Positions 1 to 64,000 of a stretch of DNA of 64,000 bases are shown here, piece after piece (the first letter of the stretch is position 1; each line of letters starts with the position of its first letter). The DNA is from Providencia rustigianii DSM 4541 (GTDB lineage Bacteria > Pseudomonadota > Gammaproteobacteria > Enterobacterales > Enterobacteriaceae), in NCBI RefSeq assembly GCF_000156395.1, contig NZ_GG703820.1:234325-298324 (forward strand), given 5' to 3'. Below the pieces are notes generated by a model, which saw only the letters and a program-made list of their open reading frames with translations, was not told the DNA's origin and did no database searches. A program made the position numbers and the translations under genes.

Positions 1-142
1 ATTTTTATCGTGAAATAATAAACGTTAAATATTTTAAGAAATATTGATTTAAGCCTAGATTTTAGGCTCTTTTATCACATCAAATTTTCCTTATTTCAAA
101 TCTGATGACATCAAAATATTTTCAGTTAAGAGTATGCTGAAA

Positions 143-179
143 ACAAACAAAAAAAAAGCGCTATCTATATGATAGCGCT
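143..179 (-). terminator. orphan factor-independent terminator (leftward)
   Basis: A 9-bp perfect stem (AGCGCTATC at 157-165, GATAGCGCT at 171-179) closes a 5-base loop. On the minus strand it is followed by a run of seven or more T. No leftward gene ends here, since exbD has its own terminator about 940 bases upstream, so the transcript it stops is unknown. Confidence 0.65.
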
Positions 180-850
180 TAGCGTTTTAGTCTTATATTA
201 TTTATAGAGGAGTATAATTTTAAATTATTTTTTATTACAGCTTTGCTATGTGTAGTCTAAAGTCAGCCCATTTGACTTCAGTAATAACATTTAAAACATC
301 CTAACAATTACACTACAGATCTAAATTCAAATTTAAGTGGTTATATTTATTTTTAATATAAAGTCTAATTAAAAATTCATTTTGACTTTATGTATTCCCT
401 AGCATTAGTAAATTTAAAAACAAGTAATTTGGAATTTAAAAAGTATGTAAAAGTGTTTCTAAATGTTATTGATTGCATTATAGCGTCATAGAAATGTTGC
501 GCAAGTGTTTTTTTATTTTATTTAAGTCCCCCTAAGAAATTAGAGTAAAAACTAGTTATAACAGTAAGTTAATCAACTTACCTCATTATAAAGGCAACTC
601 TTTCAATATTTATTATTTTATATTTTATTTATGCTTGAATATGATTCAATCAATAATATTTATATTAGAATACATTACAAATAAATTACCGGTTTTTTTT
701 ATTTTTTCAATTAAATTAAAAGATATTAATATTTTTTATACTTATGGGAATTTATTATCATCGCGTAAAACAGGACTTATTTTAGCTTAAAATATTATTT
801 TTTGCTTATTTTCGCATTAATCAATGACATCCGAGGAATATTCATCGTTT

Positions 851-893
851 AACTATAAATGCATACTCTCGTTAAGAGTATGCATTTATAGTT
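851..893. repeat. perfect 19-bp inverted repeat with 5-base loop
   Basis: The left arm 851-869 (AACTATAAATGCATACTCT) is perfectly complementary to 875-893, around the loop CGTTA. Neither side has a T-run, so it does not look like a terminator. It could be a cruciform, a remnant of a small mobile element, or a structured part of an unannotated RNA. Confidence 0.8.
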
Positions 894-1115
894 TATCAGG
901 CCACATCAATCCCATACAATATGAATGGTTTATTTTAGATTAACTTTACTCGCTATACGTATCTACAAGCGAAGTAAATCATCAGAATTAAATATTACAA
1001 TAGCATCAATAATCTGAGAAATTTACCCCTTAAAAATTAAACCATTTAGATGTGAAACTATAAAATAAAATATTATTTTGGAGGAAATCTCATTAAATTT
1101 AGAATGAATTTCAAT

Positions 1116-1183
1116 CAAAAAAATGCGCCTTACTTCAAAATACTTACTCCATAGCAAGCGAGTAAACATCAAAAGTAAAGCGC
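1116..1183 (-). terminator. terminator of the exbBD operon
   Basis: On the minus strand an 11-bp stem with one G-U pair forms between 1173-1183 and 1125-1135, followed by a run of seven T (plus-strand A run at 1117-1123). A smaller hairpin (TTACTC at 1144-1149, GAGTAA at 1160-1165) is nested in the loop. It lies just downstream of the exbD stop. Confidence 0.7.
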
Positions 1184-1200
1184 ACCTAGAGGAATGACGA

Positions 1201-1626
1201 CTACTTAGCTGTAGTTGCTTCCATTCCGACTAAACCAATTTTTAGATAGCCAGATTGACGTAATGCATTCATTACGTCCATCATCGTTTCATAATCAACC
1301 GTCTTATCTGCTTGGAAAAAGATTGTCGTTTCTTTGTTGGTGTTCGTTGCTTGGTCTAATGTTATTCCAAGCTGGTCTTTACTGACCGCTTGCTCACCAA
1401 TAAAGAGCTGGCTATCTGATTTCACCGTCAGAAATACAGGTTTTTCTGGGCGCGGCTGAGGCTTAGCGGTTGAAGCAGGTAAATCCACTTTAATATCAAC
1501 CGTAGCCAGTGGTGCCGCAACCATAAAGATAATTAGCAAGACCAACATAACATCGATAAAAGGTGTTACGTTGATTTCATGCATTTCACCGCTATCATCT
1601 TGTTCGTCACCTAAACGCATTGCCAT
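1201..1626 (-). CDS. exbD: ExbD, TonB energy-transduction protein
   Basis: ExbD is the small inner-membrane partner of ExbB. Together they use the proton-motive force to energise TonB, which drives siderophore, haem and cobalamin receptors in the outer membrane. The 141-residue protein shows the usual build: a short cytoplasmic N-terminus, one transmembrane helix (about residues 22-43) containing the family's essential aspartate in NVTPFIDVML (Asp25), and a periplasmic domain ending in YLKIGLVG. Length and sequence match E. coli ExbD closely, including the MAM start, so I keep the upstream ATG rather than the in-frame ATG two codons later. It is the second gene of an operon, five bases after exbB, and is followed by a terminator. 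It is distinguished from TolR by this sequence and by the exbB-metC context. Confidence 0.95.
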   Translation of the reverse strand: MAMRLGDEQDDSGEMHEINVTPFIDVMLVLLIIFMVAAPLATVDIKVDLPASTAKPQPRPEKPVFLTVKSDSQLFIGEQAVSKDQLGITLDQATNTNKETTIFFQADKTVDYETMMDVMNALRQSGYLKIGLVGMEATTAK

Positions 1627-1631
1627 AATCG

Positions 1632-2576
1632 TTACCTTGCTTTGCTGTTTGCCAGATCGAGATCACGCCCCAGTAGTAGTGCCGCTTGAGCCGCAACATC
1701 ACCAACTTGACCACGATAGTTATTGATCATACGAGCAAAAATATTATAGATAACCACCGCAGGGATTGCAGCGATCAAACCAATTGCCGTCGCGAGAAGG
1801 GCTTCTGCGATCCCCGGAGCAACCACGGCCAAGTTTGTGGTTTGCGAATGTGCGATACCGATAAAGCTGTTCATAATCCCCCATACGGTTCCAAATAAAC
1901 CGACAAAGGGAGAAATTGCCCCGATGGTTGCAAGGTAGCCATTACCGCGCCCCATATAACGGCTGATTGCCGCAACCGCTCTTTCTAAGCGGAAGCCGGT
2001 ACGATCTTTAATACCAGAAAGATCGTTACTGTTAGCGGAAAGCACTTTTTCAGTGGTTGCTTCAGCTAATAACATACGAGTGATACTGCCTGATTTAAAC
2101 CCTTCTGCAATACTCACGGCTTCATCAAGAGATTTAGCTTCTGCAATCGCCTTCGCTTCATATTTTAAACGACGACGAGCAATTAAAATTTCAGTTCCTT
2201 TGGATAGGAATAGAGCCCATGTAATCACCGATGCGAGTAACAAGCCGATCATCACCGTTTTAACCACAACATCCGCGTTTTGATACATACCCCAAACAGA
2301 TAAATCTTGGTCAAAACCTCCACCATGAGCATCCGTCGTAATATCAACGTTTTCAGTCACTACTGTATTGTTGACTGTTAATTCTTGGTTGGATGTTGCA
2401 GGCGCTGATGTCGCCTCTATATTTGAAGGTGTATTAGCGGGTGTTGATGATGTTGCTGAATTTTGAGTTGTTGCAGTTGTAGCGGGTGTGCTTGGGCTGA
2501 CAGCTGGAGTTGTTTCAGCAACCGCTGTACCCATTAAGCCGATCGCCAATAGAATAGAAGCTGTTAATTTACGCAT
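1632..2576 (-). CDS. exbB: ExbB, TonB energy-transduction proton channel
   Basis: ExbB forms the pentameric inner-membrane scaffold and proton channel that works with ExbD and TonB. At 314 residues it is about 70 longer than E. coli ExbB. The extra part is an N-terminal signal-like segment (about 1-20) followed by a low-complexity Ala/Thr/Ser/Pro stretch up to roughly residue 80, probably periplasmic. The conserved MotA/TolQ/ExbB core follows, with a first membrane helix near residues 103-125 and the two-helix channel region containing ATIGAISPFVGLFGTVWGIM in the C-terminal half. Long N-terminal extensions of this kind occur in some other ExbB proteins. The gene is divergent from metC, and a Fur box lies upstream. 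Confidence is high for identity; the role of the extension is unknown. Confidence 0.94.
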   Translation of the reverse strand: MRKLTASILLAIGLMGTAVAETTPAVSPSTPATTATTQNSATSSTPANTPSNIEATSAPATSNQELTVNNTVVTENVDITTDAHGGGFDQDLSVWGMYQNADVVVKTVMIGLLLASVITWALFLSKGTEILIARRRLKYEAKAIAEAKSLDEAVSIAEGFKSGSITRMLLAEATTEKVLSANSNDLSGIKDRTGFRLERAVAAISRYMGRGNGYLATIGAISPFVGLFGTVWGIMNSFIGIAHSQTTNLAVVAPGIAEALLATAIGLIAAIPAVVIYNIFARMINNYRGQVGDVAAQAALLLGRDLDLANSKAR

Positions 2577-2963
2577 CAGTTGGCCTTTACTCTCTATATT
2601 TGTGTTGTATAAAAAAATTTATATCGATGATTGTGCCATTCATCGACTAACCATTAAAAGCAAAATTTGACTCACGCCATCCATCTCTTTCGTCAAGATG
2701 TGCAGATAATATCAAACACGGCACGAATTGATAGTAATTATCATTAGTATTCGCAATTTTTTGCAATTTCTTTGTTGTAAGCTAAATAAGCCCTTTTTTC
2801 TGTTAAGGTCATCGATACCTTTATTATGAAGAATATTCAGGTAGTCACTTTTACACTTGCTCTTATTCGCTGAAATCATTTAACTTCAGATGATAACCTA
2901 GCTACTCCCGTGAGTATTTATTAGCAAATAAGGTTATCGGCAAAGGCAAATAAGGAAGATATC
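2577..2963. promoter_or_regulatory. exbB-metC divergent promoter region
   Basis: The 387-base gap carries the control signals of two divergent units. A Fur-box match lies at 2730-2748. On the metC side an 8-bp dyad, GATAACCT (2892-2899) with AGGTTATC (2931-2938), encloses a second short hairpin TACTC/GAGTA; its role is unknown. I did not find a convincing MetJ met-box array. Confidence 0.5.
2730..2748 (-). promoter_or_regulatory. Fur box upstream of exbB
   Basis: GATAGTAATTATCATTAGT, read on the minus strand as ACTAATGATAATTACTATC, matches 15 of 19 positions of the classical Fur consensus GATAATGATAATCATTATC. It lies about 155 bases upstream of the exbB start, as expected for iron-repressed TonB-system genes. 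Confidence 0.7.
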
Positions 2964-4148
2964 ATGGCAAAAATTAGACCTGAAACGCAGTTGGTACACC
3001 TAGGAAGAAACCCTAAATATACCCAAAAAGGGGTGAATCCCATTATCCAACGCACCTCTTCCGTGATATTTGACTCCGTCGAAGATAAGAAACACGCAAT
3101 CCGTCATCGTGCAAATGGTGTACTTATGTATGGTCGCCGAGGAACTCAAACCCATTTTGCCTTTCAAGAAGCGATGACTGAGCTAGAGTGTGGCGCAGGC
3201 TGCGTTCTCTATCCCTCTGGCGCTGCTGCCATCACCAATGCCATTATGTCGTTTATCTCTTCCGGAGAACATATTTTGGTGACTGGCTCTGCCTATGATC
3301 CAACCCAAAATTTTTGCGATAAGATCCTCACTAATCTCAATGTTGAGACAAATTATTTTGATCCACTGATTGGTGAGCAAATTGCCGACCTAATTCGCCC
3401 CAATACGCGCATTGTGTTTTTAGAATCCCCTGGCTCTATCACGATGGAAGTTCATGATCTTCCCGCTATCGTCAAAGCTGTTCGCCACAAATCCCCGGAT
3501 ATTATTATCATGATTGACAATACTTGGGCGGCAGGTGTACTCCTAAAACCCCTACTGTTTGATGCCGATATATCCATTCAGTCCGCAACTAAATATATTA
3601 ATGGGCACTCTGACGGAATGCTTGGGGTAGCGGTTGCCAATCAGCGCTGTATTGAAACTTTGCGAGAAAACTCCTATCTACTTGGGCAAACCGCAGATCC
3701 AGATACTGTTTATATGGCGGGCAGAGGTCTACACACCTTAGCCACTCGCTTAAAGCAACACGAAACCAGTAGCTTAGCTATCGCAAATTGGTTAGCTGAA
3801 CACCCCGCGGTTGAACAAGTCTTTCATCCTGCACTTCCAAGCAACCCGGGGCATCAATATTTTAAACGTGACTTTACTGGAGCCAACGGGTTGTTTTCAT
3901 TCCAATTAAAAAACCGGTTATCCCCCGAGCAATTTAGTCAATTTCTCGACCATTTTACTCACTTTAAAATGGGGTATTCATGGGGGGGATTTGAGTCGCT
4001 CATTTTAGGCTATCAAACCGAAGATTTAATCAGCATGCGCCAATATGATTATCAACCAAAACTTGGGTCGTTTTTTCGTGTGCATATTGGGTTGGAACAT
4101 CCTCAAGATTTAATGGATGATCTACAACGTGCATTTGATCGTCTTTAG
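2964..4148 (+). CDS. metC: cystathionine beta-lyase MetC
   Basis: MetC is a PLP-dependent enzyme that cleaves cystathionine to homocysteine, pyruvate and ammonia in methionine biosynthesis. The 394-residue protein has the Cys/Met-metabolism PLP fold: YGRRGTQTH near residue 52, the cofactor-binding region IDNTWAAG near 189-196, and the Schiff-base lysine in SATKYINGHSDG (Lys near 210). A ribosome-binding sequence, AAGGAAG, stands just before the ATG. It is divergent from exbB and followed by yghB, the same order as in E. coli, which supports MetC over the related MetB or MalY activities. Confidence 0.93.
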   Translation: MAKIRPETQLVHLGRNPKYTQKGVNPIIQRTSSVIFDSVEDKKHAIRHRANGVLMYGRRGTQTHFAFQEAMTELECGAGCVLYPSGAAAITNAIMSFISSGEHILVTGSAYDPTQNFCDKILTNLNVETNYFDPLIGEQIADLIRPNTRIVFLESPGSITMEVHDLPAIVKAVRHKSPDIIIMIDNTWAAGVLLKPLLFDADISIQSATKYINGHSDGMLGVAVANQRCIETLRENSYLLGQTADPDTVYMAGRGLHTLATRLKQHETSSLAIANWLAEHPAVEQVFHPALPSNPGHQYFKRDFTGANGLFSFQLKNRLSPEQFSQFLDHFTHFKMGYSWGGFESLILGYQTEDLISMRQYDYQPKLGSFFRVHIGLEHPQDLMDDLQRAFDRL

Positions 4149-4284
4149 GTTGTCATTTCCGCGATATATGACTGGGCAGTTAGCCACTGCCTTTTCAATA
4201 ATTCCCCGAACAAATCAAACTAGCCTAGCTTTTTTCCTGTAAGATAGAGGGCATAATTCGCTTTATGCAAACACAGGAACGATT

Positions 4285-4959
4285 ATGGAAGTCATACGCG
4301 AAATCGTACTGGCACTTTGGCAACACGATTTTATGAAGCTTTCCAACCCAGAAGTACTTTGGGTGATATACACCGTGCTTTTTGTGGTGATTGTCTTAGA
4401 AAATGGAGTGCTTCCCGCTGCTTTTTTACCCGGTGATACCCTTTTATTACTTTCTGGCGCTCTGATCGCTAAAGGTGTTCTTCATTTTATTCCCACTATA
4501 TTGCTGCTCGCGACTGCGGCCAGTTTAGGATGCTGGATTGGTTTTATCCAAGGGCGCTGGCTCAGCGAAACCAAAATGGTGAAACGGTGGTTAGCGCAAC
4601 TCCCCGACGAATACCACAAAAAAGCCAACGATATGTTTAATCGACAAGGTTTATACGCACTATTAATCGGGCGTTTTTTAGCTTTCGTTCGAACACTATT
4701 GCCTTTGCTTGCTGGTCTTTCTGATTTAAGCCATCGCCGTTTTCAACTATTTAACTGGTTAAGTGGGTTCTTATGGGTGGGTATTATTGTGACTTTAGGT
4801 TATGCAATTAACCAGATTCCGTTTGTGAGAAATCATGAGCAAATCGTCATCACCGCCTTAATGATTATTCCCGTCATTCTTCTCGTCAGTGGCTTGATTG
4901 GTTCCATTGTGATGTATTGGAAACACCGTAAAGTTCTCAGCGGCAGTAAGAAAGATTAA
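4285..4959 (+). CDS. yghB: DedA-family inner membrane protein YghB
   Basis: DedA proteins are multi-pass inner-membrane proteins linked to membrane-potential homeostasis, envelope integrity and lipid-carrier recycling. In E. coli, YghB acts redundantly with YqjA. This 224-residue protein has the family signature, including a glutamate in the first helices ([22 protein letters not shown]), the arginine-rich cytoplasmic loop FIQGRW, and the [16 protein letters not shown] motif with its conserved arginine. The position directly downstream of metC matches E. coli and supports the name. A SNARE-associated domain is the only alternative label, and it describes the same family. Confidence 0.9.
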
Positions 4960-5421
4960 TCACGACTAATCTCATGATAATTTAACAAAATAAGATAGTT
5001 GAATATGAGATAAACATTTATAGAAAGAGGGGTCATCAATGGCCCTTTTATTTTACTTTAAATTCAAACGTCTAATCCCCCACGCTATTCCTATTGAAAA
5101 AATCTTCATGAGTTTATTTACCCACTCAAAAAAAATGAAAGCAAATGAAAAAATGTTAATGAGTGATATTTACCTTAGATACTGTGCTATTTACGCCATT
5201 TTCTCAAAAAATATATTTTTCATATAAATCATATGATTAATTGATTTTATTCAATTATCATTTTATTCCTCTAATATTTAACACATCTTTTTGCTCACTT
5301 TTTGTGATCTTCATTTCAATTTTAAAATCTTCGATAGCTTACTTTTTTAAGTTATGTAAAAGTACAAATAAGAAACAAACAACAAAGCGAAAGAAAACGC
5401 AAACAAAAAGAGGATGAAGCA
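4960..5421. other. intergenic region before the Tat-sulfatase gene
   Basis: This 462-base AT-rich gap separates the conserved yghB from the catabolic island. A possible CRP half-match, TGTGA-N6-TTTCA, lies at 5303-5318. An AgaR-like motif on the minus strand, TTTCGCTTTGTTG (5380-5392), sits about 30 bases before the sulfatase start. A weak hairpin near 5030-5055 followed by TTTTATTTT could end yghB. The reading frame at 5039-5227 runs through this AT-rich sequence and has no family features. Confidence 0.45.
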
Positions 5422-6981
5422 ATGACTGTTTCGCGTAGAACCTTTATCAAAGGACTAGCAGCCAGCGGTGCAGCAATATCGGTTTCTAGTCCCGTTTTAG
5501 CCAATACCGGGATGCCTTCAAATGGCATGCCTTCTCGACCAGAGAAAGCACCCAACTTATTAATTATCTTTCCCGATGAAATGCGTGCCCATGCATTACA
5601 ATTTATGGGAGAAGATCCTTCGATTACCCCCAATCTGAATAAGTTTGCCAAACAAGCGAAAGTGATGACACAGATGGCTTCTAACTATCCATTGTGTTCA
5701 CCTTTTCGTGGCATGTTTATGACAGGGCAATACCCTGTTCGTAATGGGATTACCGGCAATACTCATGACTATGGCGGAAAAGTCGGTATTGATTTATCTC
5801 CGTATGCAAAATGTTGGTCTGATGTCCTTCAATCCTTAGATTACAGTACTGGCTATATTGGTAAGTGGCATTTAGATGCACCTTATGCCCCTTATATTGA
5901 AAGCTACAATAACCCGATGGAAGGACGGTATTGGAATGAATGGGCAGCGCCCGACCGCCGCCATGGATTCGATTTTTGGTACTCTTACGGCACATATGAT
6001 TTACATATGAAACCGATGTATTGGGGCAATAATACGCCTCGTGAAAAGCCGATCTATGTTGACCAGTGGGGACCAGAACACGAAGCCGATATGGCGATAA
6101 AATTCTTACGAAACGAAAATGGGCAATTTCGTGATGAAACCAAACCATTTGCATTAGTGGTTTCCATGAATCCCCCTCACTCACCTTATGACCAAGTTCC
6201 ACAAAAATACCTTGATGTTTATAAAGGAAAAACATCTAAAGAATTAAATACTCGTCCGAATGTTCAGTGGGATGCTGAATATCAAGAAGGCTATGGTCCA
6301 CAATATTTTAAAGAATATCTCGCCATGGTAAATGGCGTGGATGACCAGTTTGGCCGAATAATGAATGAGCTAGAAAAACAGGGACTTGATGATAATACGC
6401 TGGTTGTTTTCTTCTCTGATCATGGCAGTTGCCTTGGTGCTAATGGGCAGCCAACTAAAAATAACCCTTACGAAGAATCCATGAGGGTTCCAATGATGTT
6501 CCGTCTTCCGGGGAAAATTAAGGCCGGTCAAGACGATGCTTTAATGTCCGCACCGGATATTTATCCAACAATCTTAGGTTTGCTTGGACTAGAACAATGG
6601 ATACCTGGCTCTGTAGAAGGTAGCAACTTAGCTGAACGAGTCGCAACAGGTAAAGGGGATAGCGCCAGTTCTCAGCTTTATTTGTTTATCCCATACGGTG
6701 AACCTTCCTTTGGTAAACGCGGAGTACGCACCAAAACACACACATTGGTTATTGATCGCCAAGATGGACAACCATTGAAATATACACTTTACGATAATGT
6801 GAAAGATCCTTATCAAACGAAAAATGTTGCCGATGAGAATAAACCACTTATTGAAAAATTAATTAAAGAAGAGTTAACCCCTTGGTTAGAAAAAACCGGT
6901 GACTCTTGGAGACCAAGTGAATTTATTACTGCAACAACCAAAAAATTGAATAAGAAAATCACTGAATGTGAAGTGAAGTAA
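5422..6981 (+). CDS. Tat-exported Cys-type sulfatase
   Basis: A type I sulfatase of 519 residues, expected to hydrolyse sulfate esters on sugars in the periplasm. The N-terminus is a twin-arginine signal: SRRTFIKG at residues 4-11, then a hydrophobic stretch and an Ala-rich cleavage site near residue 28. The catalytic motif is C92-S-P-F-R, in which the cysteine is converted to formylglycine. FFSDHGS near residues 332-338 supplies metal ligands. Tat export implies that it folds, and so must be matured, in the cytoplasm; the maturase encoded at 18486-19721 is the obvious partner. It is followed by a KdgM-like porin gene with the same orientation. The real substrate position (4-O, 6-O or 2-O sulfate) cannot be read from the sequence. 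The start is set by GAGG eight bases before the ATG. Confidence 0.88.
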   Translation: MTVSRRTFIKGLAASGAAISVSSPVLANTGMPSNGMPSRPEKAPNLLIIFPDEMRAHALQFMGEDPSITPNLNKFAKQAKVMTQMASNYPLCSPFRGMFMTGQYPVRNGITGNTHDYGGKVGIDLSPYAKCWSDVLQSLDYSTGYIGKWHLDAPYAPYIESYNNPMEGRYWNEWAAPDRRHGFDFWYSYGTYDLHMKPMYWGNNTPREKPIYVDQWGPEHEADMAIKFLRNENGQFRDETKPFALVVSMNPPHSPYDQVPQKYLDVYKGKTSKELNTRPNVQWDAEYQEGYGPQYFKEYLAMVNGVDDQFGRIMNELEKQGLDDNTLVVFFSDHGSCLGANGQPTKNNPYEESMRVPMMFRLPGKIKAGQDDALMSAPDIYPTILGLLGLEQWIPGSVEGSNLAERVATGKGDSASSQLYLFIPYGEPSFGKRGVRTKTHTLVIDRQDGQPLKYTLYDNVKDPYQTKNVADENKPLIEKLIKEELTPWLEKTGDSWRPSEFITATTKKLNKKITECEVK

Positions 6982-7101
6982 TTCCATCCTTGCCATCTTA
7001 TTATTGATGGCAATTCTATAAACAAAAAAAACAATTTCCCAAATAAAACAGGGAATCATTTAAATAATGCTTAAATAGCCTCTAGCTTCGGAATAAAGAT
7101 A

Positions 7102-7821
7102 ATGAAAAAATTATTAATATCTGGCACCGTTTTGTTTTTAATGGCATCTAACTACACCTATGCAAATAATTACAAAACAACCATTGAATACCGCCATCAA
7201 TATTTAGATGCCTCAGGGAAAAGTGGTGACAGAATTAAAGCTTTTCTTGATACAGGGAAAAATATTGGTTTTGAATTAGATGCCCGTTATGGCAATAAAG
7301 ACGGCGCATATGATGCCATGAAAATTGACGGCTCTGAATTTTCAGCATTTTATTATACCAAACTCAATTCAAATTTAGTTGGACTTGTAGGCTCCTCACT
7401 CGACTTTGATAAACAAGGTCTTGTCTATGTTCCTTATGTCCGTCTGAACTACACCTTTGACAACGGTATTCGTTTACAAGGCCGTTATAAGTGGAAAGTT
7501 TGGGATTACGGCCAAGTCGGGGAAAATGGCAGTAACTACCACTCTAAAATTCAAGAGTTCGACAGCTGGATTGGTTATAAATGGGGTAAACTGGATCTTC
7601 AGTATCAATTAGATTTAATGTGGGAAATGGCGGATAACGCACAGCCACTTTATAATAATAAGAAATTCGATTATCAACATAACGTACGTCTTCGTTATGA
7701 TATAAAAACGGATGATGGTGCTTTATGGAGACCATTTGTTGAAGTTGGTAATGTGAAAGAAAGTAAGTTCTCCAGTGACCGACAAACCCGTTTCCGTGTT
7801 GGTATTCAATATACTTGGTAA
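7102..7821 (+). CDS. KdgM-like oligogalacturonate/acidic oligosaccharide porin
   Basis: A 239-residue outer-membrane beta-barrel of the KdgM/NanC family, which forms small channels for acidic oligosaccharides. It has a Sec signal peptide (about 1-21, ending YTYA), alternating aromatic and polar strands such as TTIEYRHQYLDASG, and a C-terminal aromatic strand ending RFRVGIQYTW, the hallmark for BAM-dependent insertion. Known KdgM proteins take up oligogalacturonates and NanC takes up sialic acid. Here it follows a sulfatase gene and faces a GH105 gene, so sulfated unsaturated uronate oligosaccharides are the likely cargo (inference). It is probably cotranscribed with the upstream sulfatase, and a strong terminator follows. 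Confidence 0.85.
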   Translation: MKKLLISGTVLFLMASNYTYANNYKTTIEYRHQYLDASGKSGDRIKAFLDTGKNIGFELDARYGNKDGAYDAMKIDGSEFSAFYYTKLNSNLVGLVGSSLDFDKQGLVYVPYVRLNYTFDNGIRLQGRYKWKVWDYGQVGENGSNYHSKIQEFDSWIGYKWGKLDLQYQLDLMWEMADNAQPLYNNKKFDYQHNVRLRYDIKTDDGALWRPFVEVGNVKESKFSSDRQTRFRVGIQYTW

Positions 7822-7850
7822 TATAATCAAAAATAAAATTCAATAATACA

Positions 7851-7888
7851 AAGAAACCCCATGATTATTATCGTGGGGTTTCTTTTTT
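7851..7888 (+). terminator. terminator after the KdgM-like gene
   Basis: AAGAAACCCCA (7851-7861) pairs with TGGGGTTTCTT (7874-7884) and is followed by a T run. It ends the rightward sulfatase-porin unit. Confidence 0.85.
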
Positions 7889-7903
7889 ATTTAAAAATAA
7901 AAA

Positions 7904-7932
7904 CAAAAAAATCGGCCAATATTTTGACCGAT
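7904..7932 (-). terminator. terminator of the leftward aga-kdu operon
   Basis: On the minus strand ATCGGTCAA/TTGGCCGAT forms a stem with one G-U pair (7911-7932), followed by a T run (plus-strand A run 7904-7910). It lies about 50 bases beyond the GH105 stop. Confidence 0.75.
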
Positions 7933-7983
7933 AAGATAAAGCAAGTGCAATGGAAAAACGATGCGTATTAATTTATATAATTA

Positions 7984-9051
7984 CTAATCTAATAACTTAA
8001 TAACTTCACTACCTGCTAATAAATAAGCTCCCGCACCATAATCCATGTTATGTTCAAATTTAACATCTCGAGGATTAAATGCCGGTAATTGAACCCAACC
8101 TAACATGCCATCTTCATGAATACAGTTTTTTAGCGCTCCCCATGCTTTTTCAAGTATTGGCAGATAACGCGTTTTATCTAATACACTTTGGTTTATCCCC
8201 CAAGCTAATCCATAACAAAATAGCGAGGTTGCACTACTTTCAGGAGCTGGGAAGCTTTGAGGATCCAACAGGCTTGTACGCCAGAAACCATCTTCTTGTT
8301 GATATTCCACAACAGACTCGATTAGCTCAACAAATAAATCTAAGTATTGTTGGCTTCCTGCAAAATCAGCTGGTAAATGCTGCAAGATACGCGGTACGGA
8401 GGCTATCACCCAGCCAATACCTCGGCTCCAAAAAACTTTTTCCCCATTGGCTTCACGTAATTCGCCCCCTTTTCCATCAGGAATATAACGATAATCCCGG
8501 TAAATCAAACCCGTTTCGGGATCTCGTAAATGCTCTACTGCATCCCAATAGGCCTGATGCATGTAAGCGAGATAGCGGGGATCAGCCGTTTTTGCTGACA
8601 ATGCAGCGAAAGCCGGTGGTGCCATAAAAAGGGCATCACACCACCACCAGTCCTCTCGACCTAATTTCGGTTCATCCAACATCAAATCAAATGCTTTTAT
8701 TGTCGGTTCAAGAACTTCCGGTTGAGAAAACTGCGAGCTGACGGCTAAATAAGCTTGTGTACACACATGATCATCGGCAAAACGAGGATTTGGCCCCGTG
8801 CGAAATCCGGTATGTAACGTATATTCCAACACCCCATCAAGATACTCACTGTCTTGAGTTGCTTGCCAAGCGGCAGCAACACACGACCACAGAACACCGC
8901 GTTCCCAATCTGTATCTTTGATAAAGCGTGTTTTACCACTGCGGCGAACCACACTACGAACCTGATGCTTTGATTGAAAACGATAAACACGTTTCATATC
9001 CTGCAAAACAACATCACGCTGTAATGACTGAGATGATAATACCTGTTCCAT
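7984..9051 (-). CDS. GH105 unsaturated uronyl hydrolase
   Basis: A glycoside hydrolase of family 105 (YteR/YesR type), which removes a delta-4,5-unsaturated uronic acid from the non-reducing end of lyase products by hydrating the double bond. The 355-residue protein has the (alpha/alpha)6 features: an early DWERGVLW segment (about 48-55) and the signature EDWWWCDALFMAPPAF with the proposed catalytic aspartate Asp139. There is no signal peptide, so it acts in the cytoplasm. Its neighbours kduI and kduD process exactly the unsaturated uronate it would release, while the aga genes process the amino sugar, so a sulfated or desulfated delta-uronyl-GalNAc-6-phosphate is a plausible substrate (inference). 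Rhamnogalacturonan fragments are the classical alternative, but no pectin genes are nearby. It is the last gene of the operon; AGGAGG precedes the ATG. Confidence 0.88.
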   Translation of the reverse strand: MEQVLSSQSLQRDVVLQDMKRVYRFQSKHQVRSVVRRSGKTRFIKDTDWERGVLWSCVAAAWQATQDSEYLDGVLEYTLHTGFRTGPNPRFADDHVCTQAYLAVSSQFSQPEVLEPTIKAFDLMLDEPKLGREDWWWCDALFMAPPAFAALSAKTADPRYLAYMHQAYWDAVEHLRDPETGLIYRDYRYIPDGKGGELREANGEKVFWSRGIGWVIASVPRILQHLPADFAGSQQYLDLFVELIESVVEYQQEDGFWRTSLLDPQSFPAPESSATSLFCYGLAWGINQSVLDKTRYLPILEKAWGALKNCIHEDGMLGWVQLPAFNPRDVKFEHNMDYGAGAYLLAGSEVIKLLD

Positions 9052-9069
9052 TTGGATCCTCCTGATGGA

Positions 9070-9825
9070 CTAGCGAGCGAGCCACCCACCATCAACGGCA
9101 ATCGTATATCCATTGATATAATCGCTGGCACTGGAAGCAAGGAAAATTGCAGGTCCCGCTAAGTCAGATGGCAGCCCCCAACGTCCAGCGGGAATACGCT
9201 CTAAAATCGCTGCATTACGCTCAGCATCAGCTCTTAGTGCTGCGGTATTATCTGTGGCCATATAACCCGGAGCGAGGGCATTCACATTAATATTATATTG
9301 AGAAAGCTCCGTCGCTAATGCGCGAGTTAACCCCATAACCGCAGATTTACTGGCAGTGTAAGAAGGCACTCGGATGCCGCCTTGGAATGACAACATTGAA
9401 GCAATATTGATAATTTTTCCGCCATTACCTTGCTTCACAAACTGACGAGCAACACGCTGGGATAAGAAAAAGAGCGTTTTTTGGTTAATATTAATGACAT
9501 CATCCCAATCTTTTTCACTAAATTCTAATAAGTCTTCACGACGAATAATCCCCGCATTATTCACCAGAATATCAATGTGCCCCATGGCAGATACCGCATC
9601 GTCCACAAGGTCTTGTAACTTATCTTGCTCCATTAAATTCATGACGACATAGTGGAATTTACGTCCCAACTTTTCGACTTCGGCACGTGTTTCTGGTGCA
9701 TCTTGTATTCCAACACCAACAATATCCGCCCCAGCTTGAGCTAATCCAATCGCCATACCTTGACCTAGACCTGTATTACATCCAGTGACAATGGCTACTT
9801 TTCCTGTTAAATCAAATAAATTCAT
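9070..9825 (-). CDS. kduD: 2-dehydro-3-deoxy-D-gluconate 5-dehydrogenase KduD
   Basis: KduD is a short-chain dehydrogenase that interconverts 3-deoxy-D-glycero-2,5-hexodiulosonate and 2-keto-3-deoxygluconate using NAD(H). The 251-residue protein shows the Rossmann glycine motif TGCNTGLGQG near residues 14-23, the NNAG motif near 89, and the catalytic SYTASK (Tyr and Lys near 153-157). It takes the product of KduI and feeds KdgK, which is encoded in the divergent operon at 24597. It lies between kduI and the GH105 gene, with 18 bases to the latter. Confidence 0.93.
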   Translation of the reverse strand: MNLFDLTGKVAIVTGCNTGLGQGMAIGLAQAGADIVGVGIQDAPETRAEVEKLGRKFHYVVMNLMEQDKLQDLVDDAVSAMGHIDILVNNAGIIRREDLLEFSEKDWDDVININQKTLFFLSQRVARQFVKQGNGGKIINIASMLSFQGGIRVPSYTASKSAVMGLTRALATELSQYNINVNALAPGYMATDNTAALRADAERNAAILERIPAGRWGLPSDLAGPAIFLASSASDYINGYTIAVDGGWLAR

Positions 9826-9903
9826 GGCATGCCTCTCTTACGGTGCCGCCAATTCAGCAACACCGTTTTGTTAGATAAGAAAATAAAAAGGAGTAATCGG
9901 GCG

Positions 9904-10734
9904 TTATTTCAAATCTGTCATTGCGACATGATCCATATCGTGGAATACCTGATTTTCACCCACCATTCCCCAGATAAATGTATAAGCCGCAGTACCGACA
10001 CCAGAATGAATTGACCAACTCGGGCTAATCACCGCTTGCTCATTACGCACCACAATATGACGAGTTTCGGTTGGTTCACCCATATAATGGAAAACCACGT
10101 TGTCATCTTTCATATCAAAATACAGATAAACTTCCATGCGGCGTTCATGGGTGTGGCATGGCATGGTATTCCATAGGCTGCCTGGCTCTAACACGGTCAT
10201 TCCCATAGATAACTGACATGTTGGTAGAATCGATGGATGTAAGAATTTATAAATTGTCCGTACGTTACAGTTCTCAACCTTACCCAGTTTTTCCGGTGAT
10301 GCTTGGTCAATGGTAATTTTGCGACTTGGGTAGGTATGATGGGCCGGGGCGCAGTTTATATAAAAACGTGCCGGATGATTGGCATCCGCACTGCTGAATT
10401 CTACTTCACGCGCGCCCATGCCAATGTAAAGTGCTTCACGAGGTGCAATTTCAAATATTTCCCCATCAACAACCACTTTACCTGCACCGCCAATATTGAT
10501 GGCACCCAGTTCACGACGTTCTAAGAAAAAATCAACGCCTAATGCTTTCCCTGCCATCAGTGCCAATGGCTTATGTGTTGGAACAATACCGCCTACGATA
10601 ATGCGGTCAATATGACTATAAGTGAGATTCATTTCCCCTTCACAAAACAATCCTTCGATTAAGAATTGTTTACGTAATCCAGCAGTATCCAGCGTTTTAG
10701 CGTGCTCACTGTGAATTGGTTGACGAATTTCCAT
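9904..10734 (-). CDS. kduI: 5-dehydro-4-deoxy-D-glucuronate isomerase KduI
   Basis: KduI is a zinc-dependent cupin isomerase that converts 5-keto-4-deoxyuronate to 2,5-diketo-3-deoxygluconate. The reading frame is open for another 26 codons upstream, but [17 protein letters not shown] matches the known family N-terminus, and GAGG is well spaced before this ATG, so I set the start at 10734, giving 276 residues. The metal site is visible as [11 protein letters not shown] (His-x-His and Glu near residues 196-203). It lies 37 bases downstream of agaA. The substrate arises from spontaneous rearrangement of the unsaturated uronate freed by GH105. Confidence 0.94.
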
Positions 10735-10771
10735 TATAAATACCTCATAATTTACAGGGGGAGTACCAAAC

Positions 10772-11944
10772 TCACGAGTTGGCTTTCCCATTAACAGAGT
10801 GAACGTGTTCACCTCTGATGAATGTGTCAGTTAAATAAAAGTTGTCATCGACAACCGCAAAACTTGCAACGGCGCCCTCGCGGATATAGCCATATTGCTG
10901 ACCAATGCCGAGATACTCCGCAGGCACCGCCGTCGCCATTTGTACCGCTTCCCATTCAGGAACTTGAGCGAGTTTCACCATATTGCGCAGTGCCGCATCC
11001 AAGCTACAGGTGCTACCGGCTAAAGAACCGTCTGCGGTTCTGGCTTGCCCTTGAGTCACCTGAACCATTTGAGCGCCCAAGGCATACTCGCCATCCGGTA
11101 ATCCCCCAGCACGCATACAATCAGTAATTAAGGCAACTTGCTGATAACCTTTCATGCGATATGCCAAGTTCATCATGACCGGATGAACATGAATGCCATC
11201 TGCTATCAATTCGGCGAGTACATCGTGATAGAGCACTGCACCACAGCAACCCGGTTCACGGTGATGTAATCCCGTCATACCGTTATAAAGATGCACGCCA
11301 CAATCAGCGCCGTGAGAAAATGCCTCGCTAGTTTGGGCAAAATCCGCTGCGGTATGGGCAACACTGGTTTTGATATTTTGTTGAACTAGCCAATCAATAG
11401 CATCAATAGCGCCATCAGCTTCAGGAGCCACCGCGACCCGTAATAACGAACCACCAGCACACTCTTGCAAAGATTTAAGTTCGCTGACGGTCGGAGCCTT
11501 GAGGTATTTCACTGGATGAGAACCTCGATGACGTTCAGTGAAATAAGGGCCTTCAAGAAAGCTTCCTAACAGTTGTGCACCTGATGTTTGCTGATGAGCC
11601 ATAAATTGACGAACTTGGATTAACGCGTGTTTAATATCGTCCATGGGTGCCGTAACCGTGGTTCCTACCCATGCCGCAACCCCCGTCTTGACCAAATCAT
11701 CCGCAATAATTTGCAATCCCTCTAAGCTTGCATCCATCACATCAGAACCTGCTCGACCATGAATATGAATGTCGACAAATCCTGGAAGCAATGAACGTCC
11801 TTTTAAATGCACGATGGGACAATTTTCTGGAGCAATACCCGTAATTTGTTGCACGGTCCCATTGCTAACGCAGACATATTGGTGCTGCTGTATACCCTCT
11901 GGCGTAAAAATTCGATCCGCTAAAATTGCGTATTGCTGGCTCAT
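10772..11944 (-). CDS. agaA: N-acetylgalactosamine-6-phosphate deacetylase AgaA
   Basis: An amidohydrolase-superfamily deacetylase of 390 residues, of the NagA/AgaA family. It shows the HIHGRAGSD metal motif near residue 60, [14 protein letters not shown] near 130, HTAA, the substrate-site [15 protein letters not shown] near 220, and the catalytic aspartate in [10 protein letters not shown]. Because it is embedded among agaS, agaVWEF and kbaZ, GalNAc-6-phosphate (giving galactosamine-6-phosphate) is the likelier substrate than GlcNAc-6-phosphate. Its ATG overlaps the agaF stop by four bases (ATGA), indicating translational coupling. The family assignment is secure; the epimer preference is inferred from context. 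Confidence 0.9.
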
Positions 11945-12372
11945 AATCCGTCTTCTTCATCTTCAAATTCAGATAATATTGACAGTTGCTCACGCAAGTC
12001 TTGGATACTGCTAACCCCAATTTCACGTAAGATGGAAATCAGCTCTTTTGCTGTGACGCCTTCTCGCTCAAACGCCGCATTCACAATCATGGGGAGGCTG
12101 ACACCGGAGAGAACTTCAACTGAAGGATTTTCCATCATGATCGCCATGGCGCGATTACAGGGTGTTCCACCCGGAAGATCCGTAAGAAATACAACTTGCT
12201 CACAAGGCATAGCTTGCATCGCACAGCGCATTTGCTGTTCCAGCTCATCAGGGGATATCGTCTCGATAAAATCGAGAAACACCATATTCTCTTGTTCACC
12301 CGCTATAGCTCTGACCGCCGACGCCATCCCACTTGCAAAATTTAAGTGCCCAGAAACAACCAAACCGATCAT
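11941..12372 (-). CDS. agaF: mannose-family PTS enzyme IIA (AgaF)
   Basis: A 143-residue cytosolic EIIA of the mannose/sorbose/galactosamine PTS family. It accepts phosphate from HPr on a histidine and passes it to EIIB. The N-terminus MIGLVVSGHLNFASG carries the expected active-site histidine (His9), and TDLPGGTPCNRA near residue 65 is typical of the fold. Unlike fused EIIAB proteins such as ManX, it is a stand-alone domain. It is separated from agaE by 57 bases that contain a strong hairpin, and overlaps agaA by four bases. Confidence 0.9.
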   Translation of the reverse strand: MIGLVVSGHLNFASGMASAVRAIAGEQENMVFLDFIETISPDELEQQMRCAMQAMPCEQVVFLTDLPGGTPCNRAMAIMMENPSVEVLSGVSLPMIVNAAFEREGVTAKELISILREIGVSSIQDLREQLSILSEFEDEEDGL

Positions 12373-12384
12373 TATTTACTCCTA

Positions 12385-12406
12385 AGCGGGTAAGTTTCTA
12401 CCCGCT
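12385..12406 (-). promoter_or_regulatory. intercistronic hairpin between agaE and agaF
   Basis: AGCGGGTA (12385-12392) pairs perfectly with TACCCGCT (12399-12406). On the transcript the agaF ribosome-binding site TAGGAG follows directly. With no T run, it is more likely an mRNA stabilising or processing element than a terminator. Confidence 0.6.
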
Positions 12407-12429
12407 AAAATTCAATTTAATTCAGATAA

Positions 12430-13317
12430 TTACAGCACACCCAGTACATGACCAATAACGCCGAAGGCCAATGTTGAGAAAATCAGAACTGGTGGTTTAG
12501 CCCAGAAACCTGTGCCTTTCACCATTTTGAACATGAGGAATACCAAACCTAACGGTAATAAATTCGGCATGATTTTATCGAATAGCGCAGTTTGCAATTC
12601 CACCACTTTCCCGCCCAGCTCTAAGGAGGCGGTGGTTTGCACTTTGACAAAGGTGGCGGAAAGCGCCCCAATCACAAAGATCCCCATAATGTTGGCGGCT
12701 TTGGCTAATTTCTCAGTGGCATCACTCATGTTCACCATCGCCGCAGTTCCTGCGCGATATCCCATGAACATCAACCCGAAATAGACAAAAAAGTGAACAA
12801 TCTGGTAGAGGAAGAAGAAGACAAATGGGCCTGCAATCGAGCCATCCATCGCAATAGATGCACCTAACGCGAGGGTTAACGGCATCAATGTCATATGGTC
12901 AATAGCATCACCGATACCACCAGTAGGTCCCATACCCGCCACTTTCATGACGTTTACGGTTGATGGCTTCTCTTTGTTTTCTTCCATGGCAACCGCAGTG
13001 CCAAGTAAGAAAGTAAATAATTTTGGACTCGCATTGAAAAATTGCAGATGGTTTTTCAATGCCGTGGCATAGTCACGTTTATTATTACCATGAATTTTTT
13101 TCAGTGCAGGAATAATGGAGAAAGCAAAACCGCCACCTTGCATACGTTCAAAGTTAAAGTTCCCTTCCATAAATAATCCACGGAATGCACAGCGCCATAA
13201 GTCCTTTTTGGTAATGACTTTCCGTACGGTTGTATCTTGATATTCATCGATACCATCAACGTAAGATTGAGCAGGTAAGTTTTTCGTTTCTACCACGGCT
13301 TTATTATCAGATACCAT
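12430..13317 (-). CDS. agaE: mannose-family PTS enzyme IID (AgaE)
   Basis: EIID is one of two membrane subunits of mannose-family PTS permeases. The protein shows the conserved start of the domain (ITKKDLWRCAFRGLF near residues 34-48, then FNFERMQGGGF), the GPTGGIGDAIDHMTLMP segment, and several C-terminal hydrophobic helices. The frame is open further upstream, but MVSDNKAVVETKN with a GAGG site is the better start. It gives 295 residues and overlaps the end of agaW by 11 bases. The charged 30-residue leader before the domain is typical. With agaW, agaV and agaF it makes a complete permease. Confidence 0.9.
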   Translation of the reverse strand: MVSDNKAVVETKNLPAQSYVDGIDEYQDTTVRKVITKKDLWRCAFRGLFMEGNFNFERMQGGGFAFSIIPALKKIHGNNKRDYATALKNHLQFFNASPKLFTFLLGTAVAMEENKEKPSTVNVMKVAGMGPTGGIGDAIDHMTLMPLTLALGASIAMDGSIAGPFVFFFLYQIVHFFVYFGLMFMGYRAGTAAMVNMSDATEKLAKAANIMGIFVIGALSATFVKVQTTASLELGGKVVELQTALFDKIMPNLLPLGLVFLMFKMVKGTGFWAKPPVLIFSTLAFGVIGHVLGVL

Positions 13318-14077
13318 CTTCAAAATCCTCGCTTGGCTGTGAATTATTTTTGTTACCATTTCCACTGAAAAAGTAGTAAAGCGCTGCGGCAGATGCACCG
13401 AGAATAGCCACGGCCATGATTGGTAGTTTCAAGTAGGTTGTCATCACGAAACCAACGAAGAACACCCCAGCCACTTCTTTCGACCACATAATTTTCAATA
13501 GCATTGCAAAACCAATCGCAGGCACCATTTTCGCGCCAATACCTAAGCCTTCGAGCAATACTTTTGGTGTATTTTGATCAATCCATTCCGCAGCATGTTC
13601 GCCGAAATACACCGTGACGAAAGCCACAATGGCGTAAAGTAATGAACGTATCGTTATTGTGACGACTAAAAGCCTTGATATTCCCCCAGCATCTGCGTTT
13701 TCTGCATAACGATCAGCTTTACCCATGGTAAATGCAGTCATCGCGAAGAAACCAATAATCAACATTTGCATTAATACGGCGATGGGCATCCCAATCCCCA
13801 TGGCAACTTCAGGGGGCTGTTTAGTCATTACTGCAAAAGCGACCGCGGCGATGGTACCTAATGTCACATCCGGTGGCTGAGCTCCCGCATTCGGTACTAA
13901 TCCCAGCCAGGCCAGCTCAAGAGTTGCACCTGCGATTAACCCGATTTGCATATCCCCCATAATCAAACCCACAACAGGTCCGGTAATCAGAGGGCGGTGA
14001 ATGTTTAATGCAACGTCATACTTATCAATACCGCAAAAGAAGGCCCATAAAGCCACTAACGAAGCTTCAAAGATCAT
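13307..14077 (-). CDS. agaW: mannose-family PTS enzyme IIC (AgaW)
   Basis: EIIC is the sugar-translocating membrane subunit. The 256-residue protein is strongly hydrophobic, with the family features FCGIDKYDVALNIHRPLITGPVVG near the N-terminus, then LIAGATLELAWLGLVPNAGAQPPDV near residues 48-72, and a polar acidic tail. AAGGA precedes the ATG. It overlaps agaE by 11 bases and lies 49 bases after agaV. The specificity label follows context. An unsaturated disaccharide built on GalNAc is possible, as described for PTS-linked glycosaminoglycan clusters of streptococci. Confidence 0.9.
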   Translation of the reverse strand: MIFEASLVALWAFFCGIDKYDVALNIHRPLITGPVVGLIMGDMQIGLIAGATLELAWLGLVPNAGAQPPDVTLGTIAAVAFAVMTKQPPEVAMGIGMPIAVLMQMLIIGFFAMTAFTMGKADRYAENADAGGISRLLVVTITIRSLLYAIVAFVTVYFGEHAAEWIDQNTPKVLLEGLGIGAKMVPAIGFAMLLKIMWSKEVAGVFFVGFVMTTYLKLPIMAVAILGASAAALYYFFSGNGNKNNSQPSEDFEDGI

Positions 14078-14126
14078 AATAATTTTCCTTAAACGCCTAA
14101 GAATTAAGTTTTTTTCTCAATCCGAC

Positions 14127-14621
14127 TTATGCGGATGCGAGAGCTAAAACATTCACGGGTGTTTGGTCGGGAGTATTTTGAATGGTGCAAGTCACGCCTT
14201 TATCAACTAGGCGGCGAAATGCATCTAAGTCACGCTCATCCACTGACACTGTTTTAGTGATTTGGCGCTTCCCTTCATGGAAATGCATATTGCCAACATT
14301 ACAGTGAGTGATAGGCACTCCGCCTTCCACCAGACGGGCGACATCGGTCGGATTATTACAAAGAACGAAGATTTTTTGACGTGGTGATGCCTTGCTAATG
14401 ACATCAATTGTCTTCTGAATAGAGAAAAAACGAACAGCATATTCTCCACCCGCAGACGCTTTCATTCCTGCTTGCATGAAGGCGGCATTAGGTCCTTCCG
14501 CAGCATCATCATTTGCAACAAGAATTAAATTTGCTTCAGTGTGTTTACCCCAAGTAATACGGATTTGCCCATGTAATAAGCGCTCATCGATTCGGGTCCA
14601 AACAATATTAGGTGTGTGCAT
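14127..14621 (-). CDS. agaV: mannose-family PTS enzyme IIB (AgaV)
   Basis: A 164-residue cytosolic EIIB that carries phosphate on a histidine and phosphorylates the sugar during transport. The signature IDERLLHGQIRITW places the active histidine at His17. The remaining sequence (LILVANDDAAEGPNAA, FVLCNNPTDVARLVEGG) is typical of the family. It is the first PTS gene of the operon, 33 bases downstream of agaS. The order agaS-agaV-agaW-agaE-agaF differs from the E. coli aga locus, where agaS lies after the PTS genes. Confidence 0.9.
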   Translation of the reverse strand: MHTPNIVWTRIDERLLHGQIRITWGKHTEANLILVANDDAAEGPNAAFMQAGMKASAGGEYAVRFFSIQKTIDVISKASPRQKIFVLCNNPTDVARLVEGGVPITHCNVGNMHFHEGKRQITKTVSVDERDLDAFRRLVDKGVTCTIQNTPDQTPVNVLALASA

Positions 14622-14654
14622 AACTTGCTCTCTTATAATTTATTGTGTTTATCT

Positions 14655-15839
14655 TTAAGATGCGTTGACGCTATCTTTTTGATATGAGAACGGGTAAATA
14701 GTGACACCTTGAACAACACGATTAATCTCTCCTGTTGGAGATGGGTTGTCCGGTGTATTCCCCAGTGCAATCGAACTATGGAATGCAAATGCCTGTGCTA
14801 ACATCAGATATGGAAAAAGTAATGCTGCATCAGAGCATTGCTCCATTTTTGGAATATAAATAAAATTTTCTTTTGAAAAAGAATTAGATGGAGATGCAGT
14901 GACCCCGATCACCATAGCTGATGCATTATCGTGAATTACCTCTCGTAATAAGTCAGTTTCGTACTGTCTGATATATTGATCATTCGAAAGGAACAGCACG
15001 ACCAACGTTTCTTTATTAACGATAGACTTAGGCCCATGTCGAAAACCTAATGGTGTATCATAATTAGCCACGACTTTACCTGCCGTTAACTCCAACATTT
15101 TCAGAGCGGCTTCCTGCGCTAGCCCTTGTAAACCGCCACTACCTAAATAAATGACGCGTTTGAATTTCCCTGCATAATCATGACGAATTGTGCGGTTAAA
15201 TTGCTGGTAGGTTTGGTGATAATCTTTAAAAAATGGTTTAACTTCATTGCAATAAAAAGTATCAGGTAGAAAAATAGACAATGCCGCCATCATCATTGAC
15301 GAAAAACTGGAGGTCATTGCTAAAGAGCGATCATTTGACTCTTCCGGCATTAACAGTGCCAAGGCGTGAACATTATTTTGACAATAACGATATAGCTGGC
15401 CATCACTGTTACACGTTAAAACCAAATGATAGATTTTAGATAGACATTTCTCAGCAACATCCAGTGCAGCAACACTTTCAGGGCTATTCCCAGAACGCGC
15501 GAAAGAGATCAATAAAGTAGGTACATCTTCGGCTAAATATTCTTTGGGATCAGAAACTAAATCAGTGGTCGCTATCGCATCGACTCGGCGTTTTAAATGC
15601 CCGGTTAATATTGGTGTAAGAGCACGTCCTGCAAAAGCAGAGGTTCCTGCACCAGTCATGATAATTCGAGATTCTGGCGCTGCTAAAACATGCGCTAAAA
15701 AACCATCAATCTCTGTACGGCGCGCTTTTACTGCTGCGCTCACTTTTTCCCAGCACTCAGGCTGTTGTTCAATTTCTTTTGCTGTCCAGAACGCATTCAG
15801 TTGTTCCAGTTCAGCCGTTTGATAACTTAAATATTCCAT
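14655..15839 (-). CDS. agaS: galactosamine-6-phosphate deaminase/isomerase AgaS
   Basis: A 394-residue protein with two SIS (sugar isomerase) domains. AgaS converts galactosamine-6-phosphate to tagatose-6-phosphate with release of ammonia. Visible features are RIIMTGAGTSAFAGRA near residues 58-73 and ISFARSGNSPESVAALDVA near 112 in the first SIS domain, and IYLGSGGLQGLAQEAALKMLELTAGKV plus RHGPKSIVNKETLVV in the second. It follows kbaZ after eight bases with a GAGG site. The neighbouring deacetylase and tagatose-bisphosphate aldolase support AgaS over a glucosamine-type enzyme. Confidence 0.92.
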   Translation of the reverse strand: MEYLSYQTAELEQLNAFWTAKEIEQQPECWEKVSAAVKARRTEIDGFLAHVLAAPESRIIMTGAGTSAFAGRALTPILTGHLKRRVDAIATTDLVSDPKEYLAEDVPTLLISFARSGNSPESVAALDVAEKCLSKIYHLVLTCNSDGQLYRYCQNNVHALALLMPEESNDRSLAMTSSFSSMMMAALSIFLPDTFYCNEVKPFFKDYHQTYQQFNRTIRHDYAGKFKRVIYLGSGGLQGLAQEAALKMLELTAGKVVANYDTPLGFRHGPKSIVNKETLVVLFLSNDQYIRQYETDLLREVIHDNASAMVIGVTASPSNSFSKENFIYIPKMEQCSDAALLFPYLMLAQAFAFHSSIALGNTPDNPSPTGEINRVVQGVTIYPFSYQKDSVNAS

Positions 15840-15847
15840 GTCAAACC

Positions 15848-17131
15848 TCAGTGACTGAATTTACACGCATCGGCATACACCGATAACACATCGCGGATCT
15901 TCGCAAACACAAATGACTTAGGAGAGCCATCCAACAAACCTTCTCTGTATTGTTGGAATTGATGAGGCAAATATTGGCTCAATAGTGGTAACGGAATTGG
16001 CTTAGACGATAAGTTATTGATTAGCGTATTGATGGCTTGGTTAATTTCTTCATCAGGCCAATAATAACGAATGCGGTCACTGAAGCTGTACACGCGAGCA
16101 AAGGCTTGCTGGTGGGCATCTCCATGATAATATTTCTGCCAGAAATGCGGCTCTCGGCACATCAGTTGCTCCATTTTTTCTTTCAAATGGGAGCATTGCT
16201 CTGACGGGAACATTTCATTTTCAATTTCACATAAGGAATACAACGCTTCACGCATCGCAAAGGTCAATGCAGGACCCACTTTTAAAATGGCGAAATGGTC
16301 ACGGACTAATTGTTTGTAAGCTTCAGGATTTTGATAATCAGTGGAGTGAGCCTCAAAGACTAAATGAGAATAATCGTCCACTACTTTACTGAGGGACTGG
16401 GCTTTTTCAGGTTGATAATCAATCACACCGGTGTGGTCAAACTCCACCCCAGGCTGAACCACTAAGCCAATCACCCGAGACCAGCACTCACCCACACCGG
16501 CATCTTCGAATGCTTTCGCATGGCAATCTAATGTTTTTCGAGCAGCTTCAGGTGCCGTCACTTCAACCCCTTCAAGGGCTTCAGTTGCACCTCCCGGTAC
16601 AGGGACTTCAGTTCCAATCACATACACAATGTCACTGTGACCAAATTTTTCTTTTGCGGTCTTTTCGGCAATCACGGCAAGGCGAGCTGCGCGAGCTGCG
16701 ACGATTTCATCGGTGAGTGGCACAGGATCATCAGCACAAGACATGCTGCAATCGAGATGAATTTTTTTAAATCCAGCGGCAACATAATGAGCAATAAGCT
16801 CATCTGCATTTTTCATCGCTTCTTCAGCGTTGAGATCTTGCCAGCGATTAGGTCCTAAGTGGTCGCCACCTAGGATTAATTGTTGAAGAGGAAAACCTGC
16901 TTGCTCCGCTTTTTCAGTGACATACTGATAAAAGTCCGCAGGCGTCATTCCAGTATAACCACCAAATTGGTCAACTTGATTTGACGTGGCTTCAATAAGA
17001 AGAAAGGAATCATTGTCCAGCGCTTGCTGTAGTGAAGCCTCAATCACGAAGGGATGGGCAGAACAAACAGAATAAATACCGTTTTGTTTCCCTAATTTAT
17101 TCTGCTGAACAATCTTTTCTAAAGGATGCAT
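15848..17131 (-). CDS. kbaZ: tagatose-1,6-bisphosphate aldolase subunit KbaZ
   Basis: KbaZ/GatZ is the non-catalytic subunit needed for full activity and stability of the class II tagatose-bisphosphate aldolase KbaY/GatY. The 427-residue protein begins with the family-typical [26 protein letters not shown], and has [13 protein letters not shown] near residue 85 and [12 protein letters not shown] near 125. The catalytic partner is unusual in lying in the divergent operon (kbaY, 22996). The ribosome-binding GGAG of this gene sits in the arm of a strong hairpin at 17138-17179, so translation may be controlled. KbaZ is preferred over GatZ because of the aga context. Confidence 0.92.
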
Positions 17132-17137
17132 TAAACA

Positions 17138-17179
17138 CTAACTCCACAATCAACATGGCCATGTTGTTAATGGAGTTAG
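17138..17179 (-). promoter_or_regulatory. hairpin occluding the kbaZ ribosome-binding site
   Basis: On the transcript CTAACTCCA pairs with TGGAGTTAG (9 bp; plus-strand positions 17171-17179 and 17138-17146), enclosing the perfect 16-base palindrome CAACATGGCCATGTTG (17151-17166). The 3' arm contains GGAG, the only good Shine-Dalgarno sequence before the kbaZ ATG at 17131. It could act as a translational switch, a processing site, or a protein-binding palindrome. Confidence 0.7.
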
Positions 17180-17183
17180 CGCG

Positions 17184-17960
17184 CTACTGTTCCTTATCGA
17201 CGATAATAACTTCGATTTTATGGTCCTTTAGCTCTTGGATATACTCTTCAGGAATACCCGAGTCAGTGACCAAAATGTCTATACCCCCAAACTCACGGAT
17301 CATATGACAGCTGCGCTTCCCGAATTTCGTAGAATCGGCAACCGCAATCACAATCTCCGAGATTTCACACATTAAACGGTTAAGACTGGCTTCCTGTTCA
17401 TTGTGTGTGGTGATACCAACGCGTAAATCGAATCCATCAACCCCAAGAAAAACTTTATCAAATCGATAATTTCTGAGGCTGTTTTCTGCTTGAGAGCCAG
17501 AAAACGATAAAGCACTTTTTCGCAATGCACCGCCAGTCATCAACACTTCGACACCAGCGGCATTCGCCAACTCCATCGCAACATCTAAACCGTTAGTCAT
17601 GACCACTACGTTTTCACGCGACTTCAAATGTGTCGCAATCTCCCGCGTAGTTGTCCCCGAATCTAAAATGACGGTGTCCCCATTCTTGATTAGCGTGGCG
17701 GCAGCTTTCCCAATAAGATTTTTTGTGCCCGCATTCTGACCACGTTTCTCGTGGATACTGAGTTCAGCAATAAATCCGGTATTCGGAATTGCTGCCCCAT
17801 GAGAGCGAACCACATAACCATTTTTCTCAAGAAAACTTAAGTCGCTACGAATGGTGACACTTGAGACGTTAAATTTTTCGGCTAGATCCTCGACTCTTGC
17901 TTTACCATGTAGGTTAATCATGTCGAGTATTTCCATACGCCGCTCAACTGCCGCTTTCAC
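17184..17960 (-). CDS. agaR: DeoR-family repressor of the aga/kba genes (AgaR)
   Basis: A 258-residue DeoR-type regulator. It has an N-terminal helix-turn-helix (ILDMINLHGKARVEDLAEKFNVSSVTIRSDL, about residues 10-40) and a C-terminal phosphosugar-sensing domain with ILDSGTTTREIA near 98, MTNGLDV, MTGGALRKS and FLGVDGFD. An ATG lies two codons upstream, but it abuts AAGGAG directly, whereas GTG at 17960 sits six bases after it, so I choose GTG. Family members are released from DNA by a phosphorylated sugar, here probably a galactosamine or tagatose phosphate. It heads the leftward operon and shares operator-like motifs with the kbaY promoter. Confidence 0.88.
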   Translation of the reverse strand: MKAAVERRMEILDMINLHGKARVEDLAEKFNVSSVTIRSDLSFLEKNGYVVRSHGAAIPNTGFIAELSIHEKRGQNAGTKNLIGKAAATLIKNGDTVILDSGTTTREIATHLKSRENVVVMTNGLDVAMELANAAGVEVLMTGGALRKSALSFSGSQAENSLRNYRFDKVFLGVDGFDLRVGITTHNEQEASLNRLMCEISEIVIAVADSTKFGKRSCHMIREFGGIDILVTDSGIPEEYIQELKDHKIEVIIVDKEQ

Positions 17961-17991
17961 TTTCATCTCCTTACGAAATCAATCGAATTAC

Positions 17992-18004
17992 TTTCGTTTG
18001 ATTT
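17992..18004 (+). promoter_or_regulatory. candidate AgaR operator upstream of agaR
   Basis: TTTCGTTTGATTT lies about 30 bases before the agaR start. A near-identical motif, TTTCATTTGATTT, lies on the minus strand at 22969-22981 just before kbaY. The sharing between two parts of the same pathway, and the resemblance to TTTCRTTT-type sites of E. coli AgaR as I recall them, support the call. Confidence 0.55.
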
Positions 18005-18448
18005 CAAATTAAGTTTACTACGCCAAAAAATACCAACAACGTAAAAAAACAAAACTTTTGATCTCTTTCACAAAGTTTCGATTCATTCATTGTGTGCTTA
18101 CGGATATTTTCAAATTTCCAATATGATAGCTTCGAATACAAAACTAACCAATTAATAAAGTGCTAAATACTGTATTTTAACTAATCAATTATTAAGCATA
18201 TTGCCACTAAGCTAAGATTTATGAAATTTTAGGGAGTAAATCCACAGTAAATTAGTAAAAAGTGCTAATTTCAATTTTTACTTCGAAAAGTTCAGGTGTT
18301 ACGTAAAGTAAAAAACCAACTCAACATTTCATTTTTTGATCGTAAAATCCATTTTTTTGCTATCAAAATCCCTTCACTTGAATTTCAAATGCTTTCATTT
18401 TTCAAATATGTGATTTCAATCTCTTTTGATTTTTCGTGATTTGCGTAA

Positions 18449-18457
18449 TGCTATAAA
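18449..18457 (+). promoter_or_regulatory. extended -10 promoter for the anSME operon
   Basis: TG (18449-18450), one base, then TATAAA (18452-18457) forms an extended -10 element about 28 bases before the ATG of the maturase gene. No good -35 stands at 17 bases, which fits an activator-dependent promoter. Confidence 0.5.
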
Positions 18458-18485
18458 AATAACCTGACTCTTTCGGATAAAACCC

Positions 18486-19721
18486 ATGTCCTCAAAACAA
18501 CCCGCTTATTTTCATATGATGGCAAAGCCCACTAGCTATCACTGCAATATAAAATGTGAGTATTGCTTTTACCTTGAAAAAGAAAATGTTTTCAATGAGG
18601 AAACCCAAAACGGTCAGCACGATGTGATGCCCGACAATGTATTGCGACGCTATATCAAAGACTATATTCAGTCCAATGCAGGCGACCAAGTCGATTTTTC
18701 ATGGCAAGGTGGTGAGCCGACGCTCGCGGGGCTGCCATTTTTTGAACGCGTTGTGGAATACCAAAAGCAATATGCCCAAGGAAAAACCATCACCAATAGT
18801 GTGCAAACCAACGCTATCGCAATTAACCGCCAGTGGGCTCAGTTTTTCGCCGACAACCATTTTTTACTCGGAGTCTCTATTGATGGGCTCGAAGCCGTTC
18901 ACGATAAATACCGTATCTCAGTCAACGGTAATCCAACATTTGAGCGCGTCAAAAAATCTATCCAGCTCCTCATTGAGTATGGCGTTGAATTTAATACGTT
19001 GACCGTCGTTAACGACCAAAACTGGCGCAAGGGTAAAGAAACCTATCAAGCTCTCAAGGCACTAGGTTCCACCTTTTTCCAGTTTATTCCTATCGTTGAA
19101 GTGGATAGACGTTTCCCTCATACCCAAGGTGGTCATTACGCTCCGGGACCGAATGCGGTCATGGCTCCATTTTCCGTACCAAGTGATGGATATGGGCAAT
19201 TTATGGCAGATGTATTTGATGAGTGGATTCGCCAAGGTGATGTAGGAAAAATCTATGTACGTCTCTTCGACAGCTTATTAGGCACATGGATGGGCTACCC
19301 TGCCTCAACGTGTATTCAATCAAAAACCTGTGGTCAGGCATTAATTATCGAAGCAAATGGTGATGTTTACTCATGCGATCACTATGTTTACCCGGCTAAT
19401 CGCCTCGGAAATGTGAATCAAAATACCTTGGCTCGCATTGTCACGTCAAAACAACAGCTGCGCTTTGGGCAAAACAAATACGACAAGTTAACCAATCTTT
19501 GCAAAAAATGCGAGGTTCAGAGCCTCTGTTACGGAGGCTGTCCAAAGCATCGCATTATTTCCATTGAAGGCGAAAAATATCGTCATAACTATTTATGTAG
19601 TTCTTATAAAAAGATTTTTAATCATACGGCTTTAGGTATGCGACTTATGCAGCAAGCGATTACTCAAGGTGCAATCGCCAGTGATGCGCTCCCTGCAATG
19701 CAGCGTGCTTATAAGCAATAA
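18486..19721 (+). CDS. anaerobic sulfatase-maturating enzyme (anSME)
   Basis: A radical-SAM/SPASM enzyme of 411 residues that oxidises the active-site cysteine (or serine) of sulfatases to formylglycine in the cytoplasm. The radical-SAM cluster motif is C20-x3-C24-x2-C27 (CNIKCEYC). DFSWQGGEPTLAG near residue 75 is typical of the family. The C-terminal SPASM cysteines appear as CIQSKTCGQ, YSCDHY and CKKCEVQSLCYGGCPKH. It is the first gene of the rightward operon and is followed after 25 bases by a sulfatase gene. It probably serves both sulfatases in the window, both of the Cys type. I am confident of the function. Confidence 0.94.
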   Translation: MSSKQPAYFHMMAKPTSYHCNIKCEYCFYLEKENVFNEETQNGQHDVMPDNVLRRYIKDYIQSNAGDQVDFSWQGGEPTLAGLPFFERVVEYQKQYAQGKTITNSVQTNAIAINRQWAQFFADNHFLLGVSIDGLEAVHDKYRISVNGNPTFERVKKSIQLLIEYGVEFNTLTVVNDQNWRKGKETYQALKALGSTFFQFIPIVEVDRRFPHTQGGHYAPGPNAVMAPFSVPSDGYGQFMADVFDEWIRQGDVGKIYVRLFDSLLGTWMGYPASTCIQSKTCGQALIIEANGDVYSCDHYVYPANRLGNVNQNTLARIVTSKQQLRFGQNKYDKLTNLCKKCEVQSLCYGGCPKHRIISIEGEKYRHNYLCSSYKKIFNHTALGMRLMQQAITQGAIASDALPAMQRAYKQ

Positions 19722-19746
19722 TTTTATCTATCTGGAGATAGCTTCC

Positions 19747-21354
19747 GTGAATTTACCGTCTGTGAAAAAAAGCCTACTTGCTGGGCTGATAGCCACCAGT
19801 TGTTTAGTTCCCCCGATTGCTGCTAACGCTGGGGGAACACCGGAAAAGCCTAATGTTCTCTTAATTGTTATGGATGACTTGGGTACTGGTCAGCTTGACT
19901 TTGTCCTCGATAGCCTCGATGTGAATGAGTTATCCAAGCGCCCAGCGCCATCACGCTACGATGGTGACATTAATAAAATGGTGGAAGCCGCAAGAATCGC
20001 AATGCCAAATGTCTCTGAAATGGCAGCTGGCGGTATCAAGATGACCAACGCATTTGTTGCTCATCCGGTATGTGGCCCATCACGCGCAGGGATTTTTACT
20101 GGGCGTTCTCCCGCCAGCTTTGGCACTTATAGCAATGATGATGCGATGTTAGGCATTCCAGAAGATATCAAATTGCTTCCAGCTCTGTTCCAAGAAGATG
20201 GCTACGCCACGGCCAGTATTGGTAAATGGCACAATGCAAAAGTCATAAAAAAACCAAAAATTGCCGAAGATAAGCAAACCCGAGACTATCATGACAATAT
20301 GATCTCTACACCAGAGCCAGGATTTGCACCCCATGAAAGAGGATTCGATTACGCCTACAGTTATTACGCTTCTGGTGCGGCTCTTTGGAATTCACCCGCT
20401 ATTTGGCGCAATGGTGAAAATGTTCCCGCACCGGGCTATATAACCCATTTGTTAACGGATGAAACCATTAAATTCATTGATGGCCACAAAGACAAACCTT
20501 TCTTCATTAATTTATCGTATAGCGTTCCTCATATCCCGCTAGAGGAGGCTTCTCCCGCCAAATATATGGATAAATTTAATACCGGTAATGTTGAGGCGGA
20601 TAAGTATTTTGCTGCATTAAATGCCGCAGATGAAGGGATCGGTAAAATCATAACCACCTTGAAAGAAAACGGTGAGCTCGAAAATACCCTGATTTTCTTT
20701 ATTTCTGATAACGGCGCCGTCCATGAGTCTCCAATGCCAATGAATGCGATGGATAAGGGCTTTAAAGGGCAAATGTTTAATGGTGGGGTTAGTGTACCGT
20801 TTGTGGCTTATTGGCCAGGCCATATTCCTGCGGGAAAACAAAGTGATGCGATGGTTTCAGCCATCGATATTCTACCGACCGCGTTGCAAAGCGCTGGGAT
20901 CACCATTCCTGACAGCCTGAAAGTAGAAGGTAAAAATATTATGCCGCTACTTCAAGGGAAAACACAAAAATCACCACATCAATATCTGTATTGGACAGGT
21001 CCCGGAACTAAACATTACAGCGAAGAGAATCAGGATTTTTGGCACGGTTATCATGAGTGGATCACTTATCAACGTAAAGAGGCACCAAAAAATCCGAATC
21101 TCGAAAAATTATCTAAAGGTTCATGGGCTGTTCGTGATGGTGAATGGGCTCTCTATTTTTATGATGACGGTACCAACCAGCCTAAATTATTCAATGACAA
21201 ACAAGATCCATCTGAATCCATTGATTTGGCCTCCAAATACCCTGAAAAAGTTAAACAACTAAAATCGGCCTATTACCAGTGGGTGAAAGACCAACCTAAG
21301 CCGGTGGTTTGGGGACAAGACCGCTATCAAGTTCTCGTTGATTCAGCAAAATAA
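19747..21354 (+). CDS. Sec-exported Cys-type sulfatase
   Basis: A second type I sulfatase, of 535 residues. The frame is open back to 19669 inside the maturase gene, but GTG at 19747 follows CTGGAG at a good distance and yields a proper Sec signal peptide (KKSLLAGLIATSCLVPPIAANA), so I start there. Metal-binding Asp43-Asp44 lie in LLIVMDDLGTG. The catalytic motif is C109-G-P-S-R, followed by AGIFTGR. FFISDNGA contributes further metal ligands. It differs clearly from the Tat-exported sulfatase, so the two probably attack different sulfate positions. It is cotranscribed with the maturase. The substrate is inferred to be a sulfated galactosaminoglycan oligosaccharide. Confidence 0.9.
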   Translation: MNLPSVKKSLLAGLIATSCLVPPIAANAGGTPEKPNVLLIVMDDLGTGQLDFVLDSLDVNELSKRPAPSRYDGDINKMVEAARIAMPNVSEMAAGGIKMTNAFVAHPVCGPSRAGIFTGRSPASFGTYSNDDAMLGIPEDIKLLPALFQEDGYATASIGKWHNAKVIKKPKIAEDKQTRDYHDNMISTPEPGFAPHERGFDYAYSYYASGAALWNSPAIWRNGENVPAPGYITHLLTDETIKFIDGHKDKPFFINLSYSVPHIPLEEASPAKYMDKFNTGNVEADKYFAALNAADEGIGKIITTLKENGELENTLIFFISDNGAVHESPMPMNAMDKGFKGQMFNGGVSVPFVAYWPGHIPAGKQSDAMVSAIDILPTALQSAGITIPDSLKVEGKNIMPLLQGKTQKSPHQYLYWTGPGTKHYSEENQDFWHGYHEWITYQRKEAPKNPNLEKLSKGSWAVRDGEWALYFYDDGTNQPKLFNDKQDPSESIDLASKYPEKVKQLKSAYYQWVKDQPKPVVWGQDRYQVLVDSAK

Positions 21355-21406
21355 AACCGAAATGGACGCACAAGGATGTGCCCATAAAACATGATAGAGA
21401 TTCGTT

Positions 21407-22882
21407 ATGGCGACACCAATCACTCCGACAGAACGTCCAAAGCTCCCTTATGAGCATCCCGACCTTCAGATCTATAAAAAATTATTCAAGCAGAATGTGA
21501 TTCGACGATTTGTTCGTAAGTCTGCGTATAAAAACCATGATGATTTTATGATTAAAATCTTTCAAGATCGTACTCAATCACTTTCATCTCTTTGCGAAAC
21601 TCTTGTTCGTTATGTTGCGGAAGCATTTTCCCATTATCAGGTTTGGGACTATACCCATGCTTATTATCCCGGCCGCCCGGGGCAGCAAACTGTTCGTACC
21701 GATGCTTTAGAGGGAGTAAGCCGCGTACTTCCTTTATTCGCGGCGTGGTTAATTCATAGCCGTCAAGAGACGCTGAATGGCTTAAATTTACAGTCTATTC
21801 ATATCAGCGATATGATCCGCCAAGCTTTTATTCACGGTACCGACCCAACACATAAAGGCTACTGGGGAAAACTTGAAAATTATGATCAAAAAATTTGTGA
21901 ATCCGCAGATTTAGCATTAACACTCTGGCTCAGTAAAGACTGGGTCTGGGATAAATTAGAACCCAGATTGCAGCAGCAAATCATCACATGGTTTGAGCAA
22001 GTTAATCATTGTGAGATTGTCGATAATAATTGGCATTTGTTCCCTCTCTTGGTTCAATTTGTTATTCGAGATCTCACCGGTATCAACCATATTGCCCTGT
22101 GGCGCTATGACCGAGTCAAAGAGTTTTATGTGGGAGATGGGTGGTTTCGAGATGGTGCTAAAGGCAATTTTGATTACTATAATGCATGGGGATTTTACTA
22201 TTCCCTTTATTGGCTTAACCAAATATCCCCCGATTTCGATACTGATTTTATCCAACAATCACTCAATCACTTTAATCAACATTACCTGCATTTTATGACG
22301 CCGACTGGCATTCCTTTTTTTGGACGCAGTGCATGTTACCGACTGGCCGTTTCCGCACCGCTTATTGCTGGCGTGGATTTAGGCTGTTCATCCGTCACTG
22401 TGGGTGAAGCAAAAAATGCCTTGGAAAATACGCTACGCTATTTTATTAGCCATGGGGCATTTAAAGCAGGAGCTCCAACACAAGGATTATTCAGTGATGA
22501 TCCTCGATTAGTCGATAATTACAGCGGTCCAGCAAGCAGTTTTTGGTCATTAAGAGCCGTCATTGTTGCGCTCTATTGTGGTCAACGAATCGATCTTTGG
22601 GAGGCTCTAGCCAATCCCCTGCCTATCGAAAAATCTGACTTTCATTTCGAAATACCGGCCATCAAAGCCTCGGTGATTGGCGTCAAAGAAACCCAAGAAG
22701 TAACGGTGATATTTCGTGAGGAATATACCCACCAGCAAAGCCCGTTAACACGCCGCTTAGAACAGCAATCTTGTACACAAAAAATCGTTGAGAACCTGAT
22801 AGGTCAATCAAGAAGACCAAAAAACAATCTGTTACGCAAAGGTATCACCAGCTATAGCTCCAAAATGTCACATTATTTTTAA
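21407..22882 (+). CDS. DUF2264 family protein, possible glycan-active enzyme
   Basis: A 491-residue protein that I assign to the uncharacterised DUF2264 family from the pattern GDGWFRDGAKGNFDYYNAW near residue 242 and an alpha-helical layout. There is no signal peptide or membrane segment, so it is probably cytoplasmic. The alternating helices and aromatic-rich motifs recall (alpha/alpha)-toroid carbohydrate enzymes such as GH88, GH105 or lyase domains, but that is inference. It sits between a sulfatase and kbaY in a rightward catabolic operon, 52 bases after the sulfatase stop. It could trim imported oligosaccharides by hydrolysis or elimination. No catalytic residue can be named. This is the only enzyme-sized gene in the island without an assigned step. 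Confidence 0.7.
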   Translation: MATPITPTERPKLPYEHPDLQIYKKLFKQNVIRRFVRKSAYKNHDDFMIKIFQDRTQSLSSLCETLVRYVAEAFSHYQVWDYTHAYYPGRPGQQTVRTDALEGVSRVLPLFAAWLIHSRQETLNGLNLQSIHISDMIRQAFIHGTDPTHKGYWGKLENYDQKICESADLALTLWLSKDWVWDKLEPRLQQQIITWFEQVNHCEIVDNNWHLFPLLVQFVIRDLTGINHIALWRYDRVKEFYVGDGWFRDGAKGNFDYYNAWGFYYSLYWLNQISPDFDTDFIQQSLNHFNQHYLHFMTPTGIPFFGRSACYRLAVSAPLIAGVDLGCSSVTVGEAKNALENTLRYFISHGAFKAGAPTQGLFSDDPRLVDNYSGPASSFWSLRAVIVALYCGQRIDLWEALANPLPIEKSDFHFEIPAIKASVIGVKETQEVTVIFREEYTHQQSPLTRRLEQQSCTQKIVENLIGQSRRPKNNLLRKGITSYSSKMSHYF

Positions 22883-23850
<968 letters not shown>

Positions 23851-23898
23851 CTCCATTAATAATCAAGTGACATAACATCTCACGATGCAAGGAATACC

Positions 23899-24477
23899 AT
23901 GAAACAAGTTGCTGTTTTACTCGCGGATGGCTTTGAAGAGGGAGAAGCCGTTGTTTTTATCGATATTATGCGTCGATTGGATATCCATGTTGATGTCCTT
24001 TCGTGTATGGATAGCTTAGTTTTAAATACCTATTTTGGGACAAAAATTAGTGCCGATTTCCTACTAAGTGAAAAATTATCTCACAGTTATGACGCTATCA
24101 TGATGCCCGGTGGCCCAAAAGGCACTGATAGACTTTGCGCCAATAACGATGTTATTAACTTTATCCGTCGACATATTCAAGAAGATAAATACATTTGCAC
24201 CCTGTGTTCATCTGGCGCTAAAGTACTCGCCGCACATCATTTACTGGAAGGACGCCAATACAGCACTGGCGATAAACTTGCGGATAAATTCGAAGATGGA
24301 ACCTACATTGATCAAGATGTCGTGGTTGATGGTAAATTTATTAGTGCGAAAGGTTTAGGTGTCAGTTTTGAGTTTGCGTTTACTGTTGCGCGCCATTTAC
24401 TCAGTGATAATAGTGAAAAAGTAGACTGGCAAGCTAATCATATTTATTTTAAACACTGGCCACTAACTTATCTTTAA
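23899..24477 (+). CDS. DJ-1/PfpI superfamily protein
   Basis: A 192-residue protein of the DJ-1/ThiJ/PfpI superfamily. It shows the N-terminal VAVLLADGFEEGEA with the conserved glutamate (Glu15), the PGGPKGTDRL loop near residues 70-79, and the nucleophile elbow YICTLCSSGAKVLA with Cys103 as the likely active residue. Characterised members act as chaperones, glyoxalases or suspected deglycases. Why one is embedded between kbaY and kdgK is unclear. Detoxification of reactive keto-aldehydes or dicarbonyls formed from unsaturated uronates is a plausible role (inference). It is cotranscribed with its neighbours, with AAGGA before the ATG. Confidence 0.85.
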   Translation: MKQVAVLLADGFEEGEAVVFIDIMRRLDIHVDVLSCMDSLVLNTYFGTKISADFLLSEKLSHSYDAIMMPGGPKGTDRLCANNDVINFIRRHIQEDKYICTLCSSGAKVLAAHHLLEGRQYSTGDKLADKFEDGTYIDQDVVVDGKFISAKGLGVSFEFAFTVARHLLSDNSEKVDWQANHIYFKHWPLTYL

Positions 24478-24596
24478 TCCTATAAAAAATCGGAGTAAAG
24501 GCTGATTTTTCAGTCTTTACTTTTCACCCAACGCTCTCTATTTAATTCATGAAAATTCACGATCAACGATGGATCGTCATCACGTAGGTGATAAAA

Positions 24597-25529
24597 ATGA
24601 GTACACATCAGCAAGTCGCGGTTATCGGCGAATGTATGGTTGAGTTACAGAAATCAGGTGAATTATACAAACAAAGTTTTGGTGGGGATACTCTCAATAC
24701 TGCATTGTATCTTTCCCGTTTAACGAAAGATCATGGTGTCGTAACGCGCTATCTCACCGGATTAGGAAAAGATCCCTTTAGCCAACAGATGATTGAGAGT
24801 TGGGAAAAAGAAGGAATAAATACAGAAGATGTTTTTCTTTCTGAAAAAGCGCTACCTGGTATGTATTTAATTGAAACGTCCCCCGATGGTGAGCGACGTT
24901 TTTTCTATTGGAGAGATAATTCTGCGGCGAAGTTTTGGCTCAATGATCGCACCCAAGAACAAACTCAGCAGCGGCTTAACCAGCAAAATTATATTTATCT
25001 GAGCGGTATTAGCTTGGCAATTTTACCCGAGGAACCGCGTCAATGTTTATTAACGATGCTCAAAATAGCCAAACAACAGGGCGCAAAAATTATATTTGAT
25101 AATAATTATCGCCCTACTCTTTGGCAATCGCCCAACATTGCCCAGCAAGCTTATCAGCAAATTCTCCATCTTACCGATATCGCTTTTCTCACCTTTGATG
25201 ATGAAAAATCTCTCTATGGTGATACTCATGAAAATGACACTATCGCCCGTACACAACAATATGGGGTACCAGAAATTGTGATTAAACGCGGAGGGGATGA
25301 TTGTTTCGTCATCATTGATAACCACTGCATTAGCATTGCAGCCAATCAAATTGACCACATCATTGATACAACCGCGGCGGGGGACTCATTTAGTGCAGGA
25401 TATTTAGCCAGTCGAATTCTCGGCGCATCCCCTAATGAAGCCGCAAAAATGGGGCATTTATTAGCCGGAACAGTTATCCAACACCGGGGCGCTATCATTC
25501 CACTAGATGCAATGCCAACTATTGACTGA
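24597..25529 (+). CDS. kdgK: 2-keto-3-deoxygluconate kinase KdgK
   Basis: A PfkB/ribokinase-family kinase that phosphorylates 2-keto-3-deoxygluconate to KDPG. From the ATG at 24597, preceded by AGGTG, the protein has 310 residues, close to the E. coli enzyme. It begins VAVIGECMVELQ, has the sugar-binding SFGGDTLNTALYLSRL near residues 27-42, and ends with the ATP/anion-hole motif DTTAAGDSFSAGYLA near 257-271, with its catalytic aspartate. It takes the product of KduD and feeds the eda product that follows after 22 bases. Confidence 0.93.
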   Translation: MSTHQQVAVIGECMVELQKSGELYKQSFGGDTLNTALYLSRLTKDHGVVTRYLTGLGKDPFSQQMIESWEKEGINTEDVFLSEKALPGMYLIETSPDGERRFFYWRDNSAAKFWLNDRTQEQTQQRLNQQNYIYLSGISLAILPEEPRQCLLTMLKIAKQQGAKIIFDNNYRPTLWQSPNIAQQAYQQILHLTDIAFLTFDDEKSLYGDTHENDTIARTQQYGVPEIVIKRGGDDCFVIIDNHCISIAANQIDHIIDTTAAGDSFSAGYLASRILGASPNEAAKMGHLLAGTVIQHRGAIIPLDAMPTID

Positions 25530-25551
25530 GCAAAAGATAAAAGGATACCCA

Positions 25552-26169
25552 ATGAACCAACTCATTGAAAAATTAACCGCACTCAGCGTCGTGCCCGTAA
25601 TCACTATCAATCATGCTAAGCACGGCACTTCAATTGCCAAAGCATTAATGGAAAATGGTTTACCTTGTGCCGAAGTCACTTTTCGTACTGATGCCGCCGT
25701 TGATGCAATTAAAAATATGCGAGCCGCCTATCCAGATTTACTGATTGCCGCAGGTACTATTTTAACGACCCAACAAGTTGATCTTGCTATTGATGCCGGT
25801 GTCGATTTTATTGTTAGTCCGGGGTTTAATCCTAAAATTGTTAGCTACTGCCAACAAAAAAATATCCCCATCATCCCCGGTGTGAATAACCCGAGCTTAG
25901 TTGAACAAGCTCTTGAATTTAATCTGACTACATTAAAATTCTTTCCAGCGGAAGCTTCAGGCGGTGTATCGATGCTCAAGGCTTTAGGGACGGTTTATCC
26001 CGTTCGTTTTATGCCTACAGGGGGAATTAATACAGAAAATATCCACCAATATAATTCATTATCTTCGGTCATTGTCTGTGGTGGGTCTTGGATGGTTCCG
26101 GCTGATTTGGTCGATAATGAACAGTGGGAAGAACTCGGTAAGCTTATCGCTGAGGCGGCGAACATTTAA
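25552..26169 (+). CDS. eda: KDPG aldolase (Eda family)
   Basis: A class I aldolase of 205 residues that splits 2-keto-3-deoxy-6-phosphogluconate to pyruvate and glyceraldehyde-3-phosphate. The frame is open 15 codons further upstream, overlapping kdgK, but AAGGA precedes the ATG at 25552, and MNQLIEKLTALSVVPVI is the normal start. The catalytic residues are visible: Glu41 in AEVTFRTDAA and the Schiff-base Lys129 in TLKFFPAEASGG. It completes the uronate branch. A second eda copy elsewhere in the genome would be usual; this one appears dedicated to the island. It is the last gene before the convergent carB. Confidence 0.93.
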   Translation: MNQLIEKLTALSVVPVITINHAKHGTSIAKALMENGLPCAEVTFRTDAAVDAIKNMRAAYPDLLIAAGTILTTQQVDLAIDAGVDFIVSPGFNPKIVSYCQQKNIPIIPGVNNPSLVEQALEFNLTTLKFFPAEASGGVSMLKALGTVYPVRFMPTGGINTENIHQYNSLSSVIVCGGSWMVPADLVDNEQWEELGKLIAEAANI

Positions 26170-26187
26170 TCCACATTATTAACATGA

Positions 26188-26223
26188 TAAAAAAGCCCCA
26201 GTAGCGATAACACCACTGGGGCT
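26188..26223 (-). terminator. carAB terminator
   Basis: AGCCCCAGT (26194-26202) pairs with ACTGGGGCT (26215-26223). On the minus strand a run of six T follows (plus-strand A run 26189-26194). It ends carAB and may also slow transcripts from eda. Confidence 0.85.
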
Positions 26224-26243
26224 GCTCATTATTAACTCAATGA

Positions 26244-29200
26244 TTACTTAATTAATGCGTGCATCTCTTGAACAGAAATCACTTTATCGGTTGGGTCTGC
26301 GCTTAATGATAATGCCGTCGCGAAACCGCCATTGAGCGTTGTATCATAGTGAACTTTGTAGCGAAGTGCGCTGCCGCGAATGAGTTTTGAATCTTCAATC
26401 GCTTGGCGGCCTGCCGTGGTGTTCACGATGTAGTCATACTCACCGTTTTTGATTCTGTCTTGAATGTGCGGACGACCTTCATGTACCTTGTTAACTAAGC
26501 GAGGGTTAATACCCGCTTCACCCAGAACAATCGCCGTTCCGTGAGTTGCATCCAGCTCAAAGCCATGTTTCAGCAATTTAGCTGCTAAATCCACAACGCG
26601 AGTTTTATCCCCTTCACGAACCGATAACAGTGCGCGACCTGATTTCTTCATGGTGGAGCTGCTGCCTAACATCGCCTTCGCAAATGCTTCTGCAAATGTG
26701 CGACCAACGCCCATGACTTCACCCGTAGAGCGCATTTCAGGTCCTAGGATTGGGTCAACACCTTGGAACTTGTTAAATGGCAGAACCACTTCTTTCACGG
26801 AGTAGTAAGGCGGAATGACTTCTTCGGTGACACCTTGCTGAGTCAGTGTTTGACCCGCCATCACACGAGCAGCAACTTTCGCTAAAGGAACCCCCGTTGC
26901 TTTAGATACAAATGGAACTGTTCTGGCTGCGCGAGGGTTCACTTCAATCAGATAAACTTCGTTATTTTTCACTGCGAATTGGACGTTCATCAAGCCGCGA
27001 ACACGTAATTCAAAGGCAAGATTACGCACTTGTTCACGCATCACATCCTGAATTTCTTGGCTTAATGTATAAGCTGGCAGTGAACAAGCTGAGTCACCAG
27101 AGTGAACGCCCGCTTGTTCAATGTGCTCCATAATGCCGCCAATCAGTACCATTTCGCCGTCACAGATAGCATCAACATCCACTTCAATCGCATCATCAAG
27201 GAAACGGTCGAGTAAGACTGGCGCATCGTTAGAAACGCTCACTGCATTTTGGAAGTAACGACGCAGGTCAACTTCGTCATAGACGATTTCCATTGCACGG
27301 CCACCGAGGACATAAGATGGACGAACCACCAGCGGATAACCGATGCCTGCCGCTTTTTCTACAGCCTGTTCGATGGTTGCTACCGTCGCATTTTTTGGCT
27401 GCTTCAAGTTTAAGCGGTTAACGGCTTGTTGGAAACGTTCACGGTCTTCTGCACGGTCGATAGCATCTGGGCTAGTTCCAATGATAGGAACTCCCGCCGC
27501 TTCCAGCGCACGCGCTAATTTCAGTGGTGTCTGTCCACCATACTGGACAATCACGCCTTGAGGCTGTTCAATGCGGACGATTTCTAGTACATCTTCCAGC
27601 GTTACCGATTCAAAATATAAGCGGTCTGAAGTGTCGTAGTCGGTAGAGACTGTTTCTGGGTTACAGTTCACCATGATGGTTTCGTAACCATCTTCACGCA
27701 GCGCTAGAGAAGCATGTACGCAGCAGTAGTCAAATTCGATACCTTGACCGATACGGTTTGGACCACCGCCTAACACCATGATTTTTGGCTTGTCGTTATT
27801 CGGGTTGGATTCACACTCTTCTTCATAAGTGGAATACATATACGCGGTATCTGTGGCAAATTCAGCGGCACAGGTATCCACTCGCTTATAGACTGGGTGT
27901 AAATCATAGCCTTGGCGTAATTTGCGTAGTTCTGTTTCAGAAACACCCACTAAGCTCGCTAAACGTGCATCCGCGAAACCTTTACGTTTTAGGTGGCGTA
28001 AAAATTCTTTGTTCAGGCCATTAATGCCTAGCTCTGCCACTTCATTTTCTAAACGTACCAGCTCTTCGATTTGCACTAAGAACCAGCGGTCGATATTGGT
28101 CAGGTTAAAAATACCGTCGACCGATAAGCCAGCGCGGAATGCATCCGCGATGTACCAAATACGGTCAGAGCCAGCATCTTTCAATTCACGACGAATGCGA
28201 GTTAATGATTCAGGGTCATCTTGGCTCACTTTCGGGTCGAAACCTGTTGCGCCCACTTCCAAGCCACGCAGTGCTTTTTGCATAGATTCTTGGAAAGTAC
28301 GGCCAATCGCCATCACTTCACCAACCGATTTCATTTGCGTGGTTAGACGGTCGTTGCTACCTGCAAATTTTTCGAAGTTAAAGCGAGGAATTTTTGTCAC
28401 AACATAGTCGATTGATGGCTCAAATGATGCTGGGGTACGGCCACCCGTAATGTCATTCATTAACTCATCGAGGGTGTAGCCCACTGCCAGTTTCGCGGCG
28501 ATTTTAGCAATTGGGAAGCCCGTTGCTTTTGATGCTAGTGCTGATGAGCGAGATACGCGAGGGTTCATTTCGATAACAATTAAGCGACCATCTTTTGGGT
28601 TAACCGCAAATTGAACGTTAGAACCACCAGTCTCTACCCCAATCTCACGCAATACTGCCATCGAGGCATCACGCATGATTTGGTATTCTTTATCAGTCAG
28701 CGTTTGCGCAGGCGCTACGGTGATAGAGTCGCCAGTGTGGATCCCCATCGCATCAAAGTTTTCAATTGAGCAGACGATAATGCAGTTGTCTTTTTTATCG
28801 CGGACAACTTCCATTTCATACTCTTTCCAGCCAATCAGTGACTCATCGATTAATAATTCGTTGGTTGGAGATAAATCTAAACCGCGAGTACAAATTTCTT
28901 CAAACTCTTCACGGTTATAGGCGATACCGCCGCCACTTCCACCCATGGTAAATGATGGACGGATAATACAAGGGAAGCCAACGTCGTCAGCGACGGCATA
29001 AGCTTCTTCCATTGTGTGGGCAATACCTGAACGCGCAGTGCCTAAGCCGATTTTTTTCATCGCTTTATCAAAGCGTTGACGGTCTTCAGCTTTATCAATC
29101 GCATCGGCTGTCGCACCAATCATGGTGACGCCAAATTCAGCCAGTACACCTTTACGCTCAAGTTCCAGCGCACAGTTTAGGGCTGTTTGCCCTCCCATGG

Positions 29201-29465
29201 TCGGTAATACCGCATCTGGGCGCTCTTTTTCAATAATTTTGCGTACGACTTCCCAGTGAATCGGTTCGATGTAGGTAGCATCTGCCATTTCAGGATCAGT
29301 CATGATGGTAGCAGGGTTAGAGTTCACCAAAATAACTCGGTAACCTTCTTCTCTCAGCGCTTTACACGCTTGTGCACCAGAGTAGTCAAATTCACATGCT
29401 TGACCGATAACAATTGGACCCGCACCTAAGATCAGAATGCTTTTTATATCTGTACGTTTTGCCAT
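26244..29465 (-). CDS. carB: carbamoyl-phosphate synthase large subunit CarB
   Basis: CarB combines bicarbonate, ammonia (from CarA) and two ATP into carbamoyl phosphate for arginine and pyrimidine synthesis. At 1073 residues it has the full E. coli length. It begins [28 protein letters not shown] and contains the duplicated ATP-grasp halves; the second starts [22 protein letters not shown] near residue 558. The C-terminal MGS-like allosteric domain (about 935-1073) follows. It is in one operon with carA, 15 bases apart. Confidence 0.98.
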
Positions 29466-29480
29466 TTCTCTGCTCCCCGA

Positions 29481-30644
29481 TTATTTTGCGTTTTGACGTG
29501 GTGTGTTTTGACGATATTCATTTATTAAATCAATGAAGTGGTCAAAAAGACCGGCTGCATCATGAGGACCAGAACTCGCTTCTGGGTGACCTTGGAAACT
29601 GAATGCAGGTTTATCTGTGCGGTGGATACCTTGCAAGGTTCCATCAAACAGAGATTTATGCGTCACACGTAATGTATCGGGTAATGTCGACTCATCTACC
29701 GCAAAACCGTGGTTTTGAGCGGTGATCATCACAACATCTTTGTCTAAATCTTTAACTGGGTGGTTGGCGCCGTGGTGACCAAACTTCATTTTCACCGTGT
29801 TAGCACCGCTGGCTAACGCCAGTAATTGGTGACCTAAACAGATTCCGAATACCGGAATCTCAGTCTTCAGAAACTCTTGAATGGCGTTAATGGCATAGTC
29901 ACAAGGTGCTGGGTCGCCTGGGCCGTTAGATAAGAAAATACCATCTGGGTTCATGGCTAAAACGGTTTCTGCTGGAGTCGTTGCAGGAACCACCGTCAAG
30001 CGGCAACCACGGTCAACTAACATGCGCAGAATATTACGTTTGGCACCAAAATCATAAGCAACCACATGTAATGGTAATTCATCGGCCTTCGTTGCTGCGG
30101 GTTGCCCTTCATCTAGATTCCAAGAGCGTTGAGTCCAGCTATAAATTTCTTTGGTGCAGACTTCTTTGGCTAAATCCAGACCATTTAATCCCGTAAAGCC
30201 ACGCGCTTTTTCTAGTGCTAATGCGACATCAGGATTGTCACCGGCAATGATGCAACCATTTTGCGCACCTTTTTCTCTCAACAGGCGGGTTAATTTACGT
30301 GTGTCGATATCTGCAATAGCCACCACATTGTGACGTTTTAGATATTCAGACAATCCTTCCTGACCACGAAAGTTACTGTAGATTAATGGTAAGTCACGAA
30401 TGATGAGGCCTTGAGCATGTACTTTAGGAGATTCTTCGTCATCAGCATTAGTGCCGACATTACCAATATGGGGATAAGTGAGAGTAACAATTTGGCGGGA
30501 ATAGGAAGGGTCGGTAATTATTTCTTGATATCCGGTCATTGAAGTATTGAAAACGACTTCTCCAATAGCGGCCCCTTCAGCACCTATGGCGCGCCCGTGG
30601 AATTGGGTTCCGTCTTCCAGAACCAATATAGCTGACTTAATCAA
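29481..30644 (-). CDS. carA: carbamoyl-phosphate synthase small subunit CarA
   Basis: CarA is the glutamine amidotransferase subunit that supplies ammonia to CarB. I place the start at TTG 30644, six bases after CCGGAGG; the E. coli gene also starts with TTG, and the upstream in-frame ATG at 30671 lacks a site and adds nine non-conserved residues. This gives 387 residues. The class I GATase triad is visible: the nucleophile in [13 protein letters not shown], and His and Glu in [11 protein letters not shown]. Two arginine-box-like sequences lie just upstream. Confidence 0.96.
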
Positions 30645-30677
30645 AACACCCTCCGGAGAATAATCAATCACGTTTTT

Positions 30678-30710
30678 TGCATATTAATTCAGATTTTGCA
30701 ATCTAAATCA
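30678..30710 (-). promoter_or_regulatory. candidate ARG boxes upstream of carA
   Basis: TGCATATTAATTCA (30678-30691) differs at one position from the 14-base core TGAAT-WWWW-ATTCA of ArgR sites. A weaker copy, TGCAATCTAAATCA, follows at 30697-30710, offset by 19 bases where 21 is usual. Arginine repression of carAB is established in E. coli. Confidence 0.5.
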
Positions 30711-31030
30711 ATGCCAAAATGAGTTTTTAAGCAGATTTTTGGCAAATTGCGCGCATTCTAATGATGAGATAGGGTCTTGTCTAGAAAAAAATGCTTTTTT
30801 TTCACATTTACCTTACTTTTTTACTTTATTACCTACTTTTTAGTCGAGAAGGCAATGAAATAACTATTCATAGGTAGAAAAGCAAACGATTAATAGCAAA
30901 GAAAAGTTAAAAATGATGATAACGCAGTCAGAAGTGAATCCAAAGTTAAATTTTCAATGAAAAACAATGGAAATAAAACACAAAACAACAACAAACAATA
31001 AACTAAATAAAAAATAAATTCATAACACTT

Positions 31031-31060
31031 AAAACAAAGCATCATTAAATAATGATGCTT
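31031..31060 (-). terminator. dapB terminator
   Basis: AAGCATCATT (31037-31046) and AATGATGCTT (31051-31060) form a perfect 10-bp stem with a four-base loop. The leftward RNA then reads TTGTTTTAA. Confidence 0.7.
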
Positions 31061-31089
31061 GATTTTATTATGATTTTTATTTAAAAAAA

Positions 31090-32010
<921 letters not shown>

Positions 32011-32084
32011 TTAATAAAAGCGTAGAAAGGGAAATGATTATCAGAAAAATTTGTATCGTAGGGGATAAAATGAGGAAATAGAGC

Positions 32085-32114
32085 GTGATAGCCATGCTTA
32101 ACAATGGCTATCAC
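32085..32114 (-). repeat. hairpin downstream of ispH
   Basis: GTGATAGCCAT (32085-32095) and ATGGCTATCAC (32104-32114) form an 11-bp perfect stem. The T-rich side faces rightward where no gene ends. On the leftward ispH transcript only a C/T-rich tail follows. It could be a weak terminator or an mRNA 3'-end stabiliser. Confidence 0.5.
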
Positions 32115-32131
32115 TTTATTAATTTTTTAAA

Positions 32132-33085
32132 TTAGCTAATTTCTTTGACGTCGACGCGTAACTCTTTCGGTACTTCAAATACGATATTCTCTTCGCGCCC
32201 TTGCAGCTCGACAACAGAATCTGCACCTAACGCTTTCAAACGATCAATAACTTGGCGAACTAAAATATCTGGCGCGGATGCCCCTGCTGTTAAGCCAATA
32301 ATTTGCTTACCCACTAACCAGTCAGTCTGGATATCTTCTGCACCGTCAATTAAGAAAGCCGCTTTTCCCATTCGAGATGCTAGCTCTGCCAAACGGTTAG
32401 AATTCGAGGAGTTTTTCGATCCCACAACCAGAACGATATCCGCTTTTTCAGCTAACTCACGCGCCGCTTCTTGGCGGTTAGTCGTTGCATAGCAAATATC
32501 ATCTTTGCGTGGTCCGACAATGTTCGGGAAACGGCGAGTTAAAGCGTCGATCACATCGGAGGTATCATCCACCGAAAGCGTGGTTTGGGTCATAAAACAC
32601 AGGTTATTTTCATCTTTTACCTGTAAATGCCAAACATCGTCAGGGCTTTCCACGAGATACATTCCCCCTTCAGGGTTACTGTATTGCCCCATGGTGCCTT
32701 CGACTTCTGGGTGACCCGCATGCCCAATTAAAATGGCTTCTTTGCCTTTACGGCTCGCTCTTGCCACTTCCATATGGACTTTTGTCACTAATGGGCAAGT
32801 CGCATCAAACAACATGGTTAAATCACGTGAACGAGCTTCTTGGCGGATAGCTTGAGAAACGCCGTGAGCAGAGAAGATTAAAATCGAGCCATCTGGGACT
32901 TCTGAAATATCTTCAATGAAAATAGCGCCGCGCTGACGTAAATCATCCACCACATAGCGGTTATGTACCACTTCATGACGCACATAAATTGGTGCGCCAT
33001 AAATTTCTAACGCACGCTCAACAATACTGATTGCACGGTCAACACCCGCACAAAATCCACGAGGATTAGCCATTAATATTTGCAT
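32132..33085 (-). CDS. ispH: 4-hydroxy-3-methylbut-2-enyl diphosphate reductase IspH
   Basis: IspH is the last enzyme of the MEP isoprenoid pathway, a [4Fe-4S] reductase giving IPP and DMAPP. The 317-residue protein starts [18 protein letters not shown], where Cys12 is a cluster ligand. The other ligands lie in [12 protein letters not shown] near residue 96 and GASAPDILV near 224 (with the cysteine replaced locally by the usual TAGAS context). HEVVHN and HPEVEGT supply substrate-binding histidines. It overlaps the end of fkpB by 20 bases, in the conserved ileS-lspA-fkpB-ispH operon. Confidence 0.97.
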
Positions 33086-33536
33086 GTTGACTCTCCAATT
33101 GTGGGTCTATTTCGATAACTTCAATTTCAAACGTAATCTGCTGTTCAGCCAGTGGATGGTTAAAATCAACCGTAATAGATTCCCCTTCAATGGACTTTAC
33201 AACACCCGGTATTTCACTGCCATTCATTGAAGTAAACAGCATGATAGTGCCAATTTCAGGAATGCCTGTATCCATAAAATCACGTAATGAAAAGTATTGC
33301 ATTAGATCTGGATTATGCTTCCCAAATACCGTATCCCCAGCCAAAGAGAATGTCTTCTTGTCACCAACTGAAAGCCCAATTAATTGCGCTTCCAATTCGG
33401 GGGATAGAGAATCATTGCCGAGGACAAATAACGCAGGTTTTCCTTGTGCAAGAGAGGAATCCGCCGTTGAGCCGTCTTCCAATTTCAATGTGAAATGCAG
33501 TAAAACAGAACTCTGCGGCTGTATTTGAGTAGACAT
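33066..33536 (-). CDS. fkpB: FKBP-type peptidyl-prolyl isomerase FkpB (SlpA)
   Basis: A small SlyD-like FKBP, 156 residues, with peptidyl-prolyl isomerase and chaperone activity. It begins with the family pattern [19 protein letters not shown] and has the interrupting chaperone flap around residues 75-125, then [21 protein letters not shown]. It lies between lspA and ispH, as in E. coli. The last 20 bases overlap ispH, suggesting coupled translation. Confidence 0.94.
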
Positions 33537-33564
33537 ATCTAAACCTATTTTCTGTCATAAAATT

Positions 33565-33586
33565 CAGCCCGGCTATATCCGGGCTG
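33565..33586 (-). promoter_or_regulatory. intercistronic hairpin between lspA and fkpB
   Basis: CAGCCCGG (33565-33572) pairs perfectly with CCGGGCTG (33579-33586) over a six-base loop. AATTTTAT follows on the transcript, so it may be a leaky terminator that lowers fkpB-ispH expression relative to ileS-lspA. Confidence 0.6.
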
Positions 33587-33638
33587 TGATTATTAATGTG
33601 CAATATCAGGTTTTTAGTAACCTATCGCGCTATCTGCT

Positions 33639-34142
33639 CTATTTGGTGTCTTCTTGCTTGGGTTTCTCAGGCAAAAAGCCTTCAAATATGACTAATGCTG
33701 CGCCAATACAAATCGCCATATCCGCTAGATTGAAAGTCGGCCAATGCCAGTCGCCGACATAAAAATCAATATAATCGACAACAAAGCCATGGACGAGTCG
33801 GTCAAATAAATTACCGATTGCTCCCCCGATAATCAATGCATAAGCAATGTTGCTGAGGCGTTTTTTAACACTTTGACGATACATCATCACCATTAAGATG
33901 ATAGAAATCGCAATCGCAATTCCAGCAAAGAACCAACGTTGCCAGCCGCCTTTATCCGCCAGAAAACTAAATGCGGCTCCAAAGTTTTGAGCATACATAA
34001 TGTTAAAAAACGGAATCACTGGATGTGCTTCATACAGAACCAGGTCTTTTAAGACTAAATGCTTAATCCCTAAATCTGCGATGATAATCACAACCGTTAG
34101 CCACAGCCAACGCAAACCCGTAGAACAAATAGGTGTTTTCAT
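33639..34142 (-). CDS. lspA: lipoprotein signal peptidase LspA
   Basis: LspA is the inner-membrane aspartyl protease that removes signal peptides from diacylated prolipoproteins. The 167-residue protein has four hydrophobic segments and the two catalytic aspartate motifs: [20 protein letters not shown] near residues 115-135 supplies both NxxD and the later Asp. Its start overlaps the ileS stop by one base, so the genes are translationally coupled. Confidence 0.96.
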
Positions 34143-36952
34143 TAAGCAAACTTACGCAATTCACCGTTACCGGCTACGTTAGTCACACAGCGACCACAAA
34201 TATCTGGTTGTTCAGCCACTGCACCAATATCACTAGCATAGTGCCAGCAACGAGGGCATTTTTCACCCGCTGCTTTATTAAAGGTAATTTTCAGACCTTT
34301 CAGTTCGCTCTGCTGTGCATCTGCTGGAGCCGTTGCAATATCAGCAACATTCGCTTGAGATGTTAGCAATGCGAAACGCAGTTCATCACCTAAACTATTC
34401 AGCTTCGCTGCCAGTTCTGGATCTGCGTATAAGGTCACAGAGGCTTCCAGAGAACCACCAATGTGTTTATCTGTACGCGCTTGTTCCAGAACCTTGTTCA
34501 CTTCGTCACGAACCGCTAATAAGTCAGCCCAGAAGTTATCATTCATCGCTTCAGAAGCATCTAAACCAAATAAAGCGTCGTACCATTCTTCAGTGAGAAC
34601 AAACTGTGAACGCTTACCTGGCAATTCTCTCCAGATTTCATCCGATGTGAAGGACAGAACTGGCGCGATCCAACGAACTAACGCTTCCACGATATGGAAC
34701 AGTGCCGTCTGGCAGCTACGACGAGCTAAGCCATCACTTTTCGCAGTGTACTGACGGTCTTTGATAATATCGAGGTAGAATGAGCCCATTTCGATCGAAC
34801 AGAAATGCATTAAACGTTGGATAACGCCTAAGAAATCATACTCATCATACGCTTTTGTAATCTCTTTTTGAGCCTCAAGCGCACGACCTACCGCCCAACG
34901 ATCTAACACCACCATATCTTCTGGTTTCACCATATCAGTTTCTGGATTGAAACCATTTAAGTTTGCCAGTAAGAAACGTGCGGTGTTACGAATACGGCGG
35001 TAAGAATCTGCTGCACGTTTTAAGATTTCATCAGAAACGGCGATTTCGCCAGTATAATCTGTTGATGCAACCCAAAGACGTAAGATATCCGCACCCAGTT
35101 TGTTCATGACTTCTTGTGGGCTCACTGTGTTGCCTAAAGACTTAGACATCTTACGGCCTTGGCCATCTACAGTGAAACCATGAGTCAATACTTGGCGATA
35201 AGGCGCTTTACCTTTCATCGCGGTAGACAGCATCAATGAAGACATGAACCAGCCGCGATGCTGGTCTGAACCTTCCAGATACATATCTGCGGAATTCCCG
35301 TGGAATTCTGGACGCGCATCAACCACAGCAAAGTGGGTCGATCCTGAATCGAACCATACGTCTAACGTATCTGGAACTTTGCGATAGCTTTCCGCATCTG
35401 CGCCTAACAACTCAGCAGCGTCAAGATCCCACCATGCTTGAATACCATCGACTTCAACACGCTTAGCAACCTCTTCCATTAACTCTAAGGTACGTGGGTG
35501 CAGTTCTTCGGTGTCTTTGTGTACGAATAACGACATTGGGGTACCCCAAGTACGTTGACGAGAAATACACCAATCCGGGCGGTTTTCAACCATTGATTCA
35601 ATACGGGCGCGCCCCCAACCAGGGATCCACTGAACGATATCAATTTCTTTCAGAGATTGTTTACGCAGACCGTTTTTATCCATGCCGATAAACCATTGTG
35701 GTGTCGCACGGAAAATAACGGGCGTCTTGTGGCGCCAGCAACATGGATAGCTGTGAGAAATAGCTTTTTTGTACATCAGTAAGCCTTTCTCATTTAAAAT
35801 ATCCAGCACCACATCGTTGGCTTTAAAAATAAATAAGCCATCTAATGTTGGGTAGGTATTGGGTAAGAAACAACCATCTGGACCCACTGGGTTTGCGGTT
35901 TCTAAACCATATTTTTGACCGACCACATAGTCTTCAGGGCCATGACCCGGTGCAGTATGAACCGCACCAGTACCCGCATCTAACGTCACGTGGTCACCTA
36001 AAATTGCAGGTACATCAAAGCCCATAAATGGATGTTCGAAGCGCAATAATTCTAATGCGCGGCCTTCACATTCACCCAATACAGTCCATGACTCAATACC
36101 GACCGTTTTCATCACATCTTCAACAAGGTCAGTTGCCAGAATGACTAAATCACCATTGGCATCGACCAGAGAGTATTTGAATTCTGGATTCAACGAAATC
36201 GCACGGTTTGCTGGCAAGGTCCAAGGCGTTGTCGTCCAGATCACTAAAGATGGGACTTTATCACTAGCAACACCAAATTTTTCGCATACCGCTTTGCTAT
36301 CTACCGCAGGGAAGCGAACATAGATAGATGGCGACGTTTTGTCGTAATACTCAACTTCAGCTTCTGCCAGTGAAGAACCACATGCGGTACACCAGTGAAC
36401 AGGTTTTGCTCCTTTCACTAAGTGGCCGTTGGCGATAGTTTTTGCTAATGCGCGGATGATGTTCGCTTCGGTTTTAAAATCCATGGTCAGGTAAGGTTTA
36501 TCCCACTCACCTAACACACCTAAACGGATAAAATCAGCTTTTTGCCCTTCGATTTGCTCTTTAGCATATTCACGGCATTTCGCACGAAATTCAGCGGCGG
36601 AAACTTTTTCCCCTGGTTTACCCACGATTTGTTCAACTTTGTGTTCAATAGGTAAGCCATGGCAATCCCAACCAGGGATGTATGGGGAATCAAAGCCCGC
36701 CAGCCCTTTGGATTTAATAATAATATCTTTGAGAATTTTGTTTACTGAGTGACCAATATGAATACTGCCGTTCGCATACGGAGGACCGTCGTGCAGAATA
36801 AACGTCTTCTTGCCCGATTTTGCTTTACGGATTGCCTGATACAAACCTTCTTTGTACCAGCGCTCTAACATCTGTGGTTCGCGTTTAGCGAGATCGCCAC
36901 GCATTGGGAACCCTGTTTCTGGTAGATTCAGGGTATTTTTATAGTCACTCAT
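34142..36952 (-). CDS. ileS: isoleucyl-tRNA synthetase IleS
   Basis: A class I aminoacyl-tRNA synthetase of 936 residues that charges tRNA-Ile and edits mischarged valine. The HIGH motif appears in [12 protein letters not shown] near residue 61-72 and the KMSKS loop in [10 protein letters not shown] near 601-610. The C-terminal zinc module is intact ([12 protein letters not shown] and CGRCVTN). Length matches E. coli (938). It follows ribF by 28 bases, starting the conserved ribF-ileS-lspA-fkpB-ispH cluster. Confidence 0.98.
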
Positions 36953-36980
36953 CGATTCTCAGTTCCAATTTTCCGCTAAA

Positions 36981-37919
36981 TTATCTGATTCCAATTGCTG
37001 CGAGGTATTCCCTTGCGGCAACTACATCATTAGCAATTTGCTCCTTCAGCGCGTCTAGGGAAGCAAACCGCTGTTCATCACGTAATTTTTTACGTAACAC
37101 TACGTCAATATGACGCCCATATAGATCCATGTTGGCATCAATAAGATGGACTTCTAACTGGGTACCTTTTCCAGATACCGTTGGGCGTGTGCCAATATTT
37201 GCCACACCCGGTAGAGGCTTATCGCCTAAACCATGAACTTCTACAGCATACACGCCAGTCACTGGTGTGACTAAACGTTTTAACGGTAGGTTTGCTGTCG
37301 GAAAACCTATCGTGCGACCAAGTTGATTACCATGAACAACACGACCGCTAATGCAGTACGTGTGACCTAATAAATTTTCGGCTAATACGAGGTTATTTTC
37401 TTGGATCGCTTTGCGAATTGCCGTACTGCTAATGCGTATACCTGAATCACAGAAGCTTTCAGTATCTGCAACCTCAAAGCCGAGCCTTTCACCTGCTTGC
37501 TGCAAAAAGGTGAAATCTCCCATGCGATTTTTTCCGAATCTAAAATCATCACCAATCGCAAGGTATTTAACCCCAAGTTTGTCGACCAGTAAGTCAGACA
37601 CGAAAGCTTCAGGCGTTAGTGAAGCAAAATGCTGGTTAAACTCGACACACAATAGGTAATCCACCCCGCTATCAGCAAGGTATTTTACTTTATCTCTCAG
37701 GCGAGTTAATCGAGCAGGCGCCTTATCCCCTGTAAAAAACTCAAGAGGTTGTGGCTCGAAAATCATCACAACAGTAGGTAGTCCTAACTGCTTGCCTTTG
37801 AGCTTCAAATTTTGAAGTAACACTTGGTGTCCGCGATGAACACCATCAAAATTACCAATAGTCAGCACGCAACCATGATGGTACGAGCGGATATTCTGTA
37901 TACCGCGAATTAGCTCCAT
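36981..37919 (-). CDS. ribF: bifunctional riboflavin kinase/FAD synthetase RibF
   Basis: RibF phosphorylates riboflavin to FMN and adenylylates FMN to FAD. The 312-residue protein has an N-terminal nucleotidyltransferase domain (LTIGNFDGVHRGHQVLL near 20-36, ISSTAIRKAI near 160) and a C-terminal flavokinase domain (GRVVHGNQLGRTIGFPTANL near 188-207, GVANIGTRPTV). It is divergent from rpsT across a 599-base gap and heads the ileS operon. Confidence 0.97.
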   Translation of the reverse strand: MELIRGIQNIRSYHHGCVLTIGNFDGVHRGHQVLLQNLKLKGKQLGLPTVVMIFEPQPLEFFTGDKAPARLTRLRDKVKYLADSGVDYLLCVEFNQHFASLTPEAFVSDLLVDKLGVKYLAIGDDFRFGKNRMGDFTFLQQAGERLGFEVADTESFCDSGIRISSTAIRKAIQENNLVLAENLLGHTYCISGRVVHGNQLGRTIGFPTANLPLKRLVTPVTGVYAVEVHGLGDKPLPGVANIGTRPTVSGKGTQLEVHLIDANMDLYGRHIDVVLRKKLRDEQRFASLDALKEQIANDVVAAREYLAAIGIR

Positions 37920-38518
37920 AACAGGCTCAATACCGAGGAAATTGCAGGATTATACCTTGTACGACGCATAAGGTTAACCTAAGTTCGTAAAAGCTTTCAT
38001 TAAACCCTATTTTTTTGATTTCTACACTATTTAATCAAATGATTTTACACTGTTCAGCCAGCATTCGCACGAGGCGGGCTCACTAATCACATCTGAGTAG
38101 AGTGGGATATCAAAAAGTTGGGATAACCAGTGGGTTATCAATACAACAAATTTCCGCTGAGGTCTCTAAAAATATTCAATTTTTATCGTTTTATCCTCAG
38201 CGATTTTACTTGAAACCATGCGCAGTACAAAAAACAGGCAAAATATGGGTAAATTCGAGCTTGTTGACCTATTGATATCCCTAAAAAAATTTATTCACCA
38301 AAAATGATTTGCATTATCTGCCATCAATTATGCTTTTTTTCATGCTAAGATCTGTATTCTTCTAATATTTACTGATAGAATCTTGCACCATTCACAACGC
38401 ATGTTGACATCGAAGTACACGATGTTTATTTGCACAAATCCATTGACAAATGAAGGGCGACAGGGCATATTCCTCGACCTTTGAATTGTCCTCATAGAAT
38501 ACATTTGGGAGTTGGACC
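37920..38518. other. ribF-rpsT divergent intergenic region
   Basis: This 599-base gap holds the promoters of both genes. A good rpsT promoter is at 38404-38432. Two hairpins are unexplained: GATAACC/GGTTATC at 38122-38139 and CGCTGAGG (38155-38162) with CCTCAGCG (38195-38202). No coding sequence was recognised. Confidence 0.5.
38404..38432 (+). promoter_or_regulatory. sigma-70 promoter of rpsT
   Basis: A perfect -35 TTGACA (38404-38409), a 17-base spacer, and -10 TATTTG (38427-38432) lie about 87 bases before the rpsT start. Confidence 0.6.
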
Positions 38519-38779
38519 TTGGCTAATATCAAATCAGCTAAGAAACGTGCCGTTCAGTCAGAGAAACGTCGCCAGCACAATGCTAGCCGTCGCTCTATGG
38601 TACGTACTTTTATCAAGAAAGTTTACCTTGCTATCGCTGCTGGCGATAAAGAAGCTGCACAGAAAGCATTCAATGACATGCAACCGCTTGTTGATCGCCA
38701 TGCTAGTAAAGGCTTGATCCACAAAAACAAAGCAGCACGTCATAAAGCTAACTTAGTTGCTCAAATCAAAGCAATGTAA
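38519..38779 (+). CDS. rpsT: 30S ribosomal protein S20
   Basis: An 86-residue, strongly basic three-helix protein that binds 16S rRNA early in 30S assembly. It begins [18 protein letters not shown] after a TTG start codon, the same unusual start as in E. coli rpsT, where it is part of autogenous translational control. GGGAG is seven bases upstream. It is transcribed opposite to ribF and ends at a terminator shared with nhaR. Confidence 0.98.
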
Positions 38780-38798
38780 TTTCGCTTCTTGATTACTA

Positions 38799-38827
38799 AA
38801 AAAACCGGCTTAGGCCGGTTTTTTTGT
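38799..38827. terminator. bidirectional terminator between rpsT and nhaR
   Basis: AACCGGC (38803-38809) and GCCGGTT (38814-38820) form a GC-rich stem flanked by an A run on the left and a T run on the right, so it can serve both convergent genes. Confidence 0.85.
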
Positions 38828-38830
38828 CTG

Positions 38831-39754
38831 CTAGACTTTTTGTTCGAGACTATCAAAAGGTGTTGAGAACAAATCAGAGAAGTCTTTATTACAGACTCGT
38901 TGTACCGCCGGATGTTGGATCATTCTTTCGGCAAAAATCACATAATACTCTTCTTTTACGCTGTCTAACCGCCCTATTTCCTCAACTTCATTGTCTGCAA
39001 AAATATCTAATGCGTATAAAGATGGTGCAACAAATATTGCATTGTGATACATCCCAAATGCTTTCATTAGCGCCGCATCATCAAATTCGCCAAGTACTTC
39101 AACTTGTAAGTTTTGATTACGTATCCACGTTAGCAGGTGACGACCTAGCATAGAACGGCGCCCCGGAATTAATAGTCGACGCTCTTCAAGGCATTCTGGG
39201 AAAGGTTTCTTCGGCACAGGCTGACGACAGAAAAAGCTTACGCTACACTCCCCTAATTTAACCGAGAACAGCCCTTCTTGCTGTGAAGAGTCCACTGGGC
39301 AGTCAGATAAAATCATATCCAATTTATGTTGGCTAAGCTGCTCCAGTAGGAGTTCATGGGTCGATTCAAAACAGCGCAAATGAATTTGCTCATGCTCCAC
39401 AACTGCCGTTTCTAATACTCGACTCACCAAACGTTTCGATAATGCATCAGCAACGCCCACATCAAACAATAGGTTAGATTCCCGACTATAGTTAACGATA
39501 TCGAGCATCTCTTGGCTGAGCATAAACATTTTATCCGCATAACGGAAAATCAATTGCCCTAGTTCTGAAGGTACTAAACCACGCCCTTGGCGTTTAAACA
39601 ATTTACCGCCCAAACGCTCTTCAAGGGCTTTTATCTGCCCTGTGATAGTTTGTGGAGTCAGATAAAGTGCTTCTGCTGCCCCAACGACAGAACCTTCTTT
39701 ACAGACATGCCAAAAATAGTAAAGATGGTTAAAATTTAGATGTGAAACCCGCAT
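38831..39754 (-). CDS. nhaR: LysR-family activator NhaR
   Basis: NhaR is a sodium-responsive LysR regulator that activates nhaA in E. coli. The 307-residue protein has an N-terminal winged helix-turn-helix ([40 protein letters not shown], residues 5-45) and a C-terminal effector domain. It lies downstream of nhaA in the same direction, with a 160-base gap that may hold its own promoter, and converges with rpsT, exactly as in E. coli. Confidence 0.93.
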
Positions 39755-39914
39755 ATCGATTCCTTTTGTATCGCCAATAATTGTCGTAGTACATACTGAC
39801 CATACGATTTACCTGTTCCCATCATTCAGGAGTTATAAAGTTAAAATACCCGCAGTAAAGTACTTATACCACGGGTATATCATAGATGATTGACTCGGAA
39901 ATTCTTACTAATAA

Positions 39915-41117
39915 TTACGCTTTAGATGTTAATTCATCATCTGATTGAGTCACCTTTGGTTTTGGCAAGACAATCCTTAACATCACATAGCCTAACAATG
40001 CCGCAGTGGTAGAACCAATTAAAATTCCCAGTCTAGAGTATGTACTATACACCTCATCTAACCCTTCAAAGGCTAGACCAGTGATAAATATAGACATGGT
40101 AAAACCGATCCCACAAAGTACAGATACTGCGAATACTTGCTTCAAGTTAATCGACTCCGGTAATTTCGCCAATCCTACTTTTACCGAAATCCAACTAAAT
40201 AAGAAAATACCGATCGGTTTGCCGAAAATTAACCCAGCAGCAACGCCTAAAGGTAATGGACTCATTAATCCATCAAAAGTCACTCCATTCAGTTGAACAC
40301 CTGAATTGGCAAATGCGAATATCGGTAAAATTAAATAAACCACCCAAGGGTGAAGCATGTGCTCCAGTTCTTCTGAAGGTTTAGTACCATTCGTTCCACG
40401 CAATGGAATTAAGAAACCGACGATCACACCCGCTAACGTAGCATGTACACCTGACTTCAAGATACATACCCATAAGATAAGCCCAATGACAAGATAAGCC
40501 GCCGTATTTTCCACTCGACGCCAGTTCATCAAAATCAGGATCGCCACACATAATGCCGCCAGCCCCAACGCAATCATGGAGACCGAATTTGTATAAAAGA
40601 ACGCAATAATTACGATAACACCTAAGTCATCAATAATCGCTAACGCCAGTAGAAACACTTTTAATTGAGTTGGTACTCTTTTACCTAATAGCGCCATCAC
40701 ACCCAGTGCAAATGCAATATCCGTTGCAGCTGGAATTGCCCAACCTTGACGAGTTACGTCATCTGCACCATTAAATGCAAGATAAACTAACGCCGGTGCC
40801 AACATTCCGCCTAAAGCTGCAATAGCTGGAAATATCGCTTGGTCACGCCCCGCGAGGGATCCTTCCAATAATTCACGCTTTACTTCAAGACCAACAACTA
40901 AGAAAAAAACAGCCATAAGGAAATCATTAATCCATAAAATTAATGGCTTATCTAATTCTAGTGAAGATATTTTAATTGCTACCGGAATATCTAAAAATTG
41001 CTGGTAAGCCCCTTGTAATGGCGAGTTAGCCATTATCAATGCGACTATGGCAGCAATAATCAGGAGTAGCCCTCCTGCTGCTTCTAATTTTAAAAATTTA
41101 CGAATAATTGCTGTCAT
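39915..41117 (-). CDS. nhaA: Na+/H+ antiporter NhaA
   Basis: A 12-helix inner-membrane antiporter that exports Na+ or Li+ in exchange for two protons at alkaline pH. The 400-residue protein carries the ion-site aspartates in [14 protein letters not shown] (the Asp pair near 165-166) and the nearby [16 protein letters not shown] (Asp near 135). [10 protein letters not shown] and [15 protein letters not shown] are further family motifs. It is slightly longer than the E. coli protein because of a charged tail. It is regulated by the adjacent nhaR in E. coli. Confidence 0.96.
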
Positions 41118-41511
41118 ATGTATAACCTCAAAAAATGTTTTTGAATGTTAATAGTATGCTAATCATTAATTCGTAAAAAATCGTTTATTTATGCATTAAT
41201 GATCGTTTTTTCCGAATCATTAGTATTTAATATCACAACAAATGATAATAAATCGTTAATTTCACTATAGACAATTATTCTAAAAACAAACAATAAATTT
41301 ACTTAGTAAAGCGCTTTAAAAATTCAATTTTTTTAGGGACTAATAAGACGGTATCAATTTTTGAACAGTAAAAATAATCGTTTATTTTTGTTTTCGAAGC
41401 GCTTCGCAAAAATAGAATCAAAGTTCAATATCGAAGAGCTTAAGCTTCACAAAAAAATCGAATTAATGAATACTGAATGGATTGTTAGGCCATCGGCTCC
41501 CTGTTTATATT
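41118..41511. promoter_or_regulatory. nhaA-EamA divergent control region
   Basis: A 394-base AT-rich gap. Two perfect 12-base palindromes with the same AAGCGCTT core, TAAAGCGCTTTA (41307-41318) and CGAAGCGCTTCG (41395-41406), are 88 bases apart centre to centre. Their central CG resembles LacI/GalR-family operators. The short frame 41361-41582 through this gap has no coding support. Confidence 0.5.
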
Positions 41512-42360
41512 ATGTCCTTATCTATTCTGATTTCTGTGCTGCTCGCCGCTTTTTGCCATGCAAGCTGGAATGCTCTCGTTAAATTTGGTAATGACCGCTT
41601 TTTTGGCTTGGTGATGATTGCCGTTTTTTCCGGCATACTCACTATCCCTGCACTCTTTTGGTTTGGGTTACCAGCCCCAGAAGCAGTTCCATGGCTTGTT
41701 CTATCCGTTCTTTTTCATCTCGGTTATATCTACTTTTTAAGTCAAGCTTATAACCATGGAGACCTCAGCCAGATATATCCCATATCTAGGGGGTCAGCAC
41801 CTTTAATTACTGCGCTATTGAGTGTTGTTCTCTTTCATGAAGTTCTACCCATTTTAAGTTTTGTAGGAATTCTATTGATTATTTCCGGCGTGGTGGCTAT
41901 TGCCTTTGCTGGTAGGAAATTTTCCTTAAATATTAAAGGGAAAGCCCTTGTTTTTGCTTTATGTACCGCATTTTTCACCGCCTGCTATACCCTATCGGAT
42001 GGATATGGAGCAAGAGCCAGCCAAGATCCTGTCACCTATACTTTGTGGTTATTTTTACTTAATGGACTCATTCTTGCTGTTCCCGGTGCCATTAAATACC
42101 GCAGTTCATTATTAGATGGGTTTCAGCAATACTGGCGTTCCGGGTTATTAGGTGGGTTAATGCAGCTAATCAGCTATGGAATCGCTATTTGGGCGATGAG
42201 CCAAGCCCCCATCGTCTTGGTTGCTGCAATTCGGGAAACCAGTGTGTTATTTGCTATGTTTCTTTCTATTGTGTTTCTCAAAGAGAAATTTAATTTAATG
42301 CGAGTCTTCGCTTGTATTGTTATTTTACTTGGCGTTTTACTCGCTAAATTAGCCAGTTAA
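41512..42360 (+). CDS. EamA-family transporter (DMT superfamily)
   Basis: A hydrophobic 282-residue protein with ten predicted helices in two EamA repeats, of the drug/metabolite transporter superfamily. Useful landmarks are FCHASWNALVKFGNDRF near the N-terminus, YPISRGSAPLITALLSV near residue 93, and VAAIRETSVLFAMFLSIVFLKE near 240. The substrate is unknown; relatives export amino acids or metabolites. The frame extends back to a TTG at 41482, but MSLSILISVLLAAF gives the usual DMT start, though its ribosome-binding site is weak. It precedes an exported amidohydrolase gene by about 90 bases, and the pair has no counterpart at this place in E. coli. Confidence 0.85.
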   Translation: MSLSILISVLLAAFCHASWNALVKFGNDRFFGLVMIAVFSGILTIPALFWFGLPAPEAVPWLVLSVLFHLGYIYFLSQAYNHGDLSQIYPISRGSAPLITALLSVVLFHEVLPILSFVGILLIISGVVAIAFAGRKFSLNIKGKALVFALCTAFFTACYTLSDGYGARASQDPVTYTLWLFLLNGLILAVPGAIKYRSSLLDGFQQYWRSGLLGGLMQLISYGIAIWAMSQAPIVLVAAIRETSVLFAMFLSIVFLKEKFNLMRVFACIVILLGVLLAKLAS

Positions 42361-42451
42361 TATCATCACTGGAAAATCAATTTTCTTGTTAGAATCATTT
42401 ATCGTCGTTCGAGAAATTTAGCGTTTATTGTCATTTAATTATGAGGTGAGA

Positions 42452-43867
42452 ATGTCCCTTTTAAGATCCTTAATTGCCATGTCTATTGTGGCAACGCCTT
42501 TGTCAGCATTTTCCGCACCTACAATTACGCCAACACCCGCAGATTTAATGATTGTTGATGGCACCGTGCTCACCATGGACAAAGATAATCAAGTCATTGA
42601 ACAAGGTACGGTCGTTATTAATAAAAATAAGATTGTTGCCGTTGGTGGCCCTGAGTTAGTCAGCCAATATACCGCTAAAAAACAATTAAATGTGGCTGGA
42701 GATATAGTCATGCCAGGGCTAATCAATACCCATACCCACGCCTCGATGACCGTTTTTAGATCATTAGCCGATGATGTTCCTGACCGTTTACATCGATATA
42801 TATTTCCATTAGAAAGCAAAATGGTTTCCCGAGATATGGTTCGAATTGGGGCTAATTTAGCTAACGTCGAAATGGTAAAAGGGGGCGTAACGACCTACGT
42901 GGATATGTATTATTTTGAAGATGAAGTTGCCAAAACCGTCGATAAAATTGGCTTACGCGCCATTCTTGGTGAGTCAGTGATTAAATTCCCAGTTGCTGAT
43001 GCTAAAAATGCAGATGAAGGTATCAATTATGCCGTCAATTTTATTCAGCAATATAAAGATCACCCTCGGATCACCCCCGCTTTTGCACCACATGCGCCGT
43101 ATACTAATACCACTGAGCACTTACAAAAAATTGCGAAATTATCCCAAGAGCTTAATGTTCCTGTCATGATCCACTTAGCCGAAACCGATAGAGAGCAAGA
43201 AGAAATAGCAAAGCGCACTGGAGGAAAAAGCCCAGTTCAATATATGGCGGATATCGGTGCCTTGAACAATAAAGTCATTGCAGCTCATGCCATTATGGTG
43301 GATGAAAAAGATCTCGATTTATTAAAACAGTATGATGTTGGAGTCGCTCATAATATCAGTGCAAACACCAAGTCAGCCAAAGGAGTTTCCCCTGTCACAC
43401 GTATGTTAGAAAAAGGGATTCGCGTAGGCTTAGGCACCGATGGTCCTATGTCGAGTAATACCTTAACTACCATGAATGAACTTAATCTTGTTGGGAAAAT
43501 TCACAAGCTCGAAAATAAAGATAGATCGGCTATGCCACCGATTACCGTTGTTGAACTGGCAACTAAAGGATCAGCTAAAGCTATTCATATGGAAGATAAA
43601 TTAGGTTCGCTCGAAGTCGGTAAATTAGCCGACATTATTGTTGTCGATACTAAATCCCCAAATATGGTACCGATGTACAGCCCATATGCAGCTCTCGTGT
43701 ATGGTGCTAATGGCTCTAATGTTCGCCATACCATTGTAGATGGAAATATTTTAATGGAAGAACGTAACGTTCTTACCGTGGATGAAAAAGCCATTATCAA
43801 AGATGCTCAGCAGTTTGCTGATAACGTTCGCCAAACTGTCATTGCAAGTGGCGAAAGTGTGAAATAA
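42452..43867 (+). CDS. exported amidohydrolase (TRZ/ATZ, MtaD-like)
   Basis: A 471-residue metal-dependent amidohydrolase of the cytosine-deaminase-like TRZ/ATZ/MtaD group, whose members deaminate S-adenosylhomocysteine, methylthioadenosine, guanine or triazines. Metal ligands are visible in PGLINTHTHASM (near residue 92), PVMIHLAETDREQEE (about 238-252), a later AAHAIMVDEKDL, and VGLGTDGPMSSN with the catalytic aspartate. Unusually it starts with a Sec signal peptide (SLLRSLIAMSIVATPLSAFSA), so it should work in the periplasm. GAGG precedes the ATG at 42452; the frame upstream has no site. The substrate is unknown. The neighbouring EamA gene could supply or remove it. Confidence 0.85.
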   Translation: MSLLRSLIAMSIVATPLSAFSAPTITPTPADLMIVDGTVLTMDKDNQVIEQGTVVINKNKIVAVGGPELVSQYTAKKQLNVAGDIVMPGLINTHTHASMTVFRSLADDVPDRLHRYIFPLESKMVSRDMVRIGANLANVEMVKGGVTTYVDMYYFEDEVAKTVDKIGLRAILGESVIKFPVADAKNADEGINYAVNFIQQYKDHPRITPAFAPHAPYTNTTEHLQKIAKLSQELNVPVMIHLAETDREQEEIAKRTGGKSPVQYMADIGALNNKVIAAHAIMVDEKDLDLLKQYDVGVAHNISANTKSAKGVSPVTRMLEKGIRVGLGTDGPMSSNTLTTMNELNLVGKIHKLENKDRSAMPPITVVELATKGSAKAIHMEDKLGSLEVGKLADIIVVDTKSPNMVPMYSPYAALVYGANGSNVRHTIVDGNILMEERNVLTVDEKAIIKDAQQFADNVRQTVIASGESVK

Positions 43868-43905
43868 AAAAATGGCTGATCCCGTTTTTCGCAGGATCAG
43901 CCATT
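43866..43905 (-). terminator. terminator between the amidohydrolase and dnaJ
   Basis: AATGGCTGATCC (43871-43882) and GGATCAGCCATT (43894-43905) form a perfect 12-bp stem. The leftward transcript of dnaJ then runs into six T. It may serve both convergent genes. Confidence 0.85.
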
Positions 43906-43928
43906 ATCTGTACTTAATGATAAACCAA

Positions 43929-45071
43929 TTATTTACTGGTTAAGTCATCAAAGAATTTTTTTACGCCATCTAAAAAGCGTTTTGAGCGGGGGCTGTTTTT
44001 CTCGCCCCCCGTACCGCCTAATGATTCGCCAAACTCTTTGAGTAACTCTTTCTGTTTCTCATTCAGTTTAACTGGTGTTTCAACGACAATGTGGCACATC
44101 AAGTCACCTTGCATACCACCACGCACTGATTTCACACCCTTACCTTTCATACGGAAGGTCTTGCCTGTTTGAGTTTCGGCAGGGATTTTCAGCTTCACGC
44201 GGCCATCAAGAGTTGGCACTTCAATTTCACCGCCCAGTGCCGCTACTGCGAAGTTAATTGGAACTTCACAGTGCAAGTTATTACCATCACGTTCAAAAAT
44301 ATCGTGAGGCAATACATGCATCTGAACAAATAAATCTCCCGCAGGTGCTCCATTTGCGCCAGCTTCACCCTCACCAGATAAGCGAACGCGGTCACCGGTA
44401 TCAACTCCCGCAGGGATTTTAACAGACAAGGTTTTGTATTTTTCAACACGCCCTTGACCATGGCATTTGTTGCACGGATCTTTGATAACTTTTCCACGAC
44501 CGTGACAAGTTGGGCAAGGTTGCTGTACCGAGAAGAAACCTTGGCGCATATGAACTTGTCCCATACCGTGACAAGTTGAACACGTATCAGCGCTAGTTCC
44601 CGGTTTTGCACCACTACCATGGCATACATCACAACTTTCTAATGTTGGGATACGGATCTCTTTGGTCACTCCACGGACTGCTTCTTCAAGAGTCAGTTCC
44701 ATGTTGTATTGTAGATCTGAACCACGGCTTTGGCGTTGTTGTCTGCGACCGCCTCCAAAAATATCACCGAAGATGTCACCAAAAATATCACTATTGAAGT
44801 CGCCGCCGCCGAAACCGCCACCGCCGCCACCCATGCCGCCTTGCTCAAATGCCGCATGCCCATATTGGTCATAAGCCGCACGTTTTTGCTCGTCGGATAG
44901 AATTTCGTAAGCTTCTTTTATCTCTTTAAATTTAGCTTCAGATTCATCTTTATTATCCTGATTACGGTCAGGGTGATGTTTCATTGCTAAGCGCTTATAC
45001 GCTCGCTTAATGTCTTTATCTGTCGCATTTCTTTCGAGGCCTAAAACCTCATAAAAGTCTCTTTTAGCCAT
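43929..45071 (-). CDS. dnaJ: co-chaperone DnaJ
   Basis: DnaJ (Hsp40) delivers unfolded clients to DnaK and stimulates its ATPase. The 380-residue type I protein has the J domain with the HPD motif in KHHPDRNQ (about 30-37), a Gly/Phe-rich linker with a run of glycines and repeated DIFGDIFGG, four CxxCxGxG zinc repeats ([32 protein letters not shown]) and two C-terminal client-binding domains. It is cotranscribed with dnaK across a 104-base spacer containing a strong hairpin. Confidence 0.98.
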
Positions 45072-45092
45072 TTATTTTTCCCTTAACATGCA

Positions 45093-45126
45093 GACACGGG
45101 CGCAGAGTTCCCTCAACGCCCGTGTC
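45093..45126 (-). promoter_or_regulatory. intercistronic hairpin between dnaK and dnaJ
   Basis: GACACGGGCG (45093-45102) pairs perfectly with CGCCCGTGTC (45117-45126) over 14 bases. There is no T run, so it probably protects or partitions dnaK mRNA from dnaJ mRNA rather than ending transcription fully. Confidence 0.65.
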
Positions 45127-45175
45127 CGGTATCAGTAACCATTATTTTCGATAGTCACTGCGCCCGCTAAGGGCC

Positions 45176-47086
45176 TTATTTTTTGTCTTTATCGTTAACT
45201 TCTTCGAATTCAGCGTCGACGACATCGTCATCTTTTTTAGCATCTGCACCCGCTGCGCCGCCCGCTTGAGCTTGCTGCTGTGCAATTTCTAAAAGTTTAG
45301 CTGATGCAGTTACCAGCGCTTGGATTTTCGCTTCGATATCTGCTTTATCTTCACCTTTAGTCGCGACTTCTAGTTCAGAAGTTGCTTTTTCGATGTTCGC
45401 TTTATCTTCAGCTGGTAATTTATCGCCCGCTTCTTCGATTTGTTTACGAGTACCGTGAATCAGTTGGTCTGCTTGGTTACGAGTCTGTACTAACTCTTCA
45501 AATTTACGGTCTGCTTCAGCATTCGCTTCTGCATCACGAACCATTTTCGCAATTTCTTCTTCGTTCAGACCAGAAGATGCCTTGATGGTGATGTTCTGCT
45601 CACGACCACTATTTTTGTCTTTTGCAGAAACGTGCAAGATACCATCAGCATCGATATCGAATGTGACTTCGATTTGAGGCATACCGCGTGGAGCTGCTTG
45701 AATGCCATCTAAGTTAAACTGACCCAACGATTTGTTATCTGCCGCACGTTTACGTTCACCTTGCAACACATGAATAGTTACTGCTGCTTGGTTATCTTCT
45801 GCGGTTGAGAACACTTGGCTATGTTTTGTTGGGATGGTGGTGTTTTTCGAAATTAACGAAGTCATCACGCCACCCATGGTTTCGATACCTAAAGACAGTG
45901 GAGTTACGTCAAGTAACAGAACGTCTTTAACATCACCCGCTAAAACACCACCTTGTACAGCTGCACCAATCGCTACCGCTTCATCAGGGTTAACATCTTT
46001 ACGTGGTTCTTTGCCGAAGAAATCAGCAACCGCTTTTTGTACCATTGGCATACGAGTCTGACCACCAACTAAGATAACGTCGTTGATGTCGCCTACGCTT
46101 AAGCCAGCGTCCTGCAGAGCAACTTTAACTGGCTCCATAGAACGTTTAACTAAATCTTCTACCAGTGACTCCAGTTTTGCACGGGTCACTTTGATATTCA
46201 TGTGTTTTGGACCTGACGCATCTGCAGTGATGTATGGCAGGTTAACGTCTGTTTGTTGAGCAGAAGACAGCTCAATTTTTGCTTTTTCAGCAGCTTCTTT
46301 CAGACGTTGCATTGCCAGTGGATCATTGCGCAGATCAAAACCTTGTTCTTTCTTAAACTCTTCAACTAAATAGTTGATTAAACGAGTATCAAAGTCTTCA
46401 CCACCTAAGTGAGTATCACCGTTGGTTGCCAGAACTTCATACGTTTTTTCGCCATCAACTTCATCGATTTCGATGATTGATAAGTCAAATGTACCACCAC
46501 CTAAGTCGTAAACCGCGATAGTACGGTTGCCAACTTCTCTATCTAAACCATAAGCCAGTGCAGCAGCAGTTGGTTCGTTGATGATACGTTTTACTTCTAA
46601 ACCTGCGATACGACCCGCATCTTTTGTTGCTTGACGCTGAGCATCGTTAAAATAAGCAGGAACAGTAATTACTGCTTCAGTAACTGGTTCGCCCAGATAG
46701 TCTTCCGCGGTTTTCTTCATTTTTTTCAGAACTTCAGCTGAAACTTGTGGCGGAGCCATTTTTTGCCCTTTCACATCTAACCATGCATCGCCATTATCTG
46801 CTGCGATGATTTTATATGGCATGATAGACACGTCACGCTGAACTTCTTCATCTTGGAAACGACGACCAATTAAACGTTTGATCGCAAATAATGTATTTTC
46901 TGGGTTAGTCACAGCCTGACGTTTTGCTGGCTGACCAACTAAAATTTCACCATCCTGTGTATAAGCGATGATGGAAGGAGTAGTTCTATCGCCTTCGCTG
47001 TTCTCAAGAACACGCGCAGTAGTACCATCCATAATTGCAACGCATGAGTTAGTTGTACCTAAGTCGATACCAATAATTTTACCCAT
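45176..47086 (-). CDS. dnaK: molecular chaperone DnaK (Hsp70)
   Basis: DnaK is the ATP-dependent Hsp70 chaperone. The frame opens five codons earlier, but [17 protein letters not shown] follows GGAGG at normal spacing, so the start is 47086 and the product has 636 residues. It has the nucleotide-binding domain (phosphate loops [10 protein letters not shown] and [12 protein letters not shown]), the linker [19 protein letters not shown], the substrate-binding domain, and a disordered tail ending in an acidic [10 protein letters not shown] sigma-32 promoter lies upstream. Confidence 0.98.
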
Positions 47087-47436
47087 ATCAAACGCCTCCA
47101 AAGGAATTCTTTTTAATTAATTTCGATATCAATCTATATAAGGCTCAATATTTCATTTTCAAGGGAGTTTTTACTTCAACCTTGATTTTTTTTGTAACCT
47201 TAATTTTTTTGCAACTCACAATAATTCGGATTGATAACTGTTGATGACATAAAGATGGGGTCACAAATTCATTCATCAAGGGGGGGATTAAAAAATTTTT
47301 ACATTTAATACAAAAAAACCAGTCTTTCGATCATTGTTTCGACAATTAAAACTGAGTATCATGCGCGTCCCCATACTATGGGATTTCAAACATTCATCAT
47401 ATCTATTTGATTTTTAAAAATTTTACCAGAGGTTAT
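47087..47436. promoter_or_regulatory. dnaK-satP divergent promoter region
   Basis: A 350-base gap with a strong heat-shock promoter for dnaK (47255-47280 on the minus strand) and a second possible promoter nearer dnaK, where CTTGAA (47158-47163) is followed by CCTTATATAG (47135-47144). The satP side shows only AT-rich sequence and the AGAGG ribosome-binding site. Confidence 0.55.
47255..47280 (-). promoter_or_regulatory. sigma-32 (heat-shock) promoter of dnaK
   Basis: On the minus strand CCCCCTTGAT is followed after 14 bases by CCCCATCTTT, matching the -35 CTTGAA and -10 CCCCAT elements of sigma-32 promoters and closely resembling E. coli dnaK P1. Confidence 0.85.
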
Positions 47437-48003
47437 ATGCAATCTAGTTCGCTTGCCAATCCAGGCCCACTTGGTTTATTGGGCTTTGGTATGACAACAA
47501 TCCTGCTGAACATCCACAACGCAGGCTTTTTCCCTCTATCATCCGTTATTTTAAGTATGGGAATTTTTTACGGTGGTATTGCCCAAGTGATCGCTGGACT
47601 TATTGAATATAAGAAAGGAAATACTTTTGGCGCAACCGCATTTACCTCTTATGGTTTTTTCTGGATTGCTTTAGTTGGTCTACTGTTTTTACCAACCATG
47701 GGCTTAGCAGAAGCAACTGACCCCGCATTTTTAGGGATATTCCTGCTGCTCTGGGGAGTTTTTACCTTCTTTATGTTTTTAGGTACCTTTAAAGCTAATT
47801 TAGTGCTGCAATTTGTCTTCGGCAGCCTAACCGTGCTATTTGCACTATTAGCGATCGGTAATCTGACTAACAATGCGGCTCTGTTACAATTCGCTGGTTA
47901 TGAAGGGATTATTTGTGGTGCGAGTGCCTTTTATTTAGCAATGGCAGAAATTTTAAATGAGCAATATGGCAAAACGATTCTGCCAATTGGTCAACGTAGC
48001 TAA
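47437..48003 (+). CDS. satP: acetate/succinate transporter SatP
   Basis: A six-helix inner-membrane protein of the acetate uptake (GPR1/FUN34/YaaH) family that imports acetate and succinate with protons. The family signature NPGPLGLLGFGMTTILLN lies at residues 9-26. Starting at the ATG 47437 behind AGAGG gives 188 residues, the same as the E. coli protein; the longer frame from 47407 is not needed. It is divergent from dnaK, as in E. coli. Confidence 0.95.
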   Translation: MQSSSLANPGPLGLLGFGMTTILLNIHNAGFFPLSSVILSMGIFYGGIAQVIAGLIEYKKGNTFGATAFTSYGFFWIALVGLLFLPTMGLAEATDPAFLGIFLLLWGVFTFFMFLGTFKANLVLQFVFGSLTVLFALLAIGNLTNNAALLQFAGYEGIICGASAFYLAMAEILNEQYGKTILPIGQRS

Positions 48004-48029
48004 TTAATAGACTCTATACTGTTGACACT

Positions 48030-48060
48030 ATCAGGCGGGCAAAAATCCGCCTGATTTTTT
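48030..48060 (+). terminator. satP terminator
   Basis: ATCAGGCGG (48030-48038) and CCGCCTGAT (48047-48055) form a perfect stem followed by five T, between the convergent satP and mog. Confidence 0.85.
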
Positions 48061-48069
48061 AGATAGATA

Positions 48070-48654
48070 TTATTCCGCAGTACGTATTGCAGATTTAGGT
48101 CTGAATGCTTTAACAATTGCCGGGTCAGTCTCGATATATGGACCATCCAAGAGTTGGATGCAGTATGGCACACTCGCGAAAATACCGGATACCACGACAT
48201 TCCCTTCTTTATCTTTAAGCCCTTCCAAGGTTTCAGCAATCGCTTTTGGCTGCCCCGGTAAGTTTAAAATCAGTGACTGATTGCGGATCACGCCGACTTG
48301 GCGAGATAAAATAGCCGTTGGTACGAATTTTAGGCTAATCTGGCGCATTTGTTCACCAAAGCCAGGCATTTCACGATCAGCAATAGCCAATGTCGCATCT
48401 GGGGTGACATCACGACGCGCGGGCCCCGTTCCGCCAGTTGTCAGCACTAAGTGACAGGAAAATTCATCCACCAGCTCACACAACGTTTGTTCTATCATGA
48501 TTTGCTCATCTGGGATCAAACGGGTTTCTATACGAAAAGGCGTGGTTAGGGTTTTCGTCAACCACTCTTCCAGTGCTGGAATACCTTTATCTTCATAAAT
48601 TCCTCCTGAAGCACGATCAGAAACCGATACCAGACCTATGCGCAACTCATTCAT
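48070..48654 (-). CDS. mog: molybdopterin adenylyltransferase Mog
   Basis: Mog adenylates molybdopterin to prepare it for molybdate insertion. The 194-residue protein begins ELRIGLVSVSDRASGGIYEDKG and carries the MoCF signature LVLTTGGTGPARRDVTPDAT near residues 69-88. It lies between talB and satP, as in E. coli. A 12-base palindrome GGGGAATTCCCC (48695-48706), framed by TTAGC/GCTAA, stands 40 bases before its start. Confidence 0.94.
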   Translation of the reverse strand: MNELRIGLVSVSDRASGGIYEDKGIPALEEWLTKTLTTPFRIETRLIPDEQIMIEQTLCELVDEFSCHLVLTTGGTGPARRDVTPDATLAIADREMPGFGEQMRQISLKFVPTAILSRQVGVIRNQSLILNLPGQPKAIAETLEGLKDKEGNVVVSGIFASVPYCIQLLDGPYIETDPAIVKAFRPKSAIRTAE

Positions 48655-48688
48655 ACAAACCTCAAAATTAATTATCGAAACTGTTTAT

Positions 48689-48711
48689 TTAGCAGGGGAA
48701 TTCCCCGCTAA
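48689..48711. repeat. palindrome upstream of mog
   Basis: GGGGAATTCCCC is a perfect 12-base palindrome flanked by TTAGC and GCTAA arms, with one unpaired A on the left. It may be a hairpin in the mog leader or a remnant of a repeat. Confidence 0.5.
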
Positions 48712-48813
48712 TAACAATAAACACGGTGCATCATACCATGATGGAGAACAGCTGACAGCGGGACTTTTGTGTGAAAATGTGGAATTGGGAGTTTAATCAA
48801 TGAAAAAAAGGCA

Positions 48814-48842
48814 GAAAAAAACCCAGCCAATTTAGCTGGGTT
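48814..48842 (-). terminator. talB terminator
   Basis: AACCCAGC (48820-48827) and GCTGGGTT (48835-48842) form a stem, followed on the leftward transcript by a T run of seven. Confidence 0.85.
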
Positions 48843-48859
48843 TTCTAGAAAATGAACGA

Positions 48860-49813
48860 TTACAGCAACGCTGCGATCATCTTTTCTAATTTTTCTTGGT
48901 CAACAGCGAACTTACGGATACCGTCAGACAGTTTATCCACTGCCATTGGATCTTGGTTGTGCTGCCAGTAGAACTCAGCTTCGGTCAATTTAGCACCCGG
49001 CTCTTGAGTTTTACCTTCATCTTTCAGTTTACGAACCAATTCACCTTGTGACTCAGACAGCTCTTTCAGCAAAGCTGGAGAGATGGTTAGACGGTCACAA
49101 CCTGCCAGTTCAATGATTTCACCAACGTTACGGAAACTCGCGCCCATTACCACAGTTTTGTAGCCGTGAGCTTTGTAATAGTTGTAGATTTCAGTGACGG
49201 AAACCACACCTGGATCTTCTTGAGCAGCATACTCTTTTTTATCTGTATTTGCTTTATACCAGTCGAGGATACGACCTACGAATGGAGAGATCAGGTAAAC
49301 ACCTGCTTCCGCACAAGCACGCGCTTGAGCAAAAGAGAATAATAACGTTAAGTTACAGTTAATGCCTTCCTTTTCCAGTTTTTCCGCAGCGCGGATACCC
49401 TGCCAAGTAGAGGCTAATTTGATCAGAATACGGTCATTGCTGATACCGGCTTCATTATACATTTTCATCAGTCGACGAGCTTTAGTAATACAAGCTTCTT
49501 CGTCATAAGAAAGACGCGCATCAACTTCAGTAGAGATACGACCCGGAACTAATTTCAGGATTTCCAGACCGATATTGACAGCCAGTTTGTCGCAAGCATC
49601 AACAACTTGTTGTTCACGATTATCACTTTGCTTACGAGCCCACTCTACCGCATCATCGATTAATTTACGGTATTCAGGAATTTGTGCAGCATTTAAAATT
49701 AGCGATGGGTTAGTTGTCGCATCTTGTGGCTTGTACAGCTTCATCGCTTCGATGTCGCCAGTATCGGCAACAACAGTTGTTAGACTACGTAAGGAGGTTA
49801 GTTTGTCGGTCAT
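48860..49813 (-). CDS. talB: transaldolase B
   Basis: Transaldolase transfers a dihydroxyacetone unit between sedoheptulose-7-phosphate and glyceraldehyde-3-phosphate in the pentose phosphate pathway. The frame is open 24 codons upstream through a repeat-like sequence, but [20 protein letters not shown] is the conserved start, giving 317 residues as in E. coli. The Schiff-base lysine lies in [11 protein letters not shown] near residue 132, and [10 protein letters not shown] near 31 is typical. The ribosome-binding site is weak. Confidence 0.97.
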
Positions 49814-50179
49814 TTCTTTAATCTCGTTGTTATACCCGTCATATTTCAAGTTGTAGGGGTGTTGGCTACGTTTATGAACCACCATTCTACAACTTAAACT
49901 ACTTTGCGTATTATTAAGGAATTGAGGCTAGCGCCGCACCGTCTCATGATAATATCACGCATCCAAGTTGCTGCAAGCGAGGAAATCTCTTGGCAAGCAA
50001 CTATTTGATCAGCAATCGTTTTCGCAGCAGAATTTAAAACTGAATCCATTTAGCCCATATAACTTATTGAACCAGTAGAGCAGACAATAAAAATGGAATC
50101 TACTTATTGCAGCAATTCGCCATTCTAATTAATTTTTTGCTACAGTAGGCAATAATTCTACTTTAACAAGGGTCAAGTT
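49814..50179. other. talB-yaaA divergent gap with a repeat-like element
   Basis: The 366-base gap holds an imperfect inverted repeat (49832-49914) beginning ATACCCGTCATATTTCAAG, a sequence type I recognise from dispersed intergenic repeats in enterobacteria. A degenerate related sequence (CATCCAAGTTGCTGCAAG, about 49960-49977) follows. Promoters for talB and yaaA must also lie here but are not clear. Confidence 0.5.
49832..49914. repeat. MITE-like imperfect inverted repeat
   Basis: The left end, ending in CAAGTTGTAG, matches the reverse complement of the right end (TACAACTT at 49888-49895, then ACTACTTTGCGTAT to 49914), giving about 83 bases with terminal inverted repeats of 24-26 bases and several mismatches. 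There is no coding capacity. It lies in the talB leader and adds an artefactual in-frame extension to that gene. Confidence 0.55.
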
Positions 50180-50956
50180 ATGCTGATTACTATTTCACCT
50201 GCCAAAACATTAGACTACGAAAGCCCACTTGCCACTCAGTTATATACTCAACCCGAATTACTCAGTGAGTCTGAAAAGTTGATCAAAGAGTGTCGAAAAT
50301 TAACACCCGCCGATATCGCTAGCTTAATGAAAATCAGCGATAAACTCGCAGGGTTAAATGCGGCTCGTTTTGGTGAATGGCAACCCAACTTTACCCCAGG
50401 AAATGCTCGACAAGCTATTTTGGCATTTAAAGGCGATGTCTATACTGGCATGCAAGCTGAAACTTTTTCTCAAGCAGACTTTGAATTTGCTCAGCAGCAT
50501 TTGCGTATGTTGTCAGGTTTATATGGTGTTTTACGTCCATTGGATTTAATGCAGCCTTATCGTTTAGAGATGGGGATTCGCCTTAAAAATAGCCGCGGTA
50601 AAGATTTATATGAATTCTGGGGTAATATAATTACTCAACATTTAAATGAAGCATTAGCGGCTCAAGGGGATAATATCCTAGTGAACTTAGCTTCCGATGA
50701 ATATTTTAAATCTGTAAATATCAAAAAGTTAGACGGCGAAATTATTAAACCGGTCTTTTTGGATGAAAAAAATGGCAAATATAAAGTTATCAGTTTTTAT
50801 GCAAAAAAAGCCCGAGGCTTGATGAGCCGCTTTATTATCCAAAATAAATTAACCCAATCAAAACAACTATCTGACTTTAATTTAGAAGGCTATCAGTTTG
50901 ATGAGCAGCAATCTAAAGGCAATGAGCTAGTTTTTACTCGCGCAGAGCAAATCTAA
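50180..50956 (+). CDS. yaaA: peroxide stress protein YaaA
   Basis: A 258-residue member of the UPF0246/DUF328 family. E. coli YaaA binds DNA and limits free iron during hydrogen peroxide stress under OxyR control. It begins [17 protein letters not shown] and contains [20 protein letters not shown] near residues 113-132 and the C-terminal [12 protein letters not shown]. The location between thr and talB, on the opposite strand to talB, matches E. coli. I did not identify a convincing OxyR site. Confidence 0.95.
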
Positions 50957-51152
50957 TATTTACGCTTATGAGGTGTTTAACACACCCCATAAGCGCCATA
51001 CTCAACATCAGACATAATATTTCAAATCCTCATCACATTTTGTTGAAAAAATAATCGTTTCAGTGACTTTATAGCATTCATTCCTCAGTGCCCTTGAGAC
51101 CTTTATGCCAATATTTGGTGAGATCTTTATCATCAATTTTTGGAGGTGAACA

Positions 51153-52148
51153 ATGCCGTATCTCGCATCGTCACATCGTTATACTGATATGGAATATCGC
51201 CATTGTGGACGCAGTGGATTAAAACTCCCACTAATCTCGTTAGGACTTTGGCATAATTTTGGCGACAATAAGCCCATTGATAATTGTCGAGAAATGCTAC
51301 GGCATGCCTTTGACCATGGGATCACGCATTTTGATCTCGCCAATAATTATGGTCCACCACCCGGCTCCGCAGAGCAACAATTTGGACGGGTCCTTCAACA
51401 AGACTTTCTGCCTTATCGAGATGAAATGGTGATCTCCACAAAAGCGGGTTACACCATGTGGGAAGGTCCTTATGGGGATTGGGGAAGTAAAAAATATTTA
51501 GTCTCTAGCCTTAATCAGAGTCTGAAAAGGCTCGGTTTAGAGTATGTTGATATTTTTTATCATCATCGACCCGACCCACAAACTCCCCTCGAAGAAACCA
51601 TGAGCGCTTTAGATCTCCTAGTGCGCCAAGGTAAAGCACTCTATGTTGGCATTTCTAATTATCCCGCAGAAACCGCCGAAGAAGCGATCAATATCTTGCG
51701 ACAACTTGGAACCCCCTGCCTAATTCATCAACCAAAATACTCAATGCTGGAACGCACCCCTGAAGAGGGATTATTAGATTTGCTTGAGGAAGAGGGGGTT
51801 GGTTCAATTGCCTATTCCCCCCTTGCTGGCGGTATTTTAACTGATCGCTATCTTAACGGGATCCCCGTAGATTCTCGGGCAGCGAGCAACCCTTCACTCC
51901 CGCCAGAGAGATTAACCTCCAATGTCCTCGCTAAAGTCAAAAAGCTGAATGAATTAGCCTTAATTCGTGGGCAAAAACTGAGCCAAATGTCCCTTGCGTG
52001 GCTGCTGCGCCATGACCGGATTACATCCGTATTAATCGGAGCCAGCCGCATTAGCCAAATCGATGATGCTCTCGGAATGATGGAAAATCGTGATTTCAGT
52101 CAGGAAGAGTTAAAAACTATCGAATTAATTTTAGATGACTCCATATAA
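51153..52148 (+). CDS. L-glyceraldehyde 3-phosphate reductase-like aldo/keto reductase (YghZ/Gpr)
   Basis: An aldo/keto reductase of 331 residues, close to E. coli YghZ, which reduces L-glyceraldehyde-3-phosphate and methylglyoxal with NADPH. The catalytic tetrad is visible: Asp in HFDLANNYGPPPGSAEQQFG (Asp and Tyr), Lys in STKAGYTMWEGPYG, and His in IFYHHRPD. The C-terminal cofactor loop is VLIGASRISQIDDA. It is about 15 residues shorter than YghZ. GGAGG precedes the ATG. It is not at this position in E. coli, where yghZ lies elsewhere, so either gene relocation or a paralogue is possible. Confidence 0.88.
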   Translation: MPYLASSHRYTDMEYRHCGRSGLKLPLISLGLWHNFGDNKPIDNCREMLRHAFDHGITHFDLANNYGPPPGSAEQQFGRVLQQDFLPYRDEMVISTKAGYTMWEGPYGDWGSKKYLVSSLNQSLKRLGLEYVDIFYHHRPDPQTPLEETMSALDLLVRQGKALYVGISNYPAETAEEAINILRQLGTPCLIHQPKYSMLERTPEEGLLDLLEEEGVGSIAYSPLAGGILTDRYLNGIPVDSRAASNPSLPPERLTSNVLAKVKKLNELALIRGQKLSQMSLAWLLRHDRITSVLIGASRISQIDDALGMMENRDFSQEELKTIELILDDSI

Positions 52149-52378
52149 TTTCTAATATTACTCAATTCTCTCTTGAATAAATTTAGTCAAGAGAGAGTTA
52201 TTATTCGACTATTTAATTTTCAATATAAACATCTGAATAAAATAATATATTATTATTTTATATTCACCATCTACAAATTAGATCCATTAATTCCTCAACA
52301 ACATTCTTTTATTCTTTAAATGAGTCAATTACACTTTCCTTGCAGTTTAATCAATCCACTTAATAATGAGGTATGTAT

Positions 52379-52588
52379 ATGCAAAAATTATCTATTACAT
52401 TATTCACATTACTATTTCCTTTATCTATTCTCGCTTCTACTGTTCAAGTTAATGACATTACTCCAACCACTGAGTATCTTTTGAATAATGGAGGTAATGG
52501 CGGCAATGGAGGGCACGGCGGTAACGGGGGTAGCGGTGGCCATGGTGGAAATGGTGGCAACGGTGGTAATGGCGGTAACGGAAATTAA
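52379..52588 (+). CDS. small secreted glycine/asparagine-rich repeat protein
   Basis: A 69-residue protein with a Sec signal peptide (QKLSITLFTLLFPLSILAS) followed by a short linker and then about 33 residues of GGN and GGH triplets. An ATG lies two codons earlier, but GAGG stands only one base before it and seven before the ATG at 52379, so the latter is the start. Of the last 33 residues nearly all are Gly, Asn, His or Ser. Such repeats can form polyglycine-II helices or bind metals through His. It precedes a larger paralogue by 48 bases in the same direction. I recognise no named family. Confidence 0.75.
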   Translation: MQKLSITLFTLLFPLSILASTVQVNDITPTTEYLLNNGGNGGNGGHGGNGGSGGHGGNGGNGGNGGNGN

Positions 52589-52636
52589 ATAAAGACAATT
52601 ATTTCCCCCTTTATCATGGGGGGAATGGAGCATACT

Positions 52637-53311
52637 ATGACGAATTACTCTTTATTTTCATTTTTTTCTATTCTATCTTTTTCTATTATATCAACCTCAA
52701 GTTACTCTAATAATATTATTAACAATCAAATATATTCACCTCATTTAAATAAGCAAAATATTAATGATGATAAATCAATTTTGAACCTTTGCTTACCTTT
52801 TCACTGTCGAGATACTTATTTTCATTTCTCGTACAATGGAAATAATGGAACAAACGGACAGCATGGAAATACCAGTCAAGGGGGTAGAGGCGGCGACGGT
52901 CAACAAGGAGGGAATGGAGGCAATGGCGGAAATCATGGTCATGGCAATCATGGAGGACATGCAACACCAGGCAGCAATGGTAATGGTGGAAATGGGGGAA
53001 ATGGCGGTATTAGCGGTGGCGATGGTGGCCACGGTGGAAATGGCGGTATTAGCGGTGGCGATGGTGGCCACGGTGGAAATGGTGATGGCTTAGGTAATGG
53101 CGGCAACGGTGGGAATGGTTCCATCGATGGTAACGGAGGAAATGGAGGTCACGGCGGATATAATGGCGGGCATGGGGGCAATGGCGGTGATGCATCTGGT
53201 AGTGGCAATGGTGGCAGTGGTGGCAATTCAGGCCCTGGAGGGCAACCCGGTAAAGGCGGGAAAGGAGGCCCTAACGGAGGACAAAATGGTTCTGATGGAA
53301 CCGATTCATAA
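52637..53311 (+). CDS. secreted glycine/asparagine/histidine-rich repeat protein
   Basis: A 224-residue paralogue of the preceding gene. A signal peptide covers about residues 1-24. Then comes a non-repetitive region with a Cys-x4-Cys pair (LCLPFHCRD, near residue 50), and from about residue 60 a long low-complexity domain of GGN, GGH, GGD and GGS units. A 13-residue unit (NGGISGGDGGHGG) is perfectly duplicated in protein and DNA (39 bases each, 52999-53076). The upstream ATG at 52616 lies inside a G-run, while GGAG stands six bases before 52637, so I use the latter. A role as a surface, ice-binding, adhesive, metal-binding or bacteriocin-like peptide is conceivable; nothing in the sequence decides this. 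Confidence 0.75.
   Translation: MTNYSLFSFFSILSFSIISTSSYSNNIINNQIYSPHLNKQNINDDKSILNLCLPFHCRDTYFHFSYNGNNGTNGQHGNTSQGGRGGDGQQGGNGGNGGNHGHGNHGGHATPGSNGNGGNGGNGGISGGDGGHGGNGGISGGDGGHGGNGDGLGNGGNGGNGSIDGNGGNGGHGGYNGGHGGNGGDASGSGNGGSGGNSGPGGQPGKGGKGGPNGGQNGSDGTDS
52999..53076 (+). repeat. 39-bp perfect tandem duplication in the glycine-rich gene
   Basis: Two identical 39-base units (starting AAATGGCGGTATTAGCGG at 52999 and 53038) encode two identical 13-residue blocks. The perfect identity at synonymous positions indicates recent slippage or duplication. Confidence 0.9.
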
Positions 53312-53330
53312 GCGTAAAGATCACGGCATA

Positions 53331-53355
53331 AAAAACGGAAGCCTCAGCTTCCGTT
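53331..53355 (-). terminator. thr operon terminator
   Basis: AACGGAAGC (53334-53342) and GCTTCCGTT (53347-53355) form a stem with a four-base loop. The leftward transcript continues into five T. It lies between thrC and the convergent glycine-rich gene. Confidence 0.85.
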
Positions 53356-53372
53356 ATAAACATCAATATTAA

Positions 53373-54668
53373 TTATTGCTTTGGCGCTAGTTTCATTAAA
53401 AATTCACGCAGCTGAGCGAAATCAGAAGGTAAAAAATGCGATAATAGCGGTAAATCTGCACGTTCCGCTAATTCTTTAGGCAATGGAATTTGTTTGTTTA
53501 AGATAGCTTCAACGCTCTCTTTAAACTTCGCTGGGTGAGCTGTTCCTAAGAATAAGCCATATTCACCATCTTGCAGTTGATCACGCAGAACACGATAAGC
53601 GACTGCGGCATGAGGCTCAGATAAATACCCTTTTTTATCTAATTCACGTACCGTTTCTCTAGTCACTTCATCATTGACTACCCCATGACCCAGCTCGTCT
53701 AATGACCAACCTTTACGACGGAATAGCTCTTCAATTCGTGGCCAGTTATTTGGTTGGCTCACATCCATCGCATTCGATAAAGTAGCGACCGTTTGATGTG
53801 GTGTCCATTTGCCATCCTCTAAATAACGAGGAACAGTATCATTGACATTCGTCGCCGCAATAAAGCGCTTAACCGGTAATCCCATCGATTTCGCGAGTAA
53901 TCCCGCTGTTAGATCCCCAAAGTTACCACTTGGTACCGAAATCACCAATTGATCCCGTTTCTCTGCTGGGATTTGAGCGACAGCTTCAAAATAGTAGCAA
54001 ATTTGCGCTAATAAACGGCTAATATTGATTGAGTTCGCAGAGTTTAGATACAACGCTTTTTTCAATTCTTCATCATCGAAAGCGTGCTTCACTAATGCCT
54101 GGCACGCATCGAAATCATCTTTGATAGCCACTGTGTGGATATTTTTACCCAGTGTACAGAACAGTTTTTCTTGTAGTGGGCTGATTTTTCCTTCCGGATA
54201 CAGGATCACGACTTGAACATTGTCCACACCATAGAAAGCATGAGCAACTGCTGCGCCAGTATCACCCGAAGTTGCCGTTAGGATAGTCACTGGCGCACCG
54301 CCTGCAACTTGTGCTAACGCTTGCGCCATAAAACGCCCGCCAAAATCTTTAAACGCTAACGTTGGCCCATGATATAGCTCTAACGTAGCCACATCATCTT
54401 CCACTTTAGATACCGGGGCAGGAAATGCGAAAGCATCTTTAATACGAGCCTGTAGCTGTTCTGCTGGAATTTCATCGCCGATAAATGCACTTAAAATTCG
54501 GCTACTGCGAGTAACAAAATCCAGTTTTAATAATTCATCTATTTCACTCGCACTAAAAGCGGGTAAATCTTGCGGGAAAAACAGACCTTGCTGCTTACCT
54601 AAACCTTGTTTCACGGCTTGCGCGAAGCTGACTTGTTCATTGTTATCTTTTAAATTATACAGTTTCAT
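53373..54668 (-). CDS. thrC: threonine synthase ThrC
   Basis: A PLP enzyme that converts O-phosphohomoserine to threonine. At 431 residues it has the length of the enteric enzyme. It begins KLYNLKDNNEQVSFAQAVKQGLGKQQGLFFP and carries the PLP lysine in LAFKDFGGRFMAQAL near residue 107, plus TATSGDTGAAVAHAF near 141. It is the last gene of thrLABC, three bases after thrB. Confidence 0.97.
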   Translation of the reverse strand: MKLYNLKDNNEQVSFAQAVKQGLGKQQGLFFPQDLPAFSASEIDELLKLDFVTRSSRILSAFIGDEIPAEQLQARIKDAFAFPAPVSKVEDDVATLELYHGPTLAFKDFGGRFMAQALAQVAGGAPVTILTATSGDTGAAVAHAFYGVDNVQVVILYPEGKISPLQEKLFCTLGKNIHTVAIKDDFDACQALVKHAFDDEELKKALYLNSANSINISRLLAQICYYFEAVAQIPAEKRDQLVISVPSGNFGDLTAGLLAKSMGLPVKRFIAATNVNDTVPRYLEDGKWTPHQTVATLSNAMDVSQPNNWPRIEELFRRKGWSLDELGHGVVNDEVTRETVRELDKKGYLSEPHAAVAYRVLRDQLQDGEYGLFLGTAHPAKFKESVEAILNKQIPLPKELAERADLPLLSHFLPSDFAQLREFLMKLAPKQ

Positions 54669-54671
54669 CGT

Positions 54672-55601
54672 TTACCCTATTGTCCTTGCACCGACCAGAT
54701 CTAAATGGCAGATATGCACAAAGCCTTCATCATTTTGAATGTAATGTTGTTGTAGGTACTCCACCATTTCTTGCGCGATTTTTATATCATCGCTAATGGT
54801 GAACAAGGTTGGACCTGAACCTGAAATTCCACAGGCTAGCGCCCCAATTTGTTTAGCATGCTCACGAGCTTGAGCAAAACCCGGTAGTAATTGAGTTCGG
54901 TATGGCTCGGCAACCACATCTTTGATCATCGTGAGCGCCAATTCTGGCTGGTTAGTATGGCAAGCGTGGATAAAGCCTGATAAATATCGCCCATGGTTCA
55001 CAATGTCATAGCGAGAATAGCTATCGGGTAAAATGGCGCGCGCTTCCGCAGTGGAGACTTTAATCCCCGGATAAGCCATTACCCAATACCAATTTTTAAA
55101 GGCAGGAACCGGCTGCGAAATAATGCCATTTTGCTCTATAATCAGCTGTAAGCCGCCGAGGTAGCAAGGTGCAACATTATCATAATGAATACTTCCTGAA
55201 ATGCGTCCTTCCAAGACCCCCATCATCCCAAGTAATTCAGTTTGGTCAAACGGTTTACCTGCAAATTCATTGAGCGCCATCAGTGCGGCAACCACTGAAC
55301 ATGCACTTGATCCCAAGCCAGAACCAATGGGCATATTTTTTTCGAGAACCATTGCCACATTCAGTTTTTTACCAAGACGCTCACAAAACAGTTCCCAACA
55401 TTGATAAACAATGTTGTGTTCCATTTTCTTTGGCAGCTTGCTAACGAATCGACCTTGATTGGTTAATGAAAAAGTATCCGCCGCTTCAATACTGACACAG
55501 TCACCTAATAATGAGCCATCAATAGGTGAAACTGCCGCGCCAAGCACATCAAACCCAACGCTCACATTCCCAATTGAAGCAGGTGCATAAACTTTAATCA
55601 C
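54672..55601 (-). CDS. thrB: homoserine kinase ThrB
   Basis: A GHMP-family kinase of 309 residues that phosphorylates homoserine. It has the N-terminal [18 protein letters not shown], the ATP-binding loop [18 protein letters not shown] near residues 89-106, and the third motif [12 protein letters not shown] near 254. It lies between thrA and thrC with only three bases on each side, as in E. coli. Confidence 0.97.
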
Positions 55602-55604
55602 TTC

Positions 55605-58064
55605 TTAAACTCCCAATTTCCATGATAGGGTACGCAGCATATCCGCAAATACACCCGCCGCAGTTACATCATTACCGGCACCATAGCCTCTTAACACTAA
55701 AGGAATTGGCTGGTAATAGCGCGTATAGAATGCCAGTGCGTTTTCGCCATTTTTCACTTTAAACAGTGGGTCGTTACCATCAACGGCGACAATTTTCACC
55801 TGACAGCGACCTTCTTCGATAAGACCGACATAGCGTAACACTTTTTCTTCTGCCTCTGCGGCTTTTATGCGCTCAGCAAATGGGGCATCTAGCTGGGGTA
55901 AACGTGCCATAAATTCAGTCACGTTACCTGAACTGTCAAAATCAGCGGGTAATACTGATTCAATTTCAATATCTTCCAGTTCTAATTTATATCCCGCTTC
56001 ACGGGCAAGAATTAATAATTTACGTGCTACATCCATACCGGATAAATCATCACGAGGATCCGGCTCTGTAAAGCCTTTCTCTTTTGCTAATGTTGTCGCT
56101 TCAGACAATGACATGCCTTCGTCTAATTTACCGAAAATAAACGAAAGGGAGCCAGACAAGATACCGCTGAAATGAACCAGCTCATCCCCAGCATTGAGTA
56201 AGTTTTGAAGATTCTCAATTACCGGTAAACCTGCGCCAACGTTAGTGTCATATAAGAATTTACGTTTCGAATTCTCTGATGCTTCACGTAGCTGATGGTA
56301 ATAATCCATCGACAATGTGTTGGCTTTTTTATTCGGCGTCACAACGTTAAAACCATCTTTTAAGAAATTAACATACTGCTCAGCAATTTCTTGATTTGAT
56401 GTACAGTCGATAATTACTGGATTCAAGAAGTGATATTCACGCTCTAAGCGGATCAAGCGGCTAAGACTAAATGGCTCTTTTGCTTCAGCGAGTTCCGCTT
56501 TCCAGTTATCTAAATCAATACCTTGCATATTAGTTAGCATCGCTCTTGAGTTCGCGATACCGCACACACGCAGGTCAATATGTTTCTGTTTTAGCCATTG
56601 TTGCTGGCGATGAATCTGCTCAATCAGCGCATTACCAACCCCACCGACACCCACTATAAAGGCCTCGATCACTTGTTCTGCATTGAAGAGCATTTGGTGA
56701 CATAAGCGTACCGCCGTTGTCGCTGATTCATTGGCAATAACCGCGGAAATAGAGCGCTCAGAGGACCCCTGAGCAATCGCCACGATATTAATATTGCCAC
56801 GAGTCAATGCTGAGAAGAAACGCGCTGAAATACCTTTTAGCGTACGCATACCGTCACCCACAACGGAGATGATAGCCAGTTGCTCCATCACATCTAATGG
56901 GTCTAATACCCCATCCTTCAGCTCTAAATAAAACTCTTCTTCTAGCGCAGTACGTGCTCGTCGAAGTTCATTTTGTGGCACACAGAAACTGATACTGTAT
57001 TCTGAGGACGATTGGGTGATCAGTACCACGGAGATTCCTTTACGCGACATGACTGAGAAAATACGCGCAGCCATACCCACCATGCCTTTCATTCCCGGGC
57101 CTGAGACGTTGATCATCGCCATATTATTCAGGTTAGTGATCCCTTTAACTGGGGTACTGACGTCCGTTTGTCCATCCCCAATTAACGTTCCCGGAGCACT
57201 CGGATTAGTGGTGTTTTTGATCAAGCAAGGAATTTGGAACTGAGCAATCGGTGCAATAGTACGAGGATGAAGAACTTTCGCGCCGAAATATGAAAGCTCC
57301 ATCGCTTCTTGGTACGACATTCCCTTGAGTAATCTTGCATCAGGCACTAAACGTGGGTCACAGGTATAAACACCATCAACATCAGTCCAAATCTCACAGC
57401 AATCAGCGCGTAAGCACGCCGCTAATACCGCCGCAGAATAGTCAGAGCCGTTACGCCCTAAAACCACGAGTTCACCTTTATCATTCCCTGCGGTGAAACC
57501 TGCCATCAAGATAAAATGGTCTTTTGGTATATTTAATTCGGCAATCCGTTTTGTTGATTCATTGATGTCAACTGTGGATTCTAAATAGTGCCCTTTTGCA
57601 AGCAAGCTTTCGACTGGGTTTATCACAGTAACTTTGTGGCCACGCGCTTTTAAAACAGATTCCATGATGGCAATAGAGAGTTTTTCACCACGACAGATAA
57701 TTGCGGCGTTAATGCTGTCAGGACATTGTCCAAGAAGAGTAATACCATGCAGTACTTGTTTAATTTGCGCGAATTCGTGTTCAGTTAGTTTTTTTAACTT
57801 GTCATATTCGAAGCCGGGTAGCTTATCTTTCAAGCCCTTTAACAGATTAGCAAAAATCATTTCTGCATCATTCACATGCGTGATGACATCCTGACCCGCG
57901 ACTGTTTTTTCAATCATTGCAACGAGATGGTTAGTGATTTTTGCTGGTGCAGATAGCACCAGAGTCACTTGCCCATCAGCTAATTTGCTTTCAGCGATGT
58001 CAGCAACGTTCAGTACTCGTTCGTCATTTGCAACCGAAGTACCGCCAAATTTAAGCACACGCAT
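55605..58064 (-). CDS. thrA: bifunctional aspartokinase I/homoserine dehydrogenase I ThrA
   Basis: ThrA catalyses the first and third steps from aspartate to threonine and is inhibited by threonine. The protein starts [21 protein letters not shown] at 58064 behind AGGAG (the frame is open 13 codons further), giving 819 residues, one fewer than in E. coli. Domains in order: aspartokinase (1-~290), two ACT modules (~315-460), homoserine dehydrogenase with its Rossmann motif [16 protein letters not shown] near 467, and [14 protein letters not shown] near 674. Expression is controlled by the thrL attenuator upstream. Confidence 0.98.
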
Positions 58065-58087
58065 GGTATTTCTCTCCTGAATTAACA

Positions 58088-58124
58088 CCAAAAAAAAGCC
58101 CACATCTTTTTGGATGCGGGCTTT
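58088..58124 (-). terminator. thr operon attenuator terminator
   Basis: On the leftward transcript AAAGCCCGCATC (from 58124-58113) pairs with GATGTGGGCTTT (58106-58095) and is followed by a T run. It lies 24 bases after the thrL stop codon, the arrangement expected for transcription attenuation controlled by the threonine/isoleucine leader peptide. Confidence 0.92.
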
Positions 58125-58147
58125 TTCATTTTTATTTTTTGGATGCG

Positions 58148-58216
58148 TCAGCCCGCCCCGTTTCCTGTGGTTACGGTGGTGGTGGTAATAATCGTAGTCA
58201 GGCTGATGTTACGCAT
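58148..58216 (-). CDS. thrL: thr operon leader peptide
   Basis: A 22-codon gene whose product begins [10 protein letters not shown], continues with runs of threonine and ends GNGAG, nearly the same as E. coli ThrL. It holds eight threonine and three isoleucine codons, so ribosome stalling when either charged tRNA is scarce would prevent the attenuator at 58088-58124 from forming. In-frame ATG codons lie at 58234 and 58243, the latter with GGGAG before it, but it lies very close to the probable transcription start; the 58216 start is homologous to the E. coli one. Confidence 0.93.
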
Positions 58217-59336
58217 AAATTCTGTCTGTCTCATTGGGAACATTTAGTTTCTCCCTATACGGTTAAAGTAATTGTTGAAAAATGTCAAATTTATTTGCTC
58301 TAACTCGCATAATTCCGCCCTTTCGCTAGATTAAAGATCACCTAGCTTTAGGGAATATTCCTGTATAAAAACAGACAAAAGCTCCATAATCCAGAAATAA
58401 AAACCAATTACCATTGAGTTGTCAGATTTAAATATTATTTCAATAGCGGATGCATTTATTGTTCAATAAACAATCAAATTCTAATTATTGATATCTGTCA
58501 TTGCTAGCTCAGAGGTAATCAAAATATTGAGATAAACACGGTTTTGAAAATCCATGTTTATCTTGAATTATTTTTCATCAATATTGATGCCAACCATAAA
58601 ATCACCTTACCAAGTCACAAATCAATTCCATTAATTGATGACTCAATAGCCATAAAATTTATTATAAAGAAGAAAATAGAATTCAGATATTTCTTAATTA
58701 ATTTGTTAATTTTTTGTAAAATAAAAGGGAATAATTCAAAGTGAATAGGTGTAATTCCCTAGTTTGAGTTATAAAAAACCAGAATTGCTATTTTTACGCG
58801 ATTTTAGATTAATAAAATTGATTTTACTCTTCCTTATTTTTAGAAAAAAAATTACAGTAAAAAAACGTTCCTTCAACCACTTTAAGTTAAATTTCAGCAG
58901 TGAGCACCCCATAACTATGCGGGCTCTCATCCATATACTCATGAAATAAAAACATTATCTATTTTTAAAACTATTATTTTTTATCTCAATTCGATACCTC
59001 AGAGTAATCTAAATTTGGTATAATTCTCTACCTAACAATCTTTGTTAACGTGCTACAATTGATTTTGATATGTATCAACAAAAGTTAGTTTTTTAGGTGG
59101 TAAATGCAGTATTAGCTGTTATATTGCTGTTAACAGCCCAATATTGGGAAAGTGCTTTAATTTTGGTAGGTTTTACTATCTTATGCTTAACGGATAGGCA
59201 GCTTTAAATCACTGATAAATGTAAAGACAAATTTATACTCATGAACGTGATTTTCCAGATAATCATACCAACAACCACCTAACTGGAAACGGCTTGTGAG
59301 TTCAGTATTTTTATTTTAATACTTTAGGTAGCAAAT
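58217..59336. promoter_or_regulatory. long thrL-arcA divergent intergenic region
   Basis: This 1.12-kb AT-rich gap holds the thr promoter (-10 TATAGG on the minus strand, 58254-58259, in the block ACTTTAACC-N-TATAGG shared with E. coli) and a long arcA leader with a perfect FNR box at 59065-59078. Reading frames at 58544-58744 and 58764-58949 look accidental: AT-driven composition, no ribosome-binding site and no family features. A long arcA untranslated leader is also found in E. coli. Confidence 0.55.
59065..59078 (+). promoter_or_regulatory. FNR box upstream of arcA
   Basis: TTGATATGTATCAA matches the FNR consensus TTGAT-N4-ATCAA at every defined position. A weak -10 candidate (TAAATG, 59101-59106) lies at the distance expected for class II activation. 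FNR activation of arcA is known in E. coli. Confidence 0.8.
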
Positions 59337-60053
59337 ATGCAGACCCCACACATTTTGATCGTTGAAGACGAAATTGTCACACGTAATACGCTGAAAAGTA
59401 TTTTTGAAGCGGAAGGTTATGTGGTCCATGAAGCCACTGATGGCGAAGAGATGAATAACGTTCTCTCTGAGCATGACATCAATTTAGTTATCATGGACAT
59501 CAACTTACCAGGTAAAAACGGTTTACTGCTAGCTCGTGAATTACGTGAGCAAGAAAGTATCGCATTGATGTTTTTAACTGGTCGTGACAATGAAGTCGAT
59601 AAAATTCTTGGTCTTGAAATTGGTGCTGATGACTATATCACCAAGCCATTCAACCCACGTGAACTGACTATCCGTGCACGCAATTTATTGTCTCGTACAA
59701 TGAATTTAGTCGGTGGCACAGAAGAACGTCGCCTCGTTGAGAGTTATAAATTTAATGGCTGGGAATTAGATATCAATAGCCGTTCATTAGTTAGCCCTGC
59801 TGGCGAGCACTACAAATTACCACGTAGTGAGTTCCGTGCAATGCTACACTTCTGTGAAAACCCAGGCAAAATTCAGACTCGCGCTGACTTACTGAAGAAA
59901 ATGACCGGCCGTGAATTAAAACCACACGATAGAACGGTCGATGTGACTATCCGTCGTATCCGTAAGCATTTTGAATCAACACCGGATACCCCAGAAATCA
60001 TCGCAACCATCCACGGTGAAGGTTACCGTTTTTGTGGTGATTTAGACGAATAA
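59337..60053 (+). CDS. arcA: anoxic redox response regulator ArcA
   Basis: ArcA is the OmpR-type response regulator phosphorylated by ArcB under low oxygen; it represses respiratory and TCA genes. The 238-residue protein begins [20 protein letters not shown]. The phosphorylated aspartate is Asp54 in [12 protein letters not shown], and the conserved lysine lies in [12 protein letters not shown]. The C-terminal winged-helix DNA-binding domain covers about residues 135-235 ([17 protein letters not shown]). Its length and sequence match E. coli. It is probably induced anaerobically through the FNR box and is followed by a strong terminator. Confidence 0.98.
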
Positions 60054-60086
60054 TCGTCACTTAATATCAGTATCTTGATTTAATGA

Positions 60087-60117
60087 AACCGTAGTCATTC
60101 ATGACTACGGTTTTTTT
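60087..60117 (+). terminator. arcA terminator
   Basis: AACCGTAGTCAT (60087-60098) and ATGACTACGGTT (60101-60112) form a perfect 12-bp stem, followed by a T run. Confidence 0.9.
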
Positions 60118-60236
60118 ATAAAACATTATCTTAAAGTACCCTTTTTTATTGATTCAGTTATATTTTTTAGAATCACCTAGCGATATATTCCCTTAAATAT
60201 CCAAAATAAGCTTAGCTTAGACATTGAGGGGATAAT

Positions 60237-60995
60237 ATGGGGTTCGTTGTCGATGAAAGAAATAAGCTAGTTGAGGTAGATCACTCTCATAATCATTTTT
60301 GCATTACTACTGCAATTGGAAACCCTACAACAACTCTATTGGATAATAACTTAAAAGTTACCTCTATTTTTGCAAGAACAAAAAGTAGAAGAAACAAACA
60401 TGTCAGAAAACCTATTGGGGATAATAACCCCATGCTTTACGCCTTAAAAGGCCTACACCAGGTCAGAGCTACACGACGTTCAATAATAGATTTGAATCAA
60501 AGCTATCGACAAATATTGCCAAAATTTCTCGCCGCTGGTTTTGTATGGGATTGGCTTATTCCATTACCATCATCTAGTAATTTAACAGCTTTATTTGCTA
60601 AAAAAGTAATCAAACATTCAGGAATTGGTGAGTATCATCACGACATAATAATAAAAAATAGCGCACAACATACACTTGATAGCCTTTATAATTTGCCCAT
60701 AAGATCGTCCGAACGCTCCGCCTTACATGAGGATACTAAACGATTTATTTCATTTAACTCACCCAAAACACCTTTTGAAATAAAATCAATTACTCGGGTC
60801 AAGTTAAGAAAATATATTAACCCGCTAACTTGGGGAAATATACCCAGCAATATATCTGTCCCCTGCAATATTTTACTTGTTGATGACATGGTAACAACAG
60901 GTACCTCATTGATGGCTGCATTTAAGTTACTAAAACAACGATATCCAATCGTTAATATTGAGGCTCTCACCTTATTTGGCTCAAGTAAAAAATAA
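60237..60995 (+). CDS. orphan phosphoribosyltransferase-fold protein
   Basis: A 252-residue protein whose only clear motif is the PRPP-binding loop ILLVDDMVTTGTSL (about residues 212-225) of type I phosphoribosyltransferases. IPLPSSSNL near residue 108-116 may form another part of the site. It lacks the N-terminal zinc finger of ComF and shows none of the base-specific motifs of the salvage enzymes. A good site, GAGGGGAT, precedes the ATG. It stands alone between arcA and creA, where E. coli has creBCD. Its composition is more AT-rich than its neighbours, and an odd GC-rich block follows, so acquisition is possible. The function is unknown: nucleotide metabolism, or a phage-defence effector as in some orphan PRTases, are both open. 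Confidence 0.65.
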   Translation: MGFVVDERNKLVEVDHSHNHFCITTAIGNPTTTLLDNNLKVTSIFARTKSRRNKHVRKPIGDNNPMLYALKGLHQVRATRRSIIDLNQSYRQILPKFLAAGFVWDWLIPLPSSSNLTALFAKKVIKHSGIGEYHHDIIIKNSAQHTLDSLYNLPIRSSERSALHEDTKRFISFNSPKTPFEIKSITRVKLRKYINPLTWGNIPSNISVPCNILLVDDMVTTGTSLMAAFKLLKQRYPIVNIEALTLFGSSKK

Positions 60996-61059
60996 TAATT
61001 GCCTCTAATAGTCATAATCGATAGGATACCCATAAGAGCTGGTATGAGCGACCCTGCTC

Positions 61060-61140
61060 TATAAATTATCGAACGTCGCCCGCGCTGCGCGTGTGTAGCC
61101 AGACCGTAAGGGTCAGAAATCACATCCTTAGAGAGCGGAT
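61060..61140. other. GC-rich non-coding block of unknown nature
   Basis: In an AT-rich gap between the orphan PRTase gene and creA there is a short block of much higher GC content, containing CCCGCGCTGCGCGTG with a small CGCG/CGCG dyad and ACCGTAAGGGTC. It encodes no plausible protein. It may be a fragment of a mobile element or a structured RNA; I do not recognise it. Confidence 0.4.
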
Positions 61141-61187
61141 AAGGCAACTAACAGGTTGTAAAAATGTCGTTTCACATTGCACAATCA

Positions 61188-61213
61188 AAAGGCACTGTAA
61201 AAAGTGCCTTTTG
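61188..61213. terminator. terminator downstream of creA
   Basis: AAAAGGCACT (61188-61197) and AGTGCCTTTT (61204-61213) form a perfect 10-bp stem with A and T at its ends, so it can act in both directions between the PRTase gene and creA. Confidence 0.7.
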
Positions 61214-61224
61214 CATTTATATTG

Positions 61225-61728
61225 CTACCAAGGCATAACTGGCACTGCACTCAATGCATTTTTTGGTGAGCCATCAATCATTTTATCCGAATACGTCAAG
61301 TAGATTAACGCATTGCGTTTTGGATCATAGAAACGCACCACTTGCAGCTTTTTGAAGACTAATGAAGTTCTCTTTTGGAAAACGACCTGCCCTTTCTGTG
61401 GGTTACGTTTTACACGATCAGTCAATTCGATGGGGCCTACTTGCTGGCAAGAAATTGCGGCGTCCGACGTATCTTCGGCTAAGCCTAAACCGCCTTTAAT
61501 TCCACCTGTTTTAGAACGACTTAAATAGCACGTTACATTATCTACATCGGGGTCATCAAAAGCTTCGACGACGATTTTATGATCTGGACCGAATACTTTA
61601 AATACCGTATCCACAGAGCCAATTTCTTCAGCCACCGTGGCAAAAGAGAATGTCGATAGTAATGATGCGATAACGAGTTTTTTTATGGCATCGCCTAAGG
61701 CGTAATTTTTTAATCTAGAAAAACGCAT
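61225..61728 (-). CDS. creA: periplasmic protein CreA
   Basis: CreA is a small conserved exported protein of unknown function, first gene of the E. coli creABCD locus. The 167-residue product has a signal peptide (about residues 15-34, ending FATVA), then [26 protein letters not shown] and a Cys pair (about residues 61 and 88) that may form a disulfide. [19 protein letters not shown] near the C-terminus is typical. The usual partners creB, creC and creD are absent here. It is divergent from rob. Confidence 0.93.
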
Positions 61729-61915
61729 TCTGTATTCCCTTTTCAGCTTAATTAACTACAGCATCTTAATATAATAAAAATGATGATCACTCTGTTTTGT
61801 AACTAAATCTTAAATACACCGCATTTACTATAAACGAAAAAGATAACTTGTTATAGAATAGCGAATCATTGATAACTCATATCAGTCCTGTGAGTCGTAT
61901 TGCTTGGGGATATCC

Positions 61916-62827
61916 ATGGATCAAACTAATATTATTCGCGATCTTCTTCGCTGGATAGATGATAACCTTGATAAACCATTATCATTAGATAATGTTGCCG
62001 CTAAAGCGGGGTATTCAAAGTGGCATTTACAGAGAATGTTCAAGGATGTAACCGATCAAGCTATCGGTGCTTATATTCGCGCAAGACGCCTGTCCCGAGC
62101 GGCTGTAGCACTGCGCCTAACCAGCCGTCCCATCCTTGATATTGCATTACAGTACCGATTTGATTCACAACAGACATTCACTCGTGCATTTAAAAAACAA
62201 TTTAACCTAACTCCGGCATTTTATCGCCGCACTGAAGAGTGGTGTGCCGCAGGTATCTGTCCACCTATTTTGTTGAATGATCACCATCCTCTGAATTATG
62301 AATTTGTGCAGATACCGGAACAATCATTGGTTGGTTTAGAACAAAGCTGTTCCTACGCCTTAGAGGAGTGGTCAACAGCCTGTTCGCAAATGCGTCAATC
62401 ATTCTGGCGCTATTACCTAGAACATACCACCAGCGTAGCATCTGAAGTCTTTGGCTTACATCACGCTATTCACAATGCTGAAAAAGAAGATGAGCAGACC
62501 GTGTTTTATACCACAGCGGTCAAACCTGAAGATGCAAGTTTCAATAATACGCAATACAGCCATATCACCATTCCCGCAGGGGAATATGTGAAGTTCAATT
62601 TCAGTGGTGAAGCAAATAGAGAAAGATTACAAGAATTTTTGTATCAGATTTATGGTATCTATCTGCCGAAGCTAAACCTAACTCGTCGCCCTGGCTATGA
62701 TATTGAGCATTACAAAATTAAAGATGTTGAGATTGATGATGTGAGCAATAGTGATCCGAAAACCCATATTGATGCATTCAGCTATTATGTACCTATCAAA
62801 ATAGATAGCACACAGTACGCACAATAA
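61916..62827 (+). CDS. rob: right-origin-binding transcription factor Rob
   Basis: An AraC/XylS-family activator of the MarA/SoxS/Rob regulon (efflux, lipopolysaccharide and solvent resistance). The N-terminal domain carries two helix-turn-helix units (LSLDNVAAKAGYSKWHLQRMFKDVT and DIALQYRFDSQQTFTRAFKKQF, residues 20-95), nearly identical to E. coli. The C-terminal GyrI-like domain (about 120-295) senses ligands. I use the ATG at 61916 behind GGGGA; the frame four codons upstream lacks a better site. This gives 303 residues, slightly longer than E. coli (289). Confidence 0.95.
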   Translation: MDQTNIIRDLLRWIDDNLDKPLSLDNVAAKAGYSKWHLQRMFKDVTDQAIGAYIRARRLSRAAVALRLTSRPILDIALQYRFDSQQTFTRAFKKQFNLTPAFYRRTEEWCAAGICPPILLNDHHPLNYEFVQIPEQSLVGLEQSCSYALEEWSTACSQMRQSFWRYYLEHTTSVASEVFGLHHAIHNAEKEDEQTVFYTTAVKPEDASFNNTQYSHITIPAGEYVKFNFSGEANRERLQEFLYQIYGIYLPKLNLTRRPGYDIEHYKIKDVEIDDVSNSDPKTHIDAFSYYVPIKIDSTQYAQ

Positions 62828-62848
62828 AATAGGTCTTTTTGGTGATTG

Positions 62849-62876
62849 AGGCGTTTTCTATGAAAACGCCTTTTTT
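62849..62876 (+). terminator. rob terminator
   Basis: AGGCGTTTTC (62849-62858) and GAAAACGCCT (62862-62871) form a perfect stem with a three-base loop, followed by six T. It lies between the convergent rob and gpmB. Confidence 0.88.
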
Positions 62877-62882
62877 ATACCA

Positions 62883-63530
62883 TTAACCCTGCTGCTCATC
62901 TAAGGCAGGCTGCGTTAAATGGGTTACCTCTCCCGCCGTTTCTACGATCCAGCCATTGGCTAACCATGGGCTATTTTGGTAATCCACTCGAGAAAGGGAG
63001 CAATTACGCAATCGTAAACGACGCGGTGAATTAGCAGGAACCCCTAAGATACGACTTAATAAAGTACTTAGCGCTAAACCGTGGCTAACCAGCAATGGGC
63101 GGCTATCTTCAGGTAATTCAAGGCAACGATTCAATGCTGCAAACATGCGCGTAAACAATTCATCCATTGATTCACCATTAGGAATACGTCCGCCATCAGC
63201 GCCATTGATCAAGCTCTGACGCCATTGCTCTTCCTGCTCGGTGAGTGAATCAATCTCTCTCTGTTCTAATACGCCCATATTTAGTTCACGTAAACGCGGT
63301 TCTGTGATAATTTCACAACCGCAAACATCCGCAATAATTTGTGCAGTTTCGCGTGTGCGTCCCATATCACTAGTGATAATATGGGTAATACCTTCTGATT
63401 TGACCCGATTGGCGACTTGTTCCGCCTGTTTACGACCAAGAGCCGTCAGAGGGCTATCTGATTGACCCTGTATGCGACGAGCAACGTTCCATTCAGTTTC
63501 GCCATGGCGAACAAGATAAACCTGTAACAT
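62883..63530 (-). CDS. gpmB: phosphoglycerate mutase-like phosphatase GpmB
   Basis: A 215-residue histidine-phosphatase-superfamily protein. The RHG motif is VRHGETEWN at residues 7-15, with the phosphorylated His9; MGRTRETAQI near 55 and SHGLALSTLL near 149 complete the site. E. coli GpmB (YtjC) is annotated as a phosphoglycerate mutase but may be a phosphatase of sugar phosphates. Its place next to rob and divergent from yjjX matches E. coli. Confidence 0.92.
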   Translation of the reverse strand: MLQVYLVRHGETEWNVARRIQGQSDSPLTALGRKQAEQVANRVKSEGITHIITSDMGRTRETAQIIADVCGCEIITEPRLRELNMGVLEQREIDSLTEQEEQWRQSLINGADGGRIPNGESMDELFTRMFAALNRCLELPEDSRPLLVSHGLALSTLLSRILGVPANSPRRLRLRNCSLSRVDYQNSPWLANGWIVETAGEVTHLTQPALDEQQG

Positions 63531-63582
63531 AGATGTGTTCCGTTATTACTGTGCAAAGTATGTGTTCAAAGGAAAATAATTA

Positions 63583-64000
63583 ATGTACCAAGTTATAGCT
63601 GCAACGACTAATCCTGCCAAAATTAAAGCAATTCATCTTGCTTTCGATGCTGTTTTTGGACCAGGCAGTTATCAAATTGAAGATATTAATGTCGATAGCA
63701 GCGTTCCACAGCAACCTATCGGTAATAATGAAACCCGTACAGGTGCAAGACAACGAGTGATGGCATCGAGACAAGTTCGCCCAGAAGCTGACTTTTGGGT
63801 CGGTATTGAAGCTGGCGTCGAAGATGATATGACATTCGCTTGGATTGTTATCGAACACAGCCAAATTCGTGGAGAATCTCGTTCTGCCAGTATCATGATC
63901 CCAGAAAAAATTCTTGCGGGGATCCGTGAAGGGCGTGAGCTTGGCGACGAAATGGCATTCTTAACCGGTATTGATAATATCAAGCAACAAGGTGGCGCTA
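63583..64000 (+). CDS. yjjX: inosine/xanthosine triphosphatase YjjX (3'-truncated by the window)
   Basis: The frame runs from the ATG at 63583, behind AAAGGA, to the end of the window without a stop, giving 139 residues of a protein of about 170. YjjX hydrolyses ITP and XTP to keep non-canonical purines out of nucleic acids. The start [21 protein letters not shown] and the segment [13 protein letters not shown] near residue 68-80 are typical of the NTPase family. It is divergent from gpmB and close to rob, the E. coli order. The truncation is only the edge of the window. Confidence 0.92.

Follow-up and report, generated by a model that had tools for sequence, protein, structure and literature searches.

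The window analysed here, a stretch of 64,000 nucleotides from Providencia rustigianii DSM 4541, holds between positions 5422 and 26169 a galactosamine-type PTS beside a pathway for unsaturated uronates, which raises the question of whether one imported molecule supplies both and in what form it enters the cell. An initial annotation had proposed a delta-uronyl-GalNAc disaccharide. Judging by gene content and order, the island is probably a system for the catabolism of chondroitin sulfate (possibly dermatan sulfate) disaccharides, corresponding to the Proteus chondroitinase ABC locus minus its two lyases.

Gene content and conservation of the island

Every gene named in the initial annotation was found in its place (profile matches over curated cut-offs; PF00884, PF06178, PF07470). 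Curated cut-offs were exceeded for KduD, KduI, NagA/AgaA, AgaF (IIA), IIB, AgaW (IIC), KbaZ, AgaR, the anaerobic sulfatase maturase, the KbaY family, KdgK and Eda. AgaS (523 bits, cut-off 529) and IID (232-246 bits, cut-offs 293-500) scored below theirs, yet these were the best-scoring families for each. Three genes were absent from that annotation: DUF2264/GH154 (21407-22882), DJ-1/PfpI (23899-24477) and AgaR (17184-17966). The features of the island are as follows.

5422..6981, + strand: sulfatase 1, Cys-type, exported (PF00884; best PDB match 6j66, 762 bits; twin-arginine-like leader MTVSRRTFIKG)
7102..7821, + strand: KdgM-family oligouronate porin (PF06178, E 7e-35)
7984..9051, - strand: GH105 unsaturated uronyl hydrolase (PF07470; best PDB match 4ce7, 233 bits; N-terminus not hydrophobic)
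9070..9825, - strand: KduD (TIGR01832, over cut-off)
9904..10812, - strand: KduI (NF002091, over cut-off)
10772..11944, - strand: AgaA, NagA-family GalNAc-6-P deacetylase (TIGR00221, over cut-off)
11941..12372, - strand: PTS IIA, AgaF (NF040761, over cut-off)
12430..13398, - strand: PTS IID (NF040760/TIGR00828, below cut-off; ORF overlaps IIC)
13307..14077, - strand: PTS IIC, GH105-linked lineage (NF040757, 335 bits, cut-off 300; tree)
14127..14621, - strand: PTS IIB (NF008508, 181.5 bits, cut-off 180)
14655..15839, - strand: AgaS, galactosamine-6-P deaminase/isomerase (TIGR02815, 523 bits, cut-off 529)
15848..17131, - strand: KbaZ (NF012002, over cut-off)
17184..17966, - strand: AgaR repressor (NF040755, 420 bits, cut-off 260)
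18486..19721, + strand: anaerobic (radical SAM) sulfatase maturase (TIGR03942, over cut-off)
19669..21354, + strand: exported sulfatase 2 with a Sec-like leader, its start lying within the ORF (PF00884; PDB 6bia, 6b0k, 9hh3, 4fdi)
21407..22882, + strand: DUF2264, former GH154, candidate beta-D-glucuronate dehydratase (PF10022, E 3e-79; PDB 8oi4, 9o4u, 9nwf)
22996..23850, + strand: KbaY tagatose-bisphosphate aldolase (TIGR01858, over cut-off)
23899..24477, + strand: DJ-1/PfpI protein, a conserved neighbour (PF01965; found in 46 of 67 related loci)
24588..25529, + strand: KdgK (NF052444, over cut-off)
25507..26169, + strand: Eda (TIGR01182, over cut-off)

The true start of KduI probably lies inside its ORF, since the profile match begins at residue 27, and that of IID is probably also further inside. 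No tagatose-6-P kinase was recognised within the island, and the PTS is the sole inner-membrane transporter recognised there. Sulfatase 1 appears closest to a chondroitin/dermatan sulfate 4-O-endosulfatase, while the nearest solved relatives of sulfatase 2 are S1_19/carrageenan sulfatases followed by GalNAc-6-sulfatases; the specificities of both are suggested by these relationships. The earlier assignment of the uronyl hydrolase to GH105 and not GH88 held: its top solved relatives are 4ce7 (an ulvan unsaturated uronyl hydrolase), 5noa and 4q88 (both labelled 'family 88' by their depositors), then YteR and further GH105 entries, and the ten rows at E<=0.001 include no entry named as a UGL-type unsaturated glucuronyl hydrolase.

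Gene order was compared across Providencia and Proteus (the P. mirabilis ATCC 29906 region and two further Proteus scanned), and the island is collinear with the P. vulgaris/P. mirabilis chondroitinase ABC locus for Sulf1, GH105, KduD, KduI, AgaA, the PTS, AgaS, KbaZ, AgaR, the maturase, Sulf2, DUF2264 and KbaY. As in Proteus, PTS IIABCD, an unsaturated uronyl hydrolase, Kdu and aga genes and sulfatase form a single cluster. Between Sulf1 and GH105, however, Proteus has two PL8 genes and about 3.5 kb more, where Providencia has only the KdgM porin gene, and KdgK, Eda and DJ-1 stand in a different order (KdgK/Eda 42-51% identical to those of Providencia). The gene set from Sulf1 to DJ-1 recurs in 6 of 23 other Providencia genomes, so the grouping is not due to chance; among the stretches examined, the window and genome G017 are the only ones with KdgK and Eda inside the locus. 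AgaR operators in the island are suggestive only: its intergenic stretches hold 15 AgaR-like sites with at most six mismatches to an E. coli consensus, versus a simulated mean of 6.3 (15 was reached in 3 of 200 simulations), and the single best site of the window lies inside kbaZ.

Missing lyases and a candidate dehydratase

The chondroitinases ABC I and II (PL8) of the Proteus cluster were not found in the window, and a PL8 chondroitin lyase was matched neither in its own genome nor in any of the 24 Providencia genomes searched; as a control on the method, all 9 Proteus genomes searched yielded two each. The heparinase II/III C-terminal domain was likewise found in 0 of 24 Providencia. These are the two lyase families covered, and within them no source of disaccharides was found.

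A different entry into the uronate pathway may be provided by the DUF2264 protein, a candidate beta-D-glucuronate dehydratase. It matches BcGDH, whose biochemistry as a glucuronate dehydratase has been described (PMC12269599), and keeps all ten of the mutationally tested active-site residues (E74, R78, N176, N177, W178, F181, Y229, R285, Y289 and Y354; the mapping used the R285A mutant chain, and the wild-type chain 9o4u has R at 285). The predicted model (pLDDT 92.6) has GH154 structures as its top fold matches. Identity to the characterised dehydratase is about 20%, with the last ~110 residues outside the sequence alignment, and substrates vary among former GH154 members (PMC12269599). In Bacteroides caccae PUL25, chondroitin ending in saturated GlcA is primed by BcGDH for attack by an unsaturated uronyl hydrolase; unlike the island, PUL25 has a PL35 lyase and GH88, and that account of it names no PTS (PMC12269599). 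The ulvan dehydratase P29_PDnc offers a parallel in that a dehydratase and GH105 act instead of a glucuronidase, but its sequence is unrelated and its substrate is ulvan (PMC12269599).

The ten residues are invariant in 14 rows of a whole-protein search and in 45 rows, window included, fetched by the patterns DNNWHLF or G[RQ][AS]xRPKNNL, by which four of the ten were partly pre-selected. The C-terminal RPKNNL motif, itself part of one of the two patterns, was considered as a possible sign of phosphate binding in PTS loci and discarded: among 13 loci where no PTS or GH105 was detected nearby, the 10 relatives that were aligned likewise all have R470 and N473.

PL8 is present in 44 of the 49 other DUF2264-bearing genomes searched, the exceptions being Photobacterium aphoticum, P. 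iliopiscarium, Vibrio rhodolitus, V. renipiscarius and Psychromonas sp. CD1. In another set, 6 of 18 DUF2264-bearing genomes have PL8; 11 of the 18 are not Providencia, and 5 of these are without PL8 (G254, G331, G352, G364, G488), an overlap of three with the five named above. Conversely, G115 and G236 have PL8 without DUF2264. The absence of lyases is thus not a Providencia speciality, as some DUF2264-bearing genomes of other genera also are without PL8, and the dehydratase is not simply a substitute for a lyase, given how many of its carriers have both.

The same count favours a reading in which only lyase-made unsaturated disaccharides are used and DUF2264 has a side role (e.g. on chain-end disaccharides or another glucuronide), since most of its other carriers can make unsaturated disaccharides; one genome, G376, moreover has the PTS and GH105, but DUF2264 was found neither at the threshold applied nor within its locus. 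We nevertheless consider a side role unlikely. DUF2264 (E<=1e-60) occurs in 12 of 394 Enterobacterales genomes, all within the 13 that have the PTS-GH105 pair, and its catalytic site is fully retained. Between the window and G017, two lyase-less Providencia, both DUF2264 (dN/dS 0.09) and GH105 (0.06) are under purifying selection; for DUF2264, dS is saturated against the other Providencia tested.

The PTS lineage and what it imports

In the 394 Enterobacterales genomes, GH105 lies within 6 kb (2.3-5.4 kb) of IIC for 13 of 13 IIC matches of at least 46% identity and for none of those below 46% among the matches listed, and GH105 matches of at least 56% are confined to the same 13 genomes. Five genomes (G254, G352, G385, G424, G488) have a second IIC, 41-43% identical, without such a GH105 nearby. 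The window IIC is 40% identical to native E. coli AgaW and stands apart from it in the tree, although in Endozoicomonas elysicola, whose locus also includes GH105, the IIC groups with the non-GH105 branch. The E. coli aga locus (K-12, YSP8-1) shares AgaR, KbaZ/Y, AgaS, AgaA and a Man-family PTS for GalNAc, but GH105, sulfatase and DUF2264 are absent from the stretches examined. In a second class of loci (IIC 46-53%) the PTS-GH105-DUF2264 combination is kept with no AgaA, AgaS or KbaYZ within 10 kb; these include an E. coli operon, reached through GH105 and IIC DNA searches, that also bears PL8. Two Salmonella loci (L131, L132) have a first-class PTS (IIC 85%) and lack any complete gene for an aga enzyme within 10 kb.

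These genomic associations bear on whether the PTS takes up free GalNAc only, the uronate half being merely adjacent and supplied by a transporter elsewhere in the genome. AgaR, AgaA, AgaS and KbaYZ are present, and IIA, IIB and IIC (though not IID) exceed the NCBIfam equivalog cut-offs of the AgaPTS, a family named for free GalNAc, so GalNAc may be among the sugars transported. Yet the linkage of this lineage to GH105, which persists where aga enzymes are missing, makes such a role very improbable, and we rejected it on that ground; the one other EII-Sor protein found in the genome by an EII-Sor search is 28% identical and was taken for ManY.

That the galactosamine-type PTS and the unsaturated-uronate pathway form one unit, importing a uronyl-hexosamine disaccharide, is well supported by this linkage. 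No export signal was seen in DUF2264 or GH105, neither of which has a hydrophobic leader, whereas both sulfatases carry leaders (localisation was judged by leader sequence); intact disaccharide must therefore enter the cell. The proposal of one disaccharide for both halves thus stands as regards uronyl-hexosamine import, but the unsaturated form is not required, because the initial annotation had missed a candidate glucuronate dehydratase and PL8 was not detected in the genome.

Least probable of all is that the island is what remains of a Proteus-type locus after loss of the lyases, now in decay or turned to other sulfated glycans such as mucin-type GalNAc6S, as might be read from the 24 PL8-free Providencia and from the stops in DUF2264 and split KduI match of G011, one of the six genomes that share the gene set. 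Against G017, all eight genes tested have dN/dS values of 0.003-0.09; matches are full-length in the window and in the other five Providencia that share the set, and G011 (assembly 96% complete, 4% contaminated) is the sole genome with broken genes, possibly through sequencing error.

A proposed route and its relatives

We infer the substrate specificities of all enzymes and the order of steps as follows. Disaccharides released by other organisms or host enzymes would cross the outer membrane via the KdgM-type porin, and the two periplasmic formylglycine sulfatases would strip 4- and 6-sulfate, leaving GalNAc C6 free. The Man-family PTS would take up the disaccharide and phosphorylate it at this C6. 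In the cytoplasm DUF2264 would convert saturated GlcA to the 4,5-unsaturated uronate, a step skipped if the disaccharide is already unsaturated, and GH105 would release the uronate to KduI, KduD, KdgK and Eda. GalNAc-6-P would pass through AgaA, AgaS, a tagatose-6-P kinase and KbaYZ. Providencia is thereby proposed to be a scavenger, taking up desulfated disaccharides and dehydrating the saturated ones in the cytoplasm. Tentatively, a lyase-free route may operate here in which a dedicated PTS takes up and phosphorylates saturated GlcA-GalNAc and the dehydratase acts on the phosphodisaccharide in the cytoplasm to make it cleavable by GH105, with the same dehydratase a conserved, overlooked step in glycosaminoglycan loci of Proteus, Yersinia, Edwardsiella, Salmonella arizonae and Vibrionaceae and in the mobile-looking E. 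coli operon. A ptsH mutant of P. mirabilis is impaired in growth on chondroitin sulfate C, which is weak support because loss of ptsH is pleiotropic (PMC13289894).

The initial annotation had regarded the combination as undescribed. However, a P. vulgaris chondroitinase locus with PTS, delta-GH, sulfatase and lyase appears in a 2022 review, whose account of it makes no mention of a dehydratase (PMC9067506), and a Gram-negative PTS route was published in 2021 for the hyaluronan locus of Vibrio alginolyticus (PMC8222515). The latter likewise combines PTS uptake of an unsaturated disaccharide with uronate enzymes, but it handles hyaluronan (GlcNAc), has two PL8 and a hydrolase called GH88, and neither sulfatase nor tagatose route is named in that account (PMC8222515). 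The Streptococcus agalactiae hyaluronan PTS, also of the Man family, takes up a delta-uronyl-hexosamine disaccharide and adds phosphate at C6, its authors considering 6-sulfated disaccharides unsuitable; in contrast to the island it is Gram-positive and lyase-dependent, and sulfatase is unmentioned in the main text (PMC6837340).

The likely dehydratase step in the chondroitinase ABC locus is apparently unremarked in the literature searched. Chondroitinase ABC from Proteus is a standard reagent. If confirmed, the dehydratase would explain the use of saturated chain ends and of host hyaluronidase products by these bacteria, and Providencia, having no lyases, would scavenge what lyase producers such as Proteus release.

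Gene content and conservation of the island

In the roughly 3.98-Mb genome of Providencia rustigianii DSM 4541, a DedA-family gene and carB flank the putative chondroitin-disaccharide island (5422-26169). Profile searches confirmed every gene that the initial annotation had listed for it, and recognised three that it had omitted, the most important being DUF2264:

17184-17966, AgaR repressor
21407-22882, DUF2264 protein, candidate beta-D-glucuronate dehydratase
23899-24477, DJ-1/PfpI protein

Among the island's genes, none was recognised as a tagatose-6-P kinase. The island is real and well conserved: it is present in the window genome and in 6 of 23 other Providencia genomes, and the eight genes tested between the window and Providencia genome G017, whose island occupies the same site, are under purifying selection (dN/dS 0.003-0.09). 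Against more distant Providencia genomes the dS of DUF2264 is saturated. For the other five island-bearing genomes, the stretch read held no metC, dedA or carB. In the less clean assembly of G011, DUF2264 is interrupted by stops; together with a split KduI match (loci L007, L010 and L012), this reflects either decay or sequencing error.

The gene-order comparison across Providencia and Proteus suggested in the initial annotation shows the window to be collinear with P. mirabilis as far as KbaY, except for the absent lyases. The genes of P. mirabilis ATCC 29906 run in the order Sulf1 (the first sulfatase, 5422-6981 in the window), two PL8 genes (chondroitin lyase family, PF02278), GH105, KduD, KduI, AgaA, IIA, IID, IIC, IIB, AgaS, KbaZ and AgaR, followed by the maturase, Sulf2 (19669-21354 in the window), DUF2264, KbaY, KdgK, Eda and DJ-1. 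The PL8 pair also adjoins GH105 in two further Proteus. Between Sulf1 and GH105 the window carries a KdgM gene, whereas P. mirabilis has about 3.5 kb of unassigned content between Sulf1 and the lyases.

Linkage of the PTS to the uronate half

The IIC and GH105 proteins were each searched in 394 Enterobacterales genomes. IIC matches (E<=1e-25) occur in 81 of them, and each of the 13 that share at least 46% identity with the window's has GH105 on the same contig at 2.3-5.4 kb. GH105 matches of at least 56% identity are confined to those 13 genomes, while the remaining ones (E<=1e-30) do not exceed 43% identity and come from eight genomes without a listed IIC; from the two lists it follows that an IIC at 45% identity or less never has a listed GH105 as its neighbour. 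Nine weaker IICs were checked by script, namely five of the strongest (one being the second IIC of G352) and the second IICs of four more dual-IIC genomes, the others being deduced from the lists. Both kinds occur together in G254, G352, G385, G424 and G488. Fisher's exact test on genomes (13/0 vs 0/68), which are not independent, gives 3e-15. DUF2264 (E<=1e-60) was found in 12 of the 394 genomes, all within these 13. Native E. coli AgaW, an annotated GalNAc transporter, is 40% identical to the window IIC.

Of the 29 GH105-linked rows in a tree of 44 IIC rows of our own selection, 28 lie apart from the non-GH105 group and one, Endozoicomonas elysicola, lies within it. Three changes of GH105 label are required and the basal forks are open. 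Three of the 29 (L096, L104, L169) had been labelled GH105-linked beforehand, and GH105 was then found in adjoining stretches for all three.

A simple hydrophobicity check detects no export signal in either GH105 or DUF2264; it does detect leaders in the sulfatases, a twin-arginine-like one in Sulf1 and, if its start is placed inside the ORF, a Sec-like one in Sulf2. This distribution argues for desulfation outside and cleavage inside, so that the disaccharide would have to cross the inner membrane. The sole inner-membrane transporter recognised in the island is the PTS; the genome holds one further EII-Sor protein (28% identical), taken for ManY. Sulf1 resembles the 4-O-endosulfatase 6j66 and Sulf2 resembles S1_19 and GalNAc-6-sulfatases, likenesses from which we infer the sulfate positions that each would cut. 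In the streptococcal system PTS phosphorylation requires a free C6 (PMC6837340), which would give periplasmic 6-desulfation a reason.

A second class of loci is informative here. Five named loci (L125, L127, L137, L148, L156), from Vibrio, Aliivibrio and Salmonella diarizonae, combine an IIC 46-53% identical to the window's with GH105 and DUF2264, and lack AgaA, AgaS, KbaY and KbaZ within 10 kb. They may be hyaluronan (GlcNAc) versions, a reading that a published PTS hyaluronan locus of Vibrio alginolyticus fits (PMC8222515). PTS, GH105 and DUF2264 thus stay together while the amino-sugar half varies, which argues for one imported molecule. There are contrary cases, however: the Salmonella loci L131 and L132, of the first class (IIC 85%), have no complete aga enzyme gene in the surrounding 10 kb either, and the PTS-GH105 genome G376 lacks DUF2264. 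On the linkage and the second-class loci, the central proposal of the initial annotation, that one imported disaccharide feeds both halves, is probably right.

Two DUF2264 loci, one of chondroitin type and one of the second class, are present in Salmonella diarizonae CCUG 30040T (L156, L131) and likewise in Aliivibrio sp. EL58 (L148, L133). The second class also includes an operon found in E. coli SLK172 and on a plasmid of that species, made up of DeoR, IIB-IIC-IID-IIA, GH105, DUF2264, a hypothetical protein, PL8 and an autotransporter, which probably serves hyaluronan use. It is compact and mobile-looking (L177:12338-24579 in SLK172; L178:7610-18215 on the plasmid of E. coli 0H26), with insertion-sequence genes nearby; the protein between DUF2264 and PL8 (L177:18460-19464, 334 aa) has no Pfam match. 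Partial DNA matches (60-80% identity) to GH105 occur in 40 of 5,426 E. coli genomes and to IIC in 46, six on plasmids.

DUF2264 as a candidate dehydratase

DUF2264 is the counterpart of the former CAZy family GH154. Among solved structures its closest relatives are 8oi4 and the Bacteroides caccae beta-D-glucuronate dehydratase (9o4u, 9nwf). On a chondroitin disaccharide mimic the latter converts saturated terminal GlcA to the 4,5-unsaturated form for subsequent cleavage by GH88, and activity is undetectable in alanine mutants of ten active-site residues (PMC12269599). Transferred by sequence alignment, all ten are identical in the window protein (E102, R106, N207, N208, W209, F212, Y258, R307, Y311, Y372). 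All ten are invariant across 14 rows from a whole-protein search, and in a 45-row alignment including the window whose rows were fetched by the patterns DNNWHLF or G[RQ][AS]xRPKNNL, so that N207, N208, W209 and F212 were partly chosen. With an AlphaFold2 model (mean pLDDT 92.6) as query against the PDB, GH154 structures rank first (query TM 0.54-0.60, identity 19-21%); about 110 C-terminal residues fall beyond the sequence alignment.

Neighbourhoods were surveyed for 80 of 101 named DUF2264 loci, out to 10 kb or the contig end. Among the 67 at least 42% identical to the window protein, a GH105 or PTS IIB/IIC/IID gene lies in range in 44 and in 23 does not; the sulfatase maturase is in range in 55, Sulf2 in 49, DJ-1 in 46 and KbaY in 44. 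None of these is in range in the 13 more distant loci. The aldehyde-ketone products of GH105 are possible substrates of the DJ-1/PfpI protein kept near the dehydratase candidate. In Pasteurellaceae (Pasteurella, Volucribacter, Spirabiliibacterium, Avibacterium; L149, L151-L155, L158, L161) DUF2264 occurs at 42-46% identity, and seven of the eight loci have a Sulf1-type sulfatase close by.

Missing lyases and earlier descriptions

No PL8 was found in the window genome or in any of the 24 Providencia genomes searched, nor was a heparinase II/III C-terminal domain in those 24; lyase absence refers to these two families. The built-in control genomes of the PL8 search give no match, and Proteus, which served as method control, has two genes in each of nine genomes. 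PL8 is present in 44 of 49 DUF2264-bearing genomes searched (drawn from 50 of the 80 loci). Lyase-less carriers also occur outside Providencia (5/49 here; in a second sample, 5 of the 11 carriers from other genera). Among 198 genomes of the family six bear PL8, with full-length DUF2264 in three (G092, G183, G226), only a 28% match in one and none in two.

Contrary to the novelty claim of the initial annotation, the combined locus is not new: a 2022 review already describes P. vulgaris lyase genes sharing an operon with sulfatase, delta-GH, PTS and monosaccharide genes (PMC9067506). A 2015 table gives Yersinia pseudotuberculosis a PTS(GalNAc)/chondro-6-sulfatase/kduD2 cluster, with chondroitin ABC lyase as a separate entry (PMC4641178). 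Growth on chondroitin sulfate C is poor in a ptsH mutant of P. mirabilis, ptsH loss being pleiotropic; the accessible part of that paper shows no aga PTS mutant on that substrate (PMC13289894). KduI/DhuI clusters are covered in PMC12838403, whose main text does not mention Providencia, Proteus or PTS. In the open-access literature we found neither a dehydratase in these enterobacterial loci nor the lyase-less Providencia form, and no paper naming DUF2264 together with chondroitin. The points of interest are the overlooked dehydratase candidate and the missing lyases.
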